Of a stretch of 64,000 bases of DNA, positions 1 to 64,000 are shown piece after piece. Positions within the stretch are counted from its first letter, which is position 1. Each line of letters opens with the position of its first letter. The notes under the pieces are model-generated. The model saw nothing but the letters and a program-made list of their open reading frames with translations. It had not been told where the DNA came from and searched no databases. This DNA comes from Sphagnum magellanicum (taxonomy: Eukaryota > Streptophyta > Sphagnopsida > Sphagnales > Sphagnaceae). The position numbers were made by a program, and so were the translations under genes. Where the stretch lies: contig CM038909.1 in assembly GCA_021904315.1 (NCBI GenBank), forward strand, positions 23,953,032 through 24,017,031. Direction: 5' to 3'.

Positions 1-470
1 CATGTTTGATTACTGTTTTGACATTTTGGCTCAAAACTAAGTTGTTTATGCACAAAGATTTGCAATTTTGGATCTTCCCCCAACAATTCTTTGACCAACC
101 TAGATCCACAGCAAGTCCCCACACAAAATTCCGTTAGTTCTAGAGAGTTTGGGGACTTCTGAAGTCCAGGAAACAATTAGTAGAGCAGTACAAGAGTTCA
201 AGTAGAGAAACAAGCTTAAGTAAAAACCTGCAAGGGGTTGCTCTGTTGCATTCTTCAGAAAATCTGTATCAAATGCTACTACATATGGCCAAATGATGCC
301 AAAAGTAAGTTTTGATTATTTGGAGCAGCAGCCAGCCACATAACAATTTTTTAACAAGATATGTGATATCACACAACATTTTCCCCAATCTTCTTCACAC
401 AAATCCCCTTCTTAGAAGGGTTTAGGGTTTTTGCTAGGGGAGTGGAATTTTTTTAATTGGGATCTACAAC
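1..470. other. Downstream flank of the TBL gene
   Basis: No gene is recognised here. The stretch lies 3' of the minus-strand TBL gene and should hold its 3' UTR and polyadenylation region. It is AT-rich and shows no repeat structure I could define. A TTTAGGG-like motif lies near position 421. Confidence 0.4.
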
Positions 471-3400
471 TTACATGAAAGTCTGTTCTACTTCATAAAC
501 TGATTCAACATTGAGAGGAAGAGAATTTTGGGGAGCTAATGATATCTGGCTAAATAAAATTTCATTCCATGTATCTGGAATACCAGGTAAGCACCAATGT
601 AAGCAATCTTGAGTAGCACGTGGCTTGCCCCCTCCATACTTGGATATATGTGCCTCACCACGCAATTGAGACAAAAGGGTAATATTCAGCAATTGCAGGT
701 TAGTTCCCGCAAGTGCCTTCTCTGCAATTAAATCTCTGCCCAACCCATCCTGGATTGACGTCATGGCAACATTTTTGTCAATGAATCTGACATCATCACA
801 TGTTCCTCCTGTGTCCCAATCCCCATTTCGGAAGTGCCTCGGTGATAATGTTCTATAGAACACTTGCTTATTGGTATTCTCTATTTTGTCACTTATCCAT
901 TTGGCCACTGCAGAGATTGCAAAACTATGTGCATTTGGAATGCGGTACAAGTAATCCTTTGGAGGTACTGGGATGCCATTGACATGAGATTGCCATTTAT
1001 TTAGATTCATTTTCCCCCTGTTCCAGTGATGTCCAGAATTGAGCACAAGGAAATCCAGTTTCAAAAGGTAATCCCTTATGAATGCTGCGGGTCGATCCAA
1101 GTGCATTGCAATTGCTGACATTGGGTCACTTCTGTTGAGCATCTGTAGCTCACAAAGCGTGGCAGACCAGTGAAAGATGAGTGTTGTGTTGGTTGCTTTG
1201 AAACAATAAGCGACCCCAGTGTGCCTTCGTGACTGACGCAATTTTTTGAATCCATAAGTAGCTCCAACATCTTCAACTACCACTGTATTACTACTATTAT
1301 GCGCATCCTTAGAATTGATTGCAGTAATCATGCACATCAATGACTGGAATTGCTGCCTTGCAAGTGAATCCCCCACAAATGCCAGCACCTTGTTTTTCAA
1401 CCTGTGGTCCCACCCAAGAATATAGATGTGTTGTACTAAAATTCAGAAGTCAGACTTGTGATGTGATGTTCAGTTGAGTTAATTGTGCAAAAACATTGAG
1501 GAATTTATCCTCTTAATTGTTCACACAGTTGGAATTCAAAAACAGTATGATGTCCAAAAACACAATATTTATGACAACATTTTTTGTTTCACCCTCATAT
1601 GCTTTCACCTAGTACAAGGAAGCAGCTATTGATGCCAGATGTAGCTGTTTGCCTGAATTCACTTGGTTGGAACTCAGAAGCACCACTTCTGACAAAAAAA
1701 CAAAAAGATCTATGAAAGCATTTCTCTTTCAACCTGGTGTGCTTTCACTCAGGACAGGGAACCAGCTATAGATGCCAAATGTAGCTGTTTACCAGAATTG
1801 GAACCAAGCAGTTGCAAGGTCTCTGACATCAGCAAACAAGCTTGGACCATCATTGCAAAAAACTACAATCTTAAAAATTCAGTAAACAACTTTTTTCTAA
1901 TCCTTCTGCTGTTTGGTGGTGCTCTAAATCTGGTGAAAGCAGTCCAAAAAGCTTGCTTTTTTGGCTAATTTTTTCAAAATTTTCCAAAAAAGCCTTTGTA
2001 GGGGTTAGAGCCCCAAATTTCTTTTGGCATTTTGACGAAATTTCAAACCAGAAAAATACATGTTTGGCAGCACGTAAGCCAGTTTCCCAAGGACTGCAAC
2101 CTGGGACCTTTGTGATGCCAAACCAGGGCCATCCCACTGAGCCATCACCCCTGGCCCCAGGGGAAAGCTCCACACTGATCTAAACCTCTGAACCGTGCAA
2201 CAGTGGAGCCATGGACATTGACATGAAATTTTTTTTAAATAGTTTGAAGTTGGAAACTTGAGACAGCAATTGAGGAGCATCATAGGTAAGTTAGTACCTT
2301 CGAAGAAAATTGTGAGGGCGAAAGGGGGCCAAGGCACACTGGCCATGTGCAGTAGGAGCAGGTTGCCAGCGGAAGCTCTCATAGCCAAGGTCAGGACGGT
2401 TGTTTTGTCGGCAGGACCAAAGAGGAGAAAGCCAGAGTGAGCAATGTTGGCCACTGTAGAGCGGATGGTGAACTGGATCAGCTACCCACTCTCCTACAGA
2501 GTAGTCACAAACTTCAGCTGCAACTGTGACTGCAGCTTCAGTAGCAGCAGCGGCTCCTGCTGCACCACCGTGATCTGGATGCATCGAGAGGCAGCAAGCA
2601 AGCCATAAATTCAGTAAACCCATGACTACAGACAGACTTGCTGCAGAGCTCAAAACTGCTGTTAAAGATGTACACAGTCCAAGGTTCATATACACAATGT
2701 TCCATTAACCTGCAATAGACTTTCTGATGTAATTTTGCAATAGTGCCAGCAGGAGGATTGCACACTTGGCGGCAATGTCTCCACATAGGAGGTGGGAAGG
2801 ACATTGACGTACCTGCAGTATCAGGAAAACCTGAAGGTGCTCCTGCAGTAGTATGATCAGGAAAATTTGGCTTCTTCATCGCACTCAAGTCTGCACCAAA
2901 GAAGACTGAGGGCTGGAAATTTTAGTAAAACCTCCACTACACATTTGGGTTCCCAAGTTGGAGAGCAATGAAGAATTTATTCCAACCAGATTCTGACTCT
3001 CAGTACAACACAAGGAGTCTATAGGGATCATATTGCAGATTACTTCTTTCGTTGAGCCGGTCGTGCTGGACGCTGATCTCAGTAGCTGCGAGGTTCACCA
3101 GCTCCTTGAGACCGTCTGTGCCCTCTGCAATGTGTACTGATTTACTTTCAGGCACGCTTTCATCAGCGGCGATTAGCTCGATGTTCTTAGCGTCAGACTC
3201 CTGGATCTCATGGGCTTCATCACTTCCAGGGAAGCTCTTAGCAGCTGTAACCTCCTCGCCCCTGGACATGATATTCCTAGTCGTCTGGACGATGGGATGT
3301 GCTTCACTGTAAGGATGTACACGCCCTGCGCATCTCCCCCAACAACATGCAGAATGTTCTTATATTATCAGTACTGTTATTCCATCCAAACTAGCTGAGC

Positions 3401-3923
3401 AGACCGCAATGCAGATCTTCAGTTCAAGAATGATGTCGTTAAATCTTACACATCTGCGCGACCGCGCACTCATTCTGGACTGTCCTCACGGTTCTTCCTC
3501 TAAGCGCTAGACTATAGAAGGAATTGCGTCCGTGCAATCTCAGCTCCAGGAATCGATCGAGCTCTCCGACTTTGTTCCAGAGTACTATGACCAACAAGTT
3601 GCAACAAATTTGTTGGTACGATCTTGTGCGACTTCGTGCACGCAATCTCATATGCTGCAGCTTGTCTAATGTAACGCATTGCTACGGATGCAGGGTGAAC
3701 AAAACGGTCAATCTTTTTGGACTTCCATGGACCTCTCCTGCATCTTGAAGATTTCACATCTCTCTTTGCAGTTCTTCTTGAGGATTTAGTTTGGACATCA
3801 GCTGCCTACTCGGCTTGGCACAGAGTTGCTAAAGAAATTAGGCCTGCCTACCTTTGAGCCGACGAGAAGAACTACTTCCACTGCAATTCCTGGGATGACG
3901 TACAAATCTTTCCTTATCTCTGC

Positions 3924-3959
<36 letters not shown>

Positions 3960-4294
3960 TTCTCTCTCGCACACGGAACCGTCGGAAAGGTTTCTCTACC
4001 CAAGACAGACGGAACTTCAAACAAATTCATCAAGAACCAAAGATTCAGAGAACGCGAGAATTTTTACACACCAGAGAAGCTGGGTACCGTAACCCGCGAC
4101 GGGATCCGGAAAATGACGACCGAGTTGAGAGGCGACTCCTCCCATCCCAGGACCAGCATCATGATGATTACCACAGCCGTCAGGAGGAGCATCAAAGTTG
4201 ACTTCACTCGCAAACCGCAACACACAACCCTTAATCCTCCTCCCCCTCCGCCTTTGCAGAAACTGCTCCGATTGTGAAACTCCATCGCCACCAT
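471..4294 (-). CDS. Trichome birefringence-like (TBL) polysaccharide O-acetyltransferase, five exons
   Basis: TBL/PC-esterase proteins are Golgi type II membrane enzymes that O-acetylate cell-wall polysaccharides. My exon model (minus strand) is 4294-4068, 3261-3044, 2890-2813, 2574-2298 and 1401-471. It totals 1,731 nt, or 576 residues plus TAA, and every junction keeps frame. Exon 2 could instead begin at 3276 (five more residues). Residues 33-51 form a hydrophobic signal anchor (MLLLTAVVIIMMLVLGW) after a basic, glycine-rich cytosolic tail. Residues about 77-196 are a low-complexity stem. The PMR5N domain spans about 197-267, beginning CDYSVGEW and including RPDLGYESFRWQP and QCALAPF. The esterase GDS motif (FVGDSLARQQ) is at 277-279, and the C-terminal DxxH motif (DCLHWCLPG) at 532-535. 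The intron splitting PMR5N from GDS sits where I expect it in this family. The ORF is intact. The domain assignment is firm; the N-terminal exons and the specific polysaccharide substrate are inferred. Confidence 0.88.
1599..1800. repeat. Old direct repeat in TBL intron 4
   Basis: Two diverged copies of about 60 bp, starting near 1,599 and 1,739 (140 bp apart), share the cores GATGCCAGATGTAGCTGTTT and GATGCCAAATGTAGCTGTTT. They lie in the last intron of the TBL gene and look like a decayed tandem duplication. Confidence 0.6.
2080..2167 (-). mobile_element. tRNA-derived SINE head in TBL intron 4
   Basis: On the minus strand the sequence reads TGGCTCAGTGG (positions 2144-2134), a perfect match to the tRNA A-box consensus TRGCNNAGYGG. 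About 33 bp later comes GGTTGCAGTCC (2101-2091), close to the B-box GGTTCGANTCC. This spacing is that of an internal RNA polymerase III promoter. No folded tRNA cloverleaf surrounds it, so I read it as a SINE rather than a tRNA gene. The 3' end and tail were not defined. Confidence 0.6.
3928..3956. repeat. (CT)n microsatellite in TBL intron 1
   Basis: An almost uninterrupted CT run of about 29 bp is followed by further CT-rich sequence to about 3,970. It lies in the modelled first intron of the TBL gene. A short GA run occurs near 4,589-4,606, upstream of the gene. Confidence 0.9.
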
Positions 4295-5040
4295 ATTCGC
4301 CCGCCGTCCTCTCTAGGTCACACCGCCACGGAAACCAACAACTCTTGATCACGGAGCGTTCGCCCAACAACGCCGAGCCATGATTCCTATAACTGGAAAC
4401 AAAGTTCAGACTCCATCAGCAACTATAGGTGATCTCCATTCATACTGTTGCAAACTGCAATAAGAGAAAATCATCGGAATTCAGATCTTGGAAATCCACG
4501 TTCACTATATCGGACCCTTTCTCTCTCGCTCGCTATATATCTGATTTTTTTGGAGAACAAATGGGTACAAAAGCCTGTCTACATCGGAGGAGAGAGAGAG
4601 AGAGAGACGCACAGTTCCTTGGCACTGCAGTTGCGTGGAAAGACCGTGCTTTGCAGCGAAGAAGGAGATTGAGAGAAGATTCTTGTGCGCAAAGTGTTCG
4701 TTCGTGCGTGCGACTACGACGAAAATTCGGCTGCGCGAAGACAATGATGGCAGAGAGAAAACGCTGCAAGAACTGCACCCGTCAAGGACGGCTGCGGATT
4801 CCGAGTCTTCCCATTCCGGTCCCTCCCCTCCGCCCCCATCAATGCATATTCCAGGTGGAATCAACGACAAATCACGCTCCACGTGTGTGGCGGAAACGAC
4901 CGAGCATTACCGGCCTTAGAAACCACCGTTTTTCCCACGAATCTCACTCATTCCGCGACACCGTACAGCCCGTTACCCAACATATGAAATTAACATTTGA
5001 GAAGAAACGTAATTCCAATTTCCCACCTGCCGTACTATGA
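4295..5040. promoter_or_regulatory. Presumed promoter and 5' UTR of the TBL gene
   Basis: This stretch is GC-richer than the flanking DNA and carries GA/CT runs, as plant 5' regions often do. A 203-codon plus-strand frame (4,429-5,040) crosses it but is rich in Arg and Ser from the simple sequence and resembles no family, so I do not call it a gene. No TATA box or start site is assigned. Confidence 0.35.
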
Positions 5041-8040
5041 ATATAATCTTTCTGCTTGTTACCGGTAGCCAAATTTGGCTAATTCCTCTTGTGGATGATC
5101 GCCACTGTGGCTACATCACAAATTTTTAACAATAAAGCCGTGGGCCAAACATATTATTTATTATTCACTTAGAAGTTAGGGCATTCACTTATTTGAGGGT
5201 CAAATAGGCCTGATTTTTATGATAAGTTCCCGCAGGTAGCCAAGAATATAGAAGGATCCTCTTTTATTAACTTTCATATCTGGTATATAGCCAAATTTGA
5301 CGAAATTACTTTTTGAATGATCACCACTTTGACCACATCACAAACAAGGAGATTAAGCCATGTTTGGCTAAAGAGCAGCTATGAAAGTATAAATTTATTA
5401 AAATCATTTTTTAAAAGCTTGACTACTTGCTAGAACAATGTGTAAAAACATGGTGATTTTTTAGATATATTTTTCGATTTTTGGCGATTATTTCTAGAAA
5501 AGGATAATAATATTCAACTTTTGTTTTTGAAAAAAAACCTCCAAATGGCGAAAATTCACCACACAAAATCAAAACGTTGATGACAAAATTGACAAAAAAA
5601 CAGAAATACTGCCGAGGCCTGGCCTTTTGCTGCTGTGCCTTTTATACTAGAGACATTTGAATTAAATGCACCCAGAAATGGGCCAAAGTTTGGTGCCCCT
5701 ACATTCTTCGAGGGTGGTGCGGTGTGGTGTCCACTACAGAAACGCTTCTAGCCTTTAGTTTCCACTTTAGTTTCACCATGCTAACCACCCATTTGTTTTG
5801 AATTTAGTATGTTGAATATTTATCAATGTTATGGATGTCATTACAGAGCAGAGCAATTATGCACTGCGCTGCTTCTTCAATCTTTAATGACAACTAAAAG
5901 TGCTTTAGTAGGTAGAGCCCGCCCACAAAAGGGGGGTAATAACTGAGGAAGGGCTTACTTGTTTATTGCACCAGCTTTAGAACATGTTCCTTGGATATTT
6001 TTGCACTTTCCTTTTCTTCCATTGACAATAGTAGGACGTCAGGAATTTCATCAGCACAAAGAGGTGCTTTAAATAGGTTTGTTTGGTACTTTTCAATTCA
6101 CTATACATATAGCATTTATGGACAAAGAGTCAAACAACCAACTCATCACGTCAAGGGCGGGGAGGGGCGGGGGAATGCTATTGGATGTGGATTTTTCATT
6201 TTGGAGAGGTTTGGGGGAGACGGTGGTGTCAAATATGACAAAGAGTTTGATTTCTACTAATCAAAGCAGTCACTAGCATGTGTAAACATGTCCAGTCAAA
6301 GGTGCTCCTTGCATGTCAAAAACACGTAGCTAGCAACTCACTTTATCTCATTTCCTTTGCAAGTTTTACTCTTTTAACTTATTTGATCAGCCCTAAGGAG
6401 GAGATTCAAAAATATCTATCTTGGGACTATTTAAAGCTTAATTATTTAATTTTTTATGAGCCAATCACAGATGCCCAATACCCATCACTAAAGAAAAAAA
6501 TTTCAATTTTGTGGGTCAGTTTTAGGGCATATTTTTGAAACAATTAATTAATTTAGAAGACTCCATTTTGAAAATAAAATATTCTCAAACATTCCAAAAT
6601 ATTCTTCATTTTTTATCACAAAATTTATTTTGATTGAAATAATTACTTGTTGACAATTTCTGATAATATAATTTGTGCCATAGCTGCCAAGGTTCTACAG
6701 TAATCCTTTCTAACCTTAACCACCTACAGCAATTATCTTGTTGGACAAGAGAAAGGAAGATGGGTACCACCAATTCTAGATACACCAGCCAAATTTTAGC
6801 AAATGCCACCTTTGTGAGCAAGTCCTACATAGTTTGGCTCTTATTTGTATTTCATAGTTTGCCAACTGACCATGTGCAATGCCAACAACTTTTTATCATA
6901 TACTCTTGTAATGAATTGTTATTAATAAATTGTTACTTATTAGTCTTTCATTTGGGTACCAGCATGTATAGTTGTTGTGAACAGGTGGGATGAATGTGTG
7001 GATACTCTTTTCACTCATGCAACAAACAAACAATGTGAGAAGCATGTCCACACTATTATTGCAGAAGATTATGTTGGATCTACCAAACACAAGTAGGTCA
7101 AGAGACCTTTTTTAGGTTTTTTTTTATTTGAGTTGGTTAGGGGGGAGAAGCTGGCAGCCAAAGTCTTTGTTGGCCTTGCCTACCAAGGCAAGGATATTGT
7201 GTTTAGATTCATTATAGAGTATAGTAACTTAATGGATTTTGGCCCTTAGGTAGTAGGTCTATTTTTATTCGAGGATTTTTGAAATATGATATCTTGAAGG
7301 ATTTTGGTTCTTTAAGAGGATTTTTTTGAAGACTGTATTTTTGCATGGTGAAATATTTGAATTTCCATAATTCTTCTTTAATTAAGAGATTTTTTAATGT
7401 GAAAGGCAAGGCCACAGTGTGACACATCCCTTGTTTTTCTTGGGTTGCATTCAGAATGCACACAATGACAACACAAAGAAATTTAATGAGAATTTTGAAA
7501 ATATTTTGTAGTTTACAACATAGTATGGCCACACCATTGGATGCAACATCTAAGGCCATGAGTACGTTATGTGCACAGTCAAATTTACTATTCATGTACA
7601 AGTGGCATGTACTTTCCCCCCCCCCCCCCAAAAAACCCAATGTTATATTCATATTTTTGTTTCTTCATTGAGCTAGTGCACACTGCAGGTGTACCACAAG
7701 ATTGTATGTAACTATAGTGATGGACATGTATTGAAGGCGGATAGATTTTTTTTAATCTGTATGTTCCATATAAAAACATACTGAAATTTAAATTGCACAT
7801 AATTTGGAATCTATTGAAACCTGAAATTTATCTCACATTGTTTTCAGATATCATCCTCACAATGTATACTGTGTGTGTTGGCTCAAATTAGTTCCAATAT
7901 TGAGTACAGTTCTGGGCCAATGAGAATCTACCATTTATTCAAATTTTGGTGATTAGTCAACAAAATTTACTTAAAGACCTAGCAAAAAAAATTAAGTGTA
8001 CTTGTAGGGTATACTATCAGTTGGAATTCTTCTTCAGCAA
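5041..8040. other. Gene-free AT-rich stretch
   Basis: No gene was recognised. The sequence is AT-rich, with short frames only, and includes a 14-base C run near 7,616. It is probably decayed intergenic or transposon DNA. Confidence 0.45.
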
Positions 8041-8110
8041 GAGGCAAGGCATTTCAAAATGTGAAATGCCTGTGCAACCTCTTTTTTCTTCACTTTGATA
8101 ACATATCTAC

Positions 8111-8181
8111 CCAGAGATATTTTTGATACTCACCTGGGTATGCTACTACCAGTGTTGGGCGAGTATCAAAAATATCCCTGG
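8111..8181. repeat. Inverted repeat (21-bp arms) straddling a hAT-like end
   Basis: Positions 8111-8131 pair with 8161-8181 over 21 bp with one mismatch and a 29-bp loop. The core is GATATTTTTGATACTC against GAGTATCAAAAATATC. One arm lies outside and one inside the hAT-like terminus at 8150, so the hairpin spans the insertion boundary. Confidence 0.75.
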
Positions 8182-9278
8182 GTATCATTAAGGTATTCTT
8201 CTTTAAACCCTCAAAATATCACTTTGAATGATATATTGATTGAAAACCTGATCAGTGGTTTACGTTCCTGCGAAAACTGAATGGTTAGAACTGGCTCAAA
8301 GAAAAAAAAATTAAATATTGAGACTTGAGTGAGATAAAACCCCTTTTGCTCAAGTCAGGTTCCCAACGTACCACATACTCTAAGTAGTAGGTCAAACCAC
8401 TATTATGTCGAAACCAATAAAAGGTTGAAATTAAGTACAGTAAACTCTCTCTAAACTAATACTGTGTAAACTAATATTCTCTCTAAACTAAAATGCGAGC
8501 ACAGGCCAGTGGCAGGCCTCATACTTAATCTAATAATTCTCCATAAACTGATATTCAATATTTTTTTTCAGTCTCATAGCATTTTATAAACTAATACATC
8601 ATACATATGGCATCAAAAAAGAGATGAAATTAGAGAAAACACCTTTGAAAGTACAGACCTAGATGCGTTGGAAGAAGCTATCAATATTCCTCTGTACCAA
8701 TTGCTTTGTCCTGGTTTGGGTGGCAAATTTTTATTATTATTTTGAGGATTTAAAAAAGAAAAAAACTTGGAAGAATGTGTTTCCTCAGTTTAAAATATGT
8801 TTGATCACCATTTTTGACGTGCTTCTTTGATCCTCCACCAAACTCCACAAAGTTCTGTTACCTTCCCCAATGATCCATGACCTTCTACTAACCTCCATGA
8901 CCTTCCATGCTGCTCTGACAAGTTCTGGAATGATTTTTGGTAACCCCCATATAATTTGTGTAAACTAATATCCTCCATAAACTAATATCTTCCGGCTGGT
9001 CTCAAGGATATTAGTTTAGAGAGAGTTTACTGTAATAGCTCTAAACCCTCTCACAAAGCAGTAATAACCAGTTTGTGAGAACCACCAAATGATAACTGAT
9101 GACTGTTCTCAAATTTATGAGAATTGGCATTGTGAGAATTGATTCACTTTTTAAAAAAGTATCGATATCCTGACTTGGTGTATAATTTTTTTTTTAAAAT
9201 TATAATCTGAAAACCAAAACCTTTTGTGAAATTCAGATCCAGCGGGTATCATAAAATTCCGATACCCACCCAACACTG
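8150..9278. mobile_element. Non-autonomous hAT-like element
   Basis: The left end starts CAGTGTTGGGCGAGTATC. The right end is its near-perfect inverse (GATACCCACCCAACACTG). CAGTG-type termini are typical of hAT elements. The flanking octamers are GCTACTAC (8142-8149) and GTTACTAT (9279-9286), which match at 6 of 8 sites; both differences are C/T transitions, consistent with an aged 8-bp target duplication. No transposase frame is present. A pogo-like MITE is inserted inside. Confidence 0.65.
8438..9032. mobile_element. Pogo/Tc1-mariner-like MITE nested in the hAT-like element
   Basis: The ends are CAGTAAACTCTCTCTAAACT and its exact inverse (AGTTTAGAGAGAGTTTACTG), each flanked by TA as expected for Tc1/mariner target duplication. 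Subterminal copies of TAAACTAATA recur inside both ends. The terminus resembles that of Emigrant/pogo-like plant MITEs. The 595-bp length and lack of a reading frame make it non-autonomous. It lies wholly within the hAT-like element, so it inserted later. Confidence 0.8.
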
Positions 9279-9286
9279 GTTACTAT

Positions 9287-10473
9287 GCCCTTTGAGTGAG
9301 GTTTAGGGTTTAGTAGAGGGTTACACCCACCTTACACTTTATGACAGTTTATTACCCTTCACATATTCCTATGGAGTACTTATTCATGCTTCTATTAATT
9401 AGTGAGGAGTTTAGTCTTTTCAGATGAAGCCATTTGATTCGCCCATTTGGAACCCTATCCACCTTACTCAGGTCATATAAAATTTAAGTTTTATATTTAC
9501 CCTTACCCAGCTGATATAATTGAAGTACCCAGTGCTCACAAAAACTGGTTTCTGGTTTTTACCCTTGGTGCAGATACTTAAAGTAGCCAGGTTGAACAGG
9601 CCTGATGTTCGAAGTTTGAAAACAAAATCTCTGTCAGCTTGAATCAACTTCGGGCATCTCCCTTTGCAGGAGGATATTGAGCTGCAAAGAGTACTTTGGA
9701 TGAAGTACAACCTTTAATTAGTGTGAAACTGAGTTTGGAACTGTTGACGTGCGTAAAAGATAGAGTGATTTGTAAGATGTATCTCCAGAATAGTGAGTAA
9801 AAGACCACAAAGGCCTGCAACCTTTCGGGTTGCTGGCAAAAGGCACAACAGAGCCTAACACCTCCTGTTGATTGTTGATTGGCTTCATTGTTTAACTGAT
9901 CCAGGTGGGTTGCTATCAGTTGTTCCTAAACCTTTTGCAGTTCCACTGTTTTATGGGTGGGATTCAGAAACTTAAATAACTAAGTCAATGGGAGTAGCTA
10001 TCGGTAGTTTCCTACCTTTTGCAGTTCCAGTGTTTTATGGGTAGAATTCAGAAAAATAAATAACTAATTCAATGGGAGTAATCATGTTGCCGGTCACATA
10101 CTGAGCATAGGGGGCATGCTATCTGCAAGAGACTCTCTTGTGCAATCACAATATGTTAAGCTTCTCATGACCATTATAAGGTTCACCCAAAGAGACAGAC
10201 GTTGATGATTGAAAATATTGATTGGGTTGTTGATGAAAAAAGATATTTTGGATATTCAGATGAACACTGCACCACCCAGCAGTACCTTGTCCAGTAGGTA
10301 TCCAGTGTCACAAGGAACCAAAAGAGAGCTGCAGAGGGATTTGATGAGGAAACACACAATCCTGAACGTGCTCTTACAACCACCACCTTGGCTCCTTCAT
10401 CTCAAGAAAAAACAACTCCAATTAAAAAGAAGGATCCCAGAGTGATGATTGAATGTGTAGGATAATGCCACAG
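9287..10473. other. Gene-free stretch
   Basis: No gene was recognised. Near 9,300 is a TTTAGGG-type motif. At about 9,897-10,090 two diverged copies of a roughly 110-bp unit (core TTTTGCAGTTCCA) lie in tandem. Confidence 0.4.
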
Positions 10474-11030
10474 GGTAACTTTAAGGGCATTCTAAAATTA
10501 AGGGTCCAGGAGGAAGCAGTAGCCAAGTCGCACTCTGCACTTTGGGAATGTTGACCACTCATGGGCTTTACTCATCCTAAAACACCAGGGAATGTTATCA
10601 TGAACCTAAACATACCTGACTCACAAGATGTTGGAAGGGGAGAATCCTTACTTGTAGGCATAAGATCCCGCCTATTATCCCTTGCATTCTTAAGGAGTAG
10701 GCGTAATATCCTTTCTTTTGTTTAGGAAGCATATTATGTGTCAGATAAAGTCCCAAGGTGAAGGCATTCTCAAAATAAGGGACCTAGGATGATGCAATAG
10801 CTAAATCCAGCCACACATTTTGCAAATGTCTCTCACCCATATGCTTTACCCATCATAAAGCATAAGGCAAATTTATCTTAAGCTTAAACATAGTACAACA
10901 GAAGGTGTAGGAAGGGGAGGGTTCTTACACCTACTTCCTAGGAGTGGGAGGAATCATACACCTATAATTGGCATAATTTCCCTCCCACTTTTAAAGAGGA
11001 AACTTAATATCCCTCTTCGATTCTAAGAGA
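10474..11030 (+). repeat. Two diverged tandem copies of a dispersed repeat
   Basis: Copy 1 (about 10,474-10,735) and copy 2 (about 10,747-11,030) share an ordered series of blocks: GGCATTCT, AATAAGGG/ATTAAGGG, GATGCAATAGC/AAGCAGTAGCC, then a GCTTTAC block and GGAAGGGGAG. A further copy lies in inverse orientation near 16,020-16,260. No reading frame survives in either copy. The family is unidentified. Confidence 0.65.
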
Positions 11031-12400
11031 GATATTCATAGATATAACATACCATCCAAATAAACTACAATTTTTGTGTGAGTGCTTTACACAAATAAGG
11101 TGCCCTCTACATACACTAAGAAATTTCTCCAAGGGCTTTATGGTTGCAAAAGCAAACTAGACCCATCATAATATTTTTCAGGTGTTTCATTTCTTATATA
11201 TTATTAAAAGGAAAATAATATCTAGACTTGTTTAGTCAAAATCAAAGTATTTCTTTCATGGTATTTGTGAATTTTAAAAACTTGTTGATCTACGATGTGA
11301 ACAGCAAGGATATCATGGATGCAAAACTTGTTGCTTAAAGCCAAAATGGCTTTAGATTTCAACCTAAATCAAAACTATCCCACCATAGGAGCCCTTCCAA
11401 ATCAATTATGAATGCTTCCACAATAAACAACTCCTTTTGGATGGAGCACTTTGTAGGCTCCAATCTATTTCACCATTTTCATTAACGCTTTTTTTTGTTG
11501 AATTGTTCCTTATATGAAAATTGAATTACAAATGAATAGAAATGAAATTTAGTATTTGATTTAATTGTAATCAAGAGGTGTTCCTTGAATATGTAACCTT
11601 CATTGATGCACAAAAGCTTGTATGTGATTATAGATGAAGATGCAAATCAAAGAATGTAAATATACATAATAAATATCATTCAACAATGTTGACTTTGGCA
11701 TGTTTTGTTCTGATGGCATTAAGAATATGTCTAATACAATCAACTTTCAATTTTTTAAAGCCATTTGGCTAATAATTCATTTTCCTTTACTGAGTTTATA
11801 TCCTTTGGTCTTAATGATGTGACCTTTTGTGTGCAACCTCCATGTTTTGTTGATTTGAAATATCGTTGTAAATTGTCAAAATTATTAAATTATAATGTAT
11901 ATTATAATGCACTTGGAAAAATTTCTTGGTGGACTTGGATGGCTCCACTACAAAGAATTAAAAACCCTAAACAACTCCATTAATGATTTATTTTTAATTA
12001 TAATTATCACATGTGACTTGCTATAGGGTCTAGTTGTTTTGAACAAGTCACATAAAATATTAATCACAAAAGACAATATGTGGCATCAAGTTCGAATGGT
12101 ACTTGCATAAAGATGCGACTTACAAATTGTTTTCAATCATCCAAACTAACTTACATGGCATCCTCATTTTGTAACTAATTTTATCATTCAACAATGTAGT
12201 CACATTATTTATTTTTATTTTAAAATTTATTATTTAAATATTAACATAATATTATTTTTATTTATTTAAATATTTACTATTAAAATATTAAATAATATTA
12301 TATACATTATTTATGTTATTCAAAATTTTCATTAAGTTCAAGCTGTACCATTTTGACATGTGTCATTACATAAGTTAAGCTTAATAGACTAATTTGGATT
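11031..12400. other. Very AT-rich gene-free stretch
   Basis: No gene was recognised. From about 12,000 the sequence contains GTGACTT and AGTCACAT motifs like the subterminal repeats of CACTA elements, followed by extremely AT-rich DNA around 12,190-12,310. It may be the body of the CACTA remnant ending at 13,284. Confidence 0.35.
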
Positions 12401-12543
12401 CACTATGAAAAAATCATGTTTGCTATAACATGTTTATTTAGTTGTAATTTAGTTGTATGAAACACTATTTAATTATAATCTAATTGCATTAGACATTTTT
12501 AATTGCGTTGGACAAGTTGCATGAACACATTTTTTTCATAGTG
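12401..12543. mobile_element. 143-bp CACTA-type MITE with ATT target duplication
   Basis: The element begins CACTATGAAAAAA and ends with the inverse TTTTTTCATAGTG. Both flanks are ATT (12398-12400 and 12544-12546), the 3-bp duplication expected for CACTA elements. The interior carries repeated AGTTGTA and AGTTGCATGAA motifs and has no coding capacity. It sits in AT-rich DNA near a larger CACTA terminus. Confidence 0.8.
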
Positions 12544-13256
12544 ATTGCTAAGTAAGCCACTTATTATGCCTACTTAAGTTCACTTAGTAAGCACCTAAAT
12601 TTATGTTGGCTATATGGGTAGAGAATATTCGATCAACATTTTAGCATTGATCACAACTCGTGTCATTTGTGAGAATTTATTTTTGAACACCAAGGATGAA
12701 GATAAACTCTTTGCTATCAAGCCACCTCACTTGTTGTGGCAAAAAAATAATGTGCATTTTATGTAAAATTAATCTATGTTTTACTTCATTTAAACCATTA
12801 CACAAAACATCATTTTTTATCATTGAAATTTTATTACAATTTTGTCCAAATGACAACATTAAAATTTCAACTTAAATTTTTTCCAATAATGTAAACAAAA
12901 TCTTTTTTTTCCTCTTGAAAATGTAAATTGATTTGAAAAAAAAAATATTTGAATTTCATTATTCAATAAAATTTCAATGATTATTCCGTGAAAAAAATCA
13001 ATTTAATCACATGATTTATAATTGGATAATATAATGATAAATTAATATCATATCTTAAATCTTCATTTGATTCTAAAAATTATATCATAAAATTTTTCTT
13101 TTGATATATCATAATTTTACCAATAGAATTGAATTAAAATGTGTGATATATAATTTTTATGCAATTGTAAACCACTTTATTATTGTTTATGCAATTACAA
13201 GTCATGTTTACCAAGTGCCACAATAGATAGTCATATCTAAAATTGCAAATGCATGA

Positions 13257-13284
13257 GTTGGAATGGACAAAAGTTGTTGTAGTG
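13257..13284. mobile_element. CACTA element right terminus
   Basis: Read on the minus strand from 13,284 the sequence is CACTACAACAACTTTTGTCC, close to the terminus at 37,768 (CACTACAACAAAATTATGTC). It marks the right end of an element lying to the left. A matching left end was not found, and the following triplet (CAC) has no partner, so the element appears truncated. Confidence 0.5.
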
Positions 13285-13559
13285 CACCTTCTAGGAATGT
13301 ATCCTTTCCCAAAAAGACGAAAGTTTTATTTTATTTTTTTTAACTTGGAACAAATGGACAAAATCCATTGGAAAACATGAACCAAAACAACAAGGAAACT
13401 AGGGGAACTCTCAATCTCAGTCACAAATAAACACCCAACTACCATTTAAACACATTCAAGTGGTTGGTAGCACCACCAAATTCTACAACAATCCCTTGCA
13501 CAAATAATGTGATGGGGACACCACACTTTGTCAAACTTATCTGAAAGATTGTGCTATTC

Positions 13560-14070
13560 CTTTAGGTGACTCTTCACCATCTGCATAGTGAATTACCACT
13601 CTAATTTGCCCTTCCCACATGATTCTTTCAAGCTTGGAGTTATTCCATTTAATGTCATTGAACACTAAATCATTCCTCCTTATCCAAATGCACCATAACA
13701 CAATGCCTTAGAAGTAGAGACCATAAATAACTAAAGCTCTTTGGGTTGATGGGCAGCCTTTGGTTGAACAGGCATTACTCTAAGCTAAGAGGTTTGCAGG
13801 TGGAGTCCATGTGAGACAATGTCTTTAGCCAATATACATGATTGTGAAAGCCATCTCCCACATCGCCTTTCTTGTCCTTGGACATAGCCAAAATCTATGC
13901 ACAAATGTCTCATGAGTCATTAGGACACAAAAAGCACAATCCACCACAACGTTTTGGTTGGTTTTTGCTTTCCACACATTAACTACAAAAGCTGGGTGCC
14001 ACAATACCCATTGAAAGAAATTAACATTTCACCTAGATGTCCATCCATCTCAATTGGACGTTTGGTGGGA
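13560..14070 (-). pseudogene. LINE-type retrotransposon 3' fragment with zf-RVT
   Basis: Minus-strand translation gives a zinc-binding region of the zf-RVT type that follows reverse transcriptase in plant LINEs. The key order is DCAFCVL, then HETFVHRFWLCP, then MWEM, that is Cx2C with His and Cys partners. It is preceded by FQWVLWHPAFV and followed, after a stop and about 150 bp, by WIRRNDLVFNDIKW, matching the W..RN..F stretch downstream of zf-RVT. Stops and frame changes break it. The reverse transcriptase itself is not recognisable. Flanking DNA to about 14,700 may belong to the same insertion. Confidence 0.62.
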
Positions 14071-16019
14071 ATTCCTGCTTCCAAATGTCAAGTACATCAC
14101 ATATAAGCTTACCCCCCTGCCTTTAGCATTTGTCTCCCTTGTTTTGCTATGTACTTTATCATCTCCTTTTTTGTGTTCCACTTTTAAATGCTAGGGTCAA
14201 ATTTCAAGCCATTAAAGAACTCCATATAATATTTTTATTTCCCCCCCCTCCCCCACTTGACCTTAATCTAGTGCACACCCTTGCTCTTTTCAAAATGCCA
14301 TAGAATTATGTCTAGTTACATACCCATGGGCTGTAATAGCCTTTAGTGCCTCCCAACCATGTAGGCTTGGATATCTTTAGGTAGAACCATTGTTTTCTAT
14401 TGTTCTATGTGTTCTAGTTTGGGCATGAAGCTACTCGTAGGGTAAAAAACAAGAGCTGGTTCCTCTTCTACTTTTTGATAAACACCTACCCAATTTCCAT
14501 TTTTTATCATTTGGTTTGGGTCAATAAACTAATCCTTTCAGATTGCTCTCAATTATCCATTTCCATATGCATTTATCGCTCTCAGCCAGTGCAAATTTGT
14601 TTTTATTGTTTCCCAAGGATATAAAGCTTTGTTTTTTGAATTCCAGATGTCCCTAATTGTTCATAGCCCAACCTTGTGTAATTCTTGGGCTTTCTATATA
14701 GATATATACACAAGGGTTTTTTTGTTTACTCCTTAGGAATGCAAGGGTTGGGATGTTATGTCTACTTAAGGAGTAGATGTGAATATGCCTAACTAATGGT
14801 TTTGTTTTTCAATTTCTTGATCAACCTGGAGTGATGAGCATCCTTAAGCAAATTTCGACTTAACTCCTAACACCATTTCAAAGAACTCTTAAAACTATAA
14901 CCAATAAAAATAAATGTGACTACACCATCTAAAAAAAACAATTTGTCACCTTTTAAGTGATTTTTTTAAAGGACTGTGTAACAAAATATTTTGTTTTCAG
15001 AAATCTATGTCACCTTTAAACAAGTTTTCACCCCAAAAAAAAACTGACTGGGCCTAAAATGTCTTTCGTTCCTAAAGCATGAATCACACTTGGTGGTAAA
15101 CATCCCTTAAGTTAGTGTTAAAAAATCTGATTTTTTTGATTGAATCACACCAAATATGCTAGCTAACATCAAAATCTGACGTGGTAGTCAGTGGTAGGCT
15201 AGGGGCAATAAAACTGAATTTTTTTTTAATTCCTAAATTTCAAGATAAAGTCAAAATGTTGGGTAGCACCCCAGAAATGGGTGTTTTAACTCAATGTTAT
15301 GTAAAACCATACATGATGCAAATGAAAAAAACCAAGTTTTAATGTTCCTTGCATGTTCCTCTTGGTTTCTTATTGTTCCCAATAAGTGAGCCAGTGTCAT
15401 CTCCCACCTCATCTCTTTCTTAGTTCCATGGCTAATCATCTCCATTGGAATGTTTCCACAACAAGCTCTACGTGCCATCTCTAGTGTTGCAACAAACCTC
15501 CATTGCCACAAACCATCACTATAGACATCTTTTCTAACCATCATTATTGTTGCAATTGACCATGGACTTCAACAATTCAATATCCAAGTATAATGAGGAA
15601 TTGGAGTGATAAGAGGAAAGTAAGTCTTAATCCTTAAATCCAAAGTAATGAAGTAATAGAACACATGAATGAGTAGTTCAATTGCAATGAAGCAGAGGGA
15701 GAGAATGCATCGTGTAGACTCTAAAGATGCAAAGAAACATGGAATGACAAATCGTGCTAAGGAAGAAAAAAAATTGATGCATTTCGCATGATGATGTGAT
15801 GATGCTTAACAAAAAAAAGCCACTAACTACCACCACAAAAGAAATTATTACATGTGTGAATCATAAGAATACATGTTGGTTAACTTTTTTAAAGAAAGTT
15901 AGAATGGCTGTCATGTGTGAATCCAACCACCTATGCTACTAAAAATGATGAGTTGTGAGGTGGTACAAAACATTTTAGAGATACCTAATTGTTGTGTTAG
16001 TGACCCTAAGACAAAAGGC
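14071..16019. other. Gene-free stretch
   Basis: No gene was recognised. A 97-codon minus-strand frame (15,251-15,544) has no family resemblance I can see. The part next to 14,071 may be the upstream portion of the LINE relic. Confidence 0.4.
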
Positions 16020-16260
16020 TAACACCAAGTGTGAAGGTTGCATAAGGAAAAGAAATACGAACCCTCCCCTCTTACATCTTGTGGTTTACATATGTTTACA
16101 ATGGGTGTACCATTTCCCTCATGCTTTACCAATGGTTACCTTACAGGCTGAGGACATTCCCAAAATGTGGGGCCAAATTCAGCTATTACCTCATCCTAGG
16201 CCCCTATTTTAGGAATCCCTCACCTTGGGGCTTACCATACATGTAAGGCATACCTATACG
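16020..16260 (-). repeat. Inverse copy of the dispersed repeat at 10.5-11.0 kb
   Basis: On the minus strand the order of blocks (CCCCAAGGTGAGGG, AAATAGGGGCCTAGGATGA, GGTAATAGCT, CCCACATTTTGGGAATG, GGTAAAGCATGAGG) follows that of the copy at 10,747-11,030. A shorter fold-back relative lies at about 17,410-17,520 (GTGTAAAGCCCCAAGGCGAG and its inverse). The family is unidentified. Confidence 0.65.
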
Positions 16261-19200
16261 GTAATACCTTGGCAGTTTTGACACATGTTTGTCAAATAAT
16301 TAATTAGTTTTGAAATTTCATTTCACATGTAATATTCTTGATGATTCAATATCTTCCCTCAAAAATAATTGTTATTTCAAAAGAAATTGAAACTTCCAAC
16401 TTTCTCAAAATAATATGATTATTGTGGACGCTGCCAAGGTGGTAGGGTAGAAATTTTTTTATCTCATTATATTTGATGCAAACAATAAATTGTATCAACA
16501 CATCCAAAATTTTGCTACCCCATCAAGTGTGAGACTGATATGACAAAATCAAAATTGATTTAAGCATTAGAATGCACTGACATACTTACATGTGGACCAA
16601 ACAATGCAACAACATCCTAGCAAATAATGGAACCTCTGGATTAGGAAGGACAATATTAGCCTTGAGGATTGCGAAGGTGCTCAGGGGAACGGGTTGAGGC
16701 CATGTAATAAGAGTCGGGCCAAGTCAGAATGGACACAACCCTACCCAATGCCTGGCTATAGTAGCTGTTTCATCTCTTCTTTTTTAAAACATAGGCTAAT
16801 GGGGGGAAGGCCTGCTGATTAGGGCTGCTGAATCCAGCACCCATGCTTGAGCATGAGAATTACTCGATCAAAAGGGACAGAGCGAACCAGCACCACCAGT
16901 GCACCATGAAGGATGGATGACAAGAGGTCAGGAAACAATTTTCTGTTGAGTTCCAGTTCACTAACTAACCATGGTGGTTAGCTTATATTGCTGTTTTACT
17001 ACGTGGTTAGTAGGTCAGGGAGTACAGAATGGGTTACCAAGGAGAAACCAGATATTAACTCAGTTGAGGTTCATCGACAATTAAATTGTAACTGGATGGT
17101 GCACTGGTTCAATCTGGCCAAATAAAGGGGAGGATAAGACCTAACAACTGTTAAAAGGTTGGATAGCCAAAAGAAAAATAATATGGCAATTGGAAGTGTT
17201 ATTATTGAATGGCTCTGATCTTTTTGAGCAGAGATGCTTTTGGGTTTCATAAAAGCATCATTCAAATTTCATAGTGTATATGGAGGGCACATTATGAAAC
17301 ATAAAATTTCCTCTGCCACACAAATGGGCATGGGCTAGCATTCTATCATCACAGCAAAGTTAACAAACAATGTAAAAGCCCCCCAGTCTGAAGTTGCATC
17401 AATTTGTACACAGTGTAAAGCCCCAAGGCGAGAGTATTACTGAAATTGGGCTTGTGCTAGGCTTTCACCTCGCACAAGTTACTTTGGTATCACCCTTGCC
17501 CTCAGGCTTTACCCTACACTTGTTTGCGTCAGATACCATCATGAAAGTAAAATGAAATGTGAACAAACAATAAGGTACAATAAGGTACTATATCACCACA
17601 TAGGCATTCAAAGGGGAGCACAGTAAAATTCAGATCCAAAAGTAGATAAGATACCCGAAAGCCTTTTTGTTCCAGTTGGACTTCATAACTTTCACTTTAC
17701 CCAGGCGAGATCAACTGCACAAAATTGGAATGATCTAGCACTTCTGGGTATGATGATTTTTCTATCAGAGATAGCATACTCAAGTATCAAAATGGCAAAT
17801 AGTGTGGGAATCCATCATAGGACAGCGTACAGTGTACAAACAGAAACTGGTAATGAAGAATGGAAAATCCAACAAAGAATGAAGAATCCACCTTTACTCC
17901 AATTGAACTGCACAGCTAAAATTTATTGAACCTTCTCAAGACCACTGCAGGCACACATCTCACACCTAGACATTCTTCATACAATACTTCAAAAACTGAG
18001 AAATTTGGCATAAAAAATAGGAGAACCACATCAGGCAGAGAATCCTCCATATATCAAGTAGTTGAATTCTTGCTACCATTTACAACTTGTATCCACACAC
18101 ACATCACATGCTAAATCCCAAATAAATTCACTGCCACGGACTATCCAGTTGACAAGCCTTCTCTGACGAAAATCATCAGAGATTAACAAAATAAAATACC
18201 CACCCAACAGTTGTCTGAACCCTATGTCTAAGTTGGCAGAGAGACAGAGGCAAAACCTTTTGTCATTGGAAAGTCACAAGCCAGTTTCCTAAGGACTTTT
18301 GCTTCATGGCCACAAAATCAAGATTCTACATCAGGCACCAAAATACTAAAATCTGCTTGTACAAGACCAAAGTTGCAAGTGTAAAAAACTGGCTCATGAA
18401 TCTGCAGTAAATCCCAGCAGTTGCAACAAAACTACCATTGATAATATCCTTATGGAGGTGGTGGTGAGCCACACCATGATCATTAGAGGCCATCCTGGTT
18501 TGACATGTAATAAAATAAACTGATGAAAATTGACTTGGCCGAAACTCAATTCCTAACCTATAAAGTCTCAATTGTTTTGCAAATATGGTATATGATACTA
18601 AAATTCCATTTTTACAACAACAGAAAGCATAATTCCCCTGGGAATTTTTGAGGAAGCAGATTTGTCTACAGAGAATCCATGGTTTAATCCACAAGAAAAA
18701 CTCTCAACCATACACAAGCAAAACTCACAGTGAACTGAAGAAACCCTCAAAGACAATGCCATGCAATCATGGTGCAAAAATCACTAGTTTTCACAAGAAT
18801 GCAAAACCACTTAGCATTGCAAAATCCTCATCCCAATACCATGAGTCCTCAGTCCTGGATACCTGCACAACAAGCAACATATGAACAATATTCATGCAGC
18901 AAGGTCTGCAGAGGTGGCTTCACCACAATGAAATTGAGCCCTCACTAAACCAAAACATGAGGTTCCAGAACACCCAAGTTTGTTTTTAAATCAGAAGAGA
19001 ATGCCACTGCCTTTGATGAACAGCTTCTGTGCTTCACTTCCTATGTTTCATGCAGTGTCTTGGGTTTACTCTCAACAATGAATTGGTCAAACCCCAACAA
19101 GGCTTCAGCTGAAGAAATTGCAAAGTACACCATCAGAAGCACCACAAGGTTTCACACAAAAGGCAATTACAATTCAAACATGAAGCACCTCAAGCTTTGA

Positions 19201-19349
19201 CCTAGCAGCACAAAGGCTATGACAATTCAACCATGAAGCATTGCAAGCTCAGGTTAATTCTGGACAAACTTAAGACACAAAGTTGAACAGAGAGGCAGAC
19301 AGAGTGAAAAAGAGTCCCAACACTAAAGGGTCCTCAACACAGGTGATAG
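16261..19349. other. Gene-free stretch
   Basis: No gene was recognised in about 3 kb apart from the fold-back repeat near 17,410-17,520. A 122-codon minus frame at 18,326-18,694 shows no domain and is likely chance. Confidence 0.4.
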
Positions 19350-19700
19350 GGTTTTAGGGTTTGAAGCTCTAAAACAAAACATGGATGTGGCAGTTGAGCT
19401 GAACCTGATGTGTAGGGTTTTAGGGTTTGAAGCTCTAAAACAAAGTATTGGATTGTGGCAGTTTTGCTGGACCTGACAATGTGTCAGAGTTTTAGGGTTT
19501 GAAGCTCTAAAACATAGTATTGGATTGTGGAAGTTTTGCTGAACCTGATGATGTGTAGGGTTTTAGGGTTTGAAGCTCTATAACAAAGTATTCAAGGATG
19601 TGGCACTTTTCCTGAACCTGATGTGTAGAGCTTTCGTGTTTGAAGCTCTGAAACAAACTTGTGTGGATGTGGGAGTTGTGCTGATGATATAGGACAGAGG
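19350..19700 (+). repeat. 70-bp tandem array with telomere-like motif
   Basis: About five units start at 19,351, 19,417, 19,489, 19,560 and 19,630. Each opens with GTTTTAGGGTTTGAAGCTCT or a close variant, then a GGATGTGGCAGTT-like and a GAACCTGATG-like block. Spacing is 66-72 bp. TTTAGGG is the common plant telomere unit, but the copies are dispersed in a longer unit, so this is a minisatellite and not a telomere tract. A further motif (GGGTTCAGGGTTTAGGGTTT) lies near 20,189. Confidence 0.85.
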
Positions 19701-19824
19701 ATAACTAGAGAAAGTCATAAAAGAATCGGAAGAAGTCTCAACATCAGAATACATAGGCAACCAATGTACAACAATAGAAAGAAGGAAGGAATAAGAGTGT
19801 GGTGCTTTGATATTACGCTGGTAC

Positions 19825-20164
19825 CCATTCTCTTGGCAGATGATGGCATAGCGAGCAAGGCCTTGTGCATTCAGTTGAATAGCAAGCTCTAAAGGCTCGG
19901 TAATCCCAGTCTTGAGCACAGCTCTCCATTTGGCAAAACTCGCACCAGCGTCATAATATTTCTGGCAGCGATCTGCGACATTGTCATGTCCTTGTTTTCT
20001 GGTCTCCTGTTTGTGCCATAGATCTCCACAGTGCCTTTGTCCACTTTGATGCCAGGGACCACTCCTTTCTCCTTCAACACCTTCACAACTGGCAAGTTCC
20101 CATATTCCAGACTCGTCTTCTAGTACAAGCTCCCTTCGAACAGTATCACGCCACTGAGATACGG
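19825..20164 (-). pseudogene. Class I fructose-bisphosphate aldolase fragment, broken
   Basis: Aldolase cleaves fructose-1,6-bisphosphate in glycolysis. The minus-strand translation shows [33 protein letters not shown], then [18 protein letters not shown] and [16 protein letters not shown], collinear with the middle third of plant aldolases. An in-frame TAG (20122-20120) replaces the usual Gln after LY. A one-base loss near 20,005-20,009, just after IYGTN, shifts the frame before QGHDN. The block ends ENG followed by GTACC, a possible splice donor, so it may be one exon of a decayed gene. Upstream and downstream exons, including the active-site Lys region, are not found nearby. Confidence 0.85.
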
Positions 20165-20799
20165 TGAGACCACGGATGCTGTGAATGGGTTCAGGGTTTA
20201 GGGTTTGAAAGTACTGACCCAACAAGCCCGAAAAAAAGTGGAAGACATGCATGAATGCGTAAATTATTCGTTCCGGGGATCTTACAAACGATCGAGGAGC
20301 AGCAAGAATCGATTCGAGATTCCAAGAGAGATGCGCGTCGTCGAATATTCGCCGTCGTCTTCTTGAGCTTGCAAGAAACACGTCAAGCTTCTCTCTCCTC
20401 ATGCACGCATTTGCAGAGCTTGAGCTTGAGCGATAACTTTTTATTACGCACTTAAAATTACTTGGAAGTCACCTCATCACTCGGGTGCAATTTTGCTGAC
20501 ATGTATCAAAGCAAATAATTGTAATTATTATTTAGTTTTGAGGATTTAACGTTGTGTGTGTATGTTTAAAAATAAATATTATTTTCAATATATTAATATA
20601 CATGTCTTAAATTTTAGAAATTAATTCAATGAATATAAATATCAAGAGTAATTTTTTAAGTGTTTAATTTGATTTTTAAAATAATAAAATTATTCAAAAC
20701 ATGATTTGAATTTTTTTGTAATTTCAAAAGTAATTTTGATAATAAACAATCAAAAGAAAAGGTCTAAGCTGTGGCTATTAACAGCATGGTTGAACCCAC
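20165..20799. other. Flank of the aldolase relic
   Basis: A minus-strand frame continues upstream of the aldolase block to 20,402 without a stop. It begins [18 protein letters not shown] and shows no aldolase similarity, so it may be unrelated leader sequence. Beyond 20,450 the DNA is AT-rich with no gene. Confidence 0.4.
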
Positions 20800-21080
20800 C
20801 TCCATTTAGTTACTCTTGGTGAAAGGTGAGAGTTTCTGGGGGAAAAAACAGATCTATTTTGTTCACAAACATAAAATTACTTGCAAAGTTACCTAATTAG
20901 GTACCTCCATTCAGTTACTCTTGGTGAAAGGTGAGAGTTTCTGGGGGAAAGAACAAATCTTTCTGTCATCTACGGATGACTTTTTACCACCCACATGAAA
21001 AACTACCTGCAAGTTAATGACCTAAATTTAGTTCTTTTGGTGAAAGGTTAGAGTTTGGAAGGAAAACAATCCTTAATTTG
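20800..21080 (+). repeat. Three-copy tandem repeat of about 105-120 bp
   Basis: Units start near 20,800, 20,904 and 21,023. All share TTGGTGAAAGGTGAGAGTTT or a one-base variant. The first two are closest (CTCCATTTAGTTACTC and CTCCATTCAGTTACTC). The third is more diverged. Confidence 0.75.
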
Positions 21081-21889
21081 ACATTATTAGGGGATGATTC
21101 TTTTGTTCATTCATTTGCAGGTTTTATAAATGATTTAATTAATTTGCAAGTTTCTACTATTATTAATTTGCAGATTTTAAGAAATATTCATTTCAATTTT
21201 AGTTTTCTTCACAGATGATGAGATTTGTTTTGGAAGTTCATCAATCATGCTTGTAATATTGGGCTGTTAATACCATAGTGGCGTAGCAAGTTGAACCATT
21301 TGATGCCGACTATTTAATAAAGCTTCTCTTAAGATTTTGACATAACTATTAAGATTTCGGTGTACTTTTTACTTCTGAAGCACACCTTAATAACTCCTCA
21401 AAATAATTATTTGCTGCTGAGCCTGCTAGATTACTACAAGTAGGCTACTCAGCCTGATTTCAGAAATTGCAAGCCTATTCTTTGAAGACTCCATTATTGC
21501 AATTCTCAAGCCCATGTTTATCATATTTTCTTAACTGTTTTTTATGGGCTTATGGTCGGATTGGACTACTGTTGTTCAGATGTTTGAACTTTTTCATCAG
21601 CATCATTTCTAGTCTATTTTGAAAAGTCTCAGTCTGTAAAAACCTGGGGGATTTTTTTGATATCTAATCTTCAATACCTTGCAGTTCTGGACTGGGTACT
21701 TTGTCAATTTTTTGATATGGAAAATTTGTTGAATTTTTCCATAAAACAGGAAATTTAGTCAAATTCACACTGGAAAAGAAAATTCCAAGACTTTCTTAAA
21801 TAATTATTTTAAATCACTGGCTGTGGACGGTTTTTTACTACATTGTTGGACCAGTATATTGTCCTGCAACTAGTATAACCACTGCTATC
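21081..21889. other. Gene-free stretch
   Basis: No gene was recognised. It is AT-rich, with only short reading frames. Confidence 0.4.
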
Positions 21890-22160
21890 AAGGACGCTAC
21901 CAGGCTGGTATTGCCTCATGTAATACCAGCCTTATATCAGTACCAGTTTGGTAGGAACTTATGATAAAATGAGTTATATACCTGCCTTATATCAATTCCA
22001 ATACCAGTTTTATACCTGCCTCATACCAGGAAAAAATCAGTCTTCCACCAAATGCCAGGCTGATATGTAAGTTTCCAAAAAGGACCCAAATACCGGAACC
22101 AGGTAGGTATGAAAGCAATAAGAGATACCCAATACCAGGACTAAGCTGGTATGTTGAAAA
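21890..22160. repeat. Cluster of ATACCAG/CTGGTAT motifs with a hairpin
   Basis: About a dozen TACCAG or CTGGTA motifs occur in both orientations in 270 bp. A perfect 10-bp stem (GGCTGGTATT and AATACCAGCC, 9-base loop) lies near 21,912-21,940. This resembles a transposon end or a decayed fold-back element. No terminal repeats or target duplication were identified. Confidence 0.5.
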
Positions 22161-23259
22161 GTTGATACAAAGGCAACACTGGATTTCTAATTCTCATTTG
22201 TAATCGCATTTGATAGAAATTGAGTATTTTACATTACTCCTTCCTCTCTTCCTCCACTGCCAATCTTGCTTCAACCATTAGCCTAGCTGAAAAGTGTGTT
22301 GAACACAGCTACAAATAGAAGGTTGAGGTGGCAATGAGGTGACAAGCAAGAGTTGAAAACGGTTAGTATTTTTCTTTTGTTTGTTGGGAGCTTTGTGGAG
22401 GGTTTCAAGAGTTTTCAAGTGATGCTTATTGAAGGATTTTTGTTCTCCAGATGTTCCCAATCATATTCTAAACATTGCAATTCAAAGGAATATGTTCTCA
22501 TTGACATTCCTTAAAATTGTTCCCGCCCCAAGTGTTCCCATTATTCATCCCCTGTTTTGGGTCCCATGTTCCTTTATGTTGTTTCCTAAATCTCATTTGT
22601 TCCTTAATTGAGTTTTCCCAATAGCAGCATTACTTATCCCATTGCTTTTTTCAAACTTTCTCTTTTAACCTTAGTGGGTTGGGCAATTGGAAAGGTTGCA
22701 ATACATTTAAGGCTCATAGTCTCTTCAGCTTGAAACAATTTTTGCCCTAGATCTAACCAGAAGGCTCTCAAATCACTCTCTCTCTCTTTAAAACTACAAA
22801 CAATGATTGATACCCGCAAATCATATTCATAATATTCCTTTCTTTAGGATTCACATAGGACCACATATATCTCTGCAGCTGATGGGAGGGGTTTAGATGA
22901 TTGCCATATTTCTCTCTCAAACTAATTGGAATATAAGCAAGCCCATCTCCCATCCTAAGAGCATCCCCACCAGCAGCAATGGCATGAACACCTTATGTGA
23001 AATGAAGTATAGCCTTTAGAGAGCATGAAATTGAGTTAAGTTGACCTGCATAAATGCAGATAGAGTGATCTGTAAAAGGGCCATTACAAGAAAATAACTG
23101 ATGTTGATTTGGCCAACCTTAATCATTGGCCCAGGTGATAAGTTTGTGACATGAAGTAGTTTCTCAGTTTATACTGCCCAGTTTACATGTATATGGGTGG
23201 GATGTGGTAAATACTGGTAGAGGCCCAAATAGGGGCTGTAGGTGGACTTGCTGTTTAAG
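22161..23259. other. Gene-free stretch
   Basis: No gene was recognised. Near 22,440-22,620 the sequence is rich in TTCCCA and TTCCTT words, like the stretch at 25.97-26.26 kb. Confidence 0.4.
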
Positions 23260-23820
23260 TAAGGTGGCCGATCTCCAGGTCAGGCGGTCCATCTTGCAAA
23301 CCAACGGTGGATTTTCCAGACATTCATAGATGAGGAATTATGTGAGCATTGAAAATTTTAGAGCTGAAGCCAAAGCCAAAAGATATTCAATACAAACGAA
23401 GCATTGAACCATAAGTAGCAAATGCTTGGCAACCGGCCAAGCCAAAAGACCATTCAGACCATAATTCATTTGACCCACTACTTCCAGTACCCAGCATAAT
23501 AATCCTGCTCATAAAGTGCTTGCTGATGCCATTTTATGCATGGCGCAAATCCCACATGATTATCAAAACTGCGAAGTGCACAAATGCATAGATGAAACAA
23601 GAGTTTATCAGTTTTCATTGATTCCATCCATCGATTTGATAAAACAGCTTTGTCAACTTGCATCTCAAGACACAATCAGCCCACCCAAAAAGTCATGTAT
23701 GTAAGCCACATCACTGACCAGGGAGGGCAACTGCATCCATAGCATCAACATAATCTGTAGATTTGGCCACCAAATACTTTTCCTTTAACTCCATTCTGTT
23801 ATCTCACATTGTGTAGTTCA
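23260..23820 (-). repeat. Dispersed repeat related to the palindrome arms
   Basis: This stretch is collinear with 48,330-48,930 and its mirror. Shared blocks include CTCCAGGTCAGGCGGTCCAT and CTCCAAGTCAGGTAGTCCAT, AAATGCTT, GCCACATCACT, GGGAGGGCA and GCATCAACA. On the minus strand both loci encode a short coding-like segment (DYVDAMDAVALPG here, QFVDGVDARDASALPTG in the arm). This suggests both derive from an expressed gene or a transposon coding region that I cannot name. The copy here has a single unit, while the arm copy has a 146-bp tandem expansion. Confidence 0.65.
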
Positions 23821-24048
23821 AACTAGTGTTGGGCAAATATTTGATTTTTTTACTAACTGCTGCTTCCAGTTTTGTAAAAAAGATCAAAATCAAAGAACTG
23901 CTGGGTAGGCAACACAACAATGAGAAAAACAAGAGATGAGTTCAACCCCAACGTTATGCTATACGAGATCCAGGTGCATGATTGTCCACTTGGGGGAGTC
24001 AGTTGAACCATCCTTCACCCCATCTATGCATGCCACACCACATGACAG

Positions 24049-24484
24049 GCGGGGTACTAAACACCCCTAACAAGCTCTGTCCGGCACTGATTTCACTTGT
24101 CTTTTTGCACACCTTTTTTGGCCTTGCACAGTTCTGCAAGAAACCATGCAACCTGGTTTTCAATGTTCTTCATGAACTTTTTAAAAGAAGTGAAGATCAG
24201 TCAATTCGCATGTTTTTCATTACCAATGATTTGCAAATGTCTTGCATCAAGGCGCAAGTTTTAATCCCAGGACCTCCCCTGCAGGAGTATGGCGCTAGCC
24301 ACTGGCATACCATCAGGCCCTGAAGAGGAAGGTTTTTTTTATAAATTTATTACGGACACAAATTCAAAAAGGGAAATTTTTTAAAAACCCTGCGACGACA
24401 GAACAGCGCAGTTCTCCGCATGGTTGCACTGTCAGGCCCATAATCAGCGCTGGACTGAGCTCGGTAGGGGGTGTTTAGCGCCCC
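24049..24484. repeat. Inverted repeat pair enclosing a SINE-like head
   Basis: Positions 24,049-24,092 and 24,439-24,484 are inverse copies at roughly 80% identity over about 44 bp (GGGGTACTAAACACCCC against GGGGTGTTTAGCGCCCC). The enclosed 350 bp contains the SINE-like head. Terminal structure and target duplications were not resolved. Confidence 0.5.
24255..24330 (-). mobile_element. Possible tRNA-derived SINE head
   Basis: On the minus strand TATGCCAGTGGCTAGCGCC resembles an A-box region, and GGTCCTGGGATTAAAAC a degenerate B-box, at tRNA-like spacing. The B-box match is weak. It may be a diverged relative of the SINE at 2.1 kb. Confidence 0.35.
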
Positions 24485-25560
24485 GCACATAACAGGGAGA
24501 TCTGTTGTGTTGATTTTAAGAGCAGAATCTGCATACTGGCCAGGCAAAGCGCATTCATTTCCTTCCTTATGTAGAATATACACTAGAAAAACAGAGTTTT
24601 CCCAACTGTTTTGTCAAAGAGCGAGAAATTTTGTTGACAAATAATCACAGGTGACAATTAAGATGTGCCTTGCAGTCAAGTGGTGACTTTTAATTAGTGG
24701 TGCAATAAGAGGACACAGTTTATGATGTCAGGCTGTGTGTAGAGTATGTGGAACTAGATCTAAACCCAAATTGGGTTGAGTTCAAAATTTTCTTGAAAAC
24801 ATCCAAACAAGCCTAGATAAAGACAACCTAGATAGAGACTTGCTCGATATGTAGATACATCATATGCCTGCCTAGAAAGAGACTCCATGACCATTCCCAT
24901 GTTCGGAGAAACCTTCGACAACTGGGACAAACATATCCAGGATGCAGTAGAATTGAGCAGTTTTAAATCAAAGCTTGAGATCCGATTTCAACAACTTCAA
25001 TTCGTTTTGCAAAAATGAAAGAAGCAGATGCTGTGTGAAAGAATATAAGAGAGCTAGGAAAAAACAAGCGGGGACATTTGGAACATCAGAGCTGCACTGT
25101 TGAACATCACTTCTGGAGTGATACAGTGCAGGATGTGCAGCGGGATGGAGAAGTTTGAAATCGGATTTAAACAGCTTCAAATCCTTTTGACGCGGATCGT
25201 TGGGGGTTGACTCGAATGGGGAATGAGAGAATCAAATTTAGAGGACGATCGGGAAAGAAATCTGCTAAAGTTGAAACATTTGAACGCTGTTTAGCATTAC
25301 TTACTTGGTACTGCAATGTTTACAGATAATACCCCATAAATCTACGTACTGCAATTTGTGGTAAGTAAAGATAGATTTCTCTTATTTCTTTTCCTATACT
25401 AAAGCACAAGCCCATTGCTGCGATGACGTAAAGAACTGGCAAAAATTTCTTATTGTAGTTGGAGCACCTTGAAAAGGTAAGATTACCGCCGCTGAGAGGC
25501 AGCCAGCTAACGTTTTCACCAAGGTTCTCATTATGTTCCTGGGCAGTTCTTTACGCACGT
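24485..25560. other. Gene-free stretch
   Basis: No gene was recognised. The block near 25,395-25,430 (GCACAAGCCCATTGCTGCGA) recurs at about 30,145-30,165 (GCACAAGCCCACTGCTGCGA), so the DNA on either side of the 26.5-29.8 kb element shares a dispersed repeat. Confidence 0.4.
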
Positions 25561-25660
25561 TAAGGCCCTCAGACGGACCTTAACTACGATTCGGAATTTG
25601 GCCTCTGGTCCGCTTTGGGCAGACTCCTCAGTCTGGTAGCAGCCCCGTCTGAGGGCCTTA
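25561..25660. repeat. Perfect 16-bp stem-loop in GC-rich DNA
   Basis: TAAGGCCCTCAGACGG (25561-25576) is exactly inverse to CCGTCTGAGGGCCTTA (25645-25660), with a 68-base loop. The surrounding 25.5-25.8 kb is GC-rich. An 83-codon minus frame there resembles nothing I know. It could be a small fold-back element. Confidence 0.7.
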
Positions 25661-25969
25661 CCTACTACAAAAGATGGGGCCCCGCACATGATTGTGAAGA
25701 CCATGAGTTCTGCCTGCCCGATCCTTGACACCCGCTGGCAGAAAGGGAGGAAGGGAGACAGAATGTACACACGTCTGCCCACCTGTTTAGCTGATCCATC
25801 TAGTTTTTTCTCTCTGCCCTAGTCAATATGTAAAAAACAATTCCATACATGGGCAGCACCTAGCAGCTTGTTCTTAAAAAGAACCTTAGGATAAAGCATG
25901 TGAGGAGAGCCAATTGGGTGGCACCAACATGCCCTCAAGGGATGTTTCTTATTTTTTGAAGAGGTGGGG

Positions 25970-26260
25970 GGTTGAATTCTCATCAAGTTCCGACTATTCC
26001 CATCAATAACTCATCAAAATCTTTTTGTTCTCAATAAGTTCCCAATTAATTCTTATCAAATTCCTCTTGTTCCCATCAATTACCCATCAAAATCCTTTCG
26101 TTCCTATCTAGTTCCAATTAAATTCCTTTTGTTCCAACCAAGTTTCTATTGGTCCCATCAAGTTCCAATTAAATTCCTTTTGTTCCGACCAAGTTTCTGT
26201 TGGTCCCATCAATTTCCCTTTGTTCTCATCAAGTTCCCATCAAGTTCCTTTTTGTTCCCA
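25970..26260 (+). repeat. Degenerate TTCCCATCAAGTTCC tandem array
   Basis: Short units built from TTGTTCCCATCAAGTTCC variants repeat across almost 300 bp. The longest block (AGTTCCAATTAAATTCCTTT followed by TGTTCC) occurs twice near 26,111 and 26,161. It is low-complexity and non-coding. Confidence 0.8.
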
Positions 26261-26893
26261 ACCCAACCCTACATAAATCCACATAAAGCTCTAAACTTTG
26301 GCATTAACAGTTTTTTTGCAACTTGGAAAATTGGCTCTTGAGAAGTTCCATGGTGAGATAGATGAAAAAAATGTGATTAAAAGAAAAATAAGATTGAGAA
26401 ACACAGTGCATGTATGGTGTGCTGTGCAGTGAGACTATGGAGACTGGGCGCCTCAAGAGGTAGGCAGGTGAGCACCAAAAAGGCCATTCGTCGTCCGTAT
26501 CCCTTGCCACAGGAAAGATTCCACTACCGTGGGGAAGATGCCCTTTCTTGTGTGCGGTCCGTGGTCGGTCGCAGGGTGCTCGATGGAGAGCACAGGGTTT
26601 CGGACCCGTGCATCTCGAGCACGCGGTTGATGAGCGCGGACTCAAAGCGCCCGCGCACGATGTGACTTCATACGTATAATTTTTAATAAGTATATGTATT
26701 GCATTATATTTTCACGGTCTGCCCGTTTTGTTGTGTTTTTTTTCGCAGGGGAAGAGAGGGGAAGTTCGGTGGAGACCGGGCAGAGCTTTGCCCTCGCACT
26801 TTGCCGTAGAACCGGAAGTTCAGAGCATCATTGAGAATTTCAATTCACGCACCTTCGTCTTATTCTATTCAATCGGCCTTCATTTGAAAGACA

Positions 26894-27067
26894 ATGGCTA
26901 TAGAGAAGCTCGTGGCTGCTATGATGCTGGAGAATGAACTCGAGAGTGATTTCATGACAGGAGATGAAATGGCTGAAGATCCTCTTTTGTTAAGCACTGG
27001 AACCAACTGGTGCAGGAAAATTGCAAGCTCTGTGAAGAGGTCAACAGCTAGTTTCTGTGCATTATAA
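26894..27067 (+). CDS. Hypothetical 57-residue frame inside the Pack-type element
   Basis: ATG at 26,894 opens a 57-codon frame starting MAIEKLVAAMMLENELESDF and ending with TAA. Composition is protein-like (acidic, Met- and Leu-rich), and the preceding sequence follows the left TIR closely. It resembles no family I know. It may be a captured exon or chance. Confidence 0.25.
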   Translation: MAIEKLVAAMMLENELESDFMTGDEMAEDPLLLSTGTNWCRKIASSVKRSTASFCAL

Positions 27068-28034
27068 AGAGTGCAGTACAGCTCTGCAAAATTGTCAGCA
27101 GCGGTGCCTTCTGTGACAAGGAAGGCTATGGTTACCTCCTTTGCTTGTACATACTATCAGGGTCAGAAGATCGACCAAGAACTGGATCTGACAGTTGCTT
27201 GAGCTGTGATTTCATGCAAGGCTAATGTCTTCAGCTTTTCAGCGCTCTTCATTGCAACGAGTTGTGCTTTCTCTTTTGTGAGCAGGACTCTGAGTACCAA
27301 ATGTCCCATCCAGAGCTGAATGGGACGTGTGGATGCTGGCTAGAAATGTGAGGTCCATAGAGTTTTGTGTTTGTATTGTGGTGTGGGTAGGCCTTAGCCC
27401 CCTCTCGGATGGACAGTGAAATTTCCACTGGGTGGGGTGTAAAAAGTTTACTGTAGTGATGGTTGCTATAATTGTAATGCCAGAGTTAAAATATGGGTGT
27501 TCTTGCATAGCCAAGGCAAGCTTACAAATGCTATATTCGTCTAAGTGATGTCTCCTCCTTGTGCCCAGTGAGTCTCCTACTGGCAAGCAAGGATGACTTT
27601 GAGGATTCAGCAAACACATGATCGTGGAATATTGTTAACCTGCTCTTCAGGAAGTTGCAGTCAAGGTGGAAAGACACCTAGTATGGAACTGTTATGAAAT
27701 TTTGGACAGAGAAAAATCTAGGGACTGATTTCATCCTCCGTTTATTGGAGAGGGTATGGTTTGCAATGGATATAAAGGCTTGAATTGCACGGCTTTAGCA
27801 TGCTGCTTGAACTCTGGACTGATTTGAGACACAAGCCTTGATCTTGTCAATGTTGCAAGAATCTGGAAGGTGAGTCAATGTGTATTTTTGGGGGTGGGGG
27901 GTTTCTATACATTGTTCCATCATATTACATACTTATCTACACCCGCTATTTGGGGGCTGCTGATGAAGTCAGTGGGTAGTCCTGGGCAGTCCTGCCATGG
28001 CTATTCTCGATGAAGGTGATTGTCAGACACTTTC
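27068..28034. other. Interior of the Pack-type element, unidentified
   Basis: No gene was recognised. A 126-codon minus-strand frame (27,239-27,619) has no visible domain. Part of this stretch may be introns or captured DNA accompanying the DUF2358 copy. Confidence 0.35.
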
Positions 28035-28214
28035 TGATCAACTCTCATAACGTATGACTGCACTCTTTGTCATTTTACCTTCGAATTGGATTTTGGAAGT
28101 TTTCTCTGCAATCTCATAGGTGTATGATCAACTCTCATAACATATGACTGCACTCTTTGTCATGTTACCTTCGAATTGGGTTTTGGGAGTTTTCTCTGCA
28201 ATCTCATAGGTGTA
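28035..28214 (+). repeat. 90-bp perfect-length tandem duplication
   Basis: Two abutting 90-bp units (28,035-28,124 and 28,125-28,214) both begin TGATCAACTCTCATAAC and end CTCATAGGTGTA. They differ at only about five sites, so the duplication is fairly recent. It lies in the Pack-type element upstream of the DUF2358 relic. Confidence 0.9.
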
Positions 28215-28750
28215 AATATTGTCAAAGAGTTTTGCTGTCTGAAGGAATGTAAGGTACATTTCATTTACATAGATAGTGAAGGCAGGGCAAAATGGGAGGG
28301 CATTGGGGTGCTTTCTCTTGCAGTTATAATACTTGGAGCCAAACTCCTTTTTCAATTAGTTTGTGTCAATTGCCCTGGAGTACAAACTGGTGTCTTTGGT
28401 GAATGTGTTTTGGTTGTCTTGAAAGTAGATATTGTGATTTCATGGCTGCTCCTTGCACATGTAACTGTCTGAGTTTGTTGTCTCATTGTGAGCATGAGTT
28501 CGAATGTTGCTTAGGGAAGGCAGGAGAAAAGACTATTTGTACTCCTTTCTCATTTTAAAAAATCTCTCAGTGGCATAGCTTTACATACAACAACACAGAC
28601 ATTCAGTTTATACTTCCTCTAAGTTTATTTTCAGTGTGTGGCAATTTTAGCTCATTTGATTATATGGTGTTGTTGCAGTAGCTTATTGTTCCACATTTGA
28701 TGTGAGTATCCTTTGGTTGGTAACTGATTGTGGTAATGTTCGTGTTGTAG

Positions 28751-29266
28751 AGGTGATGCGGTATTGTGTGACCTTATGAATACCTTTGAGGGCATAGATA
28801 ACAACAAGCTTGTCTTCTGGGCTCTTCAGTTTCATGGCCAGATCTTCTTCAAAGCTCTATGGGTAGATATAGTTTGGGTTTGGCAGCCATCAGACAAAGC
28901 GATATGGTACGGTGGCCTGTCCGGGGCATTCCTTGTGTACCATGGGAAGCTCAGGGTCATTTTGATGGAACCTCAGAATACAAGTTGGATAAAGATGGAA
29001 GAATATATGAGCACGAGGTGGATAATGTAATCATGAATTCACCCCCAAAGTTCCAGCCACAGTCAGTTTTGGATCTAGTAAGCAGGAGCCCACACGACCC
29101 AACTCCTTTCTTTCAAAGAACTGAAATTTTTTTCTACTTGTCTCCATAATTGCAGCACTTCACATGGGTCCGTTTTTATTGGGCATTGAAGAAGAGTACA
29201 TTAGCCTTAACCAGTGCTGGTGACTGGTCCAGTGAATTGGTGCCAAGCTTCAATTGTCGTGCATAG
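28751..29266 (+). pseudogene. DUF2358 protein gene copy, frameshifted
   Basis: DUF2358 proteins are conserved plant and cyanobacterial proteins of unknown function with an NTF2-like fold. After a plausible acceptor (TTGTAG at 28,745-28,750) the frame reads LMNTFEGIDNNKLVFWALQF, then HGQIFFKALWVDIVWVWQPS. One base is missing near 28,901-28,905, and the next frame carries MVRWPVRGIPCVPWEA, then FDGTSEYKLDKDGRIYEHEV and SVLDLVSRSPHDPTPFF. A second block (29,155-29,266) after TTGCAG reads HFTWVRFYWALKKS and ends NCRA plus TAG. The N-terminal half is absent. The copy is enclosed by long TIRs, so it is probably a transposon-captured duplicate. A sequencing error at the single frameshift cannot be excluded. 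Confidence 0.8.
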
Positions 29267-29753
29267 TGAGCAAGGAGGAGCACTGCAGCAGCCACTGCTT
29301 GTCCCCTTACCTTCAGGGTTCAAAGATCCGTCTTTGCCGGGTGGCTTTGTCTTCCCAAAAGAAGTAACAAAAGACTTTGAGGAACCCACTTTCAGTCAGA
29401 TTGTTAGCCTCCTCGCAGCAGGTGAGTGTCAGCGTTCTGGATTTGCGAGGAGCTCCTCTGCTCGGTCCCCACCGAAGTTCCCCTCCGTTCCCTTGCGAAA
29501 TAAATGAATAACGGGCAAACCGTGAAGGTATAATGCGATAGATAGTACAATGCGTACGAAGTCATATTGTGCACTGGCGCTTTGAGCCCACGCTCATCAA
29601 CCGCGTGCTCAAGATGCACAGGGTCCGAAACCTGCGCTCTACATCGAGCACCCTGCGACCGATCACGGACCGCACGCAAGAAAGGGCATCTTCCCCACGG
29701 TAGTGGAATCTTTCCTGTGGCAAGGGACACGGACGACGAATGGCCTTTTTGGT

Positions 29754-30600
29754 ATTCCGTAGAGCACGAAGGTGAACGGTGAGACAAACTCGGGCAGAGT
29801 GCTAAAAGGAGCGTCGCAGTTCCTGGGCAGGGCGGAAGGGGGAGCTACAGTGGCAGATGTCTGTCTGGGTGCGGCCGAGCAGAAAGTCAGAATTTTCCGC
29901 CTGCCAGGGTTTGTGGAAGATCGCGGGCAGATCTGTATATCGCGGGTAGACTGCCGCGCTTCTTCTTCATCTGCTTATGCTAAGAGCCTGTGCCTATGGC
30001 GACCATCATGTATCCTATTGAGATCTTTCCTTCCGTGTAAACCTGCACAAGATTACACATTTAGGCCTTAGTATGCATCAAAAAGAACATGGAGGAGGCG
30101 AAGTTGTTATACCTCTTTCTCTTCTTTCTTTTGTTATATTCATGCACAAGCCCACTGCTGCGATGAGAAAAGAGCCTGCGGCGAAGACGACCATAATGTC
30201 TGATATTCCCATCTTTCCTTCCGAGTCTTTCCTCGCGAGTAAACCTGCACAACATCAACGGGTTCAGCCCCCAGCACTGCAAAATCTGTATAATAAGTTG
30301 AAATCGCAGAGAAACGCTACGAATGAAGTGAAAAAAATTGATAAACTATTGAGCAACGTGAGAGCAACGGAAACACCCACCCAATTGTGCCCAGAAAATT
30401 TCGAGCATAGCAACGGAGAAGAGACGGGACGAGACGCCAAAACGAGAGGGACCAACAACAAATAAAAAACAACGCAATGCCAACACTAACCGTGGCGGTG
30501 CTGGCGCAACTATAACACTAGGGGGTGAAGCGACGAATCAGAACGACGAGACGAAATGAGACGCCGGACACCCGGAAAAATCTCACGAGAGACCAACCAG
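29754..30600 (+). other. GC-rich stretch with a direct repeat and an unassigned frame
   Basis: Two copies of an 80-90-bp block occur at about 29,980-30,058 and 30,168-30,258 (AAGAGCCTG, then GACCAT.ATGT, ATCTTTCCTTCCG and AAACCTGCACAA). A 130-codon frame (30,073-30,465) starting MHQKEHGGGEVVIPLS and ending EETGRDAKTRGTNNK spans the second copy. It has no domain I recognise, and I do not call it a gene. Confidence 0.45.
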
Positions 30601-33203
30601 TTTACCTCCATGACCGACATAACAATATTATAATATTAATATTATATGTGGGTAATATTATAAATTAATTATTATGACACAATCTTTTTGATGTGTGCAA
30701 AAGAAGTTGAACTTTAAATTTGTCTGGGACAAGTGGCAACTAACGCAATGTCCACACCTCCAGAGTGAACCAGCACCCAGTTTAAACTGGAGTATGTAGA
30801 TATATTATGGAGTACTAATGGGGCTACGATTACCGGGTTGTTGTTCCTCAACAACTTCAAGGGTTCTAAAAGTGTGCCACAAGTTCTAAAGCTCATGTTC
30901 ATCCAACTGAATAGCCCCAAAACGGGATAGCGGGGTGGTACTTTTGTGGGTGCTGGGTCACACCAGGCCACCGATACCATACAGAACCAGCCCCCACAGG
31001 GTCAATTCTCCCATTTATTTTACATCTATCGGCAAACAGAAGAAAGCACAGCAACTATGGCATCTCAAAAAAGTACTATAATGCCCACAGAAAGGCCGTG
31101 GCTTTCTCCATTCCAGGCACACAATTTCCATAGGCTGTAACTGTGTCTTGGAATTCATTAGAACTAATTATGTTTTGTTGTGACTTAAGTATAAAGTGTG
31201 TTCTCCACAATAATTCATTGTTTCTAAGATGTGTTTCTGGACTAATTGATTATTTTCTAAGGCCACTGAGACCAGAACCAGAATCAGAATTTGTTTTTAA
31301 GAACTGAACCCAGAATCACTCTAGTTAATTTTCGAGAATCAGAACCAGAGGTTTTTTTTGTAAAAGGCAAAGTACCATGGAATATTGGTATGGAGGGGGG
31401 ATTGCATTTGCTGGATATGGTTATGGATAATTATCATCTTTCAATACCAAGCATTTCACTGTGAAAAAGAGATATTCTTTCTTTGTTAACACCCATGGGT
31501 TTTCAATTCTAGGATTATTTCCTCTTTCGCAGAAAATATCAATCAGGTGGCTTTAGCTGCAGAGACTGCCAAGGTGAACAAGCACGCACATTGGTAGCTT
31601 GCATCCCTAGACCTGTCTCCCGTTTTCCAATGCATTCATCATGTTCTTGGATGGCTTTTTTATTCCTTTTTTCTATGGAAGGCTTGATGAGAATCCTAGC
31701 ATAACTCACTTAAAACAAGGGCGACAATGATGTCCGCACCCTGGAGGTTTACCCTACACACAACAATCAAAAGCCATCTGTAATGGGGCAATATTCTCGA
31801 GTCAATTATAGATCACTACTACACTTTGAGCCTTTCACAACACTTTTCCCATGGATTTTCAATATGTTTCTCATGGTTTTGATGGTACCCCCTCATACCA
31901 TTTTGTGGGAAATCCATGTGTAAACTAAGAAAATTGCATTTTAATACCATTTTAAAAAGCATCATGCAACTAAACGTTGTTAAATGCCCTATCCCAATGC
32001 ATTTGTCATAATCTCAAAATGCATTTGAAGCACTTACTTCATAAATTTTTTATGGTTCAAGAGGGACTTCCCAATTGAGAAAATCTGTTGGAAATCCATT
32101 TCTTACATTAAGAAAAACATGTGTGAATTGCAGTGAAAAACCATAGTGTGTCAAATGTGGTTTTGCATTGGTAATGCATTTGTGTTTTGCAGAAGGTTTG
32201 TGCAAATGACTTTGGAAATGTGTGTAAATGATGGTTGACAAATGCGGGCTGTCATCTTACACAGAGCAATTAATAATCTAGGTCTACGTCATATAATAAT
32301 ATGTTTAAACATTGTTTGGAATGCGTTGTGTAATGTGATGATAGTTAACATAAAAATATTGTTTGTCATAATACTCACACAGGTTGCCTGTGGGTTTTAT
32401 CTATTGTTTTGATAGCACATGCTGATTCTTTTGCCATAAAAACAAGATATATTTCCAATAGATCTTTTTCACAGTTTTTATGGTTCATACCCATTTCTGG
32501 AACTGCTGCTATAAAATTTCACTGGAAAACTTTGACCAAATAAACAGGCGAAAGTTGAAGTTGCTAACCCCAATATAATTCGTCATTACCAGGTGAATTG
32601 AACAGAAGCCCAAAAGCCAGAAGCACCTAGAAGCTTGCCTTGAATGTCAGCTCGGCTTTATGACATGAACTCCTTCACACCTAAAGTTCGAGCACTGAAG
32701 AGTCCAACAAGGTTAACATCGGATGCATCAAAAGGCAAGGTCAACTGCATCAACTCAGATTGTCATTGCCCTCCAGAAAGGTTCTTGGTGTCCAAAGTCT
32801 TCTGAAGCTTTATGCTCAAGCTTCTTCCTCAAGTTCCTCAAGGAAGACAAGAATCTGTGCCTCACCTGAGAATTCAACCTTCTTGGAGCTGAAGCTGTAG
32901 AAAACCTAAGGTGTGGATTCTTCCATTGTTCCAGGGAAGAAAGAAAAAATAAATAAAATCCAAGATATGTTTTCTGGTGTGCGTTTCTCTTTGCTAGTTC
33001 TGCAAAGGACGAGAAGAGTATTTCAAGGACCACCCACTGCAGAAATGGTTCCGGAGAGCAATTCCGGGAACTAGAGCTTCTTGTGTTACAACTTACATAC
33101 CAATTCCTCCTAAGCTTCTTCTTTCTCTTCTTCATGCTCCCAACTTCAACAGAGCAAGCAATCAAGAATTTTTAAGAAGAATGGGAGAAGAAGAAACTGG
33201 AAA
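30601..33203. other. Gene-free stretch
   Basis: No gene was recognised. ATGCATTTG words recur between 31,990 and 32,190 in both orientations, suggesting a decayed fold-back element. A 136-codon basic frame on the minus strand (32,755-33,165) shows no known domain. Confidence 0.4.
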
Positions 33204-34042
33204 GTGGAGTCCGAAGTAAGGACCACAAGGGAAACACACCCACCAAGAAAAATAATTCTTAGCTATTGCTTCTTGTTCTCTGCAAAGACACAAAAGGAAA
33301 ATGGCAACAGAACAATGTTGGGGAGAGAGAGAGAGAGAGAGAGAGAGACATACCCAGCAAGGTCTACTAGCTGCCGGACGATACCCACGAGACCTGCCAC
33401 AGCCACTGCCTCCAACAGAGCACGCGAGGAGTCATCTCCTCCTGCTCCTCGCACAAGAGCTTTTCGATACAACTCTGGGTCCACCAGACTATGCTCGCAC
33501 CACACCTCGTACCTTACTATAGGCATTTCTTCCACAAGAACAATCCTGACCTCAAACACGACAAAGAAAGCACACACACACACACCACAAAGACACACAG
33601 AAATCAGTACTTCTTTCTTTTCTTTCTTGCTCGCTCTCGACTGTTGATATTGCCCACTCTAGAGCTTTCTATTCTTCTGCTACATTCTTCGGCTCTCTCT
33701 CTCTCTCTCTCTCGCTCCTGCAACTGTGAACTTTCTTATGAACTTGTTGGAGTTATATCTGTGGCACTTGAGCTGCTGCCGCTTCTTCTTTCCAGTTTGC
33801 AGCTTGTAAGAATACTGTTGCTCCTCCAGCTCTGCAGCCAGCAGTTACAGCTGCTCTGTCTCTCCAAGCTGCTGCTCCTTCTTCTTCCCATCTTCTTCTT
33901 CTTCTTCTCGTCCAGCTCCCGGAACTCTCTCTCACTCTCTCGGGTTTTGCTTTTGTTTGCTTACTTCTCACTCTGTTGTCTGCTCTCATGTGTTTTGCAA
34001 CAGTACTCCAATTCTCAGATTCCGTGCAAAAACCCACTCTTC

Positions 34043-34089
<47 letters not shown>

Positions 34090-34100
34090 ACACACACACA
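33204..34100. repeat. GA/CT/CA microsatellite cluster
   Basis: (GA)n lies at about 33,317-33,349, (CT)n at about 33,693-33,712, and a (CT)n-(CA)n compound at about 34,046-34,103. CTT- and CTG-rich DNA fills the space between. A 317-codon plus frame crossing them is Leu/Ser simple sequence and not a credible gene. Such CT-rich tracts often mark plant 5' UTRs, but no adjoining gene is recognised. Confidence 0.8.
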
Positions 34101-34759
34101 CTCAAATCTCTTTCTTAACATCCCACAGAATTTTGTTTCTTAAAACCTCATCTAGAGTCTCGTCAAGAGGACCGCCTCTAAGGATACTTATACGTACTGA
34201 GAACTTCTCGAAATTTACAATGTACTTCAACCTAATGAGAATCACAAGATCACCTGATAGCAAGGTCATACAGATTTCAGGTCTCATCATATATCAGGAA
34301 ATAGGAGAAAAAGGAAACACCCTAAAGAATGGAGAAATAAAAACAAAGCAAAACCAATGGTCGATTCGAACAAACATTGGCAGCCATATAATGCTGTCAA
34401 CAAAACTCAACAGCAAAATCTATGGTAGTGACCAACTACCATAACATGTCATACATTAAGTGGCACACTGAGTTTCTGTCACAAGACCAGTAGGAATTGA
34501 AGACTTGGCCATGATGCTAAGAGAAGGAGAAGACCTAAGAAGTCAGGAAGAAAAAAGAACACAGGAAAAAAAAAAAAGGCCAAATGGCGATTGAATGCTG
34601 GTGAAGTGAAAGAATTGCCCATTGCATCATGTAATTTCCGAGAAAGCAAAAAGAGAGAAATTTATATGGTCTCAGTAATTGATCTGCCTCACAAAGGTTA
34701 AGAATCTCATGACACAAAATTTGCCAAAGAGATTTACCCACTCTATCACAATCAATGGA
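34101..34759. other. Gene-free stretch
   Basis: No gene was recognised. A 62-codon minus frame at 34,102-34,290 is unassigned. Confidence 0.35.
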
Positions 34760-35012
34760 TTAGAGAGCCTGCATGATGATAGACATCCCCTGTCCATCTA
34801 GAATCCTGACAAATTTCCAAGAGTATCTCTGTGCAGGAGATAAATAGTTTCCCCAGAGAGAACTGGATGATGACGACAATGATGATCCATCACTATGACT
34901 AACAATAAGGCATAGCTGGAGGCAAAGCCCGACGTCTGGTGGAACAGATTCAGGGGGCAAGAGTGTCTCTCTTTCTGGAGGACACAAGCCGCTAAGCTGC
35001 AGCAGCTGCCTG
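34760..35012 (-). pseudogene. Unidentified exon-like segment
   Basis: After a good acceptor on the minus strand (TTTGGATTTGCAG, ending near 35,011) the frame reads QLLQLSGLCPP, then LLPPESVPPDVGLCLQLCLI, then LWGNYLSPAQRYSWKFVRIL, and stops at 34,760. The amino-acid pattern and splice context look like real coding sequence. I cannot name the protein. No neighbouring exon was found with confidence, so it may be a gene fragment or one exon of an undetected gene. Confidence 0.35.
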
Positions 35013-35879
35013 CAAATCCAAAAGAATTAGAGATGAAGAAAAGCCATAAGGGTGGGGGGGGGAGTTCATGGTATCTGCACTGCTCCATGTAATGTGGAGA
35101 AAGACAGCCATGGTGGTCACGGTTGAAAGATGGGAGGGGACCTTAGCAGGCAAACCAACAAGCCAAAGAAATTTTTTAAATCACTTCATGGGATAGGTCA
35201 TCACTCTTGAGGAACTTGGGGAAATTTACTGAAGAGCAGGACAAATCTGAGAAAGAGAAAGAAAGGAACCTCAATATCTTGCCAAGTTCCTGCAACACAA
35301 GTTGAGGTAAAGTGTGGTTGATTTGATGTACAATTTGTGTCCATTGAGGCCCAAGAGTACCGCATGTACTACTGAAGGTATTAATCTTCAGCACCTCCAT
35401 CATCCACCAGTCCATCACATCATCAGTATATTAGACACTCCAAAACCAGCTGATCTCAGAATTTTAGACCAGAATGTTCAGTACTCTCAATCAAGAATCT
35501 CTTGGACTGAGAAATTAGTCTCTCAGTTTGTATGAATCTTCCTTGATCAATGTTTAGCAAAAGCTTGTTGATGATGACAGCCTGGAAATTTAATGCATTG
35601 CCCATTCTGGATAATATGATTTCAAACAAAGAGAGGCAAAAAGTCGTAATCAATTTGTAGGAAGGGTTTCTTGCTAATTTGGAAGATGGGTATACACTTG
35701 TTGACTGTGGCAGATCAAAGAGATGAGAGAAGAACAGTTAGTTACCTCTGAATGTGCACTTACCAACGTCCCCAGTTTCCAACTGCATGAACTCGATTGA
35801 TGTGTTGTTGTTTCCTTGTTATTGCCCAACTATCCAAGGAGGGAACACGATTGATCAAGAGACAATACACATGTCCATG
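35013..35879. other. Gene-free stretch
   Basis: No gene was recognised. An 80-codon minus frame (35,176-35,418) is unassigned. Confidence 0.35.
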
Positions 35880-36530
35880 TCACCTACGCTAGAAGCTAGG
35901 TCATATCGGTTAATGTATGCATTTGGGAACTACATCCGTGTGGTGAGTGCAGAAGAACATTAACCGCAAGTGATAGTGGCGTAGTTGCCACATGGAAATA
36001 GGTGTGTGTTTCAAGACCCAATGATCTCAAGGCTCGTTGTTGCAAATTTGGAGTATGTGGGGTGGGTCGAAGAGATCCTGGAGCTAAATTATTGGGTTTT
36101 AAATATTGTGGTGTTATTGTGTAACTAGGTGAAGGCCAATTATAGCGGAAGTAATGCCATTGTAAAACAAGATGAGTATGGTTTCACCTTTAATTATAGC
36201 GGAAGTAATGGAACTATAAAACGAGATGAGTATGGCTTCACCTTGTGAACTTTGGGTCATTAATTCCAATCTTAGACCAATCTTTTGCCTTTCCACTACA
36301 TGTAGAGCAAGTTTTTTTTCCTAGATGTCATTATAGGGAGAAGGGTTGGAAAATGGTTCTTCGAAAAGATCCTCATGGGAGACAAATAACAGAAAGCATT
36401 CAGCTCGAACCTACTAAATTTGATGTGTTTAGGGTCGGTAATGTTGATAATTATTCAGGGCTACAAGTTATGGTGTCTATACAAGAAACAAATCAGCTAC
36501 CTGCTATTGCTGGAGGGTTTTATTGTTAAT
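35880..36530 (+). pseudogene. CACTA transposase C-terminal (DUF4216) relic
   Basis: DUF4216 follows the tnp2 transposase core in plant CACTA (En/Spm) elements. Translation across several frames gives EILELNYWVLNIVVLLCN, then KQDEYGFTF and KRDEYGFTL, then QSFAFPLHVEQVFFP, EKGWKMVLRKDP and VGNVDNYSGLQ, in the family's order. Stops and frame changes break it. The core transposase expected to the left was not found, so only the 3' part of this element is present. The reading direction matches the terminus at 37,768. Confidence 0.75.
36138..36245 (+). repeat. In-frame 54-bp duplication in the DUF4216 relic
   Basis: Two adjacent units of 54 bp (36,138-36,191 and 36,192-36,245) both begin AATTATAGCGGAAGTAATG. 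Each encodes an 18-residue repeat (NYSGSN..., ending DEYGFTF or DEYGFTL). The exact multiple of three means the duplication kept frame when it arose. Confidence 0.85.
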
Positions 36531-37019
36531 GCTATAGATTTGAATGTTGTTGCCAGTGAAGGGGACCAAGACATTGGATTTGATAGTCTAGAAGATTATG
36601 CATCAAACAATTCCAATGATGCATGATGATTCATTCCCAGATGTTTGAAACGTGTATATGAGCATGTTGCATATGATTAGTTTTTGTTCCATTTCATGTA
36701 AATTTCTTTTCAAACCTTTCAACTTGTGCAGTTAATTGAAACCTTACATAACATTTATGCAAAACTTACTTTGATTTTCAAGGTAGACATAGATCTCATT
36801 TTTATTTAGAATTAATTGTCAATTGCAAGTCTTTGAAAAAACTAGAATATATATATAAGAGGAAATTATTTTGGTTAAATTCCAAGAGCATGGTTTTTGT
36901 AGGTTGAAATGTTTTACTGTAGTGGAAAATTAAAATATATCTATGATCCATTAAGGCATTGGAAAATCATGAGAAAAAACTTGAATTTCCCATACCTAGA
37001 CAAATTAATAAAATATATA

Positions 37020-37768
37020 TCTACTTACCATGTCGGAATTTAAAATGATTGCTTTCAGTCACATTCTTGAATGTGTGGCAACAATTATTAAACATGTGTA
37101 CTTTATGTGACATATATCAGTCACAAATTGCCACTATTCTTATTACACGTGTATTTCAATGGACTAATTTTAATCATGTTAACTACTAATATGACTTTAG
37201 TATATAGCTCGATTGACTACTTTTAATCATATTATCGATCTTTTGTCTAGACATCAAATTATTGTGACTAATTTAGGTCACATGTTACTATTAGTCATAT
37301 TACATGTGGTAGCAAGTACAAGACATGTACCTCATGTGACATATACTAGTCATGTTAACATCACCCTTACTACATGTGTATTTCCCATTACTCATTTTAG
37401 CCATGTTAATAATACACGCATAATTCCATTGACCAATTTTAGTCATATTATATCTATTGTCTACACATGTACTTACCATGATTAATTTAACTCATGTTAC
37501 TATTAGTCACATTACATGTGGCAACATGTGACTAACATCAATCATGGTGTTATTAGTATGAATACATGTAGGCACCAAGATGTTCCACGTTGTTTAGTCA
37601 TAGTGTCTATTATGACTAAAGCTCATATCACACTAGGTCGTAATAAAGTATGCTAGATTTGTGATTAGTCATGACGGACATTGTTAGTCATGTGCCATTT
37701 TCAAATCTAATTACATAGTCATGTTAGTCAAATTTAACTAGTGAAAAGGACATAATTTTGTTGTAGTG
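37020..37768 (+). mobile_element. CACTA element 3' end: subterminal repeats and terminus
   Basis: Many copies of AGTCACATTACATGTGG, TAGTCATGTTA and ACATGTG words in both orientations fill 37,020-37,740, as in CACTA subterminal arrays. The plus strand ends CATAATTTTGTTGTAGTG at 37,768, the inverse of CACTACAACAAAATTATG. The element therefore lies to the left, and the next triplet is ATA. Its 5' terminus was not found in this window. The last 150 bp recur in mirror image from 63,849. Confidence 0.8.
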
Positions 37769-37923
37769 ATATGACCTTTTGTTTTCTTGCTATTTTACAT
37801 TTGCATTACTCATGTTAAAGATGCAAAATTATTTAACTAAACAATCAAATGTTTAGTAAAGGCAAAAATTAATGACTAATTTAACATTAATGGGGCTTTT
37901 TGCAAATATTTCTAGTTTAGAAG

Positions 37924-40900
37924 ATGGATTTGCACTCAAAGATAGGATCAAGTCGTGGAAAGAAACAAAAGACTTGAAAAGAACCATTGGAACTATGTTA
38001 TTGTGCCAATTGTAAAGGTTTGCATCGACAGAAGAAAACCATCCTTGATATGCACATGATGTTGCATGGGAGGATGGTAGCTAAGGTACATTCTACTCAA
38101 TCGATACTCCATTGTGGAAATGTTCAATTAAGCATATATAGTATATGCATTTCGAATTTGTAAATGGAAGTCTTAAAACCCAGTATTGGATATGATGTAA
38201 TCACAAAGAACTATAGATACACCAAAAGACACACAAGAAACAAGCTCATTCAACAACTTTAATGGTGCACTAGCTAACTTCAATGGTGTACCAACTAACA
38301 CCCCTATGAGTGAGGAGGATGCCCAAGAAGAGCATGTGGGCAATGAAAGGCTAAAATAACAAGAACATTTAGGGGATTTATATGATCGTGTCTTTGGATC
38401 ACCAAAAGATGTTGGTGATAACAATCTTGAACATGATTTTATAAGTGAGCTTGCTAAAGCAAAACTTTATGAAGGAAGTGGTGTTGGCAGATTGGCAACT
38501 ATTTTTTTACTTATAAACTTGAAAGTGATCCATGGGTGGAACGACACCGGTTTCACTGCTTTGCTTGGATAAATCTTTGCTACACTCTAGTACTTTGGAA
38601 ATTGGAAATATATTTGTAAATGTGAATACAATGAACATGTCTTGAAAACCATACATTTGATTTTTTTTGCAAACTTCTAAAAGATAAGTTGTTACCCCCA
38701 AGCAACCTATTACCCAAACCCCATCAAGATGCCAAGAAACTCATCTTTGAAGTTGCTTTAGAGTCACAATTGATTCATGCAGGTGTGAATGATTGTGTTT
38801 TTTATCGTGGGGAGTATGAGTTGTTGAACATTTGTTTTATTTATGGAAAAACAGGATATTGACAAGATCTTATTAGAATTTCTATTCCCCAAAAGGTATT
38901 ATAAATTCAAATTCTCACTTTTATACTTAGGTTTCTAAACCCTAAAATCAAAATAACAGGTATTGTGAATTCCATATTCTCATTTTGAGGCTTTGTTTTG
39001 AAAACCCTAAAATTAGCATCTTCTCTACTTATGTAAGTTGGTCAAAGTTTTCATCAATTTGTTTGTCTCCTAAACCCTAGGACTAGAATATCATATTTTA
39101 TGAATTTTTTCATATGCATTTTTGTTTTAAGTCTTACAATACTTGCCACTTGCTCCACAAATTGGGAAACTTTTCCAAATTTCAAGCTCAGCTGTTTGGA
39201 TGGATTGGCATAAGAAGAACCGGAATTTGGATGGGGTGATGAGGGCTCCATGTGATTCGGAAGATTAGCAGAAGGTAGAAGAAAAGTGGCATGATTTTCA
39301 AAATGAACCTCGTCATTTGAGGCTAGGGCTTGTTGTAGAGGGTGTGAATCCTTTTTCCAATCAAAACACAAATTACTCATTATGGCCTATGTGCATTGTT
39401 AACCATAACAACCCACCATGGATGACTACCAAAAAAACATTCATTTCTCTTGCTTTGATTGTACTTGGGAAATCATAAGTGAAAAACATGGATCTGTACT
39501 TGCAACCTTTAGTTGAAGAACTCAAGATGCTATAGGAAGAAGGTATGAAAGTTGTGGATGCACCAAAGTCACCACTTGAGGAGTTTCAAGTTTGAACCAT
39601 GTTGTTATGGACAATCATGATTACCTAGGCCTTGGAGTTTGTTCAAGTACGTGCAAATTTAAGCTTTGGATTTGGGCTCTGGAATTTTCAGACTTGTAGA
39701 TTTACGTTTTGGACTTAAAATGTTGCTTATATTATAAAAGGTTGGTAATGCAAGATTTCAAACTAAAGGTTACCACGCATGTTTCCTTTGTGTCAATGAT
39801 TTGGGGGTTCGATATTCTCCTAATTTGAGGAAGGTGGTCTACACCACTTTTAGGAAATTGTTGCCTTTACATCACCCATTTCACACCACTTTGAACATCT
39901 TTTTCAATGGAGCTAATGAGAAGTCTCCATGTCCTATGCAATGCACAACCCAAGAATGGATGGACTTATGGAATACCACCTCAACAAATCACCTAGAAGG
40001 CATGAAAAGATTTTCATGCTTCTATGATTTAAAATATTGGGTACACAATACCATCCACCATTTGTTAGAACCCATGCACATTATGAAAAATCTTTGTCAT
40101 TCTTTGATTTCACATCTATTGGGGGAGAAGGAGAGTGCAAAAGCATGGACAGATCTCGAAGCATGCAACTTGAAAAAGGAATTTTGGAAACATGAAGATG
40201 GAAGCTACAAAGTTGGGTCATGGGTACTTAGTAAGAGTGAGCGGAAGACCTTCTTTATTGTTCTCAAGTTCGTCAAAGCACCCGCAGGTTATGGTTTAGA
40301 TCTCAAGAATGCAATCAACAAGAAAGATCATTTTACAAGTTTGAAGACACATGACTTTTTCAATATGTTGTTATACACGCTCTCGGTTGTAATAAAAGGT
40401 TTCATTATTACTGGTGTCTGTGAAACCATTGCCTGTCTTTCCATATTGTATGATGGGTGTGTGCTAAGGAAATTGATAAGTAGGAACTTTTGGTAATGGA
40501 AAGGGATAGTTCAATTGTTCTTACTTTGTTGGAAATGCACATGCCTACTTCATTCTTTGATTCCCAAGTTCACTTGTTCATTCATTTGGTGTAAGAAGTA
40601 GGGCTTGCAGACCCATTGGAAAGTAGGTATATGTTTTCCATTGAGAGGTTCTTAAAAACCCTAAAAGGTTTTGTCAAACAACGTGTTCATCTTGAATGGA
40701 ACACAATGGAAATATATTTGGTACAAGAAGCAATGAGTAAGTGCCATGATTTAATTGGAGACCTCAAGGAGTATGCCCTTCGAGTTTGGAAAGAAACATC
40801 AGATGCTCAAAAAATGGGTATGATCACCTTGACTTAAATTCATTTTTTCAACACATTGGAGGTGAGAACATGTTGCAAGTATGGACTAAACTAATAAGTG

Positions 40901-42041
40901 ATTGACAATGTTGGTTTTTGATAGGTGAAATATTGCTAACAACGGGAAAACCCAAAAAATTCCAAGGATATGATGATGTGGGTTATAAACAAATCAACAA
41001 ATTTGTTGCACAAAATATGGTAATAATGGGTCCCTGGTTGCAAGCTTATGAAGGCAAGAAAGAAGAGACTGAAAATGCCCTTTGAAAACAACACGAAGGT
41101 CTTACAAGGTCCATGCCTTGCAAAAACACTAGACTTTGGTGATTAGGTAAGAGATGTAATTTCAAAAGCAAAAGAGGATGGGTGTTTCATGAATGAAGAT
41201 GTTTCAAACATTGCAAGTATTAAATTTGCTGCTCATCCATTTTTTGCCTTAATCCTTTGAAATGTGTCCTTACTACTATTATACATCCAACATTCTAAAA
41301 CTTTGTTGTTTATTTCCTAGGTTACTTTCTAGCAGTGGGCTACAACTTTAACTATTAGTTAGACTCCACCATGTGGGCGCATGGGTACCACTATCGAATC
41401 CATAACCTCGATGAGTGAAGGCATAGTTGTAATTTAGGAATTGTTTGCGGGTTCCAAGAAGGTGGCAATGATGTGGACTACATTGGATTATTGGAAGAAA
41501 TTCTAAAAATGGACTACCGGAACTTGAAAGATCAAAGCTCAAAATTGGTTGTCTTCAAAGTCCAATGGTTTCAAAGCATTGTGGAATATGATGAATGCAT
41601 GTTTTATGCCATTAATAATACTCAAGTCTACTAGTCAGATAGGCTAAAAGACCAGCCATTTATATTTCCAAAATTTGTGGAACAAGTATTTTTTTGTGCA
41701 GATTAGTTGAAACTTGGTCAATTGATTGTCTTACAAAACAATCCTAGGTTATTTAGGGTTTTCGGGAAGCTACCATTGGCTTGGGATGATGGAAGCCATG
41801 TAGTTGGTTCATCTTGCACGAGGATATTCTAGAAACGCACCCCATTAGAAAGGAGATATCTCAAATTCTTGTGGATGATGATGATGCAAAAGATGGAGGG
41901 AGTGATGAAGGGGAGGTTGAGGAACTCAACATAGTTTTGGGAGACTTTAGCATTCAAAACAATATTGATTTTACTCTTGATGAACAAGAAGATTCAGACT
42001 ATGAATTTCAAAGAATGAGGTCTATTGGAGAGTTTGATTAA
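37924..42041 (+). pseudogene. CACTA (En/Spm) tnp2 transposase, decayed, left arm
   Basis: The order matches a full plant tnp2 protein. There is an N-terminal Cys motif (ELCYCANCKGLH, 37,924-38,090); an acidic linker; DAKKLIFEVAL and NDCVFYRGEYELL (38,640-38,863); the core (LRLGLVVEGVNPFSNQNTNY and MDLYLQPLVEELKML, 39,135-39,595); a cysteine stretch and KLLPLHHPFH (39,742-40,495); DUF4218 (FSIERFLKTLKGFVKQRVHL, to 40,837); and a DUF4216-like piece (PKFVEQVFF, about 41,660). At least four stops or frame changes disrupt it, including a stop after SED in the core and TAG in LKML. The element's own termini are not identified. It lies just right of the terminus at 37,768, so two CACTA copies adjoin or are nested. 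Confidence 0.88.
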
Positions 42042-42319
42042 TGCTACAATCAACCATCAAGTGGTAAGCAAGCCAGATCCAACAAGTTGTGCTCCTCTCA
42101 AACCCTTGTTGTTAATAGGATTTTGTATTCTAGGGCATTTGTTGAAGTTAAACAAGTCCTGAAAAATTTGTGAATAGACATCAAGGTATGATTTTAAATA
42201 GTTTGCTTAGAGGCACTATTGTCATCATTTGCCTCTTACATCTCATTCTCTATTCTCTTATTCTATTGGGGATGTATAACCAGATGGTTAAGGGTAGCAA
42301 TTTTGTTGTTGTTGTGAGC

Positions 42320-42690
42320 ATTACTATAGGTTTGTTTGCATGATGATACAACACCCAGAAATTGTAGAAAAGATTGAACAAAAGTTGATCTCCACCTTTG
42401 AAAAATCTGAGAAAGAGGATTAATCTAAATTTGCTACAGCCATGATCGGGAATAACAAAAAGTCTAGCCTTGATGATGATGACTCTAAAGCATCTAATGA
42501 AGCAAGCTTCAATTTGCAAGTTGTAGAATACTCCCAACACTTGACTTATGACTCTTTGTTTAATCTGCAATACGTGTATGCTACCATTTTAGAAACTCTA
42601 CAATTCTATCCTATAGTTCCCATGGTAAAAACTCACACCAAGCATGTTCTTCTAATATTTCTTTACACTCCATCCTATCGATCATGTTAG
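42320..42690 (+). pseudogene. Cytochrome P450 fragment (I-helix to K-helix), left arm
   Basis: The frame VCMMIQHPEIVEKIEQKLIS matches the end of the P450 I-helix and J-helix. After a stop and an acidic stretch, YDSLFNLQYVYATILETLQF then YPIVPMV matches the K-helix region of the CYP86/CYP94/CYP704 group (usual form YLHA..TETLRLYPAVP). The invariant ExxR has become ExxQ, so the copy is non-functional. The haem-binding Cys loop is absent. It is a short relic of a plant P450 gene lying directly after the CACTA coding remnant. Confidence 0.65.
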
Positions 42691-43046
42691 ATTTGGAGTT
42701 TGCAAAACCCAGTTTCCCTCTTTTGATTATTTGGTGATATAAGCACGTGCATAAACCATGTCGATCGTTCTTGGCTTCTTTACAACATTTAGATGACTTT
42801 TAGGTGGTGATATGAATTGCAAGGTCAAACGTCTTGAGTGTCATCAGCCTGGGCTAAAGATTGGTGACAAGCACCACAATCCTATGTACTCCCGTTGATC
42901 TACAGTAGGTGTGACCTTTGGTCGATACATCTGATAACTCTTGAAGTTTGATGATGTGAATTCCTAACATAGAAAGTAGTTACAAGTGTTGAGTGTTGAA
43001 AAGGCTTTTGAGGTGTTTGAAATTAGCAAAATAACAATAAATAATG

Positions 43047-46000
43047 TGTCAACAAGTGCCATTTTCACGCTTTTCATTCAACCATGATGATGTATTTGTA
43101 CTAGACATAACATCCAAGATTTTCCAGTTCAATGGTGCTAATTCCAGCATTCAAGAAAGGGGAAAGGCCTTGGAAGTCCTGTAGCACATCAAAGACATAG
43201 ATCATGAAGGCAAATGTGAAGTTATCATAGTTGGCACGTAAATAGACCAGTGTTCTGAAGTAATTTTTATGAGTGCCGGTGTTTCTTTTGAATCATTTGA
43301 TGGTCTAATATTTTTGTGGTATTGCATTTTCCCAAAATTTGGCTATTTGCCTTGTTGTTTTCCTATGTTCTCCAGAAGTTGGACAATTCATTGCTTTGAC
43401 AAACCTTCTCTTGCTTTGTCAAATCAAGTTACAAGAGTGTTTATTTTCTCTACCATAAATTGCATATGATGGAACTTTGGAGTTTAAAGCTAACACAGGA
43501 CAATTTTGGGGTATATTTGGGGGCTTTGCTCCATTGGTGAAAAAACTTTCAATTATCAATGATTCTCTTTTTGCAAGGATTCAAAGAAAAAATTTCTGGT
43601 AGGTATTCTCATCATTATGCATGTTTTATAACTTTGATCCAATGAATGTGACTCTTACTAAGGACAATTTATAGTGCTTCCTGACCTAACATGAACCTAG
43701 CTATTCAAAAGAGCCAAAAATAGATATTTGGGTGATGAAAATGGCAATCATACCATAGGCTCTAAATAGGATCAATTTCAGCATACATCAAACTTCACAA
43801 AAGCTTTCCGAGCCAACAAAATGTAAGGTCATTGCGGAAAAAGAAACCCTAGACTAAAGATTATACAAACCGTGAATTCGTTCTTTCTTCATGTGGTCTT
43901 CTTCTTCCTCTTCTCCTTTAGTAGCATTGGTAGCTAGAGATTTGATCTAGTTACAATTTTGATTTTGATTCTAAGGTTTGAGAAATCAACACTGTGATTC
44001 TTATATGTGCTTTTAACAAGCTTTTTCCCTATGATTTCTATCTCATAACCAGCTCTTTATAGTTTGTGAGAATGTGAAAATGTGGGTTTTTAGAGGCCAT
44101 GGAATAGGGTTTTGCTATGGCTTACTATCTGGTGAAGTTCTAAACAACTAGTCTTCGTGGTAGAACATTTAGCCCCAAACAAGTAGATCTTTGTTAAGGA
44201 AATTACAGTTTATTTTTTCGCAAATGAATTCTAGAGGTACAAATTTGTAGTATCAGGTTACATGGATCATACAACCGTGGAAAATCTATCTTGATATGCA
44301 CCTCAAACTATTTTAATTTTTAGTTGTGAAATTTCACTAACAATGCTGTTGTTATTGCTTTGTATATTGCAGTGGCAAAGAAGACGTCCATGTTTGATGA
44401 TCTTGTTGTAAAGATACAAGATCTTATTTTAATCATCAAGTAGGATATAATTGCATCAAATGCAACCATATCAAAGTTATAGTTTCTTTGTGATTTTCGA
44501 AATGAGGTTGTAAATCGAATAAAACATTGTACCAAACATTCAATTACTATCATGGATGACCTGAAGAGCCGGCTCATGAGCACAACAAAGGACTTCAAGG
44601 ATGTTCCAACATTGAGGACAAATGTGAGCTCTCCTCCAAAGAGGATAATGAAGGATGATAAAACTACAGTGAAGAAGTGTTCATGGATATTGTTCTTCAC
44701 AAAATATGTTAGGGAAAAGGTTCTAGAACTACTGAATTCTACTAAGAAGCTTTAGGTTTTCACTCCTTACATGTACATTATTCATCTAGCTAATAGGTTA
44801 TTTTATGGTCATATGAAGGGAACTATGAAGCAAACCATAATAAGTGTTAGTCAAGGTTTATCTTTCACATGTCATGTATGCTAGTACTTATGGCCATGTA
44901 ATGTGAGACAATTAGAAATGATCCAAATGCATATTGAAGTATCATGAATTGAGTGGTGGTTTGATCTTAGTATGAGTTGAAACTCTTGGGTTAGCAGAGA
45001 TGGATGCAAATGTAAATAAGTGGAATCTAAATGGTTAACAATACTTCTAAGAGTTGGAGGTGTGGGATATAATTGAAGATGTTGAAGAGAGTTTTGAAAA
45101 GATGAGATTATAACACAGGGAAAGTTACATTTTGATTTTATGCAATCTCAGGTGTGGACGGTGGACGGAATTGCAAAATCAGATGTGCCTTTGGTAGATG
45201 TTGGAAAGTTTTATGATAACAATTTGTTACATTGTATTCTATACATATCAAGGTGACAAATCTGACCGCAAGGAAGAATACTTGTTGTGTTATTAGCTTG
45301 GTCGACATGCTTTTGTGGTATAGCAATTTGGAATATCCTTAAAACATGTAGATGTGCATCTTATAGTTTCTAAAATGTAAACAATGATAGGAGCAAGGTG
45401 TGCTTATGACATTTTCATTGTGCCTATGTATCAAGTGAAGTGTTTTAAGTAGGTTAATAGTGGGACTTGGTTCCTTCTTAAAATGTTTGTTGATTTGGTT
45501 TTATATATTTGGTTGCTATGATTGTTGTAATTGGCAGGAAGACAAGGCAGCAATTGCAATTCTGACCAATGAAATCTCTTTTTCATTAAAAGATCGTCCA
45601 ATGCAAGTTTTTTTTTCCCTTCAACTCCTTATGCTTCAATTTTCTTCCCCTCCTTTTTTTAATTCATTTCTAAGTCCAAAAATCTCCCAACTAAACTTAG
45701 TTTTGGTTTCAACATGCAAGTTAACACCTTTGGGAAATGGTAGGCTCAGATTTTCAAGGAAAGGAGCCACCCCGGTTTCTAGCACTGTTTGAATGCATGT
45801 GCATTTTTAAGGTTTGAAACCTATCCTAGTAGTTTTTGTGATATAAAATGTAGTTGCATAAGTGAGCTCCTTCAAAACTTCATGCAATAGTGTGGTGGTC
45901 TTTATACTTCCACTTTAATTGCATTTCCTTTATCTTCTTGTTTATTGATAAATGTTAGCCAACTATAGGCAAGCACAAGTCCAAGTCAAAAGGATAACAA

Positions 46001-47698
46001 AAAGAACCCAATTATACTAATACAAGTGCGAGGTGGCAATCGACACATCATTCAAGTTATGCAAGTTTAACCTGTAAGTTGAAAAGCTTGCATTGGAGCC
46101 TTTGAAGATTTATTTGTTGTAAGGTGAAAAATTTCCAATTTAACTACTCTTTATCATTTTGAGTCATGCAACATATTATGTACCAAAGTTTTACAACCAC
46201 TCTAACCATAGAAATTTCCTTCCATGTGGTAATACCATTTTAAAATGTTTGCACAATACGGTGTCCTTATATGGACGTCACAATGACAGTTTTTCATGTA
46301 TTCCCTAAATACAAGAAAATTGAAAAAATAAAAGTCATTGAAGTAATAAAAAAAGGGACTCACTTATCTAAAACTATCATAATCAACCTTCCAAAAATGA
46401 AAAAATCAAATGAAAATCATGGATAACCAATAAGTAATGGACTTTTGAATTTTGCCCACATTTTTTGTCACACCTACAAAACTCATGGATATGGACTTTT
46501 ATTTTACAATGTGTGAATCTTATGTGTTTGAAACTTTGGGATATTGAATGAATCATGTTTAAGAAACTAAAGATCCATTGAATGAATGGAATGTGATTTT
46601 AATTTATTATGTCATGGACTTTTTAAAATTCGAAAAACTATATTTTTTTAAAAAGCCCTTTTAAGCATTTAAAAATAATTATTTAAAAAAATAAATTTTG
46701 TGATACTTTGTATATGTTTTATAGCATCATGATTTGAAATTGGAAATAGAAAAAATTGTTACTTTTAATATCATCTAAATATTCATATTTTCAGTTAGTT
46801 TTCGACTACATTAAAAAAGGACTTTGAAAAGGGATTCTAATCCGCCGAAATTGTGACACCCTAATGTGCTTTCACCTTTCACTTCCTACAACAATCTGCA
46901 TCAACTAGCAACACTAAGAGAAGCATATTGAACTATAGTTGCATTCCTAAGAGGTAAGAGTTTATAATTGTTATACTTGGAACATATTGCTCTTGAATTG
47001 GCTTATAACACCTTTTGCTTTATTAACAAATTGATTCAATTTAAACATGTAGGTGGCAGAGGTGTTCAATTTCACACAAGATGATTTACTAAGTGAGGAT
47101 GTAATGATTTTGGACGGTCAAAAATGCCATACATGTATGGGTGGGTCAACATGCCAACATCAATGATAAAGTACATGCATGGGATATTATTCAAGTACTA
47201 TTCTTTCTTTCACATTTGAGGGAGGGAGTAAACTTGAAGGTTTGTTAGGAACTTGTTAATGATTCCCAAAAAATGTGGTATTAACTTCTCCACATGACAC
47301 AAGATACATGTCACTTTACTATATATTGTTTATTCTTTAATATAAGTTGCCAAAGAGCACTTTGAGAAACAAGAAATGTAAAGTAATAGTCCTAAATATT
47401 TCAGATGTTTAAAGTGACCTATTTGTCACATGCTGACAAATGATTACATGGACTAACTTTCTCCTATTCAAATTAATTTATGTTGTATGTCTTGCATTTG
47501 GAAAGAAAGGTGTTTACTTGTCTATATGAGTCATCTTTGAATTGTTGTTTAATTCTACATTGGAAACAATGGATGCGGAAATACCTTGAAAGGGTTGTTG
47601 GTTTTGAGGTAACACCACCAGATAATACAATCTTGAAAGCGGTGGAAGGAAATGAACCATCATTTTTTACCACATACTTCTCATGGCACCCTAACAAG
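43047..47698 (+). pseudogene. Villin (gelsolin-family actin-binding) gene relic, left arm
   Basis: Villins bind, sever and bundle actin filaments. Six blocks lie in villin order: 43,047-43,241 ([18 protein letters not shown], then [13 protein letters not shown]); 43,468-43,600 (ANTGQFWGIFGGFAPLVKK); 45,152-45,320 (VWTVDGIAKSDVPLVDVGKF, shifting frame to KSDRKEEYLLCY); 45,538-45,607 (EDKAAIAI to SLKDRPMQ); 47,053-47,195 (VAEVFNFTQDDLLSEDV, then a shift to HVWVGQHANINDK); and 47,575-47,698 (AVEGNEPSFFTTYFSW). Most blocks are bounded by AG or GT, so introns are retained and this is not a processed copy. In-frame stops (TAG after ALEVL, TAG after LLCY) and frameshifts show decay. Exons for the middle gelsolin repeats are missing between 43,600 and 45,152. 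The headpiece is absent. Confidence 0.85.
44373..44755 (+). pseudogene. SYP3/Sed5-type syntaxin fragment, left arm
   Basis: After the acceptor TATATTGCAG the frame reads AKKTSMFDDLVVKIQDLILI, a stop in place of the usual Gln, then DIIASNATISKL, and further on HSITIMDDLKSRLMSTTKDF then KDVPTLRTN. This matches the N-terminal helical region of plant syntaxin-5 homologues, Q-SNAREs of the Golgi. The SNARE helix and membrane anchor are absent. The piece sits in the gap between villin exons 2 and 3 in the same orientation. It was inserted there or joined when both were mobilised. Confidence 0.78.
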
Positions 47699-48329
47699 GT
47701 AGTTGTAAATCACTTACTAGTGTTCCAAAAACACCATTAGGGTAGATAAAACAACCAATAAAATAAAGTTCAATAAAAAATTCAAAGTTCGGATTTCAAA
47801 TATTAACACTTTATTTAGCTATGAATTGGATCCAAGTGAGAACATGCTTTTACTAATTAGGTAGCAAACCTTTCACAATCCAATACCTTTGAAGAGTGAG
47901 AGACAAGAACCATAGTCTTCACATAGCTATGGTATGGACATATGAAGATCCCTTTTAAGCACCAGTTTGACTTTTTTGGCTTCACATCAGTTCCCCCAAT
48001 GGTTATTTGTGGCAAAGTGGAAACAAAATATTTGGAAGGCATTCTAGATTCTTAAAGTATTGGCATTTGCTTCAAGAATCTCAACATCCATGAACTCATC
48101 ATTACTAGATTTATCACAAATCTAATAATTTTCCATGGGAGTTTCACAGAAAAAACTGACACAAACACATGATAAAATGCATTGTATGAACCATAATATG
48201 TATCTGGCTTCCATAAGGATCCAAATAGGATTATAGAATATCAACTCTACAGTTGGTGGGATAAGTTTTGTTGATTGCCATAATTGAAAGATGGAATAGA
48301 ATCGAGCCCAAATTTCTCCCAACCTAAGT
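47699..48329. other. Gene-free arm stretch
   Basis: No gene was recognised. A 61-codon minus frame (47,857-48,042) starting MPSKYFVSTLPQITIGGTDV is protein-like but unassigned. Confidence 0.35.
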
Positions 48330-49111
48330 AAATTTGCCCATCTCCAAGTCAGGTAGTCCATCTTCCAAATCACCTGCAAATTTTTTAGACATGCATTAGA
48401 AATGAGGAATTTGGTGAACTGAGCAAACAATTCAGAATTGAAACCAAAACCAAATTGCATCCAATCCAGATGAAGCCCATGTAAATAACAAAAACTTGGT
48501 AAATGAAACGATAGACCATTCCATAAGCAAATGCTTCACAACCAAAGTCAACACACCATTCATTTTAATCCCACAACCTCCAACATCCACAATTACATAT
48601 AAGCCACTCAAAACGTCCATGTTGAAATGAAGTTATGCATATCACAATTTTCATGTTTTTACGGGAACTATGAAGCTTAAAGACATTACATGAACGAAAT
48701 CAAGATGTGCTAGTTTTGGTCAATTCAATCCATTGATTACAGACACTAGCAAGTTGTCAAATTACATGTCAAAAGTCAATCTCCCCATCTAGGACCCATC
48801 TACACAAGCCACATCACTCACCGGTTGGGAGGGCACTTGCATCCCTAGCATCAACACCATCTACAAATTGCCCACCCAAAACTTGTGCTTTAGTCCAATC
48901 CATTATATCACATTGCATAATTCAATCTCCCCATCTAGGACCCATCTACACAAGCCACATCACTCACCGGTTGGGAGGGCACTTGCATCCTTAGCATCAA
49001 CACCATCTACAAATTGGCCACCCAAAACTTGTGCTTTAGTCCAATCCATTATATCACATTGCATAATTCAATCTCCCCATCTAGAACCCATCTACACAAA
49101 CCCTACACATT
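48330..49111 (-). repeat. Dispersed repeat with 146-bp tandem array, left arm
   Basis: The block is collinear with 23,260-23,820. Its end is a 146-bp unit repeated in tandem from 48,777 and 48,923, with a partial third copy from 49,069; units begin CAATCTCCCCATCTAGGACC. On the minus strand each full unit encodes IMDWTKAQVLGGQFVDGVDA, then RDASALPTG followed by GTGAGT, which resembles an exon end with a splice donor. The tandem array may therefore be an exon duplication. The parent gene is unknown. Confidence 0.75.
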
Positions 49112-50212
49112 TTGTTGAGCTACGATACATTTGATGTGTTCAAGGAGAATCGAAGGGGGGGGGATGGGAGGAAAAGAAACCTACAAAAACATTATCTCCC
49201 TCTTACAATTCTCAATTTTCACATTGTAAACTATATTTGGAGATTTTTTGGGTGAGGGTTTGAGTTTAATTTTTTCAATTTCAAAACTTTTCAGTTCTAG
49301 TTGTAGCAGATTTATTCAAATTCAAGAACTTCTAAACTTGGTTCAAAAACTAAATCCAACCTCATGTACATGTTACGCAGTCTCCAATGCTAGGGATTGC
49401 ATGAGCACTATGTTTTACAACAAAACAAGAGTCTATATAAATATGAAGTTCAAGAACTACTTAAAATTAATATTTAACTATAAAGTTCACCATACTTATT
49501 AACTTTTCAAAAGAAATCAACTTTCCTTCTAAAAATGATCCTAATCATGTGTTCTTGAGAATGTTTTTTCATGATTCTAGTTTCTGTTTCAAATTAGCAA
49601 AAGACTAACTGCACCGTTCGATCCTTGTGCTGATTCCAACAAAAGGTAACTTGGACTTGAACCCAAGATTTAACCCTATAGCTAGATACCCTCTGTGGAT
49701 TGGAACCCAGATTTAACCCTGCAAACTGGATACCCTTACAACATTGGTTTGGAAACATCTAGTGTTCAGAAAATGGGCTAGGGCTTTAGAATGTTAGTAA
49801 CTAGGAGGCCAAAAAGAAAATCTGGGAAAACTGGAACCTCAGGGTACTGTTGAATTCTGATACGTTTCAATTCCAGGGGGGTGGGAAATGTGGGGATGTT
49901 TAGCTTTGGTCCTATGAACCTGCAGTGTTGTTAGGAAGGACGCTTCACAAATTTTCAGGATCTGTTTTCCCCTCTTCCATTCTCAACAAACCATGTGTGT
50001 TCTAATTCACTTCCCTGGAGTACACGTACCTAGTAGTGCTCTTGCCTCAGTGTCACCATGGTCGCCCAATTCGGCCTGGTCCGTGTTCCCTGTGACTCAA
50101 TGACCATCACTGTCAGATCCGGCGTTTCCGAAAGTAGAACCATGTAGCACAAAATGATAATAAACAAGTCATCACAAGAAAAAATGATAATCTCAGATTG
50201 CAGAACTGGGGA
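49112..50212. other. Gene-free arm stretch
   Basis: No gene was recognised. Base composition rises in GC from about 49,950 towards the palindrome centre. A short frame (MVAQFGLVRVPCDSMTITVR, about 50,058 onward) may be an exon piece and is unassigned. Confidence 0.35.
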
Positions 50213-50500
50213 CTAAGGACATGGAGTTGGTTTACCAGTTTCTGCGGTTGCAGTTCGTTCTGTTCTTGCTCTTACTCTGCTGAGATGAAGGCTCCATCCT
50301 GTGATGAACAGTCCACCTATGCCGATCGCCAACTCCGCGACATCAAATAACACTCTGAATGTACTTGCTTGAGCCATTCTTTGCCTTCGAGTATCCTGCA
50401 CAAGTTCAACTACAGGTTTGGTGCTGCAAAATCTGAATAATCTGCTTAGTTCCGGTAAGTTCCTGATTAAGTTCTGCTTAGTCAGGAAGAGGTAAAACAA
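50213..50500 (-). CDS. Hypothetical 95-codon frame beside the palindrome centre, left copy
   Basis: The frame starts MFYLFLTKQNLI and includes MAQASTFRVLFDVAEL then AIGIGGLFITGWSLHLSR, a hydrophobic segment, before a basic tail with RVRARTERTATAE. An acceptor-like ATTTTGCAG before CACCAAACC and a donor-like CTG|GTAAAC near the end suggest the true exon is internal to the frame. The GC content is higher than in the rest of the arm, and no stop or shift interrupts it. I do not recognise the protein. It points away from the spacer and has an exact partner on the other arm, head to head. Confidence 0.4.
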   Translation of the reverse strand: MFYLFLTKQNLIRNLPELSRLFRFCSTKPVVELVQDTRRQRMAQASTFRVLFDVAELAIGIGGLFITGWSLHLSRVRARTERTATAETGKPTPCP

Positions 50501-50713
50501 AACACCGTGATGCCAAGTGAATCAGTTCTCATGCATATAGAAAGCGAAATCGAACCTGGTGACAAAGTAAATGACGACTGAGTAATTGATCGCAACACGG
50601 GCGGTACAACAGTTCCTTTGAAATTCCACCCAAGAACTATCATACGAGCTACGCAGCACACGACATACTCAAGGCAGAGGTGAAGAAGGCCCAGGCAGGA
50701 AACTCTGTGGCAT

Positions 50714-50901
50714 AACTCAATTATGCCAGGAAACTCAGTTATTAACCCTTAGAACGTAACTAGGAGGGCCAATAACTGAGGGCCAATAACGAGGTCTCTT
50801 GTGACATGAGACCTCGAACGGTTGTGAGATTCCTACTTTCGCCTTCTTCACCTCCGCCTTCTTCACCATTCGAGGTCTTGTGTCAAGCCGTTCGAGGTCT
50901 C
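50714..50901. other. 188-bp spacer at the centre of the palindrome
   Basis: This is the only sequence between the arms without a mirror partner. It contains GGCATAACTCAATTATGCC overlapping the left boundary; the repeat GGGCCAATAAC twice; and GAGGTCTC at 50,791 and 50,893 with its inverse at 50,807. A 16-bp inverted pair, ATGAGACCTCGAACGG (50,805-50,820) with CCGTTCGAGGTCTCAT (50,888-50,903), reaches two bases into the right arm. CGCCTTCTTCACC occurs twice in tandem (50,840 and 50,855). The content is local copies and inverse copies of arm-edge words. Confidence 0.9.
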
Positions 50902-51114
50902 ATGCCACAGAGTTTCCTGCCTGGGCCTTCTTCACCTCTGCCTTGAGTATGTCGTGTGCTGCGTAGCTCGTATGATAGTTCTTGGGTGGAATTTCAAAGG
51001 AACTGTTGTACCGCCCGTGTTGCGATCAATTACTCAGTCGTCATTTACTTTGTCACCAGGTTCGATTTCGCTTTCTATATGCATGAGAACTGATTCACTT
51101 GGCATCACGGTGTT

Positions 51115-51402
51115 TTGTTTTACCTCTTCCTGACTAAGCAGAACTTAATCAGGAACTTACCGGAACTAAGCAGATTATTCAGATTTTGCAGCACCAAACC
51201 TGTAGTTGAACTTGTGCAGGATACTCGAAGGCAAAGAATGGCTCAAGCAAGTACATTCAGAGTGTTATTTGATGTCGCGGAGTTGGCGATCGGCATAGGT
51301 GGACTGTTCATCACAGGATGGAGCCTTCATCTCAGCAGAGTAAGAGCAAGAACAGAACGAACTGCAACCGCAGAAACTGGTAAACCAACTCCATGTCCTT
51401 AG
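51115..51402 (+). CDS. Hypothetical 95-codon frame beside the palindrome centre, right copy
   Basis: Identical in translation to the frame at 50,213-50,500, in opposite orientation. The two copies are divergently arranged around the 188-bp spacer, with about 614 bp between their starts. Function is unknown; see the left copy for details. Confidence 0.4.
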   Translation: MFYLFLTKQNLIRNLPELSRLFRFCSTKPVVELVQDTRRQRMAQASTFRVLFDVAELAIGIGGLFITGWSLHLSRVRARTERTATAETGKPTPCP

Positions 51403-52503
51403 TCCCCAGTTCTGCAATCTGAGATTATCATTTTTTCTTGTGATGACTTGTTTATTATCATTTTGTGCTACATGGTTCTACTTTCGGAAACGCCGGATCT
51501 GACAGTGATGGTCATTGAGTCACAGGGAACACGGACCAGGCCGAATTGGGCGACCATGGTGACACTGAGGCAAGAGCACTACTAGGTACGTGTACTCCAG
51601 GGAAGTGAATTAGAACACACATGGTTTGTTGAGAATGGAAGAGGGGAAAACAGATCCTGAAAATTTGTGAAGCGTCCTTCCTAACAACACTGCAGGTTCA
51701 TAGGACCAAAGCTAAACATCCCCACATTTCCCACCCCCCTGGAATTGAAACGTATCAGAATTCAACAGTACCCTGAGGTTCCAGTTTTCCCAGATTTTCT
51801 TTTTGGCCTCCTAGTTACTAACATTCTAAAGCCCTAGCCCATTTTCTGAACACTAGATGTTTCCAAACCAATGTTGTAAGGGTATCCAGTTTGCAGGGTT
51901 AAATCTGGGTTCCAATCCACAGAGGGTATCTAGCTATAGGGTTAAATCTTGGGTTCAAGTCCAAGTTACCTTTTGTTGGAATCAGCACAAGGATCGAACG
52001 GTGCAGTTAGTCTTTTGCTAATTTGAAACAGAAACTAGAATCATGAAAAAACATTCTCAAGAACACATGATTAGGATCATTTTTAGAAGGAAAGTTGATT
52101 TCTTTTGAAAAGTTAATAAGTATGGTGAACTTTATAGTTAAATATTAATTTTAAGTAGTTCTTGAACTTCATATTTATATAGACTCTTGTTTTGTTGTAA
52201 AACATAGTGCTCATGCAATCCCTAGCATTGGAGACTGCGTAACATGTACATGAGGTTGGATTTAGTTTTTGAACCAAGTTTAGAAGTTCTTGAATTTGAA
52301 TAAATCTGCTACAACTAGAACTGAAAAGTTTTGAAATTGAAAAAATTAAACTCAAACCCTCACCCAAAAAATCTCCAAATATAGTTTACAATGTGAAAAT
52401 TGAGAATTGTAAGAGGGAGATAATGTTTTTGTAGGTTTCTTTTCCTCCCATCCCCCCCCCTTCGATTCTCCTTGAACACATCAAATGTATCGTAGCTCAA
52501 CAA
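51403..52503. other. Gene-free arm stretch, right copy
   Basis: Mirror of 49,112-50,212. No gene was recognised. Confidence 0.35.
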
Positions 52504-53285
52504 AATGTGTAGGGTTTGTGTAGATGGGTTCTAGATGGGGAGATTGAATTATGCAATGTGATATAATGGATTGGACTAAAGCACAAGTTTTGGGTGGCCA
52601 ATTTGTAGATGGTGTTGATGCTAAGGATGCAAGTGCCCTCCCAACCGGTGAGTGATGTGGCTTGTGTAGATGGGTCCTAGATGGGGAGATTGAATTATGC
52701 AATGTGATATAATGGATTGGACTAAAGCACAAGTTTTGGGTGGGCAATTTGTAGATGGTGTTGATGCTAGGGATGCAAGTGCCCTCCCAACCGGTGAGTG
52801 ATGTGGCTTGTGTAGATGGGTCCTAGATGGGGAGATTGACTTTTGACATGTAATTTGACAACTTGCTAGTGTCTGTAATCAATGGATTGAATTGACCAAA
52901 ACTAGCACATCTTGATTTCGTTCATGTAATGTCTTTAAGCTTCATAGTTCCCGTAAAAACATGAAAATTGTGATATGCATAACTTCATTTCAACATGGAC
53001 GTTTTGAGTGGCTTATATGTAATTGTGGATGTTGGAGGTTGTGGGATTAAAATGAATGGTGTGTTGACTTTGGTTGTGAAGCATTTGCTTATGGAATGGT
53101 CTATCGTTTCATTTACCAAGTTTTTGTTATTTACATGGGCTTCATCTGGATTGGATGCAATTTGGTTTTGGTTTCAATTCTGAATTGTTTGCTCAGTTCA
53201 CCAAATTCCTCATTTCTAATGCATGTCTAAAAAATTTGCAGGTGATTTGGAAGATGGACTACCTGACTTGGAGATGGGCAAATTT
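52504..53285 (+). repeat. Dispersed repeat with 146-bp tandem array, right arm
   Basis: Mirror of 48,330-49,111, with the same two full 146-bp units and partial third unit. Here the coding-like exon segments read on the plus strand. Confidence 0.75.
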
Positions 53286-53916
53286 ACTTAGGTTGGGAGA
53301 AATTTGGGCTCGATTCTATTCCATCTTTCAATTATGGCAATCAACAAAACTTATCCCACCAACTGTAGAGTTGATATTCTATAATCCTATTTGGATCCTT
53401 ATGGAAGCCAGATACATATTATGGTTCATACAATGCATTTTATCATGTGTTTGTGTCAGTTTTTTCTGTGAAACTCCCATGGAAAATTATTAGATTTGTG
53501 ATAAATCTAGTAATGATGAGTTCATGGATGTTGAGATTCTTGAAGCAAATGCCAATACTTTAAGAATCTAGAATGCCTTCCAAATATTTTGTTTCCACTT
53601 TGCCACAAATAACCATTGGGGGAACTGATGTGAAGCCAAAAAAGTCAAACTGGTGCTTAAAAGGGATCTTCATATGTCCATACCATAGCTATGTGAAGAC
53701 TATGGTTCTTGTCTCTCACTCTTCAAAGGTATTGGATTGTGAAAGGTTTGCTACCTAATTAGTAAAAGCATGTTCTCACTTGGATCCAATTCATAGCTAA
53801 ATAAAGTGTTAATATTTGAAATCCGAACTTTGAATTTTTTATTGAACTTTATTTTATTGGTTGTTTTATCTACCCTAATGGTGTTTTTGGAACACTAGTA
53901 AGTGATTTACAACTAC

Positions 53917-56900
53917 CTTGTTAGGGTGCCATGAGAAGTATGTGGTAAAAAATGATGGTTCATTTCCTTCCACCGCTTTCAAGATTGTATTATCTGGTGG
54001 TGTTACCTCAAAACCAACAACCCTTTCAAGGTATTTCCGCATCCATTGTTTCCAATGTAGAATTAAACAACAATTCAAAGATGACTCATATAGACAAGTA
54101 AACACCTTTCTTTCCAAATGCAAGACATACAACATAAATTAATTTGAATAGGAGAAAGTTAGTCCATGTAATCATTTGTCAGCATGTGACAAATAGGTCA
54201 CTTTAAACATCTGAAATATTTAGGACTATTACTTTACATTTCTTGTTTCTCAAAGTGCTCTTTGGCAACTTATATTAAAGAATAAACAATATATAGTAAA
54301 GTGACATGTATCTTGTGTCATGTGGAGAAGTTAATACCACATTTTTTGGGAATCATTAACAAGTTCCTAACAAACCTTCAAGTTTACTCCCTCCCTCAAA
54401 TGTGAAAGAAAGAATAGTACTTGAATAATATCCCATGCATGTACTTTATCATTGATGTTGGCATGTTGACCCACCCATACATGTATGGCATTTTTGACCG
54501 TCCAAAATCATTACATCCTCACTTAGTAAATCATCTTGTGTGAAATTGAACACCTCTGCCACCTACATGTTTAAATTGAATCAATTTGTTAATAAAGCAA
54601 AAGGTGTTATAAGCCAATTCAAGAGCAATATGTTCCAAGTATAACAATTATAAACTCTTACCTCTTAGGAATGCAACTATAGTTCAATATGCTTCTCTTA
54701 GTGTTGCTAGTTGATGCAGATTGTTGTAGGAAGTGAAAGGTGAAAGCACATTAGGGTGTCACAATTTCGGCGGATTAGAATCCCTTTTCAAAGTCCTTTT
54801 TTAATGTAGTCGAAAACTAACTGAAAATATGAATATTTAGATGATATTAAAAGTAACAATTTTTTCTATTTCCAATTTCAAATCATGATGCTATAAAACA
54901 TATACAAAGTATCACAAAATTTATTTTTTTAAATAATTATTTTTAAATGCTTAAAAGGGCTTTTTAAAAAAATATAGTTTTTCGAATTTTAAAAAGTCCA
55001 TGACATAATAAATTAAAATCACATTCCATTCATTCAATGGATCTTTAGTTTCTTAAACATGATTCATTCAATATCCCAAAGTTTCAAACACATAAGATTC
55101 ACACATTGTAAAATAAAAGTCCATATCCATGAGTTTTGTAGGTGTGACAAAAAATGTGGGCAAAATTCAAAAGTCCATTACTTATTGGTTATCCATGATT
55201 TTCATTTGATTTTTTCATTTTTGGAAGGTTGATTATGATAGTTTTAGATAAGTGAGTCCCTTTTTTTATTACTTCAATGACTTTTATTTTTTCAATTTTC
55301 TTGTATTTAGGGAATACATGAAAAACTGTCATTGTGACGTCCATATAAGGACACCGTATTGTGCAAACATTTTAAAATGGTATTACCACATGGAAGGAAA
55401 TTTCTATGGTTAGAGTGGTTGTAAAACTTTGGTACATAATATGTTGCATGACTCAAAATGATAAAGAGTAGTTAAATTGGAAATTTTTCACCTTACAACA
55501 AATAAATCTTCAAAGGCTCCAATGCAAGCTTTTCAACTTACAGGTTAAACTTGCATAACTTGAATGATGTGTCGATTGCCACCTCGCACTTGTATTAGTA
55601 TAATTGGGTTCTTTTTGTTATCCTTTTGACTTGGACTTGTGCTTGCCTATAGTTGGCTAACATTTATCAATAAACAAGAAGATAAAGGAAATGCAATTAA
55701 AGTGGAAGTATAAAGACCACCACACTATTGCATGAAGTTTTGAAGGAGCTCACTTATGCAACTACATTTTATATCACAAAAACTACTAGGATAGGTTTCA
55801 AACCTTAAAAATGCACATGCATTCAAACAGTGCTAGAAACCGGGGTGGCTCCTTTCCTTGAAAATCTGAGCCTACCATTTCCCAAAGGTGTTAACTTGCA
55901 TGTTGAAACCAAAACTAAGTTTAGTTGGGAGATTTTTGGACTTAGAAATGAATTAAAAAAAGGAGGGGAAGAAAATTGAAGCATAAGGAGTTGAAGGGAA
56001 AAAAAAACTTGCATTGGACGATCTTTTAATGAAAAAGAGATTTCATTGGTCAGAATTGCAATTGCTGCCTTGTCTTCCTGCCAATTACAACAATCATAGC
56101 AACCAAATATATAAAACCAAATCAACAAACATTTTAAGAAGGAACCAAGTCCCACTATTAACCTACTTAAAACACTTCACTTGATACATAGGCACAATGA
56201 AAATGTCATAAGCACACCTTGCTCCTATCATTGTTTACATTTTAGAAACTATAAGATGCACATCTACATGTTTTAAGGATATTCCAAATTGCTATACCAC
56301 AAAAGCATGTCGACCAAGCTAATAACACAACAAGTATTCTTCCTTGCGGTCAGATTTGTCACCTTGATATGTATAGAATACAATGTAACAAATTGTTATC
56401 ATAAAACTTTCCAACATCTACCAAAGGCACATCTGATTTTGCAATTCCGTCCACCGTCCACACCTGAGATTGCATAAAATCAAAATGTAACTTTCCCTGT
56501 GTTATAATCTCATCTTTTCAAAACTCTCTTCAACATCTTCAATTATATCCCACACCTCCAACTCTTAGAAGTATTGTTAACCATTTAGATTCCACTTATT
56601 TACATTTGCATCCATCTCTGCTAACCCAAGAGTTTCAACTCATACTAAGATCAAACCACCACTCAATTCATGATACTTCAATATGCATTTGGATCATTTC
56701 TAATTGTCTCACATTACATGGCCATAAGTACTAGCATACATGACATGTGAAAGATAAACCTTGACTAACACTTATTATGGTTTGCTTCATAGTTCCCTTC
56801 ATATGACCATAAAATAACCTATTAGCTAGATGAATAATGTACATGTAAGGAGTGAAAACCTAAAGCTTCTTAGTAGAATTCAGTAGTTCTAGAACCTTTT

Positions 56901-58568
56901 CCCTAACATATTTTGTGAAGAACAATATCCATGAACACTTCTTCACTGTAGTTTTATCATCCTTCATTATCCTCTTTGGAGGAGAGCTCACATTTGTCCT
57001 CAATGTTGGAACATCCTTGAAGTCCTTTGTTGTGCTCATGAGCCGGCTCTTCAGGTCATCCATGATAGTAATTGAATGTTTGGTACAATGTTTTATTCGA
57101 TTTACAACCTCATTTCGAAAATCACAAAGAAACTATAACTTTGATATGGTTGCATTTGATGCAATTATATCCTACTTGATGATTAAAATAAGATCTTGTA
57201 TCTTTACAACAAGATCATCAAACATGGACGTCTTCTTTGCCACTGCAATATACAAAGCAATAACAACAGCATTGTTAGTGAAATTTCACAACTAAAAATT
57301 AAAATAGTTTGAGGTGCATATCAAGATAGATTTTCCACGGTTGTATGATCCATGTAACCTGATACTACAAATTTGTACCTCTAGAATTCATTTGCGAAAA
57401 AATAAACTGTAATTTCCTTAACAAAGATCTACTTGTTTGGGGCTAAATGTTCTACCACGAAGACTAGTTGTTTAGAACTTCACCAGATAGTAAGCCATAG
57501 CAAAACCCTATTCCATGGCCTCTAAAAACCCACATTTTCACATTCTCACAAACTATAAAGAGCTGGTTATGAGATAGAAATCATAGGGAAAAAGCTTGTT
57601 AAAAGCACATATAAGAATCACAGTGTTGATTTCTCAAACCTTAGAATCAAAATCAAAATTGTAACTAGATCAAATCTCTAGCTACCAATGCTACTAAAGG
57701 AGAAGAGGAAGAAGAAGACCACATGAAGAAAGAACGAATTCACGGTTTGTATAATCTTTAGTCTAGGGTTTCTTTTTCCGCAATGACCTTACATTTTGTT
57801 GGCTCGGAAAGCTTTTGTGAAGTTTGATGTATGCTGAAATTGATCCTATTTAGAGCCTATGGTATGATTGCCATTTTCATCACCCAAATATCTATTTTTG
57901 GCTCTTTTGAATAGCTAGGTTCATGTTAGGTCAGGAAGCACTATAAATTGTCCTTAGTAAGAGTCACATTCATTGGATCAAAGTTATAAAACATGCATAA
58001 TGATGAGAATACCTACCAGAAATTTTTTCTTTGAATCCTTGCAAAAAGAGAATCATTGATAATTGAAAGTTTTTTCACCAATGGAGCAAAGCCCCCAAAT
58101 ATACCCCAAAATTGTCCTGTGTTAGCTTTAAACTCCAAAGTTCCATCATATGCAATTTATGGTAGAGAAAATAAACACTCTTGTAACTTGATTTGACAAA
58201 GCAAGAGAAGGTTTGTCAAAGCAATGAATTGTCCAACTTCTGGAGAACATAGGAAAACAACAAGGCAAATAGCCAAATTTTGGGAAAATGCAATACCACA
58301 AAAATATTAGACCATCAAATGATTCAAAAGAAACACCGGCACTCATAAAAATTACTTCAGAACACTGGTCTATTTACGTGCCAACTATGATAACTTCACA
58401 TTTGCCTTCATGATCTATGTCTTTGATGTGCTACAGGACTTCCAAGGCCTTTCCCCTTTCTTGAATGCTGGAATTAGCACCATTGAACTGGAAAATCTTG
58501 GATGTTATGTCTAGTACAAATACATCATCATGGTTGAATGAAAAGCGTGAAAATGGCACTTGTTGACA
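53917..58568 (-). pseudogene. Villin gene relic, right arm
   Basis: Mirror copy of the villin relic at 43,047-47,698, with the same six exon blocks, stops and frameshifts in inverse orientation. Block positions follow 101,615 minus x: for example, the FFTTYFSW block is at about 53,917-54,040 and the [14 protein letters not shown] block at about 58,374-58,568. It shares the gap in the middle gelsolin repeats. Confidence 0.85.
56860..57242 (-). pseudogene. SYP3/Sed5-type syntaxin fragment, right arm
   Basis: Mirror of 44,373-44,755, with the same stop in place of Gln and the same truncation. It again lies between villin blocks 2 and 3, so the fragment joined the villin relic before the inverted duplication. 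Confidence 0.78.
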
Positions 58569-58924
58569 CATTATTTATTGTTATTTTGCTAATTTCAAAC
58601 ACCTCAAAAGCCTTTTCAACACTCAACACTTGTAACTACTTTCTATGTTAGGAATTCACATCATCAAACTTCAAGAGTTATCAGATGTATCGACCAAAGG
58701 TCACACCTACTGTAGATCAACGGGAGTACATAGGATTGTGGTGCTTGTCACCAATCTTTAGCCCAGGCTGATGACACTCAAGACGTTTGACCTTGCAATT
58801 CATATCACCACCTAAAAGTCATCTAAATGTTGTAAAGAAGCCAAGAACGATCGACATGGTTTATGCACGTGCTTATATCACCAAATAATCAAAAGAGGGA
58901 AACTGGGTTTTGCAAACTCCAAAT

Positions 58925-59295
58925 CTAACATGATCGATAGGATGGAGTGTAAAGAAATATTAGAAGAACATGCTTGGTGTGAGTTTTTACCATGGGAACT
59001 ATAGGATAGAATTGTAGAGTTTCTAAAATGGTAGCATACACGTATTGCAGATTAAACAAAGAGTCATAAGTCAAGTGTTGGGAGTATTCTACAACTTGCA
59101 AATTGAAGCTTGCTTCATTAGATGCTTTAGAGTCATCATCATCAAGGCTAGACTTTTTGTTATTCCCGATCATGGCTGTAGCAAATTTAGATTAATCCTC
59201 TTTCTCAGATTTTTCAAAGGTGGAGATCAACTTTTGTTCAATCTTTTCTACAATTTCTGGGTGTTGTATCATCATGCAAACAAACCTATAGTAAT
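58925..59295 (-). pseudogene. Cytochrome P450 fragment, right arm
   Basis: Mirror of 42,320-42,690, with the same ExxQ change in the K-helix motif and the same internal stop. Confidence 0.65.
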
Positions 59296-59573
59296 GCTCA
59301 CAACAACAACAAAATTGCTACCCTTAACCATCTGGTTATACATCCCCAATAGAATAAGAGAATAGAGAATGAGATGTAAGAGGCAAATGATGACAATAGT
59401 GCCTCTAAGCAAACTATTTAAAATCATACCTTGATGTCTATTCACAAATTTTTCAGGACTTGTTTAACTTCAACAAATGCCCTAGAATACAAAATCCTAT
59501 TAACAACAAGGGTTTGAGAGGAGCACAACTTGTTGGATCTGGCTTGCTTACCACTTGATGGTTGATTGTAGCA

Positions 59574-62500
59574 TTAATCAAACTCTCCAATAGACCTCAT
59601 TCTTTGAAATTCATAGTCTGAATCTTCTTGTTCATCAAGAGTAAAATCAATATTGTTTTGAATGCTAAAGTCTCCCAAAACTATGTTGAGTTCCTCAACC
59701 TCCCCTTCATCACTCCCTCCATCTTTTGCATCATCATCATCCACAAGAATTTGAGATATCTCCTTTCTAATGGGGTGCGTTTCTAGAATATCCTCGTGCA
59801 AGATGAACCAACTACATGGCTTCCATCATCCCAAGCCAATGGTAGCTTCCCGAAAACCCTAAATAACCTAGGATTGTTTTGTAAGACAATCAATTGACCA
59901 AGTTTCAACTAATCTGCACAAAAAAATACTTGTTCCACAAATTTTGGAAATATAAATGGCTGGTCTTTTAGCCTATCTGACTAGTAGACTTGAGTATTAT
60001 TAATGGCATAAAACATGCATTCATCATATTCCACAATGCTTTGAAACCATTGGACTTTGAAGACAACCAATTTTGAGCTTTGATCTTTCAAGTTCCGGTA
60101 GTCCATTTTTAGAATTTCTTCCAATAATCCAATGTAGTCCACATCATTGCCACCTTCTTGGAACCCGCAAACAATTCCTAAATTACAACTATGCCTTCAC
60201 TCATCGAGGTTATGGATTCGATAGTGGTACCCATGCGCCCACATGGTGGAGTCTAACTAATAGTTAAAGTTGTAGCCCACTGCTAGAAAGTAACCTAGGA
60301 AATAAACAACAAAGTTTTAGAATGTTGGATGTATAATAGTAGTAAGGACACATTTCAAAGGATTAAGGCAAAAAATGGATGAGCAGCAAATTTAATACTT
60401 GCAATGTTTGAAACATCTTCATTCATGAAACACCCATCCTCTTTTGCTTTTGAAATTACATCTCTTACCTAATCACCAAAGTCTAGTGTTTTTGCAAGGC
60501 ATGGACCTTGTAAGACCTTCGTGTTGTTTTCAAAGGGCATTTTCAGTCTCTTCTTTCTTGCCTTCATAAGCTTGCAACCAGGGACCCATTATTACCATAT
60601 TTTGTGCAACAAATTTGTTGATTTGTTTATAACCCACATCATCATATCCTTGGAATTTTTTGGGTTTTCCCGTTGTTAGCAATATTTCACCTATCAAAAA
60701 CCAACATTGTCAATCACTTATTAGTTTAGTCCATACTTGCAACATGTTCTCACCTCCAATGTGTTGAAAAAATGAATTTAAGTCAAGGTGATCATACCCA
60801 TTTTTTGAGCATCTGATGTTTCTTTCCAAACTCGAAGGGCATACTCCTTGAGGTCTCCAATTAAATCATGGCACTTACTCATTGCTTCTTGTACCAAATA
60901 TATTTCCATTGTGTTCCATTCAAGATGAACACGTTGTTTGACAAAACCTTTTAGGGTTTTTAAGAACCTCTCAATGGAAAACATATACCTACTTTCCAAT
61001 GGGTCTGCAAGCCCTACTTCTTACACCAAATGAATGAACAAGTGAACTTGGGAATCAAAGAATGAAGTAGGCATGTGCATTTCCAACAAAGTAAGAACAA
61101 TTGAACTATCCCTTTCCATTACCAAAAGTTCCTACTTATCAATTTCCTTAGCACACACCCATCATACAATATGGAAAGACAGGCAATGGTTTCACAGACA
61201 CCAGTAATAATGAAACCTTTTATTACAACCGAGAGCGTGTATAACAACATATTGAAAAAGTCATGTGTCTTCAAACTTGTAAAATGATCTTTCTTGTTGA
61301 TTGCATTCTTGAGATCTAAACCATAACCTGCGGGTGCTTTGACGAACTTGAGAACAATAAAGAAGGTCTTCCGCTCACTCTTACTAAGTACCCATGACCC
61401 AACTTTGTAGCTTCCATCTTCATGTTTCCAAAATTCCTTTTTCAAGTTGCATGCTTCGAGATCTGTCCATGCTTTTGCACTCTCCTTCTCCCCCAATAGA
61501 TGTGAAATCAAAGAATGACAAAGATTTTTCATAATGTGCATGGGTTCTAACAAATGGTGGATGGTATTGTGTACCCAATATTTTAAATCATAGAAGCATG
61601 AAAATCTTTTCATGCCTTCTAGGTGATTTGTTGAGGTGGTATTCCATAAGTCCATCCATTCTTGGGTTGTGCATTGCATAGGACATGGAGACTTCTCATT
61701 AGCTCCATTGAAAAAGATGTTCAAAGTGGTGTGAAATGGGTGATGTAAAGGCAACAATTTCCTAAAAGTGGTGTAGACCACCTTCCTCAAATTAGGAGAA
61801 TATCGAACCCCCAAATCATTGACACAAAGGAAACATGCGTGGTAACCTTTAGTTTGAAATCTTGCATTACCAACCTTTTATAATATAAGCAACATTTTAA
61901 GTCCAAAACGTAAATCTACAAGTCTGAAAATTCCAGAGCCCAAATCCAAAGCTTAAATTTGCACGTACTTGAACAAACTCCAAGGCCTAGGTAATCATGA
62001 TTGTCCATAACAACATGGTTCAAACTTGAAACTCCTCAAGTGGTGACTTTGGTGCATCCACAACTTTCATACCTTCTTCCTATAGCATCTTGAGTTCTTC
62101 AACTAAAGGTTGCAAGTACAGATCCATGTTTTTCACTTATGATTTCCCAAGTACAATCAAAGCAAGAGAAATGAATGTTTTTTTGGTAGTCATCCATGGT
62201 GGGTTGTTATGGTTAACAATGCACATAGGCCATAATGAGTAATTTGTGTTTTGATTGGAAAAAGGATTCACACCCTCTACAACAAGCCCTAGCCTCAAAT
62301 GACGAGGTTCATTTTGAAAATCATGCCACTTTTCTTCTACCTTCTGCTAATCTTCCGAATCACATGGAGCCCTCATCACCCCATCCAAATTCCGGTTCTT
62401 CTTATGCCAATCCATCCAAACAGCTGAGCTTGAAATTTGGAAAAGTTTCCCAATTTGTGGAGCAAGTGGCAAGTATTGTAAGACTTAAAACAAAAATGCA

Positions 62501-63693
62501 TATGAAAAAATTCATAAAATATGATATTCTAGTCCTAGGGTTTAGGAGACAAACAAATTGATGAAAACTTTGACCAACTTACATAAGTAGAGAAGATGCT
62601 AATTTTAGGGTTTTCAAAACAAAGCCTCAAAATGAGAATATGGAATTCACAATACCTGTTATTTTGATTTTAGGGTTTAGAAACCTAAGTATAAAAGTGA
62701 GAATTTGAATTTATAATACCTTTTGGGGAATAGAAATTCTAATAAGATCTTGTCAATATCCTGTTTTTCCATAAATAAAACAAATGTTCAACAACTCATA
62801 CTCCCCACGATAAAAAACACAATCATTCACACCTGCATGAATCAATTGTGACTCTAAAGCAACTTCAAAGATGAGTTTCTTGGCATCTTGATGGGGTTTG
62901 GGTAATAGGTTGCTTGGGGGTAACAACTTATCTTTTAGAAGTTTGCAAAAAAAATCAAATGTATGGTTTTTCAAGACATGTTCATTGTATTCACATTTAC
63001 AAATATATTTCCAATTTCCAAAGTACTAGAGTGTAGCAAAGATTTATCCAAGCAAAGCAGTGAAACCGGTGTCGTTCCACCCATGGATCACTTTCAAGTT
63101 TATAAGTAAAAAAATAGTTGCCAATCTGCCAACACCACTTCCTTCATAAAGTTTTGCTTTAGCAAGCTCACTTATAAAATCATGTTCAAGATTGTTATCA
63201 CCAACATCTTTTGGTGATCCAAAGACACGATCATATAAATCCCCTAAATGTTCTTGTTATTTTAGCCTTTCATTGCCCACATGCTCTTCTTGGGCATCCT
63301 CCTCACTCATAGGGGTGTTAGTTGGTACACCATTGAAGTTAGCTAGTGCACCATTAAAGTTGTTGAATGAGCTTGTTTCTTGTGTGTCTTTTGGTGTATC
63401 TATAGTTCTTTGTGATTACATCATATCCAATACTGGGTTTTAAGACTTCCATTTACAAATTCGAAATGCATATACTATATATGCTTAATTGAACATTTCC
63501 ACAATGGAGTATCGATTGAGTAGAATGTACCTTAGCTACCATCCTCCCATGCAACATCATGTGCATATCAAGGATGGTTTTCTTCTGTCGATGCAAACCT
63601 TTACAATTGGCACAATAACATAGTTCCAATGGTTCTTTTCAAGTCTTTTGTTTCTTTCCACGACTTGATCCTATCTTTGAGTGCAAATCCATC
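59574..63693 (-). pseudogene. CACTA tnp2 transposase, decayed, right arm
   Basis: Mirror of 37,924-42,041, with domains in the same order on the minus strand. One extra A near 62,970 is the only difference found in the coding relic. It lies in a run beside the DAKKLIFEVAL region and lengthens a local frame relative to the left copy. Confidence 0.88.
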
Positions 63694-63848
63694 TTCTAAA
63701 CTAGAAAATATTTGCAAAAAGCCCCATTAATGTTAAATTAGTCATTAATTTTTGCCTTTACTAAACATTTGATTGTTTAGTTAAATAATTTTGCATCTTT
63801 AACATGAGTAATGCAAATGTAAAATAGCAAGGAAAACAAAGGTCATAT

Positions 63849-64000
63849 CACTACAACAAAATTATGTCCTTTTCACTAGTTAATTTGACTAACATGACTA
63901 TGTAATTAGATTTGAAAATGGCACATGACTAACAATGTCCGTCATGACTAATCACAAATCTAGCATACTTTATTACGACCTAGTGTGATATGAGCTTTAG
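63849..64000 (+). mobile_element. CACTA terminus and subterminal repeats, right arm
   Basis: The sequence starts CACTACAACAAAATTATGTC and continues into subterminal words (TGACTAACATGACTA, CATGACTAACAATG), mirroring 37,616-37,768. This is the left end of an element that extends beyond the window. The palindrome therefore includes at least the tip of the CACTA element on both sides. Confidence 0.8.

Follow-up and report, generated by a model that had tools for sequence, protein, structure and literature searches.

The W chromosome of the willow Salix purpurea carries four homologous palindrome arms of about 20 kb (one of them shorter), which are more than 99% identical on average; the arms show visible insertions and deletions, and the spacer of W.P1 measures 2.6-3.6 kb (PMC7023750). 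For the poplar Y chromosome, inverted repeats have been described whose identity is 90-95% and whose spacers measure about 2-2.7 kb (PMC7465354). Yeast forms inverted dimers when inverted repeats in single-stranded DNA fold back, and in the wild type a 200-bp spacer, compared with a 12-bp spacer, lowers rearrangement about 20-fold (PMC10164571). Long-read sequencing generates fold-back reads, defined by default as reads whose two halves map within 200 bp of each other, on opposite strands, with the turn near the middle of the read (PMC12870357). Such reads have been reported at about 0.55-0.6% of nanopore genomic reads in other data (PMC12870357), inverted-repeat reads at 0.18-7.33% in ligation nanopore data (PMC13141652) and palindromic reads at 0.5% in unamplified PacBio Arabidopsis data (PMC6218980), although none of these frequencies is directly applicable to the 64,000-nt stretch of Sphagnum magellanicum DNA analysed here (the window). 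In a gorilla Y assembly made from amplified DNA, inverted duplications vanished once the reads were split (PMC6218980). Virtually no fold-backs were reported for one PacBio HiFi genomic set tested (PMC12870357), in a paper that also mentions briefly that long palindromes are not reliably amplified by PCR, and chimeric alignments are given as at most 0.81% in HiFi libraries, PCR-amplified or not, versus 69.3% with MDA (PMC11809032).

Comparison of the window with itself by BLASTN returned one dominant inverted match, in which 37616-50713 pairs with the reverse complement of 50902-64000 over 13,101 columns at 99.962% identity, with no mismatches and five 1-nt gaps. The parts of this structure are as follows.

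37616-50713, plus strand: left arm, with a length of 13,098 nt or more (BLASTN self-comparison)
50714-50901, no strand: spacer of 188 nt at G+C 0.48, containing numerous short inverted repeats
50902-64000, minus strand: right arm, reverse-complementary to the left one and truncated where the window ends

The match between the arms is not attributable to chance, and the alignment confirms the giant near-perfect palindrome of at least 26.4 kb with a 188-bp spacer that the first-pass annotation had described from the letters. The constant coordinate sum of 101,615, noted there over about 12 kb, holds without a break from 38645 to 50713 in the left arm, an inner stretch of 12,069 nt over which the two arms agree letter for letter. 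The arm length of 13.1 kb is a minimum, the mirror of 37616 being the final base of the window. The window contains no N (the base counts total 64,000), which means that no scaffold gap lies at the centre of the palindrome.

The arms differ by five 1-nt changes in length, all of which fall within the outermost 1,029 of the 13,098 arm nucleotides.

37733-38644, plus strand: stretch of the left arm with all five differences, each a 1-nt change in a run of 1-5 nt
62971-63884, minus strand: counterpart stretch of the right arm
38644, left versus right arm: A4 versus A5
37908, left versus right arm: T3 versus T4
37785, left versus right arm: C1 versus C2
37777, left versus right arm: T4 versus T3
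37733, left versus right arm: A3 versus A2

A distance of 8 nt separates the gaps at 37777 and 37785, which cancel each other out, and without gaps the same letters would read as three substitutions in 6 nt; two indels are the simpler reading. Mutation accumulation in Arabidopsis provides a scale for this set, as two control sets together yielded 91 SNVs and 18 indels (an indel share of 16.5%, or 0.165) and a heat set had an indel share of 0.296 (PMC8145854). With these counts, five indels out of five have a probability of 1.2e-4 at the share of the two control sets, 2.3e-3 at that of the heat set and 6e-5 at that of one control set; when the adjacent pair is left aside, a hand calculation at the control share gives P of about 0.0045 for three clear indels out of three. 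For the crowding into the outer 1,029 nt, P is 3e-6 when that particular end is considered and 1.1e-4 when any equally short span is allowed, both values having been computed after the pattern had been seen. The indel-only set fits plant mutation poorly, as does the crowding. Nearly all indels in the Arabidopsis study lay in or near simple repeats (PMC8145854), so that natural mutation produces run-length changes too and these are not decisive by themselves; the absence of substitutions is. The identical inner arm holds 83 runs of at least 5 nt and 34 of at least 6 nt, each equal in length in both arms, and no run longer than 5 nt is found among the five differing sites. Longer runs are the places where natural slippage is expected to be commonest. 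The differences thus avoid the expected slippage sites, because all the long runs of the inner arm agree between the arms.

We propose that the palindrome is most likely a fold-back artefact of a read or of the assembly. The differences between the arms are of the type made by sequencing errors (no mismatches and five run-length changes), though the adjacent pair could be three substitutions, and this reading is favoured because they are 1-nt length changes only and are crowded at one end, as consensus errors would give. The spacer of 188 nt also falls within the limit of about 200 bp between opposite-strand halves that is used for fold-back reads (PMC12870357). In the course of events that we infer, the genome would hold a single copy of the arm, which has been written twice in the sequence. 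The arm would have been linked to an inverted copy of itself, across the 188-nt loop, by a chimeric long read of the fold-back type or by an assembly path that ran through such a read; ordinary reads of the single-copy locus would then support both arms and polish them to the same sequence, and one arm, thinly covered far from the centre, would retain one-base run-length errors there. Polishing must be assumed, because a single raw read is not error-free over 12 kb. Against an artefact stand this need for polishing, the lack of a visible adapter at the centre and the fact that the clear indels would be three in number if 37777 and 37785 were substitutions. An artefact would also be less likely if the assembly is built from HiFi reads, because fold-backs and chimeras are reported as rare in the HiFi data cited (PMC12870357, PMC11809032). 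At 38644, which corresponds to 62971, the additional A of the right arm joins two CACTA-like transposase pieces in one frame that the left arm splits. This hints weakly that the error at 38644 may lie in the left copy, given that the transposase gene has stops and that agreement in frame is a one-in-three coincidence; for the same reasons, naming the erroneous arm by reading frame was set aside.

The centre of the palindrome holds short inverted repeats, on which folding is possible in cells as well as in the tube, so that the repeats do not separate the two origins. The spacer contains many short inverted and direct repeats, and when folded alone it reaches z -3.5, with one of 200 shuffles as good. 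A stronger fold of the centre (z -6.4) was rejected in favour of this value, as 14 nt of either arm had been folded with it, and these necessarily pair with each other. Two repeats cross the junctions between spacer and arms.

50709-50727, plus strand: stem across the left junction, 7-nt perfect stem with a 5-nt loop, read from the sequence
50800-50909, plus strand: 22-nt inverted repeat, 50800-50821 with 50888-50909, 21 of 22 matching

A stem of the 7-nt type spans the left junction but is absent from the right one; of 20,000 random positions, 425 are crossed by such a stem. The 22-nt repeat has its first half inside the spacer and its second half (50888-50909) across the right junction, leaving the left junction uncrossed; among random positions taken from the left part of the window, a repeat of this type crosses none of 300 and one of 3,000. 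The criteria for both were set after the repeats had been seen. From these letters we infer that the spacer may continue the arm natively across the right junction and that the fold itself would lie at the left junction, where it is placed because the 22-nt repeat runs across the right one. A search of the centre for an adapter remnant gave no good match, the best ungapped matches being 22 of 45 positions (SMRTbell adapter) and 13 of 28 and 12 of 22 (nanopore adapter strands). A missed adapter as the centre was rejected on these poor matches, though artefacts need not retain an adapter. A 22-nt motif from the spacer had no match in viral_contigs, a viral collection that says little on plant genomes.

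The same repeats would also suit a real duplication. A broken or single-stranded end that folded on short inverted repeats and was then copied would give a young palindrome with a 188-nt loop, and we consider this origin a serious though unlikely candidate; the five indels would then be consensus errors or a few slippage mutations. The short inverted repeats at both junctions (22-nt on the right, the 7-nt stem on the left) speak for it, and by analogy with yeast a 188-nt loop may destabilise the structure less than a loop-free palindrome would (PMC10164571). The absence of substitutions is likewise compatible with a young duplication. At the Arabidopsis control rate of 5.28e-9 per site per generation, the even-odds point for zero substitutions in two 13.1-kb arms is reached at about 5,000 generations and the 5% point at about 21,700, whereas the heat-stress rate puts the two points at about 2,200 and 9,700. 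The earlier argument that relic DNA under no selection would diverge quickly was therefore overstated, since at the control rate a 5% chance of zero substitutions is kept after about 21,700 generations. Zero substitutions alone are not extreme, and a young real duplication with a badly sequenced end would look alike. However, 1-nt length changes crowded at one end are unlike the usual mix of new plant mutations, the same geometry is produced by fold-back artefacts, and the outer end and the second flank lie outside the view, the right arm being cut at the window end. That the locus is a genuine plant palindrome of at least 26.4 kb, so young as to be free of substitutions, formed by fold-back on short inverted repeats in and beside a repeat-rich loop and tolerated despite its symmetry, is in our judgement improbable.

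The contents of the arms were read from the left arm and the spacer region, which hold 94 stop-to-stop ORFs of at least 45 aa, 27 of which were put to Pfam.

37978-40834, plus strand: left-arm pieces of a decayed CACTA (TNP2-type) transposase, with a mirror copy in the right arm
37978-38160, plus strand: Transpos_assoc, a weak match, E 0.018, below the cut-off
39738-40493, plus strand: Transposase_21, E 3.7e-6, just under the curated cut-off
40595-40834, plus strand: DUF4218, E 2.9e-7, above the curated cut-off
42424-42687, plus strand: possible cytochrome P450 fragment, PF00067, E 6.2e-4, below the curated cut-off
43041-43181, plus strand: villin/gelsolin repeat fragment, PF00626, one Gelsolin repeat, E 6.3e-10
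48761-49102, plus strand: minisatellite (146-nt period, about 2.3 copies) in the inner part of the arm, where both arms are identical; mirrored at 52513-52839

Decayed fragments only, and no intact gene, were found among these 27 of 94 ORFs, which were stop-to-stop frames and not spliced models. The first-pass annotation had assigned CACTA, villin, P450 and syntaxin sequences to the arms, which the searches support in part. CACTA is present in decayed pieces, its Transposase_21 match (E 3.7e-6) falling under the cut-off and its DUF4218 match (E 2.9e-7) above it; villin is borne out by a fragment with one Gelsolin repeat (E 6.3e-10), and P450 is represented by a weak match below the cut-off (E 6.2e-4). 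Syntaxin was not found when a single candidate ORF (44483-44752) was compared with Pfam and PDB. This ORF has no Pfam family; its two PDB chains (E 0.21 and 0.49) are both HIV gp120 scaffolds and were taken as chance. Of two further villin candidates, the ORF at 47477-47737 gave neither a match in PDB nor a Pfam villin family, and the ORF at 47108-47245 has only a weak Gelsolin match in Pfam (E 0.18). The CACTA transposase ORF gave one pattern match and no tblastn relative in viral_contigs, where such a result again says little on plant genomes.

The left flank of the window holds features of its own. A trichome-birefringence-like (PMR5/TBL) gene lies on the minus strand at 474-1442 and 2294-2704, with a PC-Esterase match (E 1.2e-66) in one open frame and a PMR5N match (E 1.8e-16). 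The PC-Esterase/PMR5N family is typical of plants, and the open PC-Esterase frame suggests that the sequence is accurate there. A 63-residue fragment of class-I aldolase (E 3.7e-22) sits in a 296-aa open frame (window 19343-20468), adjoined by a short tandem array at 19343-19684. Further along, an inverted repeat (26474-26785 and 29456-29753; about 313 columns, 85% identical) flanks about 2.7 kb, and a DUF2358 piece (28802-29146, E 4.5e-10) lies between its copies, which are possibly transposon ends around a gene piece.

The high identity of the arms could also be that of an old palindrome homogenised by arm-to-arm gene conversion, in the manner of sex chromosomes, for which the willow W chromosome offers a plant example (PMC7023750). 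The alignment with BLAST, however, contains no mismatch even at the differing margin, and no intact gene was found in the 27 of 94 arm ORFs searched. The willow arms, with their kilobase spacer and visible indels (PMC7023750), and the poplar Y repeats, at 90-95% identity (PMC7465354), also differ from the locus. An age maintained by conversion is disfavoured, as substitutions should predominate in an older margin that had diverged; we have rejected it as the main reading and regard it as very improbable. The earlier annotation had left a young structure, conversion and a fold-back side by side; the pattern of differences leans towards the fold-back and, with no substitutions in the BLAST alignment, counts against the second of these. 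It had also envisaged cruciform formation and inverted-repeat transcripts, and a real inverted-repeat locus whose putative hairpin transcripts give siRNAs against CACTA, villin and P450 sequences would agree with the geometry, which is the one point in its favour. Small RNAs from inverted repeats have been proposed for the poplar Y chromosome (PMC7465354). Such a locus requires the palindrome to be real, and we hold it to be extremely improbable.

Either origin gives the structure a wider meaning. If it is the artefact that we favour, assemblies can carry false inverted duplications, and differences in run length only, at one end, may flag such duplications from sequence alone. If it is real, it captures a giant fold-back duplication in a plant shortly after it arose and would offer a way to watch palindrome stability and the onset of silencing. 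The palindromes of the Salix purpurea W chromosome resemble the locus in being plant structures with inverted arms of 10-20 kb, but as described they have genes in their arms, a kilobase spacer and insertions and deletions of at least hundreds of bases (PMC7023750), none of which is seen here. The inverted dimers of yeast share with it short inverted repeats at the centre, a short loop and identical arms; unlike these dimers, the candidate here is known from its sequence and its outer ends lie beyond the window. The fold-back artefacts of long reads match it in their near-perfect reverse-complement halves, a loop below 200 nt and run-length differences between the arms, and they differ in that the feature here sits in assembled sequence without an adapter trace, where a fold-back at the level of the reads would be its probable cause.
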